In this document: positions 1-64,000 of the stretch, in pieces
Layout: every line of letters starts with the position of its first letter
How positions within the stretch are numbered: position 1 is the stretch's first letter
NCBI GenBank assembly: GCA_943736015.1
Contig: OX031065.1
Location: 47,594,992-47,658,991 of the forward strand
DNA from: Tridacna crocea
Lineage: Eukaryota; Mollusca; Bivalvia; Cardiida; Cardiidae
Length of the DNA: 64,000 nt
Direction of reading: 5' to 3'
Program-made: the position numbers and the translations under genes
The notes under the pieces: model-generated
Told to the model about the DNA's origin: nothing
The model's input: the letters and a program-made list of their open reading frames with translations, nothing else
Database searches by the model: none

Positions 1-89
1 TACCAGCATTTTCTCCTTTTCCCACAATGTTTTTCAAAAGTCTTCTTTTCAAGGGCCATTAAAGTGGGAATTGTGTGGGAAAGAGTTAA
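1..89. mobile_element. TH-A MITE, right part, cut by window edge
   Basis: Begins inside the central hairpin (TACCAGCATTTTCTCC) and ends at GGGAAAGAGTTAA. Confidence 0.85.
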
Positions 90-214
90 CATGAAGTCTC
101 ATTTTTCTTGAGATTCTTACAAGTTTATCTGTGTTTTTTTTTTTCATATTGAACTTTCACAGATATAAGTCGTGTCCTGGTTAAAAGGAATTCAGTGCAT
201 CATGCAGAGCAAGT

Positions 215-700
215 TATCATATGATAATAGATCCATACTATTTCATGCTTTCCGATAGGATATCAAGAAATAGCAGTGAAAATATTTTTCGATCTTACAC
301 TGGTACCACCAGTGCAAATACCAATTTTCATGTTCTTGTTGCCTTGGTAAATTGCGCATGCCTCGCAACCAGATGGGAAATATGACGTCATAGACCTTAC
401 ATTTCTTGCGCTTGACGTAATATTGTAATGCATTGCTATGCGGGAGGGGTACGCCACGGGGAATAACGAAAAAGAACTATACTGGATTTTGATAAAGCTC
501 CTCCCAAGAAAAGGTTTAGAGCATGAAATAAACAGAATATTTGGGGTTTTTTGGTGAAAGATCGAAATTTATATCATCTCATGAACACCAATGGTAATAT
601 TTTCACTCGTGGCTGTGCCACTCATGAAAAAATTACGATGGTGTTCACTTGATGAAATAAATTTTGATCTTTCACTGTAAAAAACAAATATCCTTTATAT
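215..700 (+). repeat. Dispersed repeat with internal palindrome, copy 1
   Basis: Shares long stretches (gatcttacactggta, cctcgcaaccagatggg, tgacgtcat) with inverted copy 46895-47350 and diverged copy 52875-53165. Contains an imperfect hairpin at 545-690 (ggtgaaagatc / gatctttcac). No ORF. Confidence 0.8.
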
Positions 701-831
701 ATCAGTTTTGTTGAACAATTCACTGGATTTGCAGGTAAATCTAGAATGGTCCTTTGCCATGCAGAAAATCTGCAAATAGCAGAAATGCGTACTGTGCATG
801 TTTATATTGGTTAATACTTGCAGCAGATGCA

Positions 832-1060
832 TTAACCCTTTACCCCATAAGGCATGTCTATGGTATCTCTATTTGAGCCTAAATAACAGCAAGGATGAAG
901 CCGTTTCTTATGTGTATATGACACCTTTTGATAGCATTGAAAACATTGTGGCAAAAGGTGAAATTGCTCGTCACGAGCAATTTCACCTTTTGCCACAATG
1001 TTTTCCAAAGGCTCCTACAGGCAATGCATAGAAATGAGTATCTATGGAGTACAGGGTTAA
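832..1060. mobile_element. TH-B MITE, full length
   Basis: TTAA at both ends; CCCTTTACCCCATAAGGCAT left end, hairpin GTGGCAAAAGGTGAAATTGC with its complement, right end GGAGTACAGGGTTAA. Confidence 0.92.
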
Positions 1061-1137
1061 GTGCCCTTTTCACATGGTACGGCTTATAATTATGTTATAT
1101 GTACTTGCTTTTTGCGTCAGTATTTATTGACAATGTA

Positions 1138-1342
1138 CAGAGCTTCAGATAAGAGGGAGTGATGGTATTCTAAATCCATTGTTTCTCTTCCAAACCCTAT
1201 GTTGTTGGTACTCATTAGAATCATCTGGATGAGACAATTCTAATGACATCTATGTACATTGTATCTATAACATAGGGTTTAGTGGAGAATAATTAATATT
1301 TTCAATTTTGAAATCAAATCACTCCCTCTATCTGGAGCTCTG
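1138..1342. mobile_element. GAGCTCCAGATA-TIR MITE, copy 1
   Basis: Terminal inverted repeats CAGAGCTTCAGATAAGAGGG / CCCTCTATCTGGAGCTCTG. Related copies: 37806-37998, 12805-12969, 57780-57876. Confidence 0.85.
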
Positions 1343-1559
1343 AATGTATTCAGTTGTGAAATTTGTTGTAAATGTTGTAATAAGGTAAGCTCTGTCCATG
1401 TAAATATCCCATTGACTAACAACCCGCAGCAAGATAAACGGTTTTGAAGGGTCAACAGGTTATAGAAAAAAATGAAAATATACCAGTTTTTCTAGCATTA
1501 TTTCTTTGTCCAGTCTTCAAAAACCGTTGGACTTGAGCATGAAAACAAAAGATTGTTTA

Positions 1560-1603
1560 TTAACCCTTTTCCCCCATAAAGCATTTCTATGGTAAAGGGT
1601 TAA
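1560..1603. mobile_element. 44-bp end-only TH-B derivative
   Basis: TTAA, the TH-B left end through GCATTTCTATGG, then directly TAAAGGGTTAA. The whole interior including the hairpin is missing. Confidence 0.8.
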
Positions 1604-1692
1604 GTGGATAATTAAATAACTGTGCTGTCTAACACTCTAGGGTTTTTATTTTACAGTGTAGATTTAGATCAGATTACATAGAAGATTGATTC

Positions 1693-1913
1693 AGATGAAA
1701 CGACAAAATTTTAGGTTTGTCCAAATTGAAAGCATTTGCAGACGACAAAATAAAAGTAACTGAAAATTTGAAATTTGTTTTGTGAAGGGTAGAAAACATT
1801 GTGGGAAAAGGAGAAAATGCTGGTTACCAGCATTTTCTCCTTTTCTCACAATGTTTTCTAAAGGCCTCTTTCTAAGGGGCATCAAAAGTAGGGACTGTGT
1901 GGTAATGGGTTAA
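1693..1913. mobile_element. TH-A MITE lacking its first ~15 bp
   Basis: GACAAAATTTTAGGTTTGTC start, full hairpin (one mismatch, TCTCACAATG), ends GGTAATGGGTTAA. Confidence 0.85.
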
Positions 1914-2001
1914 CCTACATGTAGTTACCATGCAGTATTTTCTCCTTTACTATCCTTGTTTTCTATCTTACCAGAGAGGAATGTCATCATTTCAGCCATG
2001 T

Positions 2002-2227
2002 TTAACCCTTTAATTCATGTGTACTCATTTCTACACATTGCTTGTAGGAGCCTTTGAAAATATTGTGGCAAAAGGTGAAATTGCTCATGACGAGCAATTT
2101 CACCTTTTGCCACAATCTTTTCTATGCTATTAAAAGGTGTCATATACAAAATTAAGAAACAGCTTCATCCTGTTATTAAGGGTCAGTTAGAGATACCATA
2201 GAAATACCTTGTGGGGTAAAGGGTTAA
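2002..2227. mobile_element. TH-B MITE, full length, inverted
   Basis: TTAA-bounded, TTGCTCATGACGAGCAA loop, ends TGGGGTAAAGGGTTAA. Followed at 2228-2265 by a TH-A scrap (gtcatctgcaaatgctttca). Confidence 0.88.
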
Positions 2228-2404
2228 ATTGTCATCTGCAAATGCTTTCAGTTTGGACGAGTTTACATAACTGTTATTAAAATTTTGGCAAACACTACTG
2301 AATGTTTGTTCTTGTTGTTGTACTATGTACAATCTTGGTAGAAAAGTGCTGAATAAAAATGTGTCGAATAGATTTTGAACTTTTGTTTGTTATTGTTCTT
2401 GCAT

Positions 2405-2905
2405 TTATCAGTGACAGGGATCCAGGGTAGCTTGGAGGTAAAGTGTAGGACTTGTGACCTGGAAGCCCATGGTTTGGGTCTCACGGAATCGGCCCGCACG
2501 GGTGGCTCAGTGGTGAGCGTGTCGGACTCATGACCAGGTGGTTGTGAGTTTGATACCCGGTTGAAGCGAACTTTCTTTCAAGCGTATTTTCGCCTCTCAC
2601 CTCTGCTGAAGCATGTGAGAAAAGTAGTTGGTGGCTTTGAAAAGAAAGTTGTGTTAGTACCGGTGTGAGAAAGCCAGGAAACGTGTGTGTCGCCGATCGC
2701 CATGATATGAACTAAGCTGTTACAGTGGCATTAAACCCCAATACAACCAGCCAACTTAGTGAATCTACAAGGCTTTTGTGGAAGTGTCCTAGGGCAAGAC
2801 ACTTCAGAGCCTTAGCCTTGGTCTGATGGAAAGATACATGTGTGTGTAAGCTGTTGCCGTGATATGATTGAAAAATTGTTGAAATCAGCATTAAGAGTTA
2901 TTCAA
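2405..2905 (+). mobile_element. tRNA-derived SINE-1, split by SINE-2
   Basis: Head (ggaggtaaagtgtaggactt ... gtgacctgg) at 2405-2490 and body (gggcaagacacttcagagcc ... gccgtgatatgattg) at 2761-2905 match the SINE at 63067-63301. The interruption is SINE-2. Confidence 0.8.
2491..2760 (+). mobile_element. tRNA-derived SINE-2, nested in SINE-1
   Basis: Pol III-like A box GTGGCTCAGTGGT and B box-like GTTGTGAGTTTGATACCC, ending near CATTAAACCCCAATACAACC. GAATC on both sides (2486-2490, 2761-2765) suggests the target duplication. Confidence 0.75.
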
Positions 2906-3005
2906 TCATAAAACAATTTTCAAATTTTCAGTCACCTTTATTTTGTCGTCTGCAAATGCTTTCAATTTGGGCAAGCCTAAAATATCGTCGTTCGGTAATG
3001 AGTTA
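2905..3005. mobile_element. TH-A MITE, one end only
   Basis: TTTCAGTCACCTTTATTTTG, CGTCTGCAAATGC, then GGTAATGAGTTAA; the hairpin half is gone. Confidence 0.75.
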
Positions 3006-3241
3006 ATCAAATCAATTTGATCAGCGATAACTTTGTTCTCTCCCATCACTAAGCCTTTCAGCTACACATAAAATTGAGTGGATTGAGTTCAGAATCAGCA
3101 CAACATGCTGTCTGATCATCTTAGACCTACATGGTATGCTGAAGCACTCTATGTGTCTCTTTATGGATCACTACTCGGTTATAGCTATGCAGATGCGAAA
3201 ACCGACTTACAGAACATTTCAAAGCCGACGATACCTGATTC

Positions 3242-3465
3242 TTAACCCTTTCCCAAACAATCCCTGGTTTTTATGGGTCTGGAATAGTAGCCTTTTGAAA
3301 ACATTGTGGGAAAACCATTGTGGTAACCAGCATTTTCTCCCTTTCCCACAATGTTTTCTACTCTATCATAGACTGAAATCATCTTTTCAGCAAGAGTTGA
3401 ATTGTCGTCTGCAAATGCTTTCAATTTGGTCTAGTCCAAAAGTTTGTCGTTTGGGAAAGGGTTAA
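3242..3465. mobile_element. TH-A/C MITE
   Basis: TTAACCCTTTCCCAAACAAT to GGGAAAGGGTTAA. Hairpin damaged in the left arm. Its right TTAA is shared with the AGGTGG element. Confidence 0.88.
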
Positions 3466-3992
3466 AGGTGGCCCTTCAGAATTTGGGACGAAAATTTTAC
3501 AAAAATGCAAAAAAATCATCCTTATACTCCCATAGCCGTTTAATTTGCATTCATAAAACCCCAGCAGTGGAAAACCATCTGATAACACGAGAAATTAGAG
3601 ATTTATCACGGACAAGGTTGACAACAACAGGAGACATGTTCTATTTTTAGATTATCAATTCTCTGATTTAAATACAGGAAAACACAGACAAAGCTTCAAA
3701 CATCCGAAGAAGACATTATGGAAAATAATTATTACATGTTTGTTATGTAATGGAATGTAAGCGTTATTAGTCACGTGCAAGTCATTTGACATTCCCACAA
3801 ATGCTTTATTGATTTTTGGCATGAAATCTAAAAATAGCTTAAGAGGCTACGTAGCCTTTTAAGGGAATACCATCAAAAAACAATTTTATGATTCTGAATT
3901 ATTGATGATTTGTATTGTTTTTTTTTATATAAATTTCAATAATATATATTTCTTTTAATTTGGTGTGATGTGAAAATTCTAAATACCCACCT
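3466..3992. mobile_element. AGGTGG element, copy 1 (527 bp)
   Basis: TTAA-flanked, ends AGGTGGCCC / GGGTATTTAG...CCACCT in opposite orientation to copies 2 and 3. Contains ctacgtagcc and a t/a-rich core. Confidence 0.85.
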
Positions 3993-4626
3993 TTAAGTCA
4001 AATACAGGGAACTAAATTTCTAAGACATATTTGTTTTCTCCAATCTCTTTATACCGTGACAACAAATTAATGTGACATGCGGCTAAAAAACAGACTGGAA
4101 ACTCTTTCAGTAGCACTTGCTTCCTATTGCATAAATCAAACAAAGGGAACTGAAGTGTAGTTTTTCTAATCTCTTCAAACCGCAACAAGAAACCCAGTTA
4201 CGTTGACTATCGTCTCATATGTGCCACTTACGCACATGCGAAAACCCCAGAAAATAATGTGACACGTGGGGTAAAAAATTTTTTTCAGCGGCAATTGCTT
4301 GCTATTGCATAAATCAAACAAAAGGAACTGAAGTGTATTTTTTTCTAATCTCTTCAAACCACAACAAGAAAACCTGGTTACGTTGGCTACGGACTTCATA
4401 CCCGCCAGTTATGTACATGCGAAAACTGACTTGCGGAACATTTCATAGCAGGCGACACCTGTTTTTTAAGTCAAATATAGGGAACTAAATTTCTAAGACA
4501 TATTTTTTTTTTCTCCAGTCTCTTTATACCATGACAACAAACCCACTTAAGTTGACTACTGTCTCATAGGTGCCAGTTATGAAAAATAGACTTACGGAAC
4601 ATTTCATAGCAGACGGCACCTATTTC
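3993..4626 (+). repeat. Diverged tandem array, ~150-180-bp units
   Basis: Repeats built of 'gggaactaaatttctaagac', 'taatctcttcaaaccgcaac', 'cacatgcgaaaac', 'gaacatttcatagcag' and 'ggcacct'. A related piece lies at 3170-3241. No coding signal. Confidence 0.7.
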
Positions 4627-4944
4627 TTAACCCTTTATCAAACAATCCCTGGTTTTTACGGGGTCATACTATTTTGCGGACGCTACTTGCGGACAATATA
4701 TACAAAGAAGGATTTTGCGGACAATATAGAACAAAGAGGGATTTTGCGGACGCATTGACTATAGAGTAATTATTGCCATTAAGGCGAAAGACATGTTATT
4801 TTCAACGTTGAAATGAGTTTTTATACTGACTTTTTTTTTTATTTTTATACTTTTATATGAACTTATATAACGAAAATTGCTTTTAGAAATTTGAATGTAA
4901 TTTAAAAAAATTATCAACTTTTTTTTTCTTTCGTTATTTTTAAT

Positions 4945-5113
4945 AATCTTATGGTGGTCCAAATCGAAAGCATTTGCAGACGACAAATTAAAGTGACTGA
5001 AAATTTGAAATTTGTTTTGTGGAAAAAGGATTTTCTGCTTTTCACTCAATGTTTTCTAAAGGCTTCTTTCTCAGGGTCGTCAAAATTAGGGATTGTGTAG
5101 TAATGGGTTGAAT
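4945..5113. mobile_element. TH-A MITE remnant inside the foldback
   Basis: GGTCCAAATCGAAAGCATTT ... ATTGTGTAGTAATGGGTTG, with most of the hairpin missing. Absent from the opposite arm. Confidence 0.7.
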
Positions 5114-5943
5114 CAAAATTCGAATAATATCATAATTTTCCCTTTAAGCTTATTTAATAGCTTAATAAATAGTTTATTATTTGTTTTATAGACAAATAGA
5201 AAATACCTATACTATTAATGTAAACGTGTGTGAATCATAAAGTATGGGAGAAAAATGCGGATGCTATGTGCGGACACTATACATAAAGAAGGAATTTGCG
5301 GACAATATAGAATATAGAGGGAATTTGCGGACAATATGGATTACAGAGGGACTTTGCGGACGGATTGATTATAGAGTAGTAATTCATAAATAGTGTTTTA
5401 AATGAAATATATATGTAATGTTTGGCGTAGTTTTCACGTATTTATGTTTATACCATCGAAATATTATATGTCTGCTCTTTCGTAAGTCTTTGAAATTATT
5501 ATTTTATAGACAAATTCAGAAGGTACCTGCACTATTAATGTAAACGTGTGTGAATCATAAAGTATGGGAGAAAAATGCCGATGCTACGTGCGGACACTAT
5601 ACATAAGGAATATGCGGACAATATAGAATATAGAGTGATTTTGCGGACGGATTGATTATAGAGTAGTTTTTAAATGGAACTGTCGGGATTTTCTTGCGAA
5701 CACATTAAACATACATGATATGATATTAAAGGAAATTGCTTACGGATTGAATATAGAATAGTTTTTACATGAAAACATATATTTGTCAGATGCAGGAAAC
5801 ATATGTATACTATATAGTATGGTAGGAAACTGCGTAGAATATAGGTGGAATTTGCGGACGGATCGATTATATAGAGTAGTCTGCTCTTTCTTATGTCTTT
5901 GAAACCATTATTTTAAGGAGAAATGAAGAAGATACCTACACTA

Positions 5944-6170
5944 TTAACCCATTACCACACGATCCCTACTTTTGACGCCCCTGAGAAAGAAGCCTTTTGA
6001 AAACCCTGTGGGAAAAGGAGAAAATGCCGGTAACCAGCATTTTCTCCTTTTCCCACAGTGTTTTCTACCCTTCCCAGAACAAATTTCAATTTTTCAGTCA
6101 CCTTTATTTTGTTGTATGCAAATGCTTTCAATTTGGATCAGTAATTTTTTCTCGTGTGGTAATGGGTTAA
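5944..6170. mobile_element. TH-A MITE inside the foldback left arm
   Basis: TTAACCCATTACCACACGAT to GTGTGGTAATGGGTTAA with an almost intact hairpin. Flanks 'cactattaa' and 'ttaatgtaaacgtgtgtg' rejoin the foldback unit. Confidence 0.9.
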
Positions 6171-8862
6171 TGTAAACGTGTGTGAATCATAAAGTATGGG
6201 AGAAAAATCAGATGCTACGTGCGGACATTATACATAAAGAAGGAATTTGCGGACAGTATGGAATATGGAAGGAACTTGCTGACGAACCCAGACCCCCAAG
6301 GAACTCGAAACATCACGTTCACGAGTCATACGCTAGATACCTATTGAGCTATGTAGCCTGGTCATTGCGGACAATATACACAGAGTAGGATTTTGCGGAC
6401 AATATAGAACATAGAGGGATTTTGCGGACGCATTGGATATAGAGTAATCAGTATCGCATTTAAAGAGACAGACATGTTATTCACACCTTTGGAAAGGTTT
6501 GATAGTCTTAATTATGTACATGGTTGATTACATTTATTGTCCAATTAATATGACTATATTTCATTATAGAATACTGAGGGAACTTTGGTACGGATTGAAT
6601 ATTTCTCACATGAAAAAATATATTTGCAAGATGTAACTTCAGATTCTACTGGCGGACACTATAAACATACAAATGTCATGGAAATTGCGGACAATATAGA
6701 ATTTAGAGGGAAATTGCGGACGGATTGCATATGGAGTAGTTTTTACATGAAAACAGATATTTGTCAGATGTTACTTGCGACCACTTTAAACAAACAGGCA
6801 CCATAAACATTGGAGGAAATTGCAGACAATGTACCGCAGTAGAAAGATAAATTCAAAACGTCTTTCCCCCAATACTGGAAATCCTTTATGTACATGTACG
6901 TAGAACCAAGATCAGACTTTACCCTTTGTGGTCACTTAAAATGAAAAAACCCAGCCGTGTCTCGCTTCTGTTCAGTACTGTCAATTAATGACACGTGTTA
7001 TTTACTGATAAACTTTAATCCGTTCAACAACTTCTTAACTAGTGAAGCGAGAAAAATATATCTGCGTTTCCTGCATCTGACAAATATATGTTGTCGTGTT
7101 AAAACTATTCTAAATTCAATCCGTAACCAATTTCCTTCAGTATCATTTTTTGTCTGCGAATTTCATATATGTTTAATGTGTTCGCAAGAAAATTCCGACA
7201 GTTCCATTTAAAAACTACTCTATAATCAATCCGTCCGCAAAATCACTCTATATTCTATATTGTCCGCAAATTCCTTCTTTATGTATAGTGTCCGCACGTA
7301 GCATCTGCATTTTTCTCCCATACTTTATGATTCACACACGTTTACATTAATAGTGCAGGTATCTTCTTAATTTGTCCATAAAACAATAGTTTTAAAGACT
7401 TACAAAAGAGCAGACTTACATAATATTTCGATGTTATAAACATAAATACGTGAAAACTATGCCGAAAAGTACATATATATTTTTCATCTAAAACACTACT
7501 TTCAAAATATTACTCTACAATCAATCCGTCCGCAAAGTCCAACTGTATTCCATATTGTCCGCAAATTCCCTCTATATTCTATATTGTCCGCAAATTCCTT
7601 CTTTATGTATAGTGTCCGCACGTAGCATCCGCATTTTCCCCCAATACTTTATGATTCACACACGTTTACATTAATAGTGTCTGAATTTGTCCATAAAACA
7701 ATGGTTTCAAAGACATAAGAAAGAGCAGACTAATATAATATTTCGATGTTATAAACATACATACGTGAAAACTATGCCGAAGAATACATACATATTTCAT
7801 TTAAAAGACCACTTTATAATTGCTACTCTATAATCAATCCGTCCGCAAAGTCCCTCTTTACTCTATATTGTCCGCAAATTCCCTCTATGTTCTATCTTGT
7901 CCGCAAATTCCTTCTTTATATATAGTGTCCACACGTAGCATCCGCATTTTTCTCCCATACCTTATGATTCACACACGTTTACATTAATAGTGTAGGTATC
8001 TTCCTAATTTGTCCATAAAACAATATGGTTTCAAAGATTTACGAAAGAGCAGACTTACATAATATTTCGATGTTATCAATATATATACGTGAAAAATACT
8101 TCGAAGAATACACACGTTTTTCATCTAAAACACTAACGTTACTTTATATTATATATACTCAATGCATCCGCAAAATCCCTCTTTACTCTATATTGTCCGC
8201 AAATTCCTTCTTTGTGTATAATGTCCGCACGTAGCGTCCGCACGTTTCCTACCATACTTTTTAAGTAACGCATGTCTTTAATTTTACTTCAGTAGGCTAC
8301 TCACGTTTCAGAACACCATAGGATTCTGTAAAAGTATAAATGTTACGAAAAGTTAGACTTATGACTTGTAATTACAAATAAAAAAAAAAGAAAAGAAAAT
8401 AATATTAATAATATGCATGGCTTTTATAAATTACATTTAACACTCTAAAAATAATTTTCGTTATAAGTTCATATAAAAAGTATAAATTATCAGTATAAAA
8501 ACCCATTTCAACGTTGAAAATAACAAGCCCATAGCCTTAATTGCAATGTTACTCTATATTTAATGCGTCCGCAAAATCCCTCTATGTTCTATATTGTCCG
8601 CAAAATCCTTCTTTGTGTATATTGTCCGCAATTAGCGTCCGCAAAATAGTATGACCCGTTTTTACGACCCTGAGATAGAAGCCTTTTGAAAACATTGTGG
8701 GAAAAGGAGAAACTGCTGGTAACCAGCATTTTCTCCTTTTCCAACAATGTTTTCTACCCTGTCGGTAACAGATTTCAATTTCTGAGTTACATTTATTTTG
8801 TGGTCTGCAAGTGCTTTCGATTTGGACCAATCTAAAATTTTGTCATTTGGAAAAGGGTTTAA

Positions 8863-9250
8863 GTCATTGGAAATAAAATTCTGTTCTGTTCTGTTCTAAA
8901 ACGGTGTACTCTCTGAACGTCTTCCAGCAGATCTAATTAATACCTATCAGGGGGGATTAGGGGGCCTAAAGGGGCGCTGCTAATTATAATTGTCTTTAAA
9001 GCCCTTAGAAAACATTGTAAAAAAGAGATATTAAAACCATTTTCTCCTGGTTCTTCAGTAAACCTTTATGGATAATTCCATCTAGTGAGCTTTGATATGT
9101 TTGATTAACTGTGTATCACCTGGGGTCGTATATATGATCCCTGGTATCACAGACTTGAGTTTTCTGAAGAAGCCTTTTGATAACACTGTGGGAAAAGGAG
9201 AAAAAAAGTCTTCCAACTCTCAAATGTTTTCTAAACCTTTGCTGATAATT
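8863..9250. other. MITE scraps
   Basis: Decayed TH pieces (gcccttagaaaacattg at ~9001; gaagccttttgataacactg at ~9170). No gene. Confidence 0.5.
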
Positions 9251-9936
9251 CCATCATTTGAATTAGCATTTATGTTATTTACCTGTGGTTTATCGTCACA
9301 ACTATTTCCCAAATAGGCCCCCTAATTCCCTATTCACACCCAATGATATTTTTATAGGAGTAGGCGTTCGGGGAACAAAAAAGTATACTGGTCACGATTT
9401 AATCAGCTACCTGAATCCTGAAGGAATCATTTCGTGATTGTGTTAGACGGGTTTTAGATCCAATCTAAATTTTGTCGGTGAAAATGCAGATTACTTTTTC
9501 CATTTTCCCTACCAATATTTTCAAAGGAAGCTTTTTCTCCGGATTATTTATTTTTTGTTACAATACAGCGGAGAGAGAACGTTGTTCAACCACCGGAATG
9601 AATTGAGTATGTAACCGTATGTTATACAGTGTTCTGTTCTACGTTTTCTGGCGTAACGTAGTTAAGTCGAAAATCTGAGTTACGTTACACCTATCATGCA
9701 CATCAATTTTTTGTTCCTTCTTTAATTCAAACAATTCAGTTTCGCAGGAAAACGCTTGTTGTTGTTACGGTACATAATGAATTATCAAATATAGCCGGTG
9801 TTTCGCCGTGTAAACTTGCTAGCTGTTCGCTAACATTGCCAAAGCTCTCTCTCAGTTTCTGGGTTTGTATTTTCAGGATAGATTAATATGCTAAAGGACA
9901 TGCTAGTTTTTTCCCCTAATCTCAAAAAGTTGAATT
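9251..9936. other. Unique DNA upstream of the RNA ligase
   Basis: About 690 bp without recognised repeats, less AT-rich than its surroundings and with several CG-containing words (acgttacg, gttcggg, tttcgccg). This is where the promoter should lie. No TATA box convinced me. Confidence 0.4.
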
Positions 9937-10007
9937 ATGGAAAAATTATTGAGAAATGTGTTGAATCTTTTGGTAAGATTGAAACCAATACGAACTACCG
10001 GTACTAA
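9888..10007 (+). promoter_or_regulatory. Overlapping uORF at the RNA ligase start
   Basis: ATG 9888 opens a 39-codon frame (M-L-K-D-M-L-V...) in another frame that runs over ATG 9937 and stops at TAA 10005, 34 nt before ATG 10042. If the mRNA begins upstream of 9888, this would penalise the 9937 start and favour reinitiation at 10042. The transcription start is unknown; TTTTCAG at 9870-9876 could also be a 5'-UTR splice acceptor. Confidence 0.4.
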
Positions 10008-10196
10008 TAGAAAAACCCAAGCCACCGGAATACATTCAAAGATGGCAACACTTGACAACGGAATCAACTTTGAAAATGTTTCAACTCATATCTTGTCGCA
10101 GTTAGATGGCCATAAATTTCGCTCAAGCGTAGAAGAACATCTTCAAGTCGTGAAATCAAAGTTTAATAACAAGTCTGACCTTGACGATGCCGAAAG
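9937..10196 (+). CDS. RNA ligase exon 1
   Basis: Starts at ATG 9937 with an in-frame TGA just upstream (9931-9933) and ends at AAAG|GTAGGG (phase 2). Residues 2-35 are rich in Arg, Lys and Leu with one acidic residue, like a mitochondrial targeting helix. A second ATG at 10042 (context aagATGg, residue 36) would remove that leader and give 496 residues. Both ATGs have A at -3 and G at +4. Confidence 0.85.
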
Positions 10197-13100
10197 GTAG
10201 GGATTATCTAAAATTGTCATTGGATTTCGCGACTGATGCCGTGATGGGCATTGCTTAACCCTTTACCCCATAAGACATTTCTATGGTATCTCTATTTGAC
10301 CCAAATAACAGCAAGGATGAAGCAGTTTTTTTATGTGTATATGGCACCTTTTGATAGCATAGAAAACATTTTGACAAAAGGTGAAATTGATCGTCACGAG
10401 CAATTTCACCTTTTGCCACAATGTTTTCCAAAGGCTCCTACAAGCAATGCTAGAAATGAGTATCTATGGAGTAAAGGGTTAACTCTATGAAACATTGCCG
10501 AATTATTTCTTAAAATTTGAAAACGATAGATCTAGTTAAATGAATTAATGCCTAAACACATTACGATCTACATAGTCGGTTATTCTTGCTGATATGCAGC
10601 AAGCAGGAAGTTTTAGAAGCATTAACCCTTTACCACACAATCCATACTTTTGACGACTCCGAGAAAAAAATCCTATAGAAAACATTGTGGGAAAAGGAGA
10701 AAATGCTAGTAACAAGCATTATCTCCTTTTCTCACAATTGTGTGAAAAAGAGAAAATGCTGGTGTCCAGCATTTTCTCCTTTTCTCGCTATATTTTCTAC
10801 CCATCACAAAAAAAAAAAATTTTCAGGCACTGCAAATGGTTTTCGATTTGGACAAGCCAAAAAAATTGTTGTTTGATAGTCTGATGAGTTAACTCATTAC
10901 CAGATGACAAAATTTTAGACTGGTCCAAATTGAAAGCATTTGCAGACGACAAAATAAACTTGACTCAAAAATTGAAATTTGATTTGGAAAGGGTAGAAAA
11001 CATTGTGGGAAAAGGAGAAAATGCTGCTTACCAGCATTTTCTCCTTTTCCCACAATGTTTTCTAAGGGCTTCTTTCTCAGGGTCGTTAAAAGTCGGGATT
11101 GTGTGGTAAAGAGTTAACTATTAAGTTTTTAACCAAACGACAAAATTTTAGACTGTTCCAAATTGAAAACATTTTCAGACAGCAAAATAAACATGGCTCA
11201 AAAATTGAAATTTGTTTTGAGAAGGGTAGAAAACATTGTGGGAAAAGGAGAAAATACTGGTTGGTTACCAGCATTTTCTCCCTTTCCCACAATGTTTTTA
11301 AAAGGCTTCTTTCCCCTCGTAATATAATCATAGGATGATTTCAGGTATAAAAATCATTTTAGGATGATTTTATGCATTAGACTAATTGGTTATTTAGATT
11401 TGTTTTGTAAATGGAACTCATGATCGAGTAAAATATTTGATCCATAATTTATGGTTTTCCAGGCTTGTTTTTAAATATAGAACTTGGAAGTCCAGCATCT
11501 TTTTCATTTTACCCTTCACTTATCTATGAAAAGATAAAACAGAAAACATTTAGTGGAAAGGAGAAAATGCTGGTTACCTGCATTCACCCCTTTCCTAACA
11601 ATGTTTTCACTTGCCTTTTCTCATGAATCGGGTTTTTAGCCATTACTAAACAATGCAAGGTTTGCACAACCCTGAGGAAAAAACCCTCTGAAAACATAGT
11701 TGGAAGAGGAGAAAATTTTTCAACGTTTTCTACCCATCTCAAAACAAAGTTTCATTTTTCAGTCGCATTTATTTTGTCATCTGCAAATTATTCTTTCAAT
11801 GTGGACCAGTCCAAAATTTTGTTGTTTGGTTAAGATTTAATTTAGTTCAAATGTTTTGCATTAAGACTTGGGTAAAAATTTGGAAATGTTTGAAACTATT
11901 GTTCTCTAAAATGTTTTGCATTAAGACTTGGATGAAAATTTGGAAATGTTCGAAACTATTGTTTTCTAGATGGCTGTCATGGGCAAAAAAGGAAAACTAC
12001 CTCAAAGTGGTGTCAACAGAGATTCCGCATGGGATTTTACCCGCAGAATACAAAGGAAATCTCAGTGATGTGAAAGTGTTTGTAAAGTATGGACCAGATG
12101 ATCCAGTATATGACAACAACAAGACCATCAGAGAGAGGGTAATTGTAGTCTATCCCATTACCACACAATCCCCATTATCTTCGTATGTCATATTCTTCAA
12201 AGATTCGACTGTCTTATATGACGCATCACTAGCCCGGAAAGTGGGCTGACTGTAATATTACGCTCTATACAGTGGCAATGTAGAAAATAGCTTTTATCAA
12301 TGTGTTTGAAGAGAAATGAGACCTGCTTTAGCTCCAGATTTCTCGAACTGCTGATCATAGCTGAGTGAATTGCACGAGGTAGAGTTTTATTGAGTAAACA
12401 TTTATTTTAGTTTTAAATTCAAAGTAACGGTTGTCGCGTAGGAAAGTGGTTCAGTGCTGTACCCAGGATGCCCATATTAGGTAGATGAGTATTCATAGAA
12501 TGCCATCTAGCGGGAGATAATGCACAATCCTTACTTTTGATGACCCTGGGAAAGAGGCCTTCAGAAAACATTGTGGGAAAAGGAGAAGATGCTAGTAACC
12601 AGCATAATCTCCTTTTCCCACAATGCTGTCTCCCCTTCACAAAACAAATTTCAAATTTTCAGTCACCTTTATTTTGTTGTCTGCAAATGCTTTCAATATG
12701 GACAAGCCTAAAATTTTGTCGTTTGGTAATGAGCTATATAGTAGATTTACTAGTATAGCATACTTTGGTATTCGGAAGGGAAAAAACAGGGGTGCAACTT
12801 TTTACAGAACTCCAGATAAAGGGAATGATTTTGATTTCAAAATTGAAATGTTAATAATTCTCCTTCAAACCCTTTGTTATGGGCACTCAGACAATTCTAA
12901 TGGGTACCCACAAAATAGGGTTAGGAAGAGAAATAATGGATCATGAATACCATCACTCTCTCATATCTCTTTCCTAAACGTGTCCGCAGTACAAGTGTTT
13001 AGAAAACACTGTGGGAAAAGGAGAAATTGCTTGTTACAAGCAATTTCTCCTTTTCCCACAGTGTTTTCTAGCCTATTCGAAAACTGTCTGCCATTCTCAT

Positions 13101-16100
13101 CAAATTCAAAATTGTAATCTTCAAACACTTTGAGTTTGGGACGGTCTAAAATTTGTCATCTGGGAAAGGGTTAACTGGAGCTCTGTTTTTGTATGACTTA
13201 AATACTTGTATAAAGGCACAAATGAACTTTATAACCTTTTGACAACACAATCTCCAGTTTTAAAAACTCTTGGTAATAAAGTCTTTTGAAAACATTGCTG
13301 GAAAAGGAGTAAATAGTAGTAATCGGCATCTTGTCCTTTTCCCATAATGTTTTCTATCCTTTCGAAGAAAATTCTGAATGTTTGAGTCACACTGAAATTT
13401 GTCGTCTGGACGTGCTCTCAAGTTGAACAAGTCAAAAATTGAATCCTCTGGTAAAGAGTGTAGAAAACATAGTACATAAAAAATAAAATGCTCTATTGTT
13501 CAATGTGTGGAGTAAGATGCTGCATACCCCATTACCATACAATCCCTACTTTTGATGACCCTGAGAAAGAAGCCTTTTGAAAACATTGTGGGAAAAGGAG
13601 AAAATGCTGGTAAACAGCATTTTCTCCTTTTCCCACAATGTTTTTTACCCTTCACAAAACAAATTTCAAATTTTCAGTCATTTTTATTTTGTCGTCTGCG
13701 AATGCTTTCGATTTGGACAAACCTAAAATTTTGTCGTTTGGTAATGAGATACATGATCTTTTTGAAATGTATCGTAGGTTGCTAGGGGCAACAGTTTTCT
13801 TGAAATCACAAACAAGGTACCACAAACAACCTGTGTTCTACAAGCTATGAAGAAGTTTACAGGCGGACTTGGTGATGATGATGACAAGGATGGGGGAGAT
13901 GACCTGATATGGAAACGATATTTTACAAAGGCAGGTAATTTTTACTCTGTTATCCTAAGTTGTTCACCTTAACTCTTTACAATACAATTCCAACTTTTAA
14001 CAACCCTTGGAAAAAAAAACAAACTTCTGAAAACATTGTGGGAAAAGGAGAAAATGCTGGTAAACAGCATTTTATCCTTTTCCCATAATGTTTCCTAGCC
14101 TTCCCAAAACAAATTTCAATTTTGGAGCCATATTTATTTTGTCGTCTGCAAATGCTTTCGATTTGGACCAGTCTACTTTTTTGTTGTTCGGTAAAGAGTT
14201 AAGGGACATAACACCTTTTGAAGGGGAAGTGTTCTGACTCTCTTCTGTCAACACACAGGGGCAAGTGAGTGTTTATATGGCCTGCAATATTAAGGTATGT
14301 ATGCAGTATTTAGGAACATCACACAAAGAAAGTTGTTGGAAACTTTATTGGAGAGAAGTGGTGTTGAAAACTAATAGTTTTTACTTTTCCCATAATGTTA
14401 TTAAACCTTTTTATCCTTTTGTCATTACGAGCATTTTCTCCATTTTGCCACTGTATTTTCTTCCCTAGCAGATAAAAATACCACCGTTTTGGGTACTGTT
14501 AATTTGCTATCTGCAAATTCTTTCAATTTCAGGAGATAGAGATAATCTCATCTAGTAAAGAGTTAGCTCTCTACCAAACGACAACATTTAACCCATTACC
14601 ACACACTCTCTGCTTTAGACGACCCTGAGAAAGAAGCCTCTAGAAACCATTGTGGGAAAAGGAGAAAATGCTGGTAACCAGCATTTTCTTCTTTTCCCAC
14701 AATGTTTTCTATCTTTCACAAAGGAAATTTCCAATTTTTAGTCACTTTTATTTTGTCATCTGCAAATGCTTTCAATTTGTACAAACCTAAAATTTTGTCG
14801 TTTGGTAATGAGTTAAGACTGAGTTAAGCATTTGCAGACGACAAGATTAATGTGGCTCAAAAAATTAATTTCACTTTTGAGAGAAGGGAAAAAACACTGT
14901 GGGAAAAGGAGAAAATGCTGGTTACCAGCTTTTTCTCCTTTTCCCACAGTGTTTTAAGAGGGCTTCTTCTTCAGGGACGTGAAAACCAGAGATTGTTTGA
15001 TAAAGGGTTAAGAAAAATTAAATAGTTTGTTGTCTACAAATGTGTTGAATTCTGAAAGATCTGAGGTTTTATTGCTTAAGTTTTTACAACCAATGAAAAA
15101 AAGACTTTAAAAACATTGTGGGTAAAAATTTCTCCTTTTCGCACATTGTTTTCTATCCTTTTGAAGGACAACTTCCATTATTTCATCCTTGTTGAATTTG
15201 TAATCAGCAAAAATACTTTGGAATTGGACTAAACAAAAATATTTTTGCCTGGTAAGGGAAAGAACAAAGAGAAAAAATATTTTTAATACACAGCCTCTTG
15301 AAGAGACAGACTTTATAATCAGCACTTCAAAAGCAAATGGAGAAGCTGCCCACCTGAGCTGTGTAGAGATTGCCGGAGAGTTTGTGATGTGTGGGGGATC
15401 AAAGAATGTTCACATGATGTTCAAAACTAAAGGTTTGTGTATTTGGATTAATTTGTGAACCCTTTTTCCAAATCACTAAGTTTTGGATTTGTTTTTGTAA
15501 TGTACTTTGATACTGTCCCTACATATTTTCACTGGATGAAAGTATGCAACATTTTTCCGTATTGCATACTTTGATCATATTATTTAGTTTAGAGTTTTTT
15601 TCACATTTGTTGCCAAGTCCGGAACTATTTTAAAAGCCACCATTTCTCTAAAAATCGAAATGTAAAGGGCCACCACAATTATAAAAAATTTCAGTGTTAG
15701 ACATCATGTTTTACGGTTGCTAGAGAACTCGTACCCTGGAGAACTCGTACTCTGGAGAACTCGTACCCCAATCTGAAGGGTACGAGTTCTCTGGAGAACT
15801 CGTATCCCTGGGTACGAATTCTCCAGAACTCGTACCCTACAGATATTTTGGGGAATAAATTTGTATCTCTATATATCATTCAGACTTTGGTGAATTAATT
15901 ATTTTCATTTTATCTTTTAAGAAATGATTGCGTAAGTTATACAATAATCAAGCATTGGTAATGAGTACTTCTAGCAAATATCAGTTTTGTAACCGGATCT
16001 TTCATGGATTAAAATGATAAGGAAGTAAGGTAAATGGTTAGGTAAATTCAAGAAAGATGAAATTATCAGTAAGCTCTACATAATCTGGATTCATCTAATG

Positions 16101-19100
16101 ATTCGAAGATAGGGTTTTTTTTTCAAAGCTTGTTTAGATATTTTTAGGTTCGTTAATGGAGTATGCCATTTTTGTTTAAAGGAGTCAAAGGTGTAGGGTA
16201 CAATGAAGTCACATATCAGGTGTGATAAACATGATTGTCCACACTTGCCATTTACCAGCAATTAAACCTGTGTAGTTCTTCAAAAGGACTCTTTAACCCT
16301 TTAGTTTACCAATCAATCGCATGGTTTTATGAGGAATAAGACTTATATAAATATTGTTGGAAAAGGGTTAATTGATTATAAACGGTTCTTTATTATGTAA
16401 CATTAAAAGAAGAAATCTAACTCTTTGAACTTGATGGATCCAAATAGTACAACCCTGTTGGAGATAGCTTTTTGAAAATGTTGTTGGAAAAATGGGGGAG
16501 GATGCTTATATAACTAGCATTTCTCATTACCTACATTTTTTTCCACCCTTTCAGTCCGATAAATAAATACGTCTGTACCAAATATGAATTTGGTGTATGC
16601 GGAAAAATACAATTTTGAAGAGACTTTGAGTTCACATAGAGCAATATTTGCATTTTCTCTCGCTAGATCTCTTTCTCTCATTTTCATTGCACAGTCTTCT
16701 TCTATATTTTCTAAAACGTTTACTTCACCATCTCGAGCTTCAACCACTAAGAAGAAGTAATCATTGTGGGAAAAGGTGCAAAATCAAATAACCAACTTGG
16801 TCTCCTTTTTCCACGTGTTTTCTCGCATTTTCAAACAATTTGAAAGTTTCTTCAGACGGCTTATGTGAAATTTTCGACTTGCAAGCGGTTCTACGGAGGC
16901 ATTTTTGTATTGCTGAAACATTGTGGACAAATGATGTCACTGACTTTTCCAATCATTACCCTACGTGCTTAACTCTTTTGGTGTCAAAAGTATACAGGGG
17001 ACTTCATCGACGATTCACTAAAATTCTGAATAGATTTTTTTTTCTGAAAGGTTTGGCTGTGAATCTTGATCGATGGTGTAAATCCAAGCTCAGACTGCAT
17101 TTTTTTGCATATTGATCTTGTTCTTTACCACCCATTTCGATTCTAGCGTTAAATGAATTAAGGGTTCAATATTGAATATTGCAATTATGTTACAGTAATT
17201 TTATCATTGTGAAAATCACACCTTTCTTGCTCTCTTTGTTCAGGAAATTTGCCTTTTCACCAGGTGTAAAAATTTGATCAATTCTGTGTTCATTTTATCA
17301 ACACCTTCCATTCAATAAATATCTAATCCAATTAAATACTGATTTCTAGACTGTTCTTACACAAAACAACATCAAACATCAACTCAAAACTTGAATGCAA
17401 GTGAAGGCTACCAAAAGAATTGAAGAGAGCAAACATTAATCCTACTAATGATTTTTTAGTTGAATACAATTTATTTATGGTTCATAAATGTTTTCCTTAC
17501 GATTTTTACATCGAATACAACATACACTGCATGAGAAAACACACAGGTGTCTTTACTTTATTTGTCTTTTCAACACATGTACAGGCAAAAAAAAGAAAAA
17601 AATAATTATCAAATCTATATCACAATAACGGCATAGAAATAAAAGTTGACAGAATGCTGGTAAACAAACATTATAATTAGCCTATTAGTGGGGGTACGAG
17701 TTCTCCAGAGAACTCGTACCCAGGGTACGATTTCTCTGGAGAACTCGTACCCTTGAGATTGGGGTACGAGTTCTCCAGGGTACGAAATCTCCAGGGTACG
17801 AGTTCTCCTGATACCTGTTTTACAAACTTAACAATGCATTGCTCTTATTAAGAACGTGACTAATAGACAGAATATTTATATCCAGAATATTGGTTACAAC
17901 AAAGGTATGAAAAATTTGTTCATCAAACATCTTTATCAACGATGAAATTATTAAGCAATGAAAAAAGATCCACAGCCACCATCTTGTTTGTTTACATACC
18001 GGTACCTTTAGCAAAGGTTACGTCATCAAAAGCCAATGTTGAAAAGTCTACGAAACCACAGTAGGTCGACAAAACAGACTTTTATTTCTTTTGAAATTTT
18101 AAAGTAAACAAAATAAATTGAGGAGTCTGATGACACACTGTAAAATCAGGTGAAATTATTTAACTCATTACCAAACGACAATGTTTTAGGCTTGTCCAGA
18201 TCCAAAGCATTTGCAGCCAACAAAATAAAATTTACTGAAACTTTGAAATTTGTTTTGTACAGGGTAGAAAACATTGTGGGAAAAGTACCGGTAGAAAATG
18301 CTGGTTACCAGCATTTTCTACTTTTCCCACAATCTTTTCTAAAGGCTTCTTTCTGAAGGTCTTCAAAAGTAGGGATTGTGTGGTAATAGGTTAAACAATA
18401 TCAAAGTAAATAATAAAAAGATTATTGGACTTGTAACTATGGCAGTATGGTGTATGGAACTACTTCTTTTTGAGAAGAAAAACCAACTATCCTTGCAACT
18501 TCAGCTGATGTGGGACGATACACTGAGCCACGCTATCGTGTAGCTAGAGAGGTATGCGAGGCAGTCGTAGATGGTATAGACAGGATGGACTCTGATACAA
18601 AACACAGGTTCGAAGTCTGATCTTTGTTTAACCCTTTTCTCCACAGATACTCATTTCTATGCATTGCTTATAGGAGCCTTTGGAAAACATTGTGGCTAAA
18701 GGTGAAATTGCTCTTGATGAGCAATTTCACCTTTTGTCACAATGTTTTCTACACTATCAAAAGGTGTCATATACACATAAGAAACAGCTTCATCCGTGTT
18801 GTTATTTAGGGTCAATTAGAGATAATATAGAAATGCCTTATGGGGTAAAGGGTTAAAATGTTTCTTGTTGTAAGGTATGCCTTTCCCAAGTGGGTTTTTT
18901 GAAAAGGATCTTAACCCTTTACTCCATAGATACTCATTTCTACACATTGCTTGTTTGAGCTTTTGGAAAACACTGTGACAAAAGGTGAAATTGCTTGTGA
19001 TGAGCAATTTCACCTTTTGCCACAATGTTTTCTATGCTATCAAAACCGTCATTTACACACAAGAAATGGCTTCATCTTTGCTGTCGTTTAGAGTCCATAA

Positions 19101-22100
19101 GAGATGCCATAGAAATGCCTTATGGGGTAAAGGGTTAACTCTTTGCCAAACGACAAAACTTTGGACGAGTCCAAATTGAAAGCATTTGCAGATGACAAAA
19201 TAAATGTGAATCAAATATTGAAATTTACTTTGGAAAGGATAGAAAACATTGTGGGAAAAGGAGAAAATGCTGGTTACCAGCATTTTCTCCTTTTCCCACA
19301 ATGTTTTCATAGGCTTTCTTTCTCCTAAAAGTCGGGACTTTGTGGTAAATAGTTACGATCTGGTGTTTGATAAAATGTTGCAAAATGATAAGATTTAAAG
19401 AGAAAATTCTGGCTCTAAATATACCATTTTTGCATGTTACTCTTGCCATATTATTAGAAAATTTGTTATTGGAACTGCATTTTAAAGATCTCCTTGCTTT
19501 AATTCTTGTTGCCTTGTGAATTGTGGCTAAATCAACTAAGGTAACAAATTGTTGGATTTTTGGGTCATAAGTTGGTAATACATGTAATTTTGAAGCTGAA
19601 AAAGATGCAGAGTTATTCTTATTTTTTTTGTAAATTTTTCAAACACATATCATAGCATATGAGCAACGCTGTCTAGAATATTTTGTGCAAGTCTTTCTTC
19701 CCTTCCCACTTGAAATTTCAAATTTTCAATCGCTTTTATTTTGTCGTCTGCAGATGCTTTCAATCTGGACCAGTCTTAAATTTTGTCGTTTGGTAATGAG
19801 TTAACCCTTTACCAAACAACATAATTTTAGACTAGTCCATATTGGAAACATTTGCAGACGACAGAATTAATAGGACTAGAAAATGGAAATTTGTTTTGGG
19901 ACGGGAAGAAAACATTGTGGGAAAAGGAGAAAATGCTGGTTACCAGCATTTTCTCCTTTTACCACAATGTTTTCTAAAGGCTTCTTTCTCAGGGGTCATC
20001 AAAAGTAGGGACTGTGTGGTAATGGTTACTGAACATGTCTTTGTATTGCAGGTTTCTTTCATTTCTGGTTGCCAGCCGGTACACAGCAGTGTTTGAGATA
20101 CTGGTACCTGGACATCAGCATGTTGTCAATCTGTCCTATCTTAAAAAGTAAGTGCATCACAGTTTTTTTGTAGTTCCGTTTTAGCAGGTCCAAAATTGAC
20201 ATTTGTTCTGGGAAGGGTAGAAAACACTGTGGGAAAAGGAGAAAATGCTGGTTACCATGGTTACCAGCATTTTCTCCTTTTCCCCCAGTGTTTTGAAAAG
20301 GCTTCTTTCTCAGGAGCATCAAAAGTAGGGATTGTGTGGTAATGGGTTAACTCACTTACCAGACAACAAAACTTTAGACTTTACAAAGCCGATCGCATTT
20401 GCAAACAGAAAAATAACATTACTCAAAAGTTGAAACTTGTTCACAAGAGTAAAAACATTGTGAGAAAAGGAGAAAATGCTGGTTACCAGCATTTTCTCCT
20501 TTTCTCATGATGTTTTCACTAGTCTTGTTCATTGAGTTGAGGTCGTTAAAAGTCGGCACTATGTGGTTAAAGGATAAACCAACATTGTGTACACTTCACC
20601 AAACAGGCTGTTTGTTTATATGCTTGATAATTAATGCTGTGGTCATCTTTAGATAGGCTGTTTCATAGCAGCTAGTGCACCTATCTACATTTTCCTGTAG
20701 TTCCTCTTACCAGTACTCTACATAATATTCATCCCAAGTCTCTTGGTGTTTTCCCACATATGTGTACATATTGTCAAAACAATGAAAAGAGCTACAGTAT
20801 ATAACTCTTTACCAGACGACAAAATTTGACCCCTGTCCAAATTGAAAACATTTGCAGACAACAATTTCAGTGTTGCTCAAATGATGCAATTGTTTATTGA
20901 TAGGGTAGAAACATTGTGGGAAGAGGAGAAAATGCTGGTTACCAGCATTTTCTCCTCTTCCCACAATTTTTTCAAAAGGCTTCTTTCTTAGGGTCATCAA
21001 AAGTCATGATTGTGTGGTAAAGGGTTAAGCTTTTTATCAGCTAATACACATCTAATTGCCCAATCAGAGAGATTAGTAATAAGAAAGCGTAAGCTTGAGT
21101 GTATCAATTTTGTAACTTTCTTCTTTAGATATATTGAATTTGGATAGGTCTAAAGTTTGTAACATGGAAAAGGGTTCGTGGGGCCATCTCACTAATGGTT
21201 GGCATTGTCCTGACATCCTTCGACATGTGACTGGGGCTAACTAGAGAAGACTCGGTTGTAATTTTCCATTAATTCCTTCACTCTATGACTGAAGGTGGAA
21301 TGATAAACAGCTAATATAAGAAGGAAGAATTCTATTATCTTGTCAAAGATTATATAGAAAAAGGCATTGTACTTTGCATGAGACAATTGTCCCTGAGGAA
21401 TGCAGATGCGGGAATGCAGGAGAGACAAAGGAACCTACTAATGTGTGCGCAAAGAGTGCTCATAAAATGTAGGGGAAAATTATAGTAACTGGCACCTATT
21501 GGTAATTTCCAGAAGGGTCTCCTTAAACTGAAATACGGAACACAGCATACAAAAAGTAACCTGTTTTACATACACCTTTCTGTGCAGTTTGATCTTGGTC
21601 TACACTTGTAGCAAAATGAATGAAACTGGTTGGAATAGGCATTCTGTTGATTTGTTTTATGATATTTGCCAATTGCCTTGCAGACCTGAACTGAAGTTCA
21701 TTGCTTGGACAAAGACAGACTTACAAGCGAAAGGTGACATGCAGAATGTAATACCTCCTCATATAGGTATAGAAGTGAGTACAAACTTCCATAAGCCAAT
21801 GAAGATCCATTGGTCTATACTGGAATACAGAAATTTTCGGTTTGATCGTGGAACATGGTGACAAAAAATTGCACATCAATACATCACCTACACATCGTAT
21901 ATGATAATAGGATAGTGTACCATATAACTTTGTACAGTATAGAGGTAATGCAGCAATAATTATGCTATTTAGTTATGATGTATGATTATTGATTGATAAA
22001 AATTTTGATGTTTAGCGAAAAACCAATAAGGCTTCAGAGGCTTATGAAACTTAACCCTTTCCCAAACAATCCCTGGTTTTTACGGGTCTAGAATAGTAGC

Positions 22101-25100
22101 CTTTTGAAAACATTGTGGGAAAAAGGAGAAAATGCTGGTAACCAGCATTTTCTCCTTTTCCCACAATGTTTTCTACCCAATCTTTGACAGAAATCATCTT
22201 TTTAGCAAGAGTTGAATTGTTGTCTGCAAATGCTTTCAATTTGGTCTAGTCCAAAATTTTGTCGTTTGGAAAAGGGTTAATGGTCTAAACCATTTACATG
22301 TATATACAAATAAACCTACCGAACTTTATAAGCTTCTGCAGAATACAACTTTTGAAGAAAATGTGGATTGAGAAAAAAGTTCTTACAACTTCTCTGCCTT
22401 GATTATCCTTCCTTTGAACTACACTAGTACTTGCGCCGAATGTGTGGGCCAATGAAAAATCTGTAAGTTGGCACCCGCCCCCAGTTATCAAACTGAGGAC
22501 CTCACGGTTACGAGGCCAACACTCTAAAATGATAGCTATTGCTTGATGGCAGTTTATAGAAATGGTGAAAATTTTACTATGTTTTGTGATATAATTGTAA
22601 TGCACCTATGTGCTACAAGAGTGTTTGATGATCAACCATGGAAAATTTTAGTTGCCTGTAATAGACCAATGTTGCAATATTTGGTTTACTCTTTGTCAGA
22701 TGACGAACTTAAAAACTGTCAAAATCAAAAACTTTTGCATGTGACATAATGAATGTGTCTCAGATGACATACATGTGATTAGTCGAAAGCATTGTAGGTT
22801 ACCAGCATTTTCTCCTTTTCTGACAATGTCTCAAAAGCCTTCTTACGTAGGGTCTCAAAAACATAATTGTTTGATAAAGTGCCAAGTAAATCACGATCTT
22901 TTTTTTCAGCAGAATTTGATTTATATGGGATGTTTGATTTCAGATAGCTCGCTGTTTAGGTCTTGATACAGTTGGTTATGATGTTGTGCAAATGGAACAG
23001 TTAGACGAAAAAATTGTTCAAGTAAGTTCTTAAGGTAATTGTATGGTAAGGAAGATTTAGATCTTACTTTGCCTGATTTTGAGCCCGATTTCGATATTCC
23101 TGTGATGTGCCCTCTATTAGATGCTGGTTATTACCCCCCTTTACATCATATTTCTGCTGTGATGTGCCCTCTATTAGATGCTGGTTATTACCCCCCTTTA
23201 CATCATATTTCTGCTGTGATGTGCCCTCTATAAGATACTGGTTATTACCCCCCTTTACATCATATTTCTGAAAGCCAATGAAATATCGTTTTACAAACTG
23301 CTTACGAATACACATGAAGCGATAAGCAGACATCAACATGGGTTTCCATGTTTACCTTCTATTCGAAAGGTCACGTTATTCTATTTTTATCAAAGATGAA
23401 ATGCTACGAGCGATATCATTCGTTGCAGTTAGAGCTTCATCCAATGAAAAAGCTTAGCGAGGAAATGTTAAAATCGAGCTCGATCCGCCAAGGGTAGAGT
23501 AGCGTTGTGAATCATCAGCCTTGGCCTAAGAAGATGGGGGCAAATTTGAATCTTTTTCCTGTGCGAAATATTCCATATTTTTAATGTTTGAAGAAAAGTT
23601 AACATTTTGTATTAATATTTATAGGTAGCTTTCTCGAAGAATTTTAATTTCCTGTGAAATAAAAACAAAAACTGGCAAGGTCATTTTAACTCTTTACCGC
23701 ACAATCCCAACTTGTAACGACCCTGAAAAAGGAAGCCTTTGAAAACATTGCAGAAAAAGGAGAAAATGCTGGTAACCAGCATTTTCTCCTTTTCCCACAA
23801 TGTTTTCTACCCTTTCCAAATCAAATTTCTATTTTTGATTCAATTTTATTTTGTCATCTGCAAATGCTTTCAATTTGGACTACTCCAGAATTTTGTCATC
23901 TGGTAAAGAGTTCAGTTTATCTAATCCTCTTAAGTCTGATTTCAATTTTAAAGTCACATTTATTTTGTCTTCTGCAAATGCTTGATTGTATGGTGTTTAA
24001 CGCTGTCTTCAACATTATTTCAGTTATACCGTGGCGGCCAGTGCACCTATCCATGCTCTCCTGGAGTTTATATTACCAGTACTCCACAAAATATTCTTTC
24101 CAAGCCACTGGCTGCTTTCCCACATAACCATCATCGAAACAACGATCAGCAATGAGAGATGAATGAATCCTGTTGCAATGACTATCATCGATTCTCGAAA
24201 AGAAATTGGACGAGCCGGGGATCGAACTTATGACCCCCTGTTCTCAAGTCCTGTACGCTACTGCTGGGGCTCATCGTAAAGAGTTAACCCATTACCAAAC
24301 AACAACATTTTAGACTATTGAAAGCATTTGCAGACAACAAAATAAAAGTGACTAAAAATTTGAAATTTATTTTGTGAAGGGTAGAAAACATTGTGGGAAA
24401 AGGAGAAAATGCTGGTTACCAGCATTTTCTCCTTTTCCCCCAATGTTTTCTAAAGGCTTCTTTCTCAGGGGCGTCAAAAGTAGAGATTGTGTGGTAATGG
24501 GTTAAGACATTGCTGTTAAGTTTGATAAAGATTAACTCAATACCAAATGACAAAAATTGGTATAGAGTTAAAAAAGACTTGTCTGGATTGAAAGAATTTG
24601 CAGACATCAAATTCAATTTTGGTCCAAGTGATGATTCCAGTCTTCTAAAAGGTAGAAAACACTGTGGAAAAAGAAAAGAAAATGCTGGCTACAGGCATGT
24701 TCTCCTTTTCCTAGCATGATTTCAAAAGGCCTCTTCCTTGTGGGTTGTTAAAAATTAGGATTTTGTGGTAAAGGTTAAAGGTGCTTACTTGTCAGGCTTG
24801 TCTCCATGGTCTTTGTTTTGAGCTGCTGATCTAATTAACCTGTTACCACCCAGCAAAAATTTAGACCTATCCGAATTGAAAGCATTGGCAGACGACAAAT
24901 TCAGAGTCGCTCAAATGGTGCAATTTTACTTTGATAGAGTAGAAAACTTTGTGGGAAGGAAAAAATGCTGGCTACCAGCATTATCTCCTTTTTCCCACAA
25001 GGTTTTCAAAAGTCTTTTTTCTCCGGGGCTTTAAAAGTGGTCATTGTGTGGTAAAGGGTTAAGACATATGGGAGCCAACATGAGATAGTGTTTGAGATAA

Positions 25101-28100
25101 AGTCTGAGATAAAGTTTAAGAAAGCCCAGAAACCATTTCTGAGCTTAAGAGCATTTTTTGTCCAAGAAGCTTTGTCAGAATAGAATTTTTTCTCTAAGCC
25201 AACAAATGTCACTTTCTTTTTTATTTTATTTCACTTTTAATGTCTAGGCCTTTTGAAAAGCCACGTACATGTATTTCGAAATGTGTCCTCCTGTTGTGTC
25301 TAATTTGTGGCATAATGTGTCTATCATACATTCTAATGACATGTGAATTCGGCTCTATAAACACAATGCAACGAAAACGTGGTTAACTCTTTACCACACA
25401 AGAAAATTTTGGACTAGTCCAAGTTGAAAGCATTTGCAGACCACAAATCTAGAGTGGCTCAAATGATGAAATTTGTCTTTCATAGGAAAGAAAACATTGT
25501 GGGAAAAGGAGAAAATGCTGGTTACCAGTTTTATAAAGTTGTCTTTTTTAAGGTTGTTAAAAGTAGGAATTGTGTGGTAAAGGGTTAAATCTACGTTATA
25601 CCATAGAGACTGACGTCATTTTACGTAGAGTGACGTCATCCTGTATAAAGTCAGTCAGTGAGTTATTCAATGGAATATAATCTGCATCCACCTTTTTACT
25701 GTTTTGTTTTCCTTTGATTAAGAGTTGGTCATGTTAGAATCAAAGTAATCTTTTTTCTATGGTGCTTTATTGTTCTATAAACCACATCGTGAGTTATTGG
25801 GCACAATAAGTAAACCACTCGGGCCATCGCCCTTGTGGATTATTTATTGTGCCTCATAATTCACAACTGTGGTTTATTGAACGATAAGCCACGATAGAAA
25901 GTAGATTATTACTAAATTAGAACACACAATAATCCTCTCTTTCTGGTGTGTCTCATTATAGATTAGACAAGGATATAATATGGAGGGTGAAGTACTATAC
26001 TTCATTGATAAAACTGGATGTGTGATGGGATTACTGAAAAAGAAAAGTGTCTGGTAAGTTTATTTGTAAGATTACTGTACAAAGACAGCCTTTCACACCC
26101 TTGTAACAAACTGTGTTTTGATAAATTGCTTCTTTTTCCCATAGAGTATTTAGCAGATATCTGTAACCCATTACCAAACGACAATATTTTAGACTGGTCC
26201 AAATTGAAAGCATTTGCAGACGACAAAATAAATGTGACCGAAAATTTTAAATTTGTTTTGTGAAGGGTAGAAAACATTGTGGGAAAAGGAGAAAATGCTG
26301 ATTACCAGCATTTTCTCCTTTTCCCACAATGTTTTCTAAAGGCGTCTTTCTCAGAGGGCGTCAAAAGTAGGGATTGTGTGGTAATGGGGTAATAGAGATG
26401 TAAGCATTGTACTCTAGATATCATTTGATGGACAAACTGCTGGTACTTCTCTACTATATGTAAGTTTCTCAGTGAAAAGAAAAGACACAAACATGTACAA
26501 AATATTTGTAAGTTTTGAAAAAAAAAAATCAAGCATCCTATGAGAAAGATTCCAAGCGTATGTACATAGTTCGCATGCTATTTACAATACCGTACAATTC
26601 CTACAAACTAACAATTTCTACAAGGTGATATAATTCTAGGCTAGGGTTAATTGAAAGAATTTGTAAACAAAATATTAGATAGGGGATCATATGATAGGTA
26701 AAGCTACTAGAAAATATTGGTTAACAACATTTTTCTCTTTTTACTCTATTTTTGAAACAGTAATCTTTTTAAGGGTTGTGAAAGGATGGGGCAAATTTGT
26801 AAAATGTTAATCCTTTCCCAAACAATCCCTGGTTGTAACAGCTCGAAAAAAGAAGCCTTTTGAAAACATTGTGAGAAAAGCATTTTCTCCAATTTTTTAA
26901 TTAGGTTAATTTTGTGATCTGTAAATGCTTTCAATTTTTACCTGTCTAAAATTTTGTCATTTTGTAAAGAATTAATACTTATCCAAAGTACAATGATTGG
27001 CAGACAGTGTTCTATATACATGTATGATTAAAATGATAAATATTATTTTCATAATATACAAAAAAAAGTGTTAGAATAGAAGAAAATGCTGGTTTCCTGT
27101 AGTTTGTCTTGTTCCAGTAATATTTACAAAAGCCTGTTTAATCCAGAGTCGTTTAACGACAGGATGGTTTATTAAAATCAACATGGAAAACAAACTTTGA
27201 AAAACTTGAACAAATCTTGTTGGAAGAAAAAAAAAAAAATTTCCAAAGCCATGGAATACATTGTTGTAACAAGAGCAGCAAACTGTCGCAAGATACGCCC
27301 GTCTTACCCCAAGTTGTAAAGCTGGGGCATGCACCAGACTAAATTCAAGTATGAAAAACGACAAAGGGCAGTAACTCAAAAATTAAGCGAGCAAGAGTTA
27401 TGATTCCTGTGCACTGCACTCCCCCTTGATGAGATCTATCCACCCATGAAATTTCATAACCCTAGCTAGTATAGTTTTGGAGATGTTCACCAGACAAAAA
27501 TCAAGTATGAAAAACGACAAAGGGCAATAACTCAAAAATTAAGCAAGCAAGAGTTATGGTTCTTATGCACTGCACTCTCCCTTGATGAGATCTATCCACC
27601 TATGAAATTTCATAACCCTAGCTAGTATAGTTTTGGAGATATTCACCGGACAAAATTCAAGTATGAAAAACGACAAAGGGCAATAACTCAAAAATTAAGC
27701 AAGCAAGAGTTATGATTTCTGTGCACTGCACTCCCCCTTGATAAGATCTATCTACCCATGAAATTTCATAACCCTAGGTAGTATAGTTTTGGAGATATTC
27801 ACCTGACAAAATTCAAGTATGAAAAAAGGACAAAGGGCAATAACTCAAAAATTAAGCAAGCAATAGTTTTGGTTCCTATGCACTGCACTCCCCCTTAGTG
27901 AGTGCTATTCACCCAAGAAATTTCATAACCCTAGCTAGTATAGTTTTGGAGATATGCTCCGGACAAAAATCAAGTATGAAAAACGACAAAGGGCAATAAC
28001 TCAAAAATTAAGCAAGCAAGAGTTATGGTTCCTGTGCACTGCACTCCCCCTTAGTGAGATCTATGCACCAAAGAAATTTCATAACCCTAGCTAGTATAGT

Positions 28101-31100
28101 TTTGGAGATATGCTCCGGACAAAATTCAAGTATGAAAAACGACAAAGGGCAATAACTCAAAAATTAAGCAAGCAAGAGTTATGATTTCTGTGCACTGCAC
28201 TCCCCCTTGATAAGATCTATCTACCCATGAAATTTCATAACCCTAGGTAGTATATTTTGGAGATATTCACCGGACAAAATTCAAGTATGAAAAAAGGACA
28301 AAGGGCAATAACTCAAAAATTAAGCAAGCAAGAGTTATGGTTCTTGTGCACTGCACTCTCCCTTGATAAGATCTATCCACCCATGAAATTTCATAACCCT
28401 AGCTAGTATAGTTTTGGAGATATGCTCCGGACAAAATTCAAGTATGAAAAACGACAAAGGGCAATAACTCAAAAATTAAGCAAGCAAGAGTTATGGTTTC
28501 TGTGCACTGCACTCCCACTTAGTGAGATCTATTCACCCAAGAAATTTCATAACCCTAGCTAGTATAGTTTTGGAGATATGCTCCGGACAAAATTCAAGTA
28601 TGAAAAACGACAAAGGGCAATAACTCAAAAATTAAGCAAGCAAGAGTTATGGTTCCTGTGCACTGCACTCCCCCTTGATGAGATCTATCCACCCATGAAA
28701 TTTCATAACCCTAGGTAGAATAGTTTTGGAGATATGCTCCGGACAAAGAACTGGACGCCGCCCGCCCGCCCGCCCGTCACGGGTGATCCCATAATACGTC
28801 CCGTCTTCGACGGGCGTATAAAAAGTGAAAAATTATTATCAAAAGGGACTATCCCTTTTATGAACAGTGTTTTCAAGAGCTGTCTGGTGCAGATCTTTAG
28901 AAAGTTTGACACATATGGCCTGCAATACGCGAAAAGGGGCGTTCGGACATTTGCGTAAAATATCGACTGGGATCAACCTGCGCAGTCTGAGCAGACTAGT
29001 CCGAAATGACTCTTGGTGTTTATGTTATTTTCTGTTTTGCACAAGTCTTATGTAGCACAAAATCAAATTTAGTCGTTAAATGTTGTCTCGGATCAGCCTG
29101 CGCAGGCTGATCCGAGACGACACTTTACGCAAATTTCCGAATGCCCCTTTTTGCGTGTTACAAGCCATATATGAAATAAGTTCGACACATATATGAAATT
29201 GATTGACAATTCCATGCTTAACTCTTTACCAAACGACGAATATTAGACTGGTCCAAATTGAAAACATTTGCAATAAATGTGATTGAGGAATGAAATTTGT
29301 TTTAGGAAGGGAAGAAAACATTGTGGTAACCAGCATTTACTCTTTTTCCCTCAACATTTTCAAAAGGCTGCTTTCACAGGGATCTTAAAAGTCGGGATTG
29401 TGTGGTAAAGACCCTCTATATTGTGTTAAGCTTTTTCTTCTTTTCCCACAATGCTTTGTATCTTCAAGTGTTGATCCATTTTCAATATGGACAAAGATGG
29501 AAAAGATTCAAGCCTGCATGACACAATCCCTAGTTTGACCATTACTGAGAAGACCTGAAAACATTGTGGGAAAAGGAGAAAATCCTGGTTACTAGCATTT
29601 TATCCTTTTCTAACAATCTTTTCTACCTTTTCTGACAAAAATTTCCTCCTGCGAGCCACATTTTGGTCCGCAAAGTCCTTCAATTTGGATTGGACTAGAA
29701 TTTTTCATAGTGGGAAAGGGTTAAGTGGGAAAGCAGAAATGGTTTCAGGATGCCCTTGAAAGTTCTCTATCAGCAAGAAGCCATAAAAGTGAACTCCAAT
29801 CATGTTGCTCAACAACCGGCAGCTCCCCATGGTCTGTAGATATATGAAGTTGTAGGTCCAAGCCTCTGGTCTGTCTAGAGTATGTGTCTATCTTTTGAAC
29901 TGTTTCTTCAATTTTGTCCCATTGTCTTATCCTGTTGAGGGATGAAGAAAGTATACTTATGTACTATGTCTTATGCCTGTTGCCTTTTGAACAGCACAGA
30001 AAACATTGAAGGTAAATAGGGTACAGGTGCTTGATACAAGGATCTTTTCTGTCTTCTTGAATATTTTCAAAAGCCTTGTCCATCAGGGTCATTAGAAACA
30101 GGCAGATGTATTTTCTGGTGAAGGGTTTCATATATGGAAAGATCTCTTAAATTGTAACTAAAGTAATATTTCATAGTGAAGGTTAAAATGGGCTGGTTGG
30201 GGAGGTGCTGTATTCCTGTTAACCTTTTTGACAAATTTAAGACTCTCTCAAACTGAAAGACTTTGCAGACGACAATTTTGACTTTCATAACAATGGCAGA
30301 AAATTATCGAACGGGCAGAAAACACTGTAAGAAAAGAGTGTTTTCAAAAGACTTATACTGCAGATACGAAAAAATAAGTGCTTGTTTGGGAAATAATTAT
30401 GCTATAAGTAAATAACTAAAAGATCTAGGCCCGGTCTGGGTCCACATGGCTCGCAACACGCGAAAAGGGGCATTCGGACATTTGCGTAAAGTGTCATCTC
30501 GGATCAGCCTGCGCAGTCCGCGCAGGCTATTCTGAGACGACACTTTACGACTTCATTAGATTTTGTGCCATAGTAGACTTATGCAAAACAGAAAATTTCA
30601 TTAAATAGCAAAGTGCCGTCTCGGATTAGGCTGCACGGACTGCGCAGGCTAATCCGAGATGACACTTTACGCATATGTCTGAATGCCTCTTTTGCGTGTT
30701 GCAGGCCATTTTCACCAACCATTCCTAAGAACATTTTAAGTCTTCTTCCGAACTGGAGAGTAACACAGCTTCTGATTGGCTAAACCATTTGGTTTAGCCA
30801 ATCAGAAGTTTTTTTTTACTTTCAAATTTAGAAAATCATGGAGGAAAAATCTAAGAATGTTCTTCAGAATGTTTGGTGTATATGAACCCCGCCAGTTTTA
30901 CAAAAAACTTTGGTCTCTTACTTTACTCACATTAGCAAACAGACTTACTTTCAAACTTAAGATGAATTTCCTATTTCAAACGCATATCACTAATATGATC
31001 AGACTTACATAACATTCTCAAGTACTCTGTTGACCCAATGTATCAGAATCAGCTGAATGAAATAATGGACTGAAGTCTGTTAATTAACTATGGTCCAGTC

Positions 31101-34100
31101 TATTTACAAAGTTGAATCTGTTATGTGGTGTCAATTTAGGATTTGCAAACATTACTGTAATGTCATTTAAATACCGGTAGGTCTCAAATAACAAGCTCAA
31201 CTAAAGTCAGATCCTGACATGGGTAGTTGATTTGAATAAAATAAGAGAACAAAGTTTTGTGAAACCAGCCATTGTATCCTATTTTTGATCCCATAGAAAA
31301 AAAAAAAAACTTTTCAAAAAAAATTGTTACAGTAATAAAATACTGGCTACCAGCAGTTTATCTCTTTCCCCCTAGTGTTACCCTTTCAGTTATAAATCCA
31401 ATCTCTTGAGCCACATTTAATTAACCCTTTCCCAAACAAGCCCTGGTTTTTACGTGTCTGTAGTAAAAGTAGTTCTCTACCCTTTTTGAGAACTTTCTGC
31501 CATTTTCTCCAAATCTAAAATTGTCGTCTGCAAACTCTTTTGGTTTGGAGGAGTCCAAAATTTGTTGTTTGGGAAAGGGTTCATAGGTCTGTTACTACTT
31601 TCAATATGACCTGTCTAAAAATAGTATTGTTAAGGGTTAACTTTTACCACACAATTCAGTGTATTAACTCTTTACCACACAATCCCGACTTTTAACTACC
31701 ATGAGAATAAACCCTTTTGAAAACATTGTTTGAAAAGGAGAAAATGCTGGTCACCAGCATTTTCTCCTTTTCCCACAATGTTTTCTACTCTTTCCTAATC
31801 AGTTTTCAATTTTTTGAGCCATATTTATTTTGTCGGCTGCAAATACTTTCAATTTGGACAGGTTTATAATTCTGTGGTTTGGTAAAGAGTTAACCCTTTC
31901 CCAAACAGGCCCTGGTTTGTACGTGTCTGCACTAAAAGTCTTTTGAAAACACTGTGGGAAAAGGAGAAATTGCTCGTAACGAGGAATTTCTCCTTTTCCC
32001 ACAGTGTTTTCTACCCTTTTTCAGAACTTTATGGCATTTTTTTCCAAATCTAAAATTGTTGTCTGCAAACTCTTTTGGTTTGGAAGAGTCCAAAATTTGG
32101 CGTTTGGGAAAGGGTTGAATATCATTAGGAAGAAGACTTTAGAAATGGACTTTAGTGTTGCAAACATTGATCTGCAATTCAGAATAGAACTTGTATGTGA
32201 GATTGGTTTGTTACTACTCATGAAAATTAGTCTGCAATGACCCTTGTGTAATGAAATCTTATGCGTTAGACTTTCATGAAACAGTCTGGGATTTACAACC
32301 CCGAGGAAGAGGGCTTTGAGTCACTACCTCTCCTAATCTCACAATGTTTTTCGTCTTGTCAAAAAACACTACATATACATTTTAACTACATCATTTTATC
32401 ACCTGGTATGCCCTGGACGCTGGGTATTCCCAGGAAGCATGCAGGGTACATATCCACCAGTCATTCTTGAGAATATTTTTTGTTTTAATCGTAAAATCTT
32501 TATGACTGTTAAAGTAACAGAACTTCTGATTGGCTAAACCATCTGGTTTAGCCAATCAGATGTTATCATGTTACTTTCACAACAATGAAATTCTGAAGAA
32601 TAGAACTGATAATTTTTTAGGAGTGATTGGTGAATACAGTGGTATCAAAGTAGAGGGAGACACTCAAGGTTAATTCTAGCCATTTTTTTTCCTTTTCCCA
32701 CTATGTTTTCAGAAGACTTCTTTTTTGTGGTTATCAAAAATCAGTATTGTTTGCTATAGGATTAAAACATGTATCCTCTATTTTCATCTATTTGATTGAA
32801 GAAAAACATGTACATGTATGTAGAAAGAGGATTGTTAGTAACTTACCTATATACCTCATACATCCCTTTTACTCCTTCACATACTGATAATCTAAAGTTG
32901 TGCCCAGGGACTGTCAGTAATATTGGGGAGGTTTGGTGAATTTTTGTCTGTTTTTCTGAAAAGTGAAACTCTTTATAATAAGGAATAATAGAATTTGAAT
33001 ATGTACATGTACCAGATGAAAATTGGTCTGCAGTAGAGAAAAATACACCTTTTGTTTTTTCTTGTATTGTTTTGAAAATTCCTTCTTACAGAATTGTTTG
33101 GTAAAGTCTCTTAACTAAACAATTTTTTTTACATTGTCCAAATTAAAACCATTTATATACTACCTTTTGGTATAAATGTACCTCCCATGATAGAATATGC
33201 CTATCAGAAGATAAGAAAACATTGCAGGAACATTGTTTTCAAAAGACCTCTTTAGTTTACTCAAGGTTTTTTAAAAATCAGGATAGTTTGATAATGGGTA
33301 AACTCTTTACCAAACGACATTATTTTAAGCTATTCCAAATCGGAAGCATTTGCAGACGACAAAGTTAATGTGACTAAACAATTGAAATTTGTTTTTGGAA
33401 AGGTGGAAAATATTATGGAAAAAGGAGAAAAAGCATTTTCTCCTTTTCCCACAATGATTTCTAAAGGCTTCTTTCTCAGGGTCGTCCAAAGTAGGGATTG
33501 TGTGGTAATTGGTTAACTCTTAACCAAATGCCAAAATTTTAACAGGTCCAAATTGAAAGCACTTGCGGTCAACAAAATAAACATAACTCAAAAATTGGAA
33601 TTTGTTTCCAGCAGGGTAGAAAACATTGTAGGAAAAGGATAAAATGCTGGTTACTAGCTTTTTCAACTTTTCCTACAATGTCTTCAAAAGGCTTCTTTCT
33701 CAGGGTTGTTAAAGGTCAGGATTATGTGGTAAAGAGTTAAAAGAAGTAATAGACAAGTATGGCACCTACTTTTGTCTCCTGATTTGCAAATTTAATTCAG
33801 TACATGTTTAAAAGTCTTAGATTGAAACCTTTATCCTGCTAGATTAGTAAAAAGAAACTTAAAAAAAAAAACTAAATATTGCTACTGATAAATAAAGCTA
33901 TTTTTATAAAGTTACTGGGGGGGGGGGCCTGGTGGAAAGGAAGTATGCCAGTAAATGACATCTAATTCTTATGTTTCCGTGGTAACATCTGATCCTATAC
34001 CTGATCTATTTTATATATTCAAATCATTAATTTCATTTCCTTTTATTTTTAAAATTGATTCATCGCTGGGACCCTTTAGGTTTGGTACCGTTTCATTTCT

Positions 34101-37100
34101 TTTTATTTTACATTATTATTTTGCTAATGGAAACTATTAACCTTTACCACAATATCCTAACCTACAATGACCCTGAATAGAAGGGGCTTTTGAAAACTTT
34201 ATTGGAAAAGGGGAAAATGCTGGTAACCAGCATTTTCCCCTTTTCCAATAAAGTTTCAACAGTACCAAAGACAGTGTTCATCATTTTATCAACAGTTTAT
34301 TTGTTGCTGCAAATGCTTTGAATTTGGTTCAGTCAAAAACTTGTTAATAAAAAGTTTAGACAAGGACACATCTATTACCAAGGTGGAAGACAATATTTGT
34401 CTTGGTGCTGGTAGTAATAACTGTTTGAAGTCACTACCAAAAGACAATATTTTAGGCTTGTCCAAATTGAAAGCATTGCAGACGACACAATAAAAGTGAC
34501 TAAAAATTTGAAGTTTCATTTGTAAAGGGTAGAAAACATTGTGGGAAAAGGAGAAAATGCTGGTTACCAGCATTTTCTCCTTTTCCCACAATGGTTTTTG
34601 GAGGCTTCTTTCTCAGGGATTTCAAAAGTAGGGATTGTGTGGTAATGGGTTAACTTAAGCACAAAATCCTAACCTACAGTGACCCTGAAAAGAAGAGGCT
34701 TTTGAAAACTTTGTTAGAAAAGGAGAAAATGCTAGTAATAAGCATTTTCCCCTTTTCCAACAATGTTTTCAACAGTATCAAAGACAGTGTTCATCATTTT
34801 GTCAACAGTTTTAGGCTTGTCCTTAGCCCTTTACCTGATATGCCAATTTGAGGCTCTCCCATTTCAGCAGCAACTAAAGATATGATGTGAAAATATGGAC
34901 AAATGAGGATAGAAATATCTGATTGAGTGGAAAACATTATGGGAAAAGGAGAAATTTCTTGTTACGAGCAATTTCTGCTTTTCCCACGATGTTTTCAAAA
35001 GATGTCTGGTGTTCATAAGTCAAAATGAGTATCTATGGAGTAAAGGGTTAAACATGACATTTTCAGTATTTCAGTCAATCAGCTCATATCTCGGAATAAA
35101 TTTTCTCTTTGTTACTTATTCATACCTAAATTTCAACATATTTTATACCAAATAAACTTTATGTTGCGTTATGCTTTCACATTGGGCTTCTCTAAATTTT
35201 TGTTTGGAAAGGGGTGAATTTTTTCCATGATATTGCAGTCTCCTTTTTTTATCTATACAGATTATATGGCAAAACTGTAGGTTCTATAATTACTATTATT
35301 TTTCACAAGGTTCTGTCTGAATATATGATTGTATATAAAAGGAAATAAAGAAATACTGTAATGGAATTAACATTAGGAAAAAGATTGTAAATTACTGAAA
35401 AGAATCTTACCTAGGTTCAAGATCTGGTTCACAACTTTCTCATAGTCCAACATCTGACTCCACAATGTATTTGATAATCCTAGCAAATAATCCACATGAC
35501 GTTCATATGACTCATTGTCACTGTCTGTTTCGGATTGATTAATAACTTGTGTTGGCTGCAAATGATCAGCCATTATTCTTTTATCACAATATAAATCTTA
35601 TGATAGCTGTAACTCTATTGATAAATGCTATTAATGTTCCCTAAAAAGGTGAATTTTCTTCTGGATTCAGCAAAATACTCCCAGCAATACAAATATAAGA
35701 ACAAGGATTAAAGGTGTGTTGCTCTACAGTAAGACATCAATTAATTAAAGTCAGGCCAAATTTCACCAATTTAACCCTTTACCACACAAGAAAATTTTAG
35801 ACTGGTCCAAATTCAAAGCATTTTGCAGACAACAAAATAAAGGTGACAGAAAAATAGAAATTTGCTCTGGGAAGAATAGAAAACACTTTGGAAAAAGGAG
35901 AAAATGCTGGTTACCAGCATTTTCTCTCTTTTCCCACAGTGTTTTCAAAAGGCTTCTTTCTCAGGGGCGTCAAAAGTAGGGATTGTGTGGTAATGGGTTA
36001 AATATACAGTGATGTTTTCTGTTTGTGACACCTTTTCCCTTTGAAGATGTGCAAATCTTGGAAACCTTTAAGTAATTTGTTGGAAATATCTTTGATCTAG
36101 GTATTGCTTATTACATTTGAACCACAAACTATGAAATAAATAATATTATTTAAAAGTATGATTTTGTCTTTAATTAATACAAATGAAAGACCCATTAGTT
36201 TTAGAAGTGATTGTCATTGATTAATTAATGGTTTATAATTGCTAGTTTGTTACTATGGGACTGGTCCTCTTTGATAATTTATTTGTTTGTGCACCATGCA
36301 TTTTTTCAATTTTACCCTTTACCTTATAACACAATTTTACATTTATCTGCTGTGAAAGTGTTTACAGATGCCATGAGTGATAGGTGTCATTTTTGACAAG
36401 GTAGAAAACATTGTGGGTAAAGGAGAAAATGCATTTTCTCCTTTTCCCACAAGGTTTTTTTTTTTCAATTACCAGATGACAAAATATTTGACAGGACCAT
36501 ATTGAGAGCTTTTGGAGGCAACAAATTAACCCTATGCCAAATAATCCCTGATGAAAACATTGTAATATGGTATCTCCAATTGACCCTAAATAACATGGAT
36601 AAAGCCTTTTCTTATGTGTATGTAACACCTTTTGATAGCATAGAAAACATTGTGACAAAAGGTGAAATTGCTCGTCACGAGCAATTTCCCCTTTTGCCAC
36701 AATGTTTTCCAAAGGCCCCTATCTATGGAGTAAAGGGTTAATGGTAGAAAACAATTGTTACCTGTATTTCCTATTTTTCCTACTTTGTTTTTTGAAAGCC
36801 TTCTTTTTATGGTTGTTAAAGGTGGGTATTTAGAATTTTTACATCTCACCAAATTAAAAAATATATGTATCACTGAAATTCATATGAAAAAATAATACAA
36901 ATCATTAATAATTAAGATTCATAAAATTACAAAAAAAATTTTTTTTTGATGGTATTCCCGTAAAAGGCTACGTAGCCTCTCAATTTATTTTTAGATTTCG
37001 CACCAAAAATCAATAAAGCATCATGGGAATGTCAAGTGACTGGCACGTGACTCATAACGCTTAAATTCCCTATCATAACAAACATGTAATAATTATTTTC

Positions 37101-40100
37101 CATAATGTCTCCTTCGGACGCTATGTTTGTGTATTCCTGTAAGTAAATGAGCGAATTGATCATCTAAAAATAGAATGTGTATCCCGTTGGTGTCTACCTG
37201 GGCAGTCGTAAATCTCAAATTTTTCGTGTTGTCGGACGGATTTCGACTACTGGGGTTTTATGAATGAAAGTTAAAAGGCTTTGGGAGTATAAGGATGATT
37301 TTTTTGCACTTTTGTAAAATTTTCTTCCCAAAATCTGAAGGACCACCTTTAAATGTCAGTATTGATTTGCTAACCCTTTACCAAATGATGAAATTTTGGA
37401 CTAGTCTGAATTGAAAGCATTTGCAGACGACAAAATAAATGTAACTCAAAAATTGAAATTTGATTTATGGAGGGAAGAAAACATTGTGCAAAAAGGAGAA
37501 AATGCTGGTTACTCTTTTCTTGGGGTTGTTAAAAGTTGGGATTGTGTGGTAAAGAGTTAAAGGGTTAAGGAATGTTTTTATATTTTAGGTATGTTATGTG
37601 TCGAGCTGTCCGAGAGAAAGCCAAGACAGCATGCTCTAGGTCAGCGAAAGATTCATATATGTTTTCTAAACAGAAGTCCATTGATCAGGTTTGTATTTGT
37701 AATATGAAGTAGTTTTGATAGTAAGAGGGCTAAGCCCCAAAGTCTGTGGAATTTTTAATATGATGTCCAACTGTGTTGAGATTTCCACTTGTGGAATCAC
37801 AGTCCCAGAGCTCCAGATAAGAGGGAGTGACGATATACTAAATCCATTATTTCTCTTCCAAACCCAATGTCGTGGGTACTCATTAGAATCGTCTCAATGA
37901 GGTGATTCTAATGAGTACTCAGAATGTAGGGTTTAGTTGAGAACAATTAATATTTTCAATTTTGAAATCAAAATTACTCTTTCTATCTGGAGGTCTGACA
38001 GTCGGATATCAATTTCCATGTTGGGAAAAAAAATACCAATCTGATTTTATGTTGTAGGTTTTTTCTCGCAAAAGGATGCAAGGTTTGCTCTGCTGCAGCA
38101 TGTCATAAAGTCACCAATGTCATGCTTCATAAAATCAATATTTATACCCTCTCTGAATGTTTGTGTGTGTGTGTGTCTGTCCTTCTGTCTGCCAGTATAG
38201 GAAATACTAGTCATTGTCTGTTTTCTGTCAAAGTGCTGGCATGGGTATTAACTCTTTACCAAACGACAAAAGTTTAGGCTTGTGCAAATTTAAAGCATTT
38301 GCAGACGAGAAAACAAAAGTGATTGAAAATTTGAAGTTTGTATTGGGAAGGGTAGAAAACAGTGTGGGAAAAAGACCTGAATTGAAAGCATTTGCAAATG
38401 AGTTTTAGTGTGGCCCATATGAAATGATTTTTCTTTAATAGGATAGAAAGCATTGTGGGAAAAGGAGAAAATGCTGCTTACAAGCATTTTCTTATTTTCC
38501 CACAATGTTTTATAAAGGCTTTTTTCTCAGGGTTGTCAAAGGTAGGGTTGTGTGGTGGGTCAATTGAAGGCATTTGCTGATGTTAGATTTAGAGTGCACG
38601 AAACAATTGCTTGTTGAAATTAAGAGAACGTTGGAGGAAAAGGAGAAAATGCTGGTAGCTAACATTTTTAGCTCACCTGAGCACAACGTGCTCAAGGGGA
38701 GCTTTTATGATCACTGGGTGTCCGTCGTGCATCGTCCATTGTGCGTCGTCAACAATTCTTTAAACATCAACTCCTCCTAAACCGCTGAGCCAATTTAGAC
38801 CAAACTTGGCTGGAATGTTCCTTGGGAGGTCCTCTTTAAAAAATGTTCACAGAATTTGATTACGTCAAAAACTCTGGTTGCCATGGAAACCAAATGGAAT
38901 TTTCTAGGAAATTCTTTAAAAATCTTCTCCTCTGAAACCGCTGGTCAGATTTTAAAATAATTTCACAGAGATGTTCCTTGGGTGACCCTTTTCAAAATTT
39001 ATTTGCGAAATTTTGATCCATCAAGAATCATTGCTCTGATGAATGGGAGCTACTTGCACTATACAGAAATGAAGAAATTCTTAAAAATTCTTCTTCTCTG
39101 AAACTGCTGGTCAGAATTTGAATAATTTCACAGAGATTTTCCTTGGATGACCCTTTTCAAAAACTGTTCACAAAATTTTGATTCATCAAGAACCATGGCT
39201 CTTGTGAATGGGGGCTACTTGCACTATACTGGGAAAATGAAGAAATTCTTAAGAACTCTTCTACTCTGAAACCGCTGGTCAGATTTTGAAATAATTTCAC
39301 AGACATGTTCCTTGGGTGACCCTTTTCAAAAGGTGTTCATAAAGGTTTGATTCATCAATAAACATGGCTCTGGTGAATGGGGGCTACTTGCACTATATAG
39401 CCATGAAGGAATTTTTTAAAATTCTTCTCTGAAACGGCTGATCAGATTCTGAAATAATTTCACAGAAATATTTCCTTAGTTGACCCTTTTCAAAAATTGC
39501 TCGAAATATTTTCATCCATCAAGAAACATGGCTCTGATGGCTGTGGGCTATTTACACTATACAGACATGAAGAAATTCTTAAAAATTCTTCTTCTCTGAA
39601 ATGGCTGTTTAGATTTTGAAAAAAATGGCTATGGTCCTCTCAGAAATTCAGGTGAGCGAACCAAGGCCATCTTGGCCCTCTTGTTTACTTTTCCCACAAT
39701 AATTTTTTTTTTAGGTCAGTGTTTTGGTAAATAGTGGACTGTGATAATATCCACTTAACATTAACCCTTTCCCAATCGACAAACTTTTGGACTAGACCAA
39801 ATTGAAAGCATTTGCAGACGACAATTCAACTCTTGCTGAAAAGATGATTTCTGTCTATGATAGGGTAGAAAACACTGTGGGAAAAGGAGAAAATGCTGGT
39901 TACCAGCATTTTCTCCTTTTCCCACAATGTTTTCAAAGGTTACTATTTCAGACGCGTAAAAACCAGGAATTATTTGGGAATAGGTTAAAATTCTTCCTGA
40001 GTTTTTACAACTGCTATTGACCTATCTCTGTGCTTCTATTGAAATGGTGTAATTATAGTAGAGTAACAAACACTAGTTACAAGCATTTTCTCCTTTTCAC

Positions 40101-43100
40101 ACATCTCTTTCTTACCCATACAAGACAAATCTCATTATTTAACTCTTTACCAAATGACAAAATTTAAACTGTGCCAAAATCAAAGCATTTGCAGATGACA
40201 AAATGAATGCTACTGCAAAATTAAAAGGTGGGTATTTAGAATTTTTACATCTCACCAATTTAAAAAATATATGTATCACTGAAATTCATATGAAAAAATA
40301 ATACAAATCATTAAAAATTAAGATTCATAAAATTACAAAAAAAAATTTTTTTTGATGGTGTTCCCTTAAAAGGCTACGTAGCCTCTTAAGATATTTTTAG
40401 ATTTCGCGCCAAAAATCAATAAAGCATTATGGGAATGTCAAGTGACTAGCATGTGACTCATAACGCTTAAATTCCATTACATAACAAACATGTAATAATT
40501 ATTTTGCATAATGTCTTCTTCGGATGCTATGTTTGAAACTTTGTCTGTGTATTCCTGTATGTAAATGAACGAATTGATCGTCTAAAATTAGAACATGTCT
40601 CCCATTGATGTCAACCTGGGCCGTAGTAAATCTCTATTTTCTCGTGTTGTCGGATGGTTTTCGACTACTGGGGTTTTATGAATGAAAATTAAAAGGCTTT
40701 GGGAGTGTAAGAATGATCTTTTTGCATTTTTGTAAAATTTTCGTCCCAAGATCTGAAGGGCCACCTTTAAATTTGTTTTGGGAAAGGTAGAAAACATTGT
40801 GGGAAAATGGTCACCAGCATTTTCTCCTTTTCCCTCAATGTTTTCAAAGGCTTTTCTGTCGGAGTCGTTAAAAGTCGGGATTGTGTGGTGAAGAGTTAGG
40901 CAATGTTAAATTTATTATCTGGTAATGTGTTCAATTTGGACCGAGCTGAAATTTCATTGCACTATAAAGAGTTTGCAACTAGTTACCTCTGTGATATTTA
41001 GTGTGCTCTTTACAGAGATGTGAATATTCATTGCAGCTTGAAAAGAGAGTTAGAGAAATACAGAGATGGTTGAAGATAGATGATAAAACAACACAACAAT
41101 GGAAAGTAAGGAAAAGTTTTCCATGCACATATGTACAGTTTTATGTAGACTTTTTTGTGTGACTTTATCTCTCTCACACATGAGAAAAAAAATAGACTTG
41201 TCAGAATTGAAGGTACCGTAAAACGGGGTTTTTTATACGTGCTGCCAATTTGTACTAATTTTTACGCATCAAAAAGATATGTAAAAATTTGACGTGTAAA
41301 TAATTACAGCATAAAACCGTTGTATTGTATCAATATGAAATAAAGGGTTATCAGTATGTAATACCTGTGCACTAAATACATGCAATATAAGAATTTTTTC
41401 ACTTGTGTTCTGATTACATGTGATATGACTTCTCTCAATCAGTCATCTCTATTTGGATATTTTAAGCCACGGGTTCCGTGCCCAAATAGAAAACTAACAG
41501 AGAATTCCAGTCCATACTAGATCTATACATGAATTGAATATTCAGGTTAAAAATGCTTTGACACCATGTAAACGAGGCACCTTCATGATACTCAACACGT
41601 TGATTATGGCGGTGATGAGAATTTGACTTGGCATTGGGCTGCTTCAAAAATGTCACGAATGGGTCTTGTGAAAACGTGGCTGTACAACTGCAAAACCAGA
41701 GTTTTTAAAATTTTGATGAACTAAAGGAGGGCTTTCTAAACAGAGTGAAAAAAGTAATGACAGATGACAGTGTGCCTCCACAGATAGTTATCAATTATGA
41801 CCATACAAGTATCTGTTAAAACAGTTATTTGCACGTCAAAACAATTACCACTATTTGCACGCCAAACAAAGAGTGACATTTTTCTTTCAACCGGTATTTA
41901 AAACAAACAATACACTTATAATCTTAAATGAAAGAGCGGACAATGCACTGATAGTTTTAATGCTGTAATTTTTTACGCATGTTTAGAATTAGTAAAAAAT
42001 AAAATCGTAAAAATTTAAATCACATGTTTTTAGCTCAAATTCGTAACTTTTTACAGCAGTAAAAAAAACCTGTTATATGGTATTTGCAGACAGCAATACA
42101 AATATGACACTAAAATCTTGTCTGTACAAGGATGGAAAACATTGTGGGAAAAGGAGAAAATGCTGGTTACCAGCATTTTCTCCATTTGCCACAATATTTT
42201 CATATGGCTTCTTCCACATGGTTGTTAAAGGTCAGGATTGTGTGGTAAAGTTTTACATTATGTATTATGTTTGTATCTGAAAATTAATATGAACTGTGCT
42301 GGGGGAAACCCTTGATGCATTAATATAGCAAGTCATCACAATAAGTATTAACCCATTACCACACAATCCCTACTTTTGACGCCCCTGAGAAAGAAGCCTT
42401 TAGAAAACATTGTGGGAAAAGGAGAAAATGCTGGTAACCAGCATTTTCTCCTTTTCCCACAATGTTTTCTACCCTTCACGAAACAAAATTTCAAATTTGC
42501 AGTCACTTTTGTCATCTGCAAATGCTTTCAATTTGGACAAATCTAAAATATTGTCGTTCGGTAATGAGTTAATCCATAAAATCCATATTTGTCTAACAAA
42601 CTGGTAGCTCGGTAAGTAGCTTTCAGGACATGAGAAAAGGTGTCGTGGGTTGGATCCCTGGCTCGACCAATTGCTTTCTGAGGATTGAAGATAGTCACTG
42701 CAACAAGATTCATTCTGCTCTCACAGCTGACCATTGCCAGGAGGATGGTTATTGTGGGAAAGCAGCCAGTGGCTTGGAATTGAAATTGTGTGGAGTACTC
42801 ACTGATGGGAGAAACTCCAGGAAAACATGGATAGGTGTACTGATGGTTAGTGCAGGAGGTTAAATGTACATAAATTACCAATATGTATGGGGTAGTGGGG
42901 CACAGGGGAACTGTCCTCATTGTCTTTGATGGAGTAGAAAACATTACCAGCTGGTAACAAGCATTTTCTCCATTTACCAGTGTTTTAAAAGGCTTTTCCT
43001 ACAGGGTCGTTAAAACTTGTGATTGTTTGGTAAAAAGTTAACACTGGAAATGAAAATAGGATTGCTTTGAAGGCCTCCAAAACACGAAATGCACTTTCTA

Positions 43101-45023
43101 TCCTTCGTAACCTGTGCAGTCTTGCCGCCATCAGGAGCAACATTTGGCATGAAGAGACAAGATTGATTATAGTTTCATAAAATAAGGATGAAATGGTTTA
43201 AAACCTGGTTGAAAACTGCCTGATAAGAAAGAGAGATGTATTCCACCCACGACTTTTAGCGACCCTGAGGAAGAAGCCTTTTGAAAACATTGAGGGAAAA
43301 GGAGAAAATGCTGGTAACCAGCATTTTCTCCTTCTCCCACGAAGTTTTCTACCCTATCAAAGAAAAATTATGTCATTTGAGCCACTATAAAATTGTTGTC
43401 TGCAAATGCTTTCAATTTGGATAGGTTTTAAATTTTGCCATGTGGTAAAGGGTGAAACTGTCTTGATTTGGTTGACTCTGCTAATGGACGGATCTTCCAA
43501 CTTGAGTTCAATTTTTTTTGTGTGACACATATCATTAACATTAATAGACTTAACCCTTTCCCAAACGACAAATTTTGGACTCTTCCAAACTGAAAGAGTT
43601 TGCAGATGACAATTTTAAATTTTGAGAAAATGGCAGAAAGTTCACAAAAAGGGTAGAAAACACTGTGAGAAAAGGAGAAATTGCTCGTAACGAGCAATTT
43701 CTCCTTTTCCCACAGTGTTTTCAAAAGACTTTTACTGCAGACACGTAAAAACCAGGGCTTGTTTGGGAAAGGGTTAAGTAACATTTTCAAAGACTCTAGG
43801 TGCCTAATGTCAAGGTCACAGCAGAAGTGGGAGAGGGAAGGTCATACTTCACTTACCACATGCCCTTAACCCTGTCCCAAACGGCAAATTTTGAACCAGA
43901 CCAAATTCAAAGTATTTTGCAGATGACAAGTTAACAGTTACTAAAAAGATGATTTTCTATATGGTAGGGTAGAAAACATTGTGGGAAAAGGAGAAAATGC
44001 TGGTTACCAGCATTTTCTCCTTTTCCCACAATGTTTTCAAAAGGCTTCTATTCCAGGCCCGTAAAAACCAGGGATTGTTTGGGAAAGGGTTAAATCTGTA
44101 TCTCTTGGACCACTTGTCTGATTCTGAAAGTATGTCACACATTTATGAACCTATGTAAGATGATGTGCAGGTCAGATGCCTGGTTCCAAGGTCAAGGTCA
44201 CAGCCTGGAGTCAGTGACATGCTTGTGACAGATTCTTTTGGACGTACGATGTTCTGCTTGACAGAGAGTATTTTTTAAGAACTGAAAGTCAGACTGTTTT
44301 ACATGTGTTATATTTTGCAGGAACTAGGAGTTGGGTTTCTGAAGTGGGTGCTCAGTGAACTGGAAGAGAATCATATCTCTCAGGATGAAGTTCGGGATTT
44401 GTTTCCTGTATGTTGGTAAGAGCATTTTGTACTTCGAAACCAGAGCTTGCATTTTAATCCTTATGTACTGTAGTTTTAGAAAAAAGTTGCAGTTTCTTTT
44501 TAACACATCAATGATCTGCCGATATATTTTATAAGTCTTTACCAAACAAGGCTTGGTATTTTACAACCATTGGGAGAAAAGCTTTTGAAAACCTTGTGGA
44601 GAAAATTTTCCCTCTGTATTTTAGAAAAGCCTTCTCCTCCAGGGTCGTTTAACCCTTTACCAAACAATCCCTGGTTTTTACAACTGAGACAGAAGCCTTT
44701 TGAAAACATTGTGGGAAAAGGAGAAAATGCTGGTAACCAGCATTTTCTCCGTTTCCCACAGTGTTTTCTACCCAGATGGAAACAAGTTTCAACTTTTGAG
44801 TTACATGTATTTTATTGTCTGCAAGTGCTTTCAATTTGGACCGGTCTACATTTTTGTCATTTGGTGAAGGGTTCAAGGTAGTATTGTTTAGTAAACGATT
44901 CAACATGTCTTTTTCAGGGACAAGTATCTTGCACAGAAGAAAGTTACAGACAAAATAGACGTTACATTTGACAACAAAGAGACTGTAATGGATAAACAGC
45001 AAAGTGGAGCATGTGGGAGTTGA
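9937..45023 (+). CDS. T4 Rnl1-like RNA ligase, complete 13-exon gene
   Basis: Splicing 13 exons (phases all agree) gives 531 residues. Ligase-type nucleotidyltransferase motifs appear in order: V-A-R-G at 144-147 (the Arg upstream of motif I typical of Rnl1-type ligases), motif I K-A-N-G-E at 205-209 (K205 the predicted AMP-accepting lysine), motif III F-E-I-L at 297-300, motif IV E-G-E-V-L-Y at 379-384, and motif V L-L-K-K-K at 395-399 followed by S-V-W-Y. The C-terminal ~130 residues are helical and basic, without a recognised domain. Family knowledge: such enzymes seal 5'-phosphate/3'-OH RNA ends; a T4 Rnl1-like RNL is known from amphioxus (from memory, not aligned here). No kinase or phosphodiesterase domain is visible, so end healing would need partner enzymes. 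Residues 1-35 resemble a mitochondrial presequence. The final TGA follows Gly-Ser. Family is confident; substrate is unknown. Confidence 0.88.
10255..10482. mobile_element. TH-B MITE in ligase intron 1
   Basis: TTAA-bounded; CCCTTTACCCCATAAGACAT to GGAGTAAAGGGTTAA; loop TTGATCGTCACGAGCAA. Confidence 0.92.
10622..10892. mobile_element. TH-A MITE with two hairpins in tandem
   Basis: Two adjacent palindromes (10685-10739 and 10740-10795) inside one pair of TTAA ends. The right TTAA is shared with the next copy. Confidence 0.85.
10889..11117. mobile_element. TH-A MITE, full length
   Basis: TTAACTCATTACCAGATGAC to GTGTGGTAAAGAGTTAA; hairpin with GCTGCTTACCAGC loop. Confidence 0.92.
11129..11318. 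mobile_element. TH-A MITE, right end truncated
   Basis: TTAACCAAACGACAAAATTT, hairpin with TGGTTGGTTACCA loop, stops after AAAGGCTTCTTTCCC. Confidence 0.85.
11515..11840. mobile_element. Two decayed TH-A MITEs
   Basis: 11515-11630 keeps GGAGAAAATGCTGGTTACC. 11636-11840 keeps the CATTACTAAACAATGC end and GTTGTTTGGTTAAG. Confidence 0.65.
11851..11969 (+). repeat. 60-bp tandem duplication containing the exon 2 acceptor
   Basis: Two 60-bp units (11851-11910, 11911-11970) start ATGTTTTGCATTAAGACTTG. The second ends TTTTCTAG, the exon 2 acceptor. The first ends TTCTCTAA, so its acceptor AG is lost. Confidence 0.9.
11970..12138 (+). CDS. RNA ligase exon 2
   Basis: Acceptor TTTTCTAG|A and donor GAGAGG|GTAATT. 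Phase 2 in, phase 0 out. Encodes residues 87-143, including WLSWAKKENY and VFVKYGPDDPVYDNN. The acceptor lies in the second unit of a 60-bp tandem duplication. Confidence 0.9.
12139..12511. other. Intron 2, start
   Basis: A 'cccattaccacacaatcccc' TH-A tip at ~12155-12180; otherwise nothing recognised. Confidence 0.4.
12512..12735. mobile_element. TH-A MITE
   Basis: TGCACAATCCTTACTTTTGA to GTCGTTTGGTAATGAGC; hairpin with CTAGTAACCAGCAT. Confidence 0.85.
12805..12969. mobile_element. GAGCTCCAGATA-TIR MITE, partial, inverted
   Basis: CAGAACTCCAGATAAAGGGA ... CACTCTCTCATATCTC, with 'gatttcaaaattgaaat' and 'aggaagagaaataatgga' shared with the other copies. Confidence 0.75.
12976..13174. mobile_element. 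TH-C MITE
   Basis: Hairpin AACACTGTGGGAAAAGGAGA / TCTCCTTTTCCCACAGTGTT with loop TTGCTTGTTACAAGCAA; right end GGGAAAGGGTTAA. The arm substitution is matched on both sides. Confidence 0.85.
13231..13459. mobile_element. Decayed TH-A MITE
   Basis: ACCTTTTGACAACACAATCT ... CTCTGGTAAAGAG; hairpin arms heavily mutated. Confidence 0.7.
13526..13749. mobile_element. TH-A MITE just before ligase exon 3
   Basis: CCCATTACCATACAATCCCT to GTCGTTTGGTAATGAG; perfect hairpin apart from GCTGGTAAACAGC. Ends ~28 bp before the exon 3 acceptor. Confidence 0.9.
13778..13934 (+). CDS. RNA ligase exon 3 (V-A-R-G element)
   Basis: Acceptor ATCGTAG|GTT, donor GCAG|GTAATT; phase 0 in, 1 out. Encodes residues 144-195, starting V-A-R-G-N-S-F, with an acidic D-D-D-D-K-D-G-G-D-D stretch and IWKRYFTKA. 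The acceptor has a weak pyrimidine tract; the next AG (13785) would give an early stop. Confidence 0.87.
13969..14202. mobile_element. TH-A MITE just after ligase exon 3
   Basis: TTAACTCTTTACAATACAAT to GTTCGGTAAAGAGTTAA; 35 bp after the exon 3 donor. Confidence 0.9.
14300..14566. mobile_element. Decayed TH-A MITE
   Basis: TTGGAAACTTTATTGGAGAG, ATCTGCAAATTCTTTCAATT and CTAGTAAAGAGTTA survive. Confidence 0.65.
14588..14816. mobile_element. TH-A MITE, full length
   Basis: TTAACCCATTACCACACACT to GGTAATGAGTTAA; perfect hairpin apart from one arm mismatch. Confidence 0.92.
14824..15011. mobile_element. TH-A MITE, left end lost
   Basis: TTAAGCATTTGCAGACGAC; hairpin AACACTGTGGG / CCCACAGTGTT (matched arms); ends GATAAAGGGTTAA. 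Confidence 0.88.
15078..15260. mobile_element. Decayed TH-A MITE before ligase exon 4
   Basis: Half of the hairpin deleted (ACATTGTGGGTAAAAATTTC). Extends to within ~45 bp of exon 4. Confidence 0.65.
15304..15432 (+). CDS. RNA ligase exon 4 (motif I)
   Basis: Encodes E-T-D-F-I-I-S-T-S then K-A-N-G-E-A-A-H, the KxNG(E) nucleotidyltransferase motif with K205. Donor AAAG|GTTTGT. Phase 1 to 1. The acceptor is uncertain: CTTGAAG|AG is chosen; the AG after AGAC (15309) also keeps frame and would drop two residues, whereas the stronger-looking ACACAG at 15293 is out of frame. Confidence 0.85.
15715..17815. mobile_element. 2,101-bp long-TIR element with ACTCGTACCC subrepeats
   Basis: ~115-bp inverted ends made of repeated GAGAACTCGTACCCTGG units (15715-15840 and 17695-17815). 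Flanked by the 8-bp duplication TGTTTTAC (15707-15714, 17816-17823). The interior carries decayed TH remnants (~16290-16370, 16440-16560, 16745-16980) and no transposase frame. Confidence 0.85.
17824..18159. other. Intron 4 stretch without features
   Basis: AT-rich; nothing recognised. Confidence 0.4.
18160..18394. mobile_element. TH-A MITE just before ligase exon 5
   Basis: TTAACTCATTACCAAACGAC to GTGTGGTAATAGGTTAA; hairpin left arm interrupted by an insertion (AAAGTACCGGTAG). Confidence 0.9.
18475..18607 (+). CDS. RNA ligase exon 5
   Basis: Acceptor CTACTTCTTTTTGAG|AA has a strong pyrimidine tract; donor CACAG|GTTCGA. Phase 1 to 2. Encodes residues 239-282, EEKPTILATSADVGRY and the helical REVCEAVVDGIDRMDSD, linking motifs I and III. 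Confidence 0.88.
18628..18856. mobile_element. TH-B MITE just after ligase exon 5
   Basis: TTAACCCTTTTCTCCACAGA to TGGGGTAAAGGGTTAA; loop TTGCTCTTGATGAGCAA; starts 20 bp after the exon. Confidence 0.92.
18911..19138. mobile_element. TH-B MITE
   Basis: TTAACCCTTTACTCCATAGA to TGGGGTAAAGGGTTAA; loop TTGCTTGTGATGAGCAA. Right TTAA shared with the next element. Confidence 0.92.
19135..19355. mobile_element. TH-A MITE
   Basis: TTAACTCTTTGCCAAACGAC to TTTGTGGTAAATAGTTA; intact hairpin 19247-19305. Confidence 0.9.
19356..19693. other. Intron 5 stretch without features
   Basis: AT-rich, nothing recognised. Confidence 0.4.
19694..19804. mobile_element. TH-A MITE, one end
   Basis: TTCAATCGCTTTTATTTTG to GTCGTTTGGTAATGAGTTAA; TTAA shared with the next copy. 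Confidence 0.8.
19801..20027. mobile_element. TH-A MITE abutting ligase exon 6
   Basis: TTAACCCTTTACCAAACAAC to ACTGTGTGGTAATGG; hairpin 19913-19972. Ends 24 bp before exon 6. Confidence 0.9.
20052..20147 (+). CDS. RNA ligase exon 6 (motif III)
   Basis: Acceptor TGTATTGCAG|G, donor AAAAA|GTAAGT; phase 2 to 2. Encodes FLSFLVASRYTAVFEILVP and then HQHVVNLSYL; F-E-I-L is motif III. Hairpin MITEs end 24 bp before it and begin about 20 bp after it. Confidence 0.93.
20168..20350. mobile_element. TH-A MITE directly after ligase exon 6
   Basis: Starts ~20 bp past the exon. Loop expanded to GCTGGTTACCATGGTTACCA. Right TTAA shared with the next copy. Confidence 0.88.
20347..20575. mobile_element. TH-A MITE with matched arm variant
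   Basis: TTAACTCACTTACCAGACAA ... ATGTGGTTAAAGGATAAA. Arms GTGAGAAAAGG / CCTTTTCTCA carry the same change on both sides. Confidence 0.88.
20635..20785 (-). mobile_element. SINE-3 fragment
   Basis: 'gtgcacctatctacattttc', 'taccagtactctacataata' and 'ttcccacat' match 23990-24275. Confidence 0.65.
20800..21028. mobile_element. TH-A MITE with matched arm variant
   Basis: Arms GTGGGAAGAGGAGAAAATGC / GCATTTTCTCCTCTTCCCAC: the A to G change in the arm is mirrored exactly. Ends GTGTGGTAAAGGGTTAA. Confidence 0.9.
21029..21683. other. Intron 6 stretch without features
   Basis: About 650 bp with no recognised repeat or coding signal before exon 7. Confidence 0.45.
21684..21774 (+). CDS. RNA ligase exon 7
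   Basis: Acceptor GCCTTGCAG|A, donor ATAGAA|GTGAGT; phase 2 to 0. Encodes PELKFIAWTKTDLQAKGDMQ then NVIPPHIGIE, a spacer between motifs III and IV. Earlier GT sites (AAAG|GTGACA, ATAG|GTATAG) do not give the phase exon 8 needs. Confidence 0.87.
22051..22280. mobile_element. TH-A/C MITE
   Basis: TTAACCCTTTCCCAAACAAT to GTTTGGAAAAGGGTTAA; intact hairpin. Near-identical to 39761-39988 in the opposite orientation. Confidence 0.92.
22440..22535 (-). mobile_element. tRNA-like SINE scrap
   Basis: Reverse strand reads GAGTGTTGGCCTCGTAACCG then GAGGTCCTCAGTTTGATAAC, resembling a tRNA-derived head. Too decayed to be a tRNA gene. Confidence 0.4.
22690..22890. mobile_element. Decayed TH-A MITE before ligase exon 8
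   Basis: GCATTTTCTCCTTTTCTGAC, TTGTTTGATAAAG; left arm mostly lost. Confidence 0.6.
22944..23021 (+). CDS. RNA ligase exon 8
   Basis: Acceptor TTGATTTCAG|ATA, donor GTTCAA|GTAAGT; 26 whole codons (IARCLGLDTVGYDVVQMEQL and DEKIVQ). A stop in this frame just upstream excludes the earlier TTTTTTTCAG acceptor at 22911. Confidence 0.9.
23101..23271 (+). repeat. 57-bp minisatellite, 3 units
   Basis: Units at 23101, 23158 and 23215 start TGTGATGTGCCCTCTATTAG. Units 1 and 2 are identical and unit 3 differs at a few sites. The period is divisible by three, so frames stay open on both strands, but the sequence is intronic. Confidence 0.92.
23272..23685. other. Intron 8 stretch without features
   Basis: Nothing recognised. 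Confidence 0.4.
23686..23912. mobile_element. TH-A MITE
   Basis: TTAACTCTTTACCGCACAAT to GTCATCTGGTAAAGAGTT; hairpin with one arm change (TTGCAGAAAAAGG). Scrap of another copy at 23925-23985. Confidence 0.9.
23990..24275 (-). mobile_element. tRNA-derived SINE-3
   Basis: Reverse strand: head with GGGGTCATAAGTTCGATCCC (B box-like), GATTCATTCATCTCTCATTG, and tail GTTGAAGACAGCGTTAAACA. Copies: 42605-42862 (+), 63395-63690 (+), 20635-20785 (-). Confidence 0.8.
24284..24505. mobile_element. TH-A MITE
   Basis: TTAACCCATTACCAAACAAC to GTGTGGTAATGGGTTAA; hairpin 24387-24446. Confidence 0.92.
24532..24776. mobile_element. Decayed TH-A MITE
   Basis: TTAACTCAATACCAAATGAC to TTTTGTGGTAAAGGTTAA; arms diverged. 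Confidence 0.8.
24835..25062. mobile_element. TH-A MITE
   Basis: TTAACCTGTTACCACCCAGC to TTGTGTGGTAAAGGGTTAA; shortened hairpin GGAAAAAATGCTGGCTACC. Confidence 0.85.
25063..25382. other. Intron 8 stretch without features
   Basis: Nothing recognised. Confidence 0.4.
25383..25588. mobile_element. TH-A MITE lacking one hairpin arm
   Basis: TTAACTCTTTACCACACAAG ... GTGTGGTAAAGGGTTAA. Left arm complete, right arm deleted after TTACCAG. Confidence 0.88.
25742..25912. repeat. Imperfect palindrome
   Basis: ATAAACCACATCGTGAGTTA pairs with ATTCACAACTGTGGTTTAT, and GGGCACAATAAGTAAACCAC with GTGGATTATTTATTGTGCC, around a CTCGGGCCATCGC centre. A small foldback MITE 50 bp before exon 9. Confidence 0.75.
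25962..26053 (+). CDS. RNA ligase exon 9 (motifs IV and V)
   Basis: Acceptor TCTCATTATAG|ATT, donor GTCTG|GTAAGT; phase 0 to 2. Encodes IRQGYNMEGEVLYFIDKTG and CVMGLLKKKSV. EGEVLY is motif IV; LLKKK is motif V, whose lysines contact the nucleotide phosphates in this superfamily. Followed by an 11.5-kb intron holding many transposons and the putative nested gene. Confidence 0.95.
26162..26393. mobile_element. TH-A MITE after ligase exon 9
   Basis: AACCCATTACCAAACGACAA to GTGTGGTAATGGGG; hairpin with GCTGATTACCAGC. Confidence 0.9.
26580..27180. mobile_element. Decayed TH MITEs
   Basis: 26807-26975 keeps TTAATCCTTTCCCAAACAAT and GTAAAGAATTAA. Pieces on both sides keep 'gaaagaatttgtaaac' and 'gaagaaaatgctggtt'. 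Confidence 0.65.
27268..28824 (+). repeat. 156-bp tandem array element, ~9 units
   Basis: CAAGTATGAAAAACGACAAA recurs at 27346, 27502, 27658, 27814, 27971, 28127, 28282, 28439 and 28595. Left edge contains GATACGCCCGTC (~27292), right edge GACGGGCGTAT (~28809), opposite orientations of the same word, so the array probably sits inside one mobile element. No coding signal. Confidence 0.9.
28905..29175. mobile_element. GCCTGCGCAGGC palindromic MITE, copy 1
   Basis: Ends CACATATGGCCTGCAATACG / CGTGTTACAAGCCATATATG; internal GGATCAGCCTGCGCAGGCTG self-complement. Typical bivalve element. Confidence 0.85.
29218..29411. mobile_element. TH-A MITE, damaged
   Basis: TTAACTCTTTACCAAACGAC ... GGATTGTGTGGTAAAGA; one arm deleted. 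Confidence 0.8.
29425..29724. mobile_element. TH MITE remnants beside the nested terminal exon
   Basis: Fragment 29425-29480, then 29515-29724 with a diverged hairpin (GTGGGAAAAGGAGAAAATCC) ending GGGAAAGGGTTAA. Confidence 0.7.
29745..29931 (-). CDS. Putative nested gene terminal exon
   Basis: Acceptor CTTTCTTCATCCCTCAACAG|G, a strong pyrimidine tract. 62 codons open to TGA (29745-29747). The region is non-repetitive. Confidence 0.48.
29745..35573 (-). CDS. Putative nested gene, ~158 residues, unknown function
   Basis: Four candidate exons on the - strand inside RNA ligase intron 9 join in frame (phases 1, 2, 2), giving a stop-free 158-residue protein. It has an acidic start (MADHLQPTQV, then SETDSDNESYE), a hydrophobic/helical segment (YLLGLSNTLWSQMLDYEKVV), short middle exons, and a helical C-terminal part (QWDKIEETVQKIDTYSRQTR and WSSLLWLLADRELSRAS). 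None of the exons lies in a recognised repeat. I do not recognise the family. The middle exons are short and could be chance. Confidence 0.42.
29985..30355. mobile_element. Strongly decayed TH MITEs
   Basis: 'gcagaaaattatcgaacggg', 'agaaaacactgtaag' and 'gacttatactgcagatacg' recall TH-C. Confidence 0.5.
30428..30712. mobile_element. GCCTGCGCAGGC palindromic MITE, copy 2
   Basis: Ends CACATGGCTCGCAACACGCG / CGTGTTGCAGGCCATTTTCA; two internal palindromes of the same class as copy 1. Confidence 0.87.
30722..30870. repeat. Palindrome around TTCTGATTGGCTAAACC
   Basis: TTCTGATTGGCTAAACCA / TGGTTTAGCCAATCAGAA is a perfect hairpin with flanking arms AAGAACATT / AATGTTCTT. A sister hairpin lies at 32519-32567. 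Confidence 0.8.
31053..31420. other. Intron 9 stretch with poly(A) and MITE scrap
   Basis: A run of A's near 31296-31309 and a TH scrap 'ctggctaccagcag' near 31345. Confidence 0.4.
31421..31583. mobile_element. TH-C MITE with hairpin deleted
   Basis: TTAACCCTTTCCCAAACAAG ... GTTGTTTGGGAAAGGGTT; only the outer parts remain. Confidence 0.8.
31664..31893. mobile_element. TH-A MITE
   Basis: TTAACTCTTTACCACACAAT to GTTTGGTAAAGAGTTAA; hairpin with loop GCTGGTCACCAGC. Right TTAA shared. Stub of another end at 31638-31655. Confidence 0.9.
31890..32117. mobile_element. TH-C MITE
   Basis: TTAACCCTTTCCCAAACAGG to TGGCGTTTGGGAAAGGGTT; arms AACACTGTGGG / CCCACAGTGTT; loop TTGCTCGTAACGAGGAA. Confidence 0.9.
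32118..32402. other. Intron 9 stretch with a decayed TH scrap
   Basis: Weak TH echo 'acaaccccgaggaagagggc' near 32295; nothing else. Confidence 0.4.
32403..32465 (-). CDS. Putative nested gene exon 3
   Basis: Acceptor ATTCTCAAG|A, donor ACCAG|GTGATA; 63 nt, phase 2 to 2. Encodes MTGGYVPCMLPGNTQRPGHT. Because it is phase-neutral it could be skipped or spurious. Confidence 0.33.
32500..32590. repeat. TTCTGATTGGCTAAACC hairpin, copy 2
   Basis: CTTCTGATTGGCTAAACCAT / TGGTTTAGCCAATCAGA, flanked by gttaaagtaac / gttactttcac. Confidence 0.8.
32847..32910 (-). CDS. Putative nested gene exon 2
   Basis: Acceptor TTACTGACAG|TC, donor TATAG|GTAAGT; phase 1 to 2. Encodes PGHNFRLSVCEGVKGMYEVY. The strong donor and fitting phases are the main support. 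Confidence 0.4.
33110..33516. mobile_element. TH-A MITEs, one decayed, one complete
   Basis: 33110-33300 is decayed. 33298-33516 runs CTCTTTACCAAACGAC to GTGTGGTAATTGGTTAA with a shortened hairpin (GGAGAAAAAGCATTTTCTCC). Confidence 0.82.
33513..33740. mobile_element. TH-A MITE
   Basis: TTAACTCTTAACCAAATGCC to TATGTGGTAAAGAGTTAA; left TTAA shared. Confidence 0.88.
33741..34136. other. Intron 9 stretch with poly(G)
   Basis: G-run near 33917-33927; otherwise T-rich, nothing recognised. Confidence 0.4.
34137..34355. mobile_element. TH-A MITE with four matched arm substitutions
   Basis: Arms AAACTTTATTGGAAAAGGGG and CCCCTTTTCCAATAAAGTTT are exact complements, though both differ from the family arm AAACATTGTGGGAAAAGGAG at four sites. 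Confidence 0.88.
34432..34653. mobile_element. TH-A MITE
   Basis: CTACCAAAAGACAATATTTT to GTGTGGTAATGGGTTAA; hairpin 34536-34595. Right TTAA shared. Confidence 0.88.
34650..34822. mobile_element. TH-A MITE, sister of 34137-34355
   Basis: Same left end (ATCCTAACCTACAGTGACCC), but its arms AAACTTTGTTAGAAAAGGAG and CCCCTTTTCCAACAATGTTT do not match each other. Confidence 0.85.
34823..35051. mobile_element. TH-B/C hybrid MITE
   Basis: Left CCCTTTACCTGATATGCC, hairpin GTGGGAAAAG-type with TTGTTACGAGCAA, right TGAGTATCTATGGAGTAAAG typical of TH-B. Confidence 0.8.
35052..35410. other. Intron 9 stretch without features
   Basis: AT-rich, nothing recognised; lies between MITE and putative nested exon 1. 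Confidence 0.4.
35411..35573 (-). CDS. Putative nested gene exon 1
   Basis: ATG 35573 in a good context (ataATGg). 54 codons, then donor CTAG|GTAAGA, phase 1. Composition and the donor look genuine. Confidence 0.5.
35771..36001. mobile_element. TH-A MITE
   Basis: TTAACCCTTTACCACACAAG to GTGTGGTAATGGGTTAA. Confidence 0.92.
36002..36312. other. Intron 9 stretch without features
   Basis: AT-rich; nothing recognised. Confidence 0.4.
36313..36500. mobile_element. Decayed TH MITE
   Basis: CCCTTTACCTTATAACACAA; short perfect hairpin GGAGAAAATGCATTTTCTCC. Confidence 0.7.
36526..36741. mobile_element. Chimeric TH-A/TH-B MITE
   Basis: TH-A left end (CCAAATAATCCCTGATGAAA, ACATTGTAATATGG) joined to a TH-B interior (ATTGACCCTAAATAACATGG) and TH-B right end (GGAGTAAAGGGTTAA). 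Confidence 0.82.
36742..36819. mobile_element. TH MITE scrap hosting AGGTGG copy 2
   Basis: 'gaaagccttctttttatggt' and then the TTAA used by the insertion. Confidence 0.6.
36820..37348. mobile_element. AGGTGG element, copy 2 (529 bp)
   Basis: TTAA at 36816-36819 and 37349-37352; ends AGGTGGGTATTTAGAATTTT / GAAGGACCACCT. Confidence 0.9.
37371..37559. mobile_element. TH-A MITE lacking an arm, 29 bp before ligase exon 10
   Basis: ACCCTTTACCAAATGATGAA ... ATTGTGTGGTAAAGAGTTAA; right hairpin arm deleted. Confidence 0.85.
37589..37688 (+). CDS. RNA ligase exon 10
   Basis: Acceptor TTTATATTTTAG|G, donor GATCAG|GTTTGT; phase 2 to 0. Completes the Trp codon and continues YVMCRAVREKAKTACSRSA, a basic helix directly after motif V. 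Confidence 0.92.
37806..37998. mobile_element. GAGCTCCAGATA-TIR MITE, copy 2
   Basis: CAGAGCTCCAGATAAGAGGG / TTTCTATCTGGAGGTCTG. Confidence 0.85.
38162..38178 (+). repeat. (TG)n microsatellite
   Basis: TGTGTGTGTGTGTG followed by a ctgtcc/tctgtc-rich tail. Confidence 0.85.
38248..38563. mobile_element. Fused TH-A MITEs
   Basis: TTAACTCTTTACCAAACGAC start, left arm broken at GTGGGAAAAAGACC, then a second copy's GAATTGAAAGCATTTGCAAA, a full hairpin (38454-38510) and right end. Confidence 0.75.
38564..39740. mobile_element. TH-A MITE split in its hairpin by a bivalve repeat
   Basis: Left half ends GGAGAAAATGCTGGTAGC (38658); right half resumes ACTTTTCCCACAATAA (39687). Confidence 0.75.
38668..39685 (+). 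mobile_element. ~1-kb 'gctcacctgagc' element
   Basis: Starts TTAGCTCACCTGAGCACAAC and ends CAGGTGAGCGAACC ... GGCCATCTTGGCCCTCTTGT. Interior is 4-5 diverged ~170-bp repeats ('ctctgaaaccgctggtcaga', 'gttccttgggtgaccctttt'). Common in bivalve genomes; non-coding. Confidence 0.85.
39761..39988. mobile_element. TH-A/C MITE
   Basis: TTAACCCTTTCCCAATCGAC to TATTTGGGAATAGGTTAA. Left arm has AACACTG while right keeps CAATGTT (unmatched). Confidence 0.9.
40139..40897. mobile_element. TH-A MITE split by AGGTGG copy 3
   Basis: TTAACTCTTTACCAAATGAC (40139) ... insert ... ATTTGTTTTGGGAAAGGTAG and GTGTGGTGAAGAGTTA. Confidence 0.87.
40225..40766. mobile_element. AGGTGG element, copy 3 (542 bp)
   Basis: TTAA at 40221-40224 and 40767-40770; AAGGTGGGTATTTAG ... 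GAAGGGCCACCT. Confidence 0.9.
41016..41105 (+). CDS. RNA ligase exon 11
   Basis: Acceptor GCTCTTTACAG|AGA, donor TGGAAA|GTAAGG; 30 whole codons, RCEYSLQLEKRVREIQRWLK then IDDKTTQQWK. Predicted long helix. Confidence 0.9.
41190..42255. mobile_element. TH-A MITE split by a mariner-like element
   Basis: GACTTGTCAGAATTGAAGG (to 41213) resumes as TTTGCAGACAGCAATACAAA (42083), hairpin 42139-42195, ending ATTGTGTGGTAAAG. Confidence 0.82.
41216..42080. mobile_element. 865-bp TA-flanked, mariner/Tc1-like non-autonomous element
   Basis: TA at 41214-41215 and 42081-42082. Inverted ends CCGTAAAACGGGGTTTTTTA and (reverse) CCATATAACAGGTTTTTTTT. No transposase. Confidence 0.65.
42348..42572. mobile_element. 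TH-A MITE
   Basis: TTAACCCATTACCACACAAT to GTTCGGTAATGAGTTAA; perfect hairpin. Confidence 0.93.
42605..42862 (+). mobile_element. tRNA-derived SINE-3
   Basis: GTAGCTCGGTAAGTAGC head, GTCGTGGGTTGGATCCCTGG B box-like, TGTGGGAAAGCAGCCAGTGG body; lacks the 3' tail. Confidence 0.78.
42895..43041. mobile_element. Decayed TH-A MITE
   Basis: AACATTACCAGCTGGTAAC and TTGTTTGGTAAAAAGTTAA. Confidence 0.65.
43235..43455. mobile_element. TH-A MITE
   Basis: CACGACTTTTAGCGACCCTG to CATGTGGTAAAGGGTG; near-perfect hairpin. Confidence 0.85.
43550..43777. mobile_element. TH-C MITE, type copy
   Basis: TTAACCCTTTCCCAAACGAC to TTGTTTGGGAAAGGGTTAA; loop TTGCTCGTAACGAGCAA. Confidence 0.93.
43866..44093. mobile_element. 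TH-A/C MITE
   Basis: TTAACCCTGTCCCAAACGGC to TTGTTTGGGAAAGGGTTAA; perfect 30-bp-arm hairpin (43976-44035). Confidence 0.93.
44094..44320. other. Intron 11 end with 'aaggtcaaggtcaca'
   Basis: A GGTCAAGGTCACAGCC motif (~44192), echoed at ~43812, a frequent bivalve repeat word. Confidence 0.45.
44321..44415 (+). CDS. RNA ligase exon 12
   Basis: Acceptor ATATTTTGCAG|GAA, donor TGTTG|GTAAGA; phase 0 to 2. Encodes ELGVGFLKWVLSELEENHI and SQDEVRDLFPVC. Helical, acidic. Confidence 0.9.
44530..44876. mobile_element. TH-A MITEs before ligase exon 13
   Basis: Decayed copy 44530-44648, then full copy 44649-44876 (TTAACCCTTTACCAAACAAT ... TTGGTGAAGGGTT) with hairpin 44709-44766. Confidence 0.85.
44918..45023 (+). 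CDS. RNA ligase exon 13, stop codon
   Basis: Acceptor TGTCTTTTTCAG|G completes Trp, then DKYLAQKKVTDKIDVTFDN up to GACGS and TGA at 45021-45023. A TH-A MITE ends about 41 bp upstream of the exon. Confidence 0.9.
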
Positions 45024-46016
45024 CAGCGAAATGCAAAATTCATTATCCATTGTACAAGGATCACACAAAGTAACACCAACCATGTGTATGTTCGCACACC
45101 GAGTTGACAATTACTGTGTTGAAGCTATATACAAACATTTTGTCCATGTAGTATCCCATGATAAATCTTTCTTGCAGGAACATTTTCCTATACTCTAGTC
45201 ACACAGCCACTCAGGACCCCATGCAAAATGATGCATTTGCAGGGTTCGAACTTCATTTTTTTACCTACTTGCAAATTTTAGCAAGTAGCTTTTATTTCCA
45301 CTTGCAAAATTAAAATTGAACTCGCATTTTTGTTTTTGAATCTCAGCTAGCCTACCAATTGTAAAGAACAAAATTAATGGCATGGCCAATACAAACTTTT
45401 CAATTCTATTCTGTTACGTAACCTGTGGACCGAGACAACAATCAGACAAAAAATGAATGTTGATTAATTTTTAAACCCTCGTTGAATGGTCAATTCCAGT
45501 TGAATTTCTCTCCAAAACCAAGTTAAATTTCTATAAAACTTACAACCATGGTGGACGATTTTGTAAATGAATTACGGACATATCATATTAGAATATGTGC
45601 GTGTCTGGTAACTGGTTTAGAGAGTCCGCCATATCTGACTTCCTTCTCGTTGCTATTTGTGCATAATAATAATCTTTTCATGAAATATTGACAAATTTTT
45701 GTTTTATAATCAGAGATTGAATTTGCCTACCATATTTTCAGTTTAAAAAACAGAAAACCTCAGTATAGGCTGTGAGTGCAGACGAACGCACTTGGCTCAG
45801 GAAATTCAGATAACTAACGACAACTCTGAGGCTTCAGTGGCGACATGTGAAATTATCAATGTGTTCAGACCTCGAAGGGCAATTTCAGGGCGACATGACC
45901 AGTGTTTATCCAGAATGAAAAGAATTACCCATTTTTGTATTCACATATAAAAATTAGAACATTCAGTAACCGTGACATCAGTTTCTCCTGCTGCTTTGTT
46001 TGCAAATAGCCCTGTT
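45024..46016. other. RNA ligase 3' flank
   Basis: About 1 kb without a gene. Presumed 3' UTR and intergenic DNA, with short self-complementary words near 45260-45310 (acttgcaaat/tagcaagt). No decisive poly(A) signal close to the stop codon. Confidence 0.4.
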
Positions 46017-46226
46017 TCGTAACGGCAACATTTTCCAAATTGAAAGCACTTGCAGACAACAAAATAAATGTAACTCAAAATTGAAATTTGATTCCAGCAA
46101 GGTAGAAAACATTGTGGGAAAAGGAGAAAATGCTGGTTACCAGCATTTTCTCCTTTACCCACAATGTTTTCAAAAGGCTTCTATCTCAGGGTCGTAAAAA
46201 CCGGGGATTGTTTAGGAAAGGGTTAA
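46017..46226. mobile_element. TH-A MITE
   Basis: CAACATTTTCCAAATTGAAA to TTTAGGAAAGGGTTAA; hairpin with one mismatch. Confidence 0.87.
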
Positions 46227-46894
46227 AGGAGTTGAGAGTTGTGTCCTAGAGGATTAAGCGCTTTTGCAGCATAAAGTACATTGACACAAGATTATGCTCT
46301 GAATAATTTTTAATTCATTTAATTCAGACTACATGAAATGAAAAGATACTTCTGTAAGGAAACAAAAACTTTTTACTGTGCTTTAGTCTTAGGCAAATGC
46401 ATGCTTTATTTTTCTTGATGATGATTTTTTAAACAGCGATTTGATTACATAATCGCAATTTTAATAATATTGATTTTATACTGTTATGATTTTTTTTGAT
46501 GCGCCATGTGATAAGCACCCCCTTGCCACAAAAATTCACAGTCCATCTCTGTTTTTATAGATGTATATGCTTTGTTTATTTATACAATTAAAGAAAAAAA
46601 GGATGACACAGAAAATGGCCTTTATTAATTTAGTGCTTATTTTCCGGAAAACCATTATGGTTCTCAGTTAACTCTGAATAAACATGATTTGTTCACTTTC
46701 CATTGAATAGAAACCGATAATTTTCCTATTTCAAAAATCATTCACAATCTAATTGGGTAAGACATTCAGTCAAATCGTGATATTTGAAGATGTGTGTATA
46801 AGAGGCCAGAAATACTGCATGAACTTTTTCACCACAGAATAAATGATTTGTATTTTCTCAAAATGTATTTCTTCTAAAAGATGAAGAGACATAG
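46227..46894. other. Intergenic stretch without features
   Basis: AT-rich. AATAAA on the + strand at ~46676, far from the ligase stop. Confidence 0.4.
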
Positions 46895-47350
46895 AGGATA
46901 TTTGTTTTTTTTTTTGGTGAAAGATCAAAATTTATTTCGAGTGGACACCATCGGTAATATTTTCATGAGTGGCACAGCCAAGAGTGAAAATATTACTGAT
47001 GGTGTTCACGAGATGAAATAAATTTCGATCATTCACCGAAAAAAAACCCCAAATATTCTATTTATTTCATGCTTTTAACCCTTTCTGGGAGGAGTTTTAT
47101 CAAAATCCAGTACAGCTCTTTTCCGTTATTCCCTGTGGCATACCCCTCCTGCATAGCAATATTACATAATGCGCGAGAAATCTAAGGTAAATGACGTCAT
47201 ATTTCCCATCTGGTTGTCAGGCACGTGCAGTTTACCTAGCTAGGTGACAAGAACGTGAAAATCGGTATTTTCACTGGTGATACCAGTGTAAGATCGGAAA
47301 ATATTTTTCACTGCCATTTCTCGATATCCTACCGGAAAGCATGAAATAAA
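46895..47350 (-). repeat. Dispersed repeat with internal palindrome, inverted copy 2
   Basis: Reverse of 215-700: ggtgaaagatcaaaatttat palindrome, gggaggagttttatcaaaat, tgacgtcatatttcccatct. Confidence 0.82.
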
Positions 47351-47838
47351 GTTCGTTATTATCTAGAATGTAACAATGGACTGCACAGATCAGATATCAG
47401 ACTGCACATTCTGTGTTGCCTGATCTTGATCTACAATGAAATTCAAATTACCTGAAGGCAAACGTGTAAATTTTTTACGCCATTAGCCCTCGTGCATCTG
47501 GCAATGACTGTAACAAAATAGGTTAGCAGCAGACTTTGTAACTCTGATCAAAATCAGGATTAAGGAATACTGCTCCACCTTGCTGTTACACCTTATAACC
47601 TCTGTTGTTAGTAGTGTGAAGAAATACACAGATAGGCATTTGAATTATAAGCTCTTTTGTAGACCAAGTGTCTTTTTGAGCTGTTTTGCGTAAGGAAATC
47701 AATATGATTTACTTTAGATAATAAGTTGAGTTTGTCCCCAGAAGATGATCTTTTTTTTGTGTCTTGCAGCAGGCCAGTTTTGAAACATTCTATGATCTAC
47801 TAGACCTCCGTAACATTTTCCGATATACCCGTAACTGA
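47351..47838. other. Intergenic stretch with a dispersed word
   Basis: 'gatcagactgcacattctgt ... tgatcttgatctacaatg' at ~47390-47440 recurs near 63935-63980 and, diverged, near 49870-49915. Confidence 0.5.
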
Positions 47839-48066
47839 TTAACCCTTTACCAAACAATCCCTGGTTTTTACGGACCATTAGATAGAAGCCTTTTGAAAAC
47901 ATTGTGGGAAAAGGAGAAAATGCTGGTAACCAGCATTTCTCCTTTTCCCACAATGTTTTCTTCCCTGGTGGAAAAAAATTTCAGTTTTTGAGTTACATTT
48001 ATTTTGTCGTCTGCAAATGCTTTCAATTTGGACCAGTCTAAAACTTTGTTGTTTGGTAAAGGGTCA
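47839..48066. mobile_element. TH-A MITE
   Basis: TTAACCCTTTACCAAACAAT to GTTTGGTAAAGGGTC; hairpin intact. Decayed second copy at 48085-48210. Confidence 0.9.
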
Positions 48067-48247
48067 ATTCATAGATAATTGAAAATCCCATAAAGAAAAG
48101 GGGTTTTTCACCCTATCAAACACAAAAATCATTCAAGCTCCAATTACTGTATCGGCTGCAAAATGTTTTCAATTTGGTCTAATCAAAAACATTTTAGTTT
48201 GGTAAGGAGATCATAGGTTACTGCAAATATATCTAAACTGTACAGGT

Positions 48248-48473
48248 TTAACTCTTTACCAGACGACAAAATTTTAGATTGGTCCAAATCGAAAGCATTT
48301 GCAGACAACAAAATAAAAGTGACTGAAATTTTGAAATTTGTTTTGAGAAGGGTAGAAAACATTGTGGGAAAAAGAGAAAATGGTTACCAGCATTTTCTTC
48401 TTTTCCTACAATGTTTTCTAAAGGTTTCTCTCTCCAGGTTGCCAAAAGGAGGGATTGTGTGGTAATGGCTTAA
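48248..48473. mobile_element. TH-A MITE
   Basis: TTAACTCTTTACCAGACGAC to GTGTGGTAATGGCTTAA; left arm lost GCTGG. Confidence 0.9.
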
Positions 48474-48498
48474 ATATTTGTTTCTTGGTCAAGAGATA

Positions 48499-48954
48499 CG
48501 GCGGGGAATCACGTGACACAACAACAACAAAAATGACCGACATTTGAAAAAATTCCCCAACTTGAGGTAAGAAAATCTTCAATAATTCCGTTAATACATG
48601 ACCGACTGGAATTTGGTTAGAAGCAGAGAAGGCGGAAGGACTCCAGGGATTTGCTTGATGTGTAAGATTTTTAAAACAACGCCTGATAAAAAAGTTATTG
48701 ACGAGCAAACAAATTACAAATTTTTTACCCTGGATAATTTGTTTGCTCTTAAATCACTTTTTTATCAGGTGTTGTTTAAAAAATCTAACACATCAAGCGA
48801 ATCCCCGGAGTCCTTCCGTCTTCTCTGCTTCAAACCAAATTCCAATCGGTCACATATTAACGGAATCATTGAAGATTTTCTTACTTGAAGTGGGGGAATT
48901 TCTTCAAATGTCGGTCATTGCTTTTGTTGTTGTGTCACGTGATTCCCTGCCGTG
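48499..48954. mobile_element. ~456-bp long palindrome (foldback MITE)
   Basis: GGGGAATCACGTGACACAAC pairs with GTTGTGTCACGTGATTCCC and the pairing continues to a centre near 48725. Target duplication AAGAGA(TA), 6-8 bp, on both sides. Confidence 0.88.
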
Positions 48955-49184
48955 AAGAGATAGAACACAAAAGTATAGAAGAAACTAACAACTGAAAGGC
49001 TGTTGTATTTATTAAAGGCATATAATGAACACTTCCATAGTTTTAAAACTCTGAAAAATTTACTAGATATCATACTGGAAGTAAGTTTTCAGTAAGTTTT
49101 AGCTTTATGTGGGTATACACAGTGCATACACTATATTAACCAGCTACTTATAAACTTACATTTATATCTTTTTTGTTCATTAGT

Positions 49185-49413
49185 TTAACCCCTTTAACAC
49201 ACAATGCCGACTTTTGATGATCCTGGAAAAGAAGTCTTTTGAAAACATTGTGGGAAAAGGAAAAAATGCTGGTGACCAACATTTTCTCCTTTTTCCACAA
49301 TGTTTCCTACCTTATCAAAGAAAATTGCACCATTTAAACCACAATGAAATTGTCATCTGCAAATGCTTTCAATTCGGACCAGCCTAAAATTTTGTTGTGT
49401 GGTAAAGAGTTAA
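49185..49413. mobile_element. TH-A MITE
   Basis: TTAACCCCTTTAACACACAA to GTGTGGTAAAGAGTTAA. Confidence 0.9.
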
Positions 49414-49506
49414 ATCGTCTTGGATTGAGCGAAACTTGACAATTAACAAAATTTAAGGGGTTTTCTAGTGCAAGCCTGCAAATTTGAACTCTGATGATGT
49501 AGCAGT

Positions 49507-49734
49507 TTAACCCATTACCACACAATCCCTGGTTTTGACAACCCTGAGAAAGAAGCTTTTAGAAAACATCGTGGGAAAAGGAGAAAATGCTGATAACCAG
49601 CATTTTCTCCTTTTCCCACAATGTTTTCTACCCTGCTGGGAACAAATTTCAATTTTTGACCTGCGTTTATTTTATCGTCTGCAAGTGCTTTCAATTTCGA
49701 CTAATCTAAAATTTGTCGTTTGGTAAAGGGTTAA
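49507..49734. mobile_element. TH-A MITE
   Basis: TTAACCCATTACCACACAAT to GTCGTTTGGTAAAGGGTTAA; hairpin with GCTGATAACCAGC. Confidence 0.92.
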
Positions 49735-50032
49735 GGTCTTTTATAATTCTGGAAAGGGATCAGTGGCACAGAACAATTATGCCCACGGATTCAAGCATGC
49801 TATTTCACACTTTAGTTGATAAACACGATAAAATGTGCTTTTACAGGCAGCATACATGTAAATCAGGATAAGACTGTACAAGATTGTGCAGTATGATCTC
49901 GAACTACATTGTCCAATACAGTGAGGTTTCCATTGTAAAGAGAGAGATCTGTATCCCTTTGCATTCTGATAATGATATATAAAAAAAGCAAACAGTACAA
50001 CTGTAAGTATGACCTATTCCTTTTTATCTTTA
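49735..50032. other. PSMD7 3' flank
   Basis: Probable 3' UTR. No clear reverse-strand AATAAA close to the stop. Confidence 0.4.
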
Positions 50033-50498
50033 CTACTTTTTGCTTGAGCCTCCTTTATCTTTTTCACTCTCTTTCTTATCACTATTTGCCTTTCCTGATT
50101 CCTTGTCTCCGTCTTTCTCCTCTTTCTTCTCCTTTTTGTCTTTATCTTTTGAGTCCTTTCCTTCATTTTTTTCTGCATCACGATTTTGGATCTTATTGTT
50201 TATGAGATTATGGAGTGCAATCACCGACCTAATGAGTGACGCTAAATAAACAACCAACATCTGGTCATTAGTTTTAACATACATGGCTTTCACAAATGCT
50301 TGCAGGTTGACGTCAGGCAGAAGATTGAACACGTCTTGTAACTGATAGACAATCTGGTGGTTGATAGGGAGCTGTCCCGAGACCACTTTCTGTAAATATC
50401 CATTAATATCTGTCGCATGTGAATGTAATCCCTTCAGTCCCATGAGCTGACTTGTAACCCGTTGAGACAAAGTACCCACTGTTGTGTCCTTGATATCC
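50033..50498 (-). CDS. PSMD7: PSMD7 exon 6, C-terminus
   Basis: Acceptor ATATTTTCAG|G completes Arg, then [40 protein letters not shown], and a charged Lys/Asp/Glu/Ser tail ending GGSSKK and TAG (50033-50035). Sequence upstream of 50498 in the same frame is intron and MITE, not protein. Confidence 0.95.
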
Positions 50499-53400
50499 CT
50501 GAAAATATCCAAAATCAACTGACCATTTGATAAACAATTCCAGCTTTTAATGACATTGAGAGGTTGAGGGGGCATTTGAAAACATTGAGGGGAAAAAGGA
50601 AATCTTGGTAACTTGCATTTCCTCCTTTTCTCACAGTGTTTTTCTACCAAGTGTTGTTTGGTAAAAAGTTGATAATCTATGTCAACCATTTTCTTCCTGA
50701 CAAAACTTTGTAGCAATAGGCTTTACAAACGTCACTGTATAGTTGTAACTGCTCATCATTTTGCTCAATTTGTTCATTCACCTTATCTGGAACTACAGAT
50801 TTCAATCAATTCACTCATCACCAAATGACAATATTTTAGGCTTGTCTAGGGCTCCGTATCGGTCAGTTTGATCGATACGATATTTGTATCGATACAAAAT
50901 GATCGATATTCGATATATCATATGATATTTCAATTTTCAATAAAAGAAAGAAAAACATGCGAAAATTGTGTTTGTTCTTTTTTCAACATACCTGAAAAAC
51001 AAAATAACGCAAATTTAACACTTCTAGATTGTATTGAAATTTCATAATTATGTAGGCCTAAATTAATATGAATTCTAACTAGATCTACATTTACTACTCA
51101 TTAAAAAGCTGAAAAGACAGTCTAAGAGGACTCTGATCGGACAATGTCAAGGAGACATTTTGTTGTGTCATGGGTATCCGTGGTTTTTTTTTCAACGAAC
51201 AATTTTTCATGCGTGTTAATTTCTGGATAGGTATGTTCGCATGATTCGACATAGATTTCTCAATAAGGATTAGAACTACATGTAGCATCAAAACCTGTTA
51301 TTTTACTCACGATAAACAGATAATGGCCTTTTTTGTCCATGTTTTTTCTTATGTGAGGTCTCGCGTGTGGTTAACATTTGTTATGCAAATTTCAAGTCTA
51401 TAAAATGATTTACACAATAATTTACGCGAGTTGGAACACTGATTTCAGATAATCTAATGGAAAAAGAGATTTGATTTTCGAGCCACACTTTTCGGCAATA
51501 TTAAAAGATCGACCAAATAAAATCTTAGGAAGGTTGAAAGGTCACGGCTTCAATTATTTCCATCGCTACCTCTCGATCACATCACGAGATTTTCATTACC
51601 TTTCTTTAATCAACTATATTGACCAATTATCAGCGTAAATTTGTCTGCAATCTGCTGATTGATGCATAATTTGCAGATTTCAAACAACATGACGGGGGAA
51701 CGAGAATAGGGGTATTTAGCTAATTGTCATCCATTGTGTAACGGGTACAGGGCGAGTAATAAAGAATGACGCATTTCGATTGGTTGTAAGTTTCCCAGGT
51801 AGCCACACCTACCTCTACGACTACTCGACTTTAGAGATTACCCGAAGTAAACTCGTAATGAATTTCGCCGTTAAAAACAACTAAATTGGGTATTTATATG
51901 CTTTACTTTTATTTTCTTTTGATGATCGATATTTTGTTCGATACAGAAACGTTCGATCCGATATATCTATCGAACGTAAAATACCGGTTTTTGATATATA
52001 TCGAGTACCGGTACGGAGCCCTAGGCTTGTCCAAATCAAAAGCATTGTGCAGACAACAAAATAAAAGTGAATTAAAATTTAAAATTAGTTTTGTGAAGAG
52101 TAGAAACCATTGTGGGAAAAGGAGAAAATGCTGGTTACCAGCATTTTCTCCCTTTCCCACAATGTTTTCTCAAGGCTTCTTTCTCAGGGTTGTCAAAAGT
52201 AGAGACTGTGTGGTAATGGGTTAAGGCAATGTTTTATCTGTGTTCCAATAAAGACTGAAGAAACCAAACATCTCTTGACACTGGCATTTGTTTTACACTC
52301 AACAATTACATATAACATTTTCTCAACCATTTTCTTCCTGACAAAACTTTGTAGCAATAGGCTTTACAAACGTCACTGTATAGTTGTAACTGCTCATCAT
52401 TTTGCTCAATTTGTTCATTCACCTTATCTGGAACTACAGATTTCAATCAATTCACTCATCACCAAATGACAATATTTTAGGCTTGTCCAAATCAAAAGCA
52501 TTGTGCAGACAACAAAATAAAAGTGACTTAAAATTTAAAACTTGTTTTGTGAAGAGTAGAAAACATTGTGGGAAAAGGAGAAAATGCTGGTTACCAGCAT
52601 TTTCTCCTTTTCCGACAATGTTTTCTCAAGGCTTCTTTCTCAGGGTCACCAAAAGTAGGGATTGTGTGGTAATGGGTTAAGGTAATGTTTTATCTGTGTT
52701 CCAATAAAGACTGAAGAAACCAAACATCTCTTGACACTGGCATTTGTTTTACACTCAACAATTACATATAACATTTTCTCTTAACAGAGTCTCCCTCCTT
52801 ACATATATTAAATATAACTATAAACAAGCACCCACCCCTAGCATGTTGTATTTTCGTTTCGTGCTTTCCTGTAGGTTATCCAGAAATATCGGTGAAATAT
52901 TTTTCGATATTTTATGGTTACAACCACCGAAAATACCAATATTTGTATTCTAACCCTTCATTTGAAGGCTAAAACAGTTGTTCCCACTCACTAGTTACCT
53001 AGGTAAAATGCGCTTGCCTCGCAATCAGATGTAGATACAACACACAGTAAATTACCTTGCATTTCATGGCGTGAAGTAATAATGTGATGTGTTGCTTTGC
53101 AGATGGGGTATGCCATAGGGATTAAGTGAATAGAACTGTACTGAATTTTGATTACGTCCCTCCCCATCCCCCCACACACAAAAGTGTGAAGTATCATGTG
53201 ATGGTTTTGCTTGGTATCAAGGATCACAGAAATGCATAAAGTTCCCTTTTGTCAGAGAATGGCTAAACCTTTTCCCAAACAATCCCTGGTTTTTACGACC
53301 CTGAGATAGAAGGCTTTAGAAAACAATGTGGGAAAAGGAGAAAATGGTAACCAGCATTTTCTCCTTTTCCCACAATGTTTTTTACCCTGCTGGAAACAAA

Positions 53401-56400
53401 TTGCAATTTCTGAGTTACGTTTATTTTATTGTCTGCACGTGCTTTCAATTTGGACCGGTCTAAAATTCTGTCATTTGGTTAAGAGTTAACCCTTTCCCAA
53501 ACGACAAATTTTTTACCCTTCCAAACCGCAAAGAGCTTGCAGACGACAATTTTAGATTCAGAGAAAATGGCAGAAAGTTCTAAAAAAGGATAGAAAACAC
53601 TGTGGGAAAAAGAGAAATTGCTCGTTACGAGCAATTTCTCCTTTTCCCACAGTGTTTTCAAAAGACTTTTACTGCAGACACGTAAAAACCAGGGCTTGTT
53701 TGGGAAAGGGTTAAGTGTTTGTATGGCACAGAGATACCTGAGAAGATGTTCAACACCGACTTCCTCTGCTTCTTCAGCTCCAATCTCACTCGGTACATGA
53801 TCAAAGGTTTTGGTTGTTGGAGTCCCATCCTAAATACAAAAAAAAATTTCAATAAAATCTCACTGATTGTACCCTTTTTCACCACAGAAACCAGCCTTGA
53901 CCCTTTTCCGAGCAATCTCCAGTTTTAGCAGCAACCTTGGCGTAACAGCCTTTAGAAAAACATCAAGGGGAAACATAAGCTTCTCCTTCTTCTGTAATGT
54001 TTCCTACCACTTCCAAGACAATTTTCATTACTTGAGCCACATTCACCATGTTACCTGCAAATGCTTTTAACCATTTCCCAAACAATCCCTGGTTTTTACA
54101 GGTCAGGAATAGAAGCATTTTGAAAACATTGTGGGAAAAGGAGAAAATGCAATGGTACCCAGCATTTTCTCCTTTTCCCACAATGTTTTCTACCCTATCT
54201 GCCTTTTGGGAATGGGTTAATAACTTAATATAGACTAGTCTACAATTTTGTTGTGTGGTAACACGTAAGGCATCAACATCTAGATGTTTATGAAAACAAG
54301 GCTATTTCTTTGCCAAAAGACGCTATTTTTCTGCTGATGACAGTCTCTGTATTTTATTTGTGAGAAACCTATTAGTCAAGAGGTAGTAAATTGTATTTGA
54401 TAAATGAAAGTGTTTTGGCTTGACTGGTTCCTCTGCTACTTCCAACAGTATTCAAGTCGCATCATAGCGATAAATAGGGATTTAAAACCTCTTCAAATAC
54501 TAAAAAGAGCTTCGTGTTGCCTTATAATAGGACGTTCCCATATGACCAATTCTGCTTACACGGACACAGGCGAAAATGTACTTTTTGCAAATCTGTTTAG
54601 TACTGTCTTGAAAAGTAACATTATATCCATTTGTCACATAACCTCCCTTGTTTTCAGTGTAATATACCCTTTACAAATTTTCTTATAGATATATATTTGA
54701 TATCACATTTGTGCGACATCATTTTTGACATAATTTTGTACGTATTTCATAAAAGTGAATGGGTCGTATCCATGGATATAACTGCGGAAGCATCTATGTT
54801 GTTTCACAGGTGTACAGGTGTGCTTGTAATCATGTAGACAGAATAGTAGGGCTGGTTCAACTAAACTCCAATCACATATTTGAATAACATTGCAGATGTA
54901 TAGAAAGTTCAAAGATGGTTTTCACACAAGTGTACTGGTATGTACTTACATCATGGACCTCTTCCACCATTATATAAGCTTCTGTTGGAAGGCCTAAATC
55001 CTTTGGTTTGGCATCTATAACAACAAGAACCTGAAATATATGAGCAAAGTCTCTGCACAGATTCTGATTTAATCTTGAGATGGAAATTAAAATAGGAGTT
55101 TTTGTCTGTTTGATGTTAACCCTTTGACACGCAAGGCATTTCTATGGTATCTCTAACTGACCCTAGAGAACAGCATGGATGGAGCATAGAAAACATTGTG
55201 GCAAAAGGTGAAATTGCTCGTTATGAGCAATTTCACCTTTTGCCACAATGTTTTCCAAAGGCTGCTACAAGCAATGTGTAGAAATGAGTATCTATGGAGT
55301 AAAGGGTTAAATGCTATTTGAACCAACATGTCTAGTACCAAATTGTACTGGCTAACTATCAGCATTATCAAGCTAAGATAATGGGAGTAAATCCTGTTTG
55401 CATTTCCTTTCATCATTCTGTTGAAATGATGTTGGTGGAAAATGAGATTCAAAATTGTGACTATTGCATTTTTATCCCTTTGCTTTGAACCAAAAACTTT
55501 TGGATTATAAATCAAATGTGGTACCCTAGCCACTAAACAATGTAGGACTCCATCAAAAAATAAAGAACCACCTTTGTCTGCAAGTTCTGTACACCTTTGT
55601 ATGCAAGTTCTGTAAACATTGACCATGAAAAAACAGCTGAGGCTGTGCACAGCAGGTGAGAATGCCATTAACCCCTAGGGTATTGTATGAACCATACAAA
55701 TATTTTCAGTCTAGAAGAGGCTATGATAAATGCAATACTTTATGGTTACTTTTGTCCAAAACTGCTCAACAGAGCTGAAAGTGAGGATCATTCTCATATT
55801 ATGTCTGCACAAGTTTTGTGCAGTCTGATCTCTGTCTCAGTGTTCCCATTAGCTTTTTATTTCAAGGGTACACTTACCCCCTGAGCTGTGAGTCGGGGGG
55901 GGGGGGACAAGATTTCATATTTGGGGGTATGACAAAAAACAAAAATGGTTCTCAATTAGAGGTAAAATAATCAATATTGATGATTTGAAGCATAAAAATC
56001 TGTTAAATTAACCCTTAACCAAACGACAAAGTTTCAGACTGGTCCAAATCGAAAGCTGTTGCAGACGACAAAATAAACGAAACTCAAAAAATGAAATTTG
56101 TTTCCAACAGGGTAGAAAACATTGTGGGAAAAGGAGAAAATGCTGGTCACCAGCATTTTCTCCTTTTCCCAAAATGTTTTCAAAAGGCTTCTATCTCAGG
56201 GTCGTGTTTGGTAAAGGGTTAAGATATCTGTGGAAATTTACTGCCTAAAGTTATTAAAAAGCTGAAAAGATAGCCTGAAATGACTCTGATCGGACTATGT
56301 CAAAAGGAACATTTTGTTGTGTTATGGGTTTTCATGGGTTTTTTCTTTTTGCACTGAGCAATTTTTTCATGAGCATAATTAATGGAAAAGTACCGGTATT

Positions 56401-59400
56401 TCCTTACGATTTGACAATAATCTGTCAATCAAATCCTGTCATTTTAACACAGGTTAAAAAGATAATATTTTTTAAAGTTTTTTTTTTTAGGTGGGGTATT
56501 TCGTGTCACTAAAATTTGGACATTAATTTCAACCCTAAACTGTGATTTATACCAATGACAGTCTTTCTGAGTAAGAACACTGCTATTTTCACTAGCTGCA
56601 ATAGCATTAGGCGATAAAACCCATTACCACATAATCCTGACTTTTGACGACACTGAGAAAGAAGCCTTTAGAAAACATTGTGGGAAAAGGAGAAAATGCT
56701 GGTAACCAGCATTTTCTCCTTTTCCCATAATGTTTTCTACCCTTTCCAAATCAATTTTCAATTTACAAATCATTTATTTTGTCGTCTGCAAATGCTTTCA
56801 ATTTGGACCAGTCCAAAATTTTGTCGTCTGGTAAAGAGTTAAAGGCACTTCAATAGTCACAGCAGATCAGTGTAGTCGATACATACTGAGTTGGGACAAT
56901 AGCGCCTCATTAGTTCATTGATCAAGACATCGTTCTGACACAGCTTTGGTCCTGTATGGTACCAGCCAACTATCTTCTCTCTTGCTGCAAAACACAATCA
57001 CAAATAAAAATGAGCCTTGCTCTGGCAAAAGGTGGCTTAAGGTATCTCCTTGATGCACTACACAAGCCACCTATAAAATAATCATGGTTCTATAGGGTTC
57101 AGGGAAAAATATTAGCACTCGCCCATGGCGACTAGACAACCCGTCGGGGGCCCAGGTGGCGATCCCCAAAAATAGGACATTTTTCAAATTCATTAAATTT
57201 TCAGACAGAATAGTGACCAAAGTCAAGTTTCTGTCTAGTTTATAATTAAAATTCAACAAGATTTGCATATTTCTGAACCTAATATTGTATCATTTACAGT
57301 ATTTCTTTTTTTACCCAATGGGCATGTTTACTGGTATTGGTTCTCAATTACTGCATGTGCATCTTGCGGAGAATTACGGGCAACTCATCCAAAGACAACT
57401 CGCCCAACAGTTAGAGGTCAACTCGCCCCAAACTTAATGCAACTCGCTTAAATTTAAAGTAAAATCAGACTTACTCATAGATTGGCAAAACATCTCGCCC
57501 ATAATTCAAATGACAACTCGCCCAACTCCAGAAGTCATCAAAATTCTCACCAATACATTTGGATTGCTAATCAATTCATGCTCTGGTAAGCTGGGCCCCT
57601 AGATTTTTTAAGTTGGGGGCCCAGGTAGCGACTAAAGGAAAGAAGTTAGTCTTTTTCCCTGGGGTTCATTTAGTCTAAAAACTAATTGAATCATAGATAG
57701 AGATATACAGAAAAATGACCAATAGTGAAAAGGTTTGGCCCAGGTCAGCCTGTGTGAACTTTGCAGGCTGACCTAGGTTCTGATATCCGGATAAGAGGGA
57801 AAGATGGTATTCTAAAGTCATTACATCTCTTTTCAAAAACCGATGTTGTGGATACTCATTAGAATTGTCTCAATGCATAGGTGGACTAGAGCTTTCAGAG
57901 AGAAAAATGTTTCACAATGGATTGAAAAAAAACTTTAAGGGAATAAAGAACAAAATCACCAATTTCTACATGGATCTCTTAACTCTTTACTACACAATCC
58001 CGACTTTTAACGACTCTGAGAAAAAGAAGCCTTTTGAAAACATCGTAGGAAAAGGAGAAAATGCTGGTAACCACCAGTTTCTCCTTTTCCCACAATGTTT
58101 CCTACCATTCCCAAAACAAATTTCAATTTTTAAGCCACATTATTTTGTTGTCTGCAAATGCTTCATTTTGGATAAGTCTAAAAATCTGTCGTTTGGTAAA
58201 GAGTTAATATATTTTTGCTTCATCACTGAGCTATAAATATAATGCCTTTTTGGCCGCCCTTACTTCAGTTCACTTAAATGGAACCAAGTGACATCTCAAG
58301 TTGAAGTTTTAATCCAAGCTCAAGCCAGAATTCTTTCCAAAAATCAATCATTGCCACAGGAATCACTTCCTTCCAGACTACTAAATATTGTTTTTAATCT
58401 GTCTTTATGAAAGAAAGTCACCTGTTTGTGAATAAGAGTACTGTAGTTTTTTTTAACCCTTTCCCAAACACCAAAATTGTAGACCGGTCCAGATTGAAAG
58501 CAATTGCAGACGACAAAATAAACATAACTCAAAAATTGAAAGGAATATCCAGAAGGGTAGAAAACATTGTGGGAAAAAGAGAAAATGCTGGTAACCAGCA
58601 TTTTCTCCTTTTCCCTCAATGTTTTCAAAAGGCTTCTATCTCAGGGTCGTAAAAACCAGGGATTGTTTGGGAAAGGGTTAAATATAAACATCTGGATAGC
58701 ATATCTATACCGGTACTAGTTCTCTATCACAGAACAGTTGAAAATGGATTGAAATATCAACAATATTATTAGATATAATATGTAACACTTGACTGTGTAA
58801 AAAAAACAACTTACCATTAACTTTTTTGAACATCCCATACATGTTTTCTAGGTAATCATGATCCAGAAACCACACAGACTTGTCATGTGCATCTTCATCA
58901 AAAGGAACTGGAAAGTATTGATGGAAAATAAATAATGGAAAGAATAACTGTGTTGTGATTTTTTATGGTTTTTTTCCTTGTTGAGATTATGGCCAATATT
59001 TTGGTCAGATCTTATTTCTAACATTTGGGAATTTTTCTTCCTCAAAATTTCCCTGAAAATTTCTTTTCTTTTCAAAATACCTGTATGCTCTTATTTAGTT
59101 CTTGAGTCTTGTATACCTCACTGTCAGTAGAACATCTTGAAGTGCAAAATACTGAAAAAATTGTGTTCAAGTGACAGCATAACCCTAGACAAAAAACTTC
59201 TTCAAGAATTACCAGTAATCAATTATCTCTTTTCATCAGTAGCTGTTATTAATAGAAAAATCTGGGAAAAACAAAACTAAAATTTTCAAATCCAAGCGTA
59301 TGAATTATTCTCTATAAGCAATTTGGAAAAAAAGTCACTTGAAACCAGCATACATTTTGAATGACATACAAACATGATTAAGTTTACTTGTTTCACAACC

Positions 59401-60442
59401 ATTATTGTTGTCCTTTCAGTTTCTCCGACATTCAGCTGAGAGGTCCAAAGACTACAGTAGTTTTCAGTAATTTCTTGACTTAAGAAATAAGACAGTTCAA
59501 ACCTTTTATAGTGCTAAACTCAAAATTAAACTGTATTGGTAAGTACTGTAAGGTGTAAATTTTATCAAGTTGACATGGTTATTTTTTTCTATACAAGATA
59601 CTAATTTTAACCTTCGACCACATAATCATGGGGACTAAGGCCATTCAAAATGTTGTGGAATGAGGAAAAATGCTCGTAACCAGCATTTTCTCTTAATGCC
59701 AAAACATTTTCCACCCATCTTAAAATCAATTTCCATTGTTTAAAGCCACAGTTAACAAGTCATGTGCAAGTTCTACTTTCTATTTTGAAGTATGTAAAAT
59801 TTTGTTGTGTCATGACATTAGTATATTGATTCAGGACCTTATTGTTCTCTAATAAAGAAAATATCAACGCATACAGCCATTTGAAGTAACGCCGGTATTC
59901 TTTCACTCCAGAAGGGTCATAAGTGTGGCTTCTGTACGGGCTAGCAGAGAAACAATCACAAAAATAACATCAAAGCTAGTCCCTGAACTGGGGGTAGACA
60001 AGGCAGCAAGGCCAGGGATTGGGGGTGAAAACCATTACTGTGCAAATAACAATGGCTATTCACTTTGCTACTAGAATCTCCAATAAGTCTACAGTAGATT
60101 TAACCTACATCGAAACTACTGTAACTGGGTATCCTGTAAAAGAAATCTGGAAAATTTTTTAGCAAGAAGTTAAGGGAGAATTTGGGACATTGTCTTAGTG
60201 AAAAGTCTAGTACCAGCGTAACTATTTGAAACATCCAGAATTCCCTGTCTGTTAGAGCCTAGAAGTACGCCCACTGTTCTCTTCACGTTTCCGACTTTCC
60301 CCATTCGATTGAAGTGATCGACCACGCTGAGCAAAACTAAAGGATGAACCACAACTTTCGATATTTGGGTAGAGCCAGGGACTGGCGTGACTGTTTTCTG
60401 AATAACTCCATTGACAGGTTTTCGATTTTCTACACTGGACAT
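50033..60442 (-). CDS. PSMD7: 26S proteasome regulatory subunit 7 (Rpn8), complete 6-exon gene
   Basis: The six spliced exons encode 352 residues closely matching metazoan PSMD7/Rpn8, the MPN-domain subunit that pairs with the deubiquitinase Rpn11 in the 19S lid. The MPN domain runs from about residue 29 ([18 protein letters not shown]) to about 165. At 114-121 it reads G-W-Y-H-T-G-P-K, where active JAMM enzymes have H-x-H, so the metal site is incomplete, as expected for Rpn8. The C-terminal helical region includes [14 protein letters not shown] and [20 protein letters not shown]. The protein ends in a Lys/Glu/Asp-rich tail. The N-terminus has ~28 residues before KVVVHP, longer than the ~7 of human (from memory). 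It converges with the RNA ligase gene, 5 kb apart. Confidence 0.96.
50519..50675. mobile_element. Decayed TH-A MITE beside PSMD7 exon 6
   Basis: CATTTGATAAACAATTCCAG ... TTGTTTGGTAAAAAGTT; starts ~20 bp upstream (gene sense) of exon 6. Confidence 0.7.
50810..52226. mobile_element. TH-A MITE (unit A) split by the hAT-like element
   Basis: CATCACCAAATGACAATATT ... insert ... CAAATCAAAAGCATTGTGCA ... GTGTGGTAATGGGTTAA; hairpin 52111-52169. Confidence 0.9.
50847..52023. mobile_element. 1,177-bp non-autonomous hAT-like element
   Basis: Inverted ends TAGGGCTCCGTA / TACGGAGCCCTA and 8-bp duplication GGCTTGTC (50839-50846, 52024-52031). The sister unit at ~52480 is the uninterrupted site (TTTTAGGCTTGTCCAAATC). 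Subterminal gatcgatacgat/atatatcgag motifs. No transposase frame. An 8-bp duplication with TAGGG ends fits hAT. Confidence 0.9.
52454..52681. mobile_element. TH-A MITE (unit B, uninterrupted)
   Basis: CATCACCAAATGACAATATT to GTGTGGTAATGGGTTAA; intact hairpin. Confidence 0.92.
52875..53165 (+). repeat. Dispersed repeat, diverged copy 3
   Basis: 'atatcggtgaaatatttttc', 'cgcttgcctcgcaatcagat', 'gatggggtatgccata' match 215-700. Confidence 0.7.
53266..53489. mobile_element. TH-A MITE
   Basis: ACCTTTTCCCAAACAATCCC to CATTTGGTTAAGAGTTAA; right TTAA shared. Confidence 0.9.
53486..53714. mobile_element. TH-C MITE beside PSMD7 exon 5
   Basis: TTAACCCTTTCCCAAACGAC to TTGTTTGGGAAAGGGTTAA; loop TTGCTCGTTACGAGCAA; matched AACACTGTGGG / CCCACAGTGTT arms. 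Confidence 0.93.
53738..53829 (-). CDS. PSMD7: PSMD7 exon 5
   Basis: Acceptor GTATTTAG|GAT, donor CTCAG|GTATCT. Encodes [20 protein letters not shown] and [10 protein letters not shown]; phase 0 to 2. A TH-C MITE begins 23 bp beyond the donor. Confidence 0.95.
53890..54220. mobile_element. TH MITEs, decayed and complete
   Basis: 53890-54066 is decayed. 54067-54220 (TTAACCATTTCCCAAACAAT to GGGAATGGGTTAA) has an intact hairpin with loop AATGGTACCCA but lacks one subterminal half. Confidence 0.82.
54221..54949. other. PSMD7 intron 4 stretch without features
   Basis: About 730 bp; no repeats or exons recognised. Confidence 0.4.
54950..55030 (-). CDS. PSMD7: PSMD7 exon 4
   Basis: Acceptor ATATTTCAG|GTT, donor CATGAT|GTAAGT; 27 whole codons, [20 protein letters not shown] then MVEEVHD. 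Confidence 0.96.
55116..55310. mobile_element. TH-B MITE, internally shortened
   Basis: TTAACCCTTTGACACGCAAG to GGAGTAAAGGGTTAA; loop TTGCTCGTTATGAGCAA; the 'cttatgtgtatatgacacc' segment is missing. Confidence 0.9.
55311..56007. other. PSMD7 intron 3 stretch
   Basis: G-run at ~55893-55905; nothing else recognised. Confidence 0.4.
56008..56222. mobile_element. TH-A MITE
   Basis: TTAACCCTTAACCAAACGAC to GTGTTTGGTAAAGGGTTAA; loop GCTGGTCACCAGC. Confidence 0.9.
56253..56515 (+). mobile_element. Fragment related to the hAT-like element
   Basis: 'attaaaaagctgaaaagata', 'gactctgatcggactatgtc' and 'aacattttgttgtgttatgg' match the interior of the element near 51100-51230. Ends missing. Confidence 0.75.
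56618..56842. mobile_element. TH-A MITE beside PSMD7 exon 3
   Basis: ACCCATTACCACATAATCCT to GTCGTCTGGTAAAGAGTTAA; intact hairpin. Confidence 0.92.
56887..56984 (-). CDS. PSMD7: PSMD7 exon 3 (MPN degenerate metal site)
   Basis: Acceptor GTGTTTTGCAG|CA, donor AACTCA|GTATGT. Encodes [20 protein letters not shown] and [21 protein letters not shown] ends 45 bp past the donor. Confidence 0.95.
57085..57675. repeat. Possible element with inverted ends and 'caactcgccc' words
   Basis: 'gggttcagggaaaaatatta' with 'gggggcccaggtggcga' on one side and, inverted, 'ccctggggttca' with 'gggggcccaggtagcga' on the other. Interior repeats 'gacaactcgcccaac'. Confidence 0.45.
57780..57876. mobile_element. GAGCTCCAGATA-TIR MITE, fragment
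   Basis: 'ccggataagagggaaagatggtattctaaa' region matches 1138-1230; preceded by a gtcagcctg / caggctgac mini-palindrome. Confidence 0.65.
57979..58207. mobile_element. TH-A MITE
   Basis: TTAACTCTTTACTACACAAT to GTCGTTTGGTAAAGAGTTAA. Confidence 0.9.
58453..58681. mobile_element. TH-A/C MITE
   Basis: TTAACCCTTTCCCAAACACC to TTGTTTGGGAAAGGGTTAA; near-perfect hairpin. Confidence 0.92.
58815..58907 (-). CDS. PSMD7: PSMD7 exon 2
   Basis: Acceptor ACTTTCCAG|TT, donor AATG|GTAAGT. Encodes [19 protein letters not shown] and [12 protein letters not shown]; phase 1 to 1. Confidence 0.95.
58908..59606. other. PSMD7 intron 1 stretch without features
   Basis: AT-rich; nothing recognised. Confidence 0.4.
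59607..59815. mobile_element. Decayed TH MITE
   Basis: TTAACCTTCGACCACATAAT ... TTGTTGTGTCATGACATTA; hairpin core GCTCGTAACCAGCATTTTCT. Confidence 0.65.
59816..60213. other. PSMD7 intron 1, exon-proximal
   Basis: Nothing recognised. Confidence 0.35.
60214..60442 (-). CDS. PSMD7: PSMD7 exon 1
   Basis: First in-frame ATG at 60442 (gaaaATGtcc); upstream extension would need GTG or TTG. Encodes [20 protein letters not shown], then the MPN start and [17 protein letters not shown]. Donor GCTG|GTACTA, phase 1. Confidence 0.93.
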
Positions 60443-61342
60443 TTTCACTTTGTTTCAAAACAGACAGTTTTCTCTAGTTAAATTCATAGGACGATATCAC
60501 TTTGTTCGCCGGCCTGCGATGACTTTTCGGTTTTGTGAAGCACTATGGCGTTCCGTGGTTTCCGGCGGTGATTTATTATAATTACAACTGCGTAATAATT
60601 GGTATTGCCGCGGACCGAAATACTTTGAAGGCCGAAAATTTATCTAGCCTACAACATTTGACCGTTTATCAAATGATTCAGAGATTTTTCGGACCAATAT
60701 TGATTAAATGAACATGACAAAAGAAAATAAGCATATTTCATTGCTTTTTTCTCTCAATGCTTTCCTTGTTTTTCAAGTCTGTCGCCTGGTGGAAGGTTAA
60801 AGTTGTGTAAAAATCATTTTCATTTGGCAATGATCTTTAAAGCAGAATATGACTAAAACAGAGTCACCCGTTTAACAGATATAGATAGATGCATGTATAT
60901 TCGGCTTCAGACTTAAATGGCAAAAAGATTTCGAATACCGGGTCCCCCCTTTTTTTTGAAGCCTCGTTGTTTGCCATCAAGCTATTTCATAAAGAGCAAA
61001 GAGGAAAAGATCTGAGGCAAGGGTAAAAGTTTATGATCTCGAGACATGAGCTTATCGCAAGGAAGCCCCCCAGGCACGTGGTCCACGGGGGAGCGTAGAT
61101 CTGTTTTCGTAAAGAATAGATAAACACAAACACATTACACAATGTCCATTTATTGGTCAATAATAGGTGTCAAATGCTATCACACTGATATGAAAAGGTG
61201 GCTGGTTTCATCCGATAATTAAATAAAGGTTTTAGGGTATGTAAATCTGTTCTTCCGTCACAAACAAAGGGCCGGGGCTATCAGACCTACAGTTTATTAT
61301 CAATTCATTACTATCGAAGAGAGGGCTTGAGACGGCATCAGT
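60443..61342. other. PSMD7 upstream region
   Basis: 60443-60620 is richer in CG dinucleotides (gcggaccg, gttcgccg, ttccggcgg) and is the likely promoter. No TATA box seen. 60620-61342 holds no recognised repeat. Confidence 0.45.
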
Positions 61343-61536
61343 TTATTTTCTGAAAATATAAAAAAGCGAGAGCCTTGTCCTGCCGAAAAAAGGAATGGAA
61401 AAAGTAACCGCAGTAGACTTGGCAGAGCTAGCCGATTCATCAGATGGATTAATGACACATTCTGGAGGTATTTTCTTCTTTTTCTTCTTCTCCGAGGTTG
61501 AAATTTCATATTTCTTTTCGGGGATCTTCAGTGTAT
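61343..61536 (-). CDS. Putative 3' terminal exon of an unidentified gene
   Basis: Acceptor ATCTTTTCAG|AT opens a 63-codon frame to TAA: TLKIPEKKYEIST, a KKKKKK tract, IPPECVINPSDES, then AVTFSIPFFGRTRL. AATAAA follows on the - strand at about 61293-61298. Upstream exons would lie at higher coordinates, but none were recognised before the window ends. The basic tract suggests a nuclear protein at most. It could be chance. Confidence 0.35.
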
Positions 61537-61556
61537 CTGAAAAGATATTCGGTGTG

Positions 61557-62166
61557 TTAACTTTTTACCAAACAACAAAATTTTAGATTGGTCCAAATTG
61601 AAAGCACTTGCAGACAGCAAAATAAACCAGACTCAAAAATTGAAATATATTTCAAGCAGGGTAGAAAACATAGTGGAAAAAGGGGAAAATGCTGGTTACC
61701 AGCATTTTCTCCTTTTCCCACAATGTTTTAAAAAGGATTCTATCTCATCGTCGTAAAAAACCAGGGATTGTTTGGTAGGGTGACAGATGTTTCGGTAACA
61801 GACGAGTTCGGTAACATAGACTTATAGAGTAAATCTATTGGATGTTTCGGTAACAAAGCAATTATATTGTGTTTATGACCTGTGACACCTAATGTATGGT
61901 TTTGTTCTGTTTAAACCTTTTACTTTTGCACTTTTTACCCAGTTATCCCTTGATAGATAGAGTGAAAAAAGGTAGAAAAGATAAAAGGTTTGAACCTATC
62001 TATCTATACAAAACAAAGCCATACACTAGGTGTTAAGAACGTCACAGAACGTACACACGATATAATTGCTTTGTTACCGAAACATCCAATCGATTCACTC
62101 TATAAGTCTATGTTACCGAACTCGTCTGTTACCGAAACATCCGTAAATCGTTTGGTAAAAGGTTAG
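61557..62166. mobile_element. TH-A MITE split by a 372-bp palindrome
   Basis: TTAACTTTTTACCAAACAAC, hairpin 61672-61727, GGGATTGTTTGGTA | insert | GTTTGGTAAAAGGTTA. Confidence 0.9.
61778..62149. mobile_element. 372-bp palindromic MITE
   Basis: GATGTTTCGGTAACAGACGA and its complement open the two arms, pairing inward through caaagcaattatat / atataattgctttg. 8-bp duplication GTTTGGTA (61770-61777, 62150-62157). Confidence 0.9.
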
Positions 62167-62609
62167 TAATGCCAAGGTTCAGCTTATGTTCAAAAGATAC
62201 ATGTATTTTCATTCTTCATGGGTTAAGAAATATGTAAATTCTTAATAACTAACACTTGAAATAATTTATTGCATAGCTCGAATATAACTGTCTTCTTTTT
62301 CGAGAGAAAAGTTCAGAAATGAATACTTCTTGTAATATTAGACTCGTAGAAGACTCTCATAGCTTGTAAATTATTTAAGGGAATGGTCGAATCTAAGTTG
62401 TGAGAACTTGTGGCCAGACCCTTTTTTCCTGATTTGTATCACTGTTTGTGTAAACTATGTATGTTGCATGATTTGTATATAGATGGCAATAAAATATGTT
62501 TAAACTTAAACAAAGAAATATGTATCTACAATTCGGAAAATTAGCGAAAGTAAAAAACGGAACTTAAAAAGACTTTTTTTTTAAACAATTCTCTTTACAT
62601 TTGCTTGTT
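62167..62609. other. Intergenic stretch with AATAAA
   Basis: + strand AATAAA at ~62490 in 'ggcaataaaatatg', possibly a retroposon tail or an unrecognised 3' end. Confidence 0.4.
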
Positions 62610-62915
62610 TTAACTCTTTATCATACACTAACGACTTTTAACGACTATGAGGGAGAGGCCTTTTGAAAACTTTTCCCACAAAGTTTTCTACTATATCAAA
62701 GCAAAATTGCATCGTTTGAGTCACTTCAAAATTGTCGTTCGATTTTGATAGGTTTGAAATTCTGCCGTGTGGTAAAGGGTTAAAACCCTGATGACAAAGC
62801 TTATGAAAACATCCTGATGAGAAAATGCTGGTTATCAGCGCTTTCTCCCGTTTTCACAATGTTTTTACCTTTACACAGATAGTTTCCGTCTTTTGTGCCA
62901 CATTTTATTTTGGAG
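62610..62915. mobile_element. TH-A MITE with hairpin deleted, plus remnant
   Basis: 62610-62783 (TTAACTCTTTATCATACACT to GTGTGGTAAAGGGTTAA) keeps only ACTTTTCCCACAAAGTTTTC of the centre. Decayed copy to 62915. Confidence 0.78.
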
Positions 62916-63066
62916 CCGAGCCCCGGTAGCCGGGTTCCGGGCTTGTTCGTTCCAAAACCAGTCCGTCCCTGGGCTTTTCAAAATCAAAATCCGTGAAGAA
63001 TCTACTATGAGCACCTTTGGTTGACAGATACATAAGTTGGGACGAACAAGCCTGTATCAACGAGAT

Positions 63067-63301
63067 TTGTTTGTTTTGTTTGTTTGAATGGTGTTTTACG
63101 CCGCTTTCAACAGTATTTCAGTCATATCACGGCGACAGTTCACATATTCATGTTTCCTGGGTTTCACCAGTACGAGGCTAGGCTCTGAAGTGTCTTGCCC
63201 AAGGACACTCCTGTGAAAAAAAACCCAGTCGAACCAGCGAGGCTCGAACCTGGGACCTCCAGGTCACGAGTCCTACGCTTTACCACTGAGCCACACAGGA
63301 C
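63067..63301 (-). mobile_element. tRNA-derived SINE-1, complete
   Basis: Reverse strand: A box GTGGCTCAGTGGTAAAGCG, B box CAGGTTCGAGCC, body CTTGGGCAAGACACTTCAGA, 3' end GCGTAAAACACCATTC. Flanked by a 16-bp duplication CCTGTATCARCGAGAT (63051-63066, 63302-63317, one mismatch), inside an 'acgaacaagcctg' repeat. Confidence 0.9.
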
Positions 63302-63394
63302 CCTGTATCAGCGAGATATCAGTTGTGACGAACAAGCCTGGACAAATGAGCCCGGGCGAACAAGCCCAGGGACGAAAAAGCCTGTTACCCAGTA

Positions 63395-63690
63395 GCGCAC
63401 AGGACTTGGGAACTGGGGAGTCGTGGGTTCGATCTCTTGCTCGACCATTTCCTTTCCGAGGATTGATGATAAAGTCACTGCGACAGGATTCATTCCTTTC
63501 TTACCGCTGATCATTGTTTCGATGATGGTTATGTGGGAAAGCAGCCAGTGGCTTTGGAAAGAATATTGTGCGGTGTACTGGTAAAAGAGACTTCAGGAAA
63601 GCATGGATAAGTGTAATGGCCACCGCGATATAACTGGAATAAAGTTGAAAACGGCGTTAAACACCAAACAATCAATCAATTCCAATTTGT
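63395..63690 (+). mobile_element. tRNA-derived SINE-3, complete
   Basis: GTAGCGCACAGGACTTGGG head, GTGGGTTCGATCTC B box, TGTGGGAAAGCAGCCAGTGG body, tail GTTGAAAACGGCGTTAAACA and (CAAT)n. Confidence 0.85.
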
Positions 63691-64000
63691 CGTCTGCAGT
63701 TTTCGCAATGATTTTTAAAGCCTTCTTTGGGGTGGTTAAAAGTCGAACTTATACTTGGCTAAAGGTAAATTGAAACAGTGTAATGATAGACAGATAGGGA
63801 TGATTTTTTCTTTAACCCATAATCTTTACAATAACTAAATGATATTTTCAATTTGATAATAAAAACCAAAATATAACCATTTTAAAGTTATGTTTTGGGG
63901 AATGATATCTCTCTATCGGACAGTGTGGATCAAAGATCAGACTGCACGTTCTGTTCCGTCTGATCTTGACCTACAATGTCTGCAATGGGTCACTGAGTCG

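Follow-up and report, generated by a model that had tools for sequence, protein, structure and literature searches.

A 13-exon gene of the bivalve Tridacna crocea encodes a DUF7920 protein proposed to be a stand-alone 5'-3' RNA ligase

We analysed a window of 64,000 nucleotides of Tridacna crocea DNA (contig OX031065.1, positions 47,594,992 to 47,658,991 of the forward strand), and positions below are counted from its first letter. The window contains a gene of 13 exons on the + strand, spanning 9937–45023, which we rebuilt by linking open frames through GT-AG sites in agreeing phase. The exons join into a coding chain of 1566 nt encoding 521 amino acids, with a stop codon only at the end. All 12 introns carry GT-AG boundaries and all phases agree, matching the 13-exon gene with perfect phase agreement that a first-pass annotation had described. 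The exons are as follows.

Exon 1: 9937..10196, + strand; residues 1–87, starting at Met1 (9937) or Met36 (codon 10042–10044)
Exon 2: 11970..12138, + strand; residues 87–143 (HGILPAEYKG...), the DUF7920 match beginning at residue 128
Exon 3: 13778..13934, + strand; residues 144–196, with VARG (R146) and MKKF
Exon 4: 15304..15432, + strand; residues 196–239, with motif I KANGE and the candidate adenylylated lysine K205
Exon 5: 18505..18607, + strand; residues 239–273
Exon 6: 20052..20147, + strand; residues 273–305, with motif IIIa FEILVPGHQHVV (E288)
Exon 7: 21684..21774, + strand; residues 305–335 (PELKFIAWTKTDL...)
Exon 8: 22944..23021, + strand; residues 336–361
Exon 9: 25962..26053, + strand; residues 362–392, with motif IV MEGEVLY (E369) and motif V LLKKK (K387, K389)
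Exon 10: 37589..37688, + strand; residues 392–425, where the C-terminal region begins (YVMCRAVREKAKTA...)
Exon 11: 41016..41105, + strand; residues 426–455
Exon 12: 44321..44415, + strand; residues 456–487
Exon 13: 44918..45023, + strand; residues 487–521 and the stop codon

The weakest point of the gene model is the junction between exons 3 and 4. By the rough home-made score with which splice sites were graded, the exon 4 acceptor at 15304 reaches 1.4, that at 15310 reaches 2.6, and those at 15294 and 15208 reach 3.1. The motif I lysine is K205 with the acceptor at 15304, the number already given in the first-pass annotation, K203 with that at 15310 and K207 with that at 15294, which requires a GC donor at 13930; the Pfam score is identical for these three. 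The acceptor at 15208 is doubtful: it lies inside a dispersed repeat and breaks the Pfam match into two. The doubt arose from a weak extra place in the genome, on contig C5 (E 1.29), which is a dispersed repeat. For exon 6, the DUF7920 score is 10.4 bits higher with the acceptor at 20052 than with that at 20076, while the latter is slightly better as a splice site. The start codon is uncertain, because an upstream ATG at 9888 lies in a different frame and Met36 offers an alternative. Residues 1–35 are basic, with eight Lys or Arg and a single acidic residue (Glu), and the helical moment of the first 18 residues is 0.57, which is high compared with the protein mean of 0.23 and not unique, the maximum being 0.69 at residue 249. 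The basic N-terminus of the Met1 form is thus a possible mitochondrial presequence. Downstream of exon 13, the closest AATAAA or ATTAAA lies at 45309. A further frame at 41709–41816 on the + strand (FDELKEGFLNRVKKVMTDD...VPPQIVINYDHTS) sits within intron 11 and may resemble a transposase; it was tried as an exon and rejected, with no passing acceptor ahead of it and no Pfam match.

Repeats make up 54% of the bases at 9900–45100, and none of the 13 exons overlaps one, although exons 3, 6 and 13 have abundant repeats no more than 60 bases away. None of 20,000 random placements was free of repeats, a control that is not fully independent because the exons had been picked by eye and recognisable repeat frames skipped. 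In a search of the clam's own genome (1.05 Gb), which scores its best candidates only, all 13 exons were found once each, every one of them in this window; the two extra weak places were the one on C5 noted above and one on C11 (E 9.99). Profile searches of the same genome with PF09511 and PF25536 returned nothing and missed the window's gene as well, and they say little because this gene is divided into short exons. The gene is apparently single-copy and intact.

A decayed gene without a working product, or a chain misjoined outside the DUF7920 core, would be a different account of the same exons. Exons 1 and 10–13 and most of exon 2 fall outside the DUF7920 match, an intron of 11,535 bases precedes exon 10, splice sites were scored roughly and the acceptor of exon 4 is a poor one, all of which leave some room for it. 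We nevertheless judge it improbable, since 1566 nt run without a stop or frame break, none of the 13 exons touches a repeat even though repeats fill 54% of the locus, and each exon was found once in the genome.

The strongest evidence on the identity of the protein comes from Pfam. In a scan of the preferred model to E 10, DUF7920 (PF25536) was the sole family reported, with an E-value of 1.6e-13 and 50.8 bits against a curated cut-off of 27. The match forms one stretch, in which residues 128–399 align with profile positions 46–314 of 315, reaching from the R-G element to motif V. A trimmed protein scored 51.7 bits, and removing exons 3 to 9 from it one at a time left 43.6, 43.3, 43.7, 34.4, 31.2, 35.3 and 33.6 bits, respectively; each of these exons contributes score, and every version lacking one of them still exceeds the cut-off. 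No kinase or phosphodiesterase domain was found on the polypeptide (Pfam, E up to 10), in agreement with the earlier statement that neither is fused to it. DUF7920 is a Pfam family of unknown function that carries no functional name, and the word DUF7920 was absent from the literature searched. In prokaryote genomes it matched 0 of 18, 0 of 395 and 0 of 392 (two counted twice), counts that do not imply absence, the control having matched nowhere.

The match spans an ordered set of ligase motifs. A six-frame reading places KANGE at 15330, FEIL at 20092, EGEV at 25983 and LLKKK at 26031, all on the + strand. In the protein, the order is ARG at residues 145–147, KANGE at 205–209 (lysine codon 15330–15332), FEIL with E288, MEGEVLY with E369, and LLKKK at 385–389, so that every motif listed in the first-pass annotation (R-G, KxNG(E), FEIL, EGEVLY and LLKKK) was located in the order stated there. 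Motifs I, IIIa, IV and V in sequence, with a lysine and two glutamates, mark the covalent nucleotidyltransferase superfamily, and they are present here as K205, E288, E369 and K387/K389; the collinear alignment spans IIIa to V only, motif I was assigned by pattern, and motif III was left unplaced. R146 is proposed as the counterpart of R54-G55 in T4 RNA ligase 1 (T4 Rnl1).

The protein had been called 'T4 Rnl1-type', a label that the profile searches do not support as it stands. PF09511, T4_Rnl1_C (PF20819), PF17720 and PF01139 gave no reported match to the protein in the Pfam scan with E up to 10, in which HMMER filters discard most matches above E ~0.1, whereas T4 Rnl1 itself scores 89 on PF09511 (cut-off 28.3) and 135.3 on T4_Rnl1_C. 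Additionally, motif I reads KxNG in the clam protein and KxDG in all 14 phage Rnl1 proteins that we aligned; these derive from 15 ligase regions, from which an unannotated one and one with a split gene were excluded. T4 Rnl1 shares with the clam protein the order R-G, KxxG, FE, EG and KxK and is alignable from motif IIIa to motif V, but the R-G element comes 92 residues later in the clam protein (counted from Met1), and the spacing from the motif I lysine to the motif IIIa glutamate is 83 residues rather than 60.

A more distant tie to T4 Rnl1 is suggested by several comparisons. In PHROGs, phrog_562, the T4 Rnl1 family, matches residues 271–442 with an E-value of 8.6e-5 and is the sole match below E 0.1. 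Aligned by hhalign with the 14 phage proteins, the clam protein gives an E-value of 0.003 at a probability of 9.7%, pairing FEILVPGHQHVV with FEFVAPTNRIVL, EGEV with EGYV, and KKKSVWYV with KIKSDWYV. Scored against the Rnl1 profile, it comes out top in a set of 100 made up of the protein, its reverse and 98 shuffles; it reaches 12.4 bits, and the highest-scoring shuffle 9.8. We also ranked 5,636 ORFs of at least 80 amino acids from 166 viral contig stretches chosen for Rnl1 or KANGEAA. Rnl1 ORFs (n = 80) took 7 of the top 20 places, and the AUC among ORFs of at least 200 amino acids (80 Rnl1 versus 1,165 others) was 0.836. With the query reversed, and with five shuffled versions of it, Rnl1 ORFs took 0–2 of the top 20 places and the AUC was 0.456–0.610. 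Residues 128–460 alone gave an AUC of 0.773 and 7 of the top 20, and residues 1–127, which lack the ligase motifs, gave 0.731 and 1 of the top 20. The ranking is only partly specific, because this N-terminal part reaches 0.731 and the Rnl1 ORFs are related to each other. The tie is weak by any one test, and several such tests together support it. The protein is therefore best filed, on sequence grounds, as a DUF7920 member and a putative distant relative of Rnl1/Trl1, outside the T4 Rnl1 family. The broader assignment in the first-pass annotation, to a covalent nucleotidyltransferase of RNA-ligase type, agrees with the ordered motifs, the DUF7920 match and this distant tie.

Against the PDB, no solved ligase was found by sequence, and the 20 weak matches were unrelated, mostly DARPins. 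Single-sequence searches revealed no relative in viral contigs, in phages or in genome contigs, the phages giving five records at E 5–9. The KANGEAA pattern occurred in 86 viral contig stretches, none of them related by tblastn or phmmer. These scans bear on the idea that the gene is a captured viral ligase that gained introns later, comparable to the RNA_lig_T4_1 gene of abalone herpesvirus. An RNA_lig_T4_1 RNA ligase is listed for both abalone herpesvirus genomes, with partial copies in the bivalve ones, and the part of that paper available to us reports no similarity to mollusc genes and no counterpart in mollusc genomes (PMC5552708). We regard such a capture as very improbable, given that no PF09511 match is reported for the clam protein, that the gene carries 12 introns, and that no relative turned up in viral contigs, whether they were searched with peptides of the clam protein or through the 86 stretches with KANGEAA.

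We favour, with a probability of about 0.8, the reading that the gene product is an ATP-dependent 5'-3' RNA ligase that belongs to the covalent nucleotidyltransferase superfamily, stands alone and would serve for sealing only. In enzymes of this superfamily a lysine is adenylylated, AMP is then transferred to the 5'-phosphate of an RNA, and a 3'-OH attacks. The link between DUF7920 and RNA ligation is a proposal made here, as Pfam assigns the family no function. We infer activity, substrate, partners and location as follows. The lysine of KANGE (K205, or K203 or K207 by splice site) would receive AMP from ATP and hand it on to the RNA 5'-phosphate, after which attack by the 3'-OH end would create the phosphodiester bond. 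Nucleotide and metal would be bound by E288, E369 and K387/K389, and the tail beyond residue 400, helical by eye, may bind RNA. Ends made by a ribonuclease would be healed beforehand by separate proteins, leaving the DUF7920 enzyme to do the sealing in a pathway divided as it is in amphioxus, and one form, bearing the basic N-terminus, may enter mitochondria.

The same superfamily also includes nucleotidyltransferases with other jobs, and the clam protein might join DNA or other ends, cap RNA or transfer AMP to protein. The KxNG/KxDG core is common to these other members, and a family without a functional name is compatible with any such role. We consider this unlikely, as PHROGs gives T4 Rnl1 and nothing else below E 0.1, and no DNA ligase or capping family appears in the Pfam scans to E 10.

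If RNA ligation is indeed the function, the DUF7920 enzyme is a third ligase type rather than the sole one, because the same genome also has RtcB and RLIG1. RtcB (PF01139) lies on contig C7, and an RLIG1 (PF17720) orthologue lies at C12:14406321-14415698 in seven matched pieces, with EKLDG and EGIVW. The genome also has candidate healing genes. A CNPase-type exon on contig C18 carries two H-x-T/S motifs, HCTS and HVTI; on its strand, 8 kb further upstream, lies a P-loop frame with GLPGSGKST, which has weak generic Pfam hits only. The two (loci C18:604398 and 612239-612757), which are not necessarily one gene, form a candidate separate healing enzyme. CLP1_P matches were found on C14 and C7. 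The Tpt1/KptA 2'-phosphotransferase family gave 77 matches on 18 of 31 contigs (four copies compared in detail and 73 further places). Some of these matches, at the least, belong to repeated elements, and no resident Tpt1 gene stood out among them. The four copies compared share stretches of 0.9–2.4 kb at 95–98% identity, flanks included, so a mobile element seems to have spread the frame. Taken together, three different types of RNA ligase and candidate healing genes appear to coexist in this genome. A search for the haemocyanin domain PF14830 gave no match; the control for it matched nowhere either, and many bivalves have no haemocyanin.

Among known systems, the proposed arrangement, with candidate healing genes apart from the ligase, resembles that of amphioxus, where the ligase and the kinase/phosphodiesterase are separate proteins according to the parts of PMC3400036 and PMC4090602 available to us. 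BfRNL, known here by description only, is a stand-alone animal sealing protein, as the clam protein would be, with weak similarity to known ligases, its healing activities residing on other polypeptides. The 2012 review presents BfRNL, in the available part of its text, as the sole animal exception, with no 5'-3' ligase homologues otherwise known (PMC3400036), and the first-pass annotation had likewise named amphioxus RNL as the only animal case studied. That view is out of date, as is surprise at finding any such ligase in an animal, because RLIG1 homologues have since been reported across many metazoans, as the part of PMC11494293 available to us states, and one is present in this genome. 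RLIG1 (C12orf29) is an animal stand-alone 5'-3' RNA ligase, as is proposed for the DUF7920 protein; it differs in that the DUF7920 protein has no PF17720 match and the RLIG1 gene is separate in the genome. Fungal tRNA ligase chains share the KxNG form of motif I, reading KANG in 9qw7_A and KENG in 6n0v_A, a likeness by motif only, and unlike fungal and plant Trl1 the DUF7920 protein has no fused kinase or cyclic phosphodiesterase. A literature search returned no paper on a mollusc Rnl1 RNA ligase or a Crassostrea tRNA-splicing RNA ligase, and a diplonemid ligase followed as a lead turned out, from the available part of PMC12699882, to be RtcB.

A wider interpretation is more tentative, and we would give it somewhat less than even odds. 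Animal 5'-3' RNA ligases may include a class that has been overlooked, namely DUF7920, which would be separate from both RLIG1 and RtcB and to which amphioxus RNL possibly belongs. The clam would then have three ligase types and yeast-like parts (CNPase-type, CLP1-type and Tpt1-like), and the DUF7920 enzyme, perhaps mitochondrial, would serve either tRNA repair or 5'-phosphate splicing, a pathway that most animals are believed to lack. According to a review from 2026 on tRNA ligation in metazoans, evidence that a full yeast-like pathway operates in their cells is so far lacking; its text mentions neither amphioxus nor Branchiostoma (PMC13247085). The favoured reading of the gene as a ligase already gives a family of unknown function a testable one. 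It also suggests a split, amphioxus-like healing-and-sealing arrangement beyond cephalochordates, for which this clam, where a probable third ligase occurs together with RtcB, RLIG1 and possible healing enzymes, is a natural test case.

Several further features of the window were observed. No Rfam match was found within it. Half of the whole window consists of repeats, a single base being covered by as many as 167 matches, and tandem arrays lie at 27329–28747 (156-base unit, 9.1 copies), 7233–8229 (324) and 38908–39620 (169). At 50036–50722 on the - strand, a frame of 229 amino acids contains a MitMem_reg domain (PF13012, E 1.3e-32); it represents a neighbouring gene, downstream of the ligase gene and on the opposite strand.
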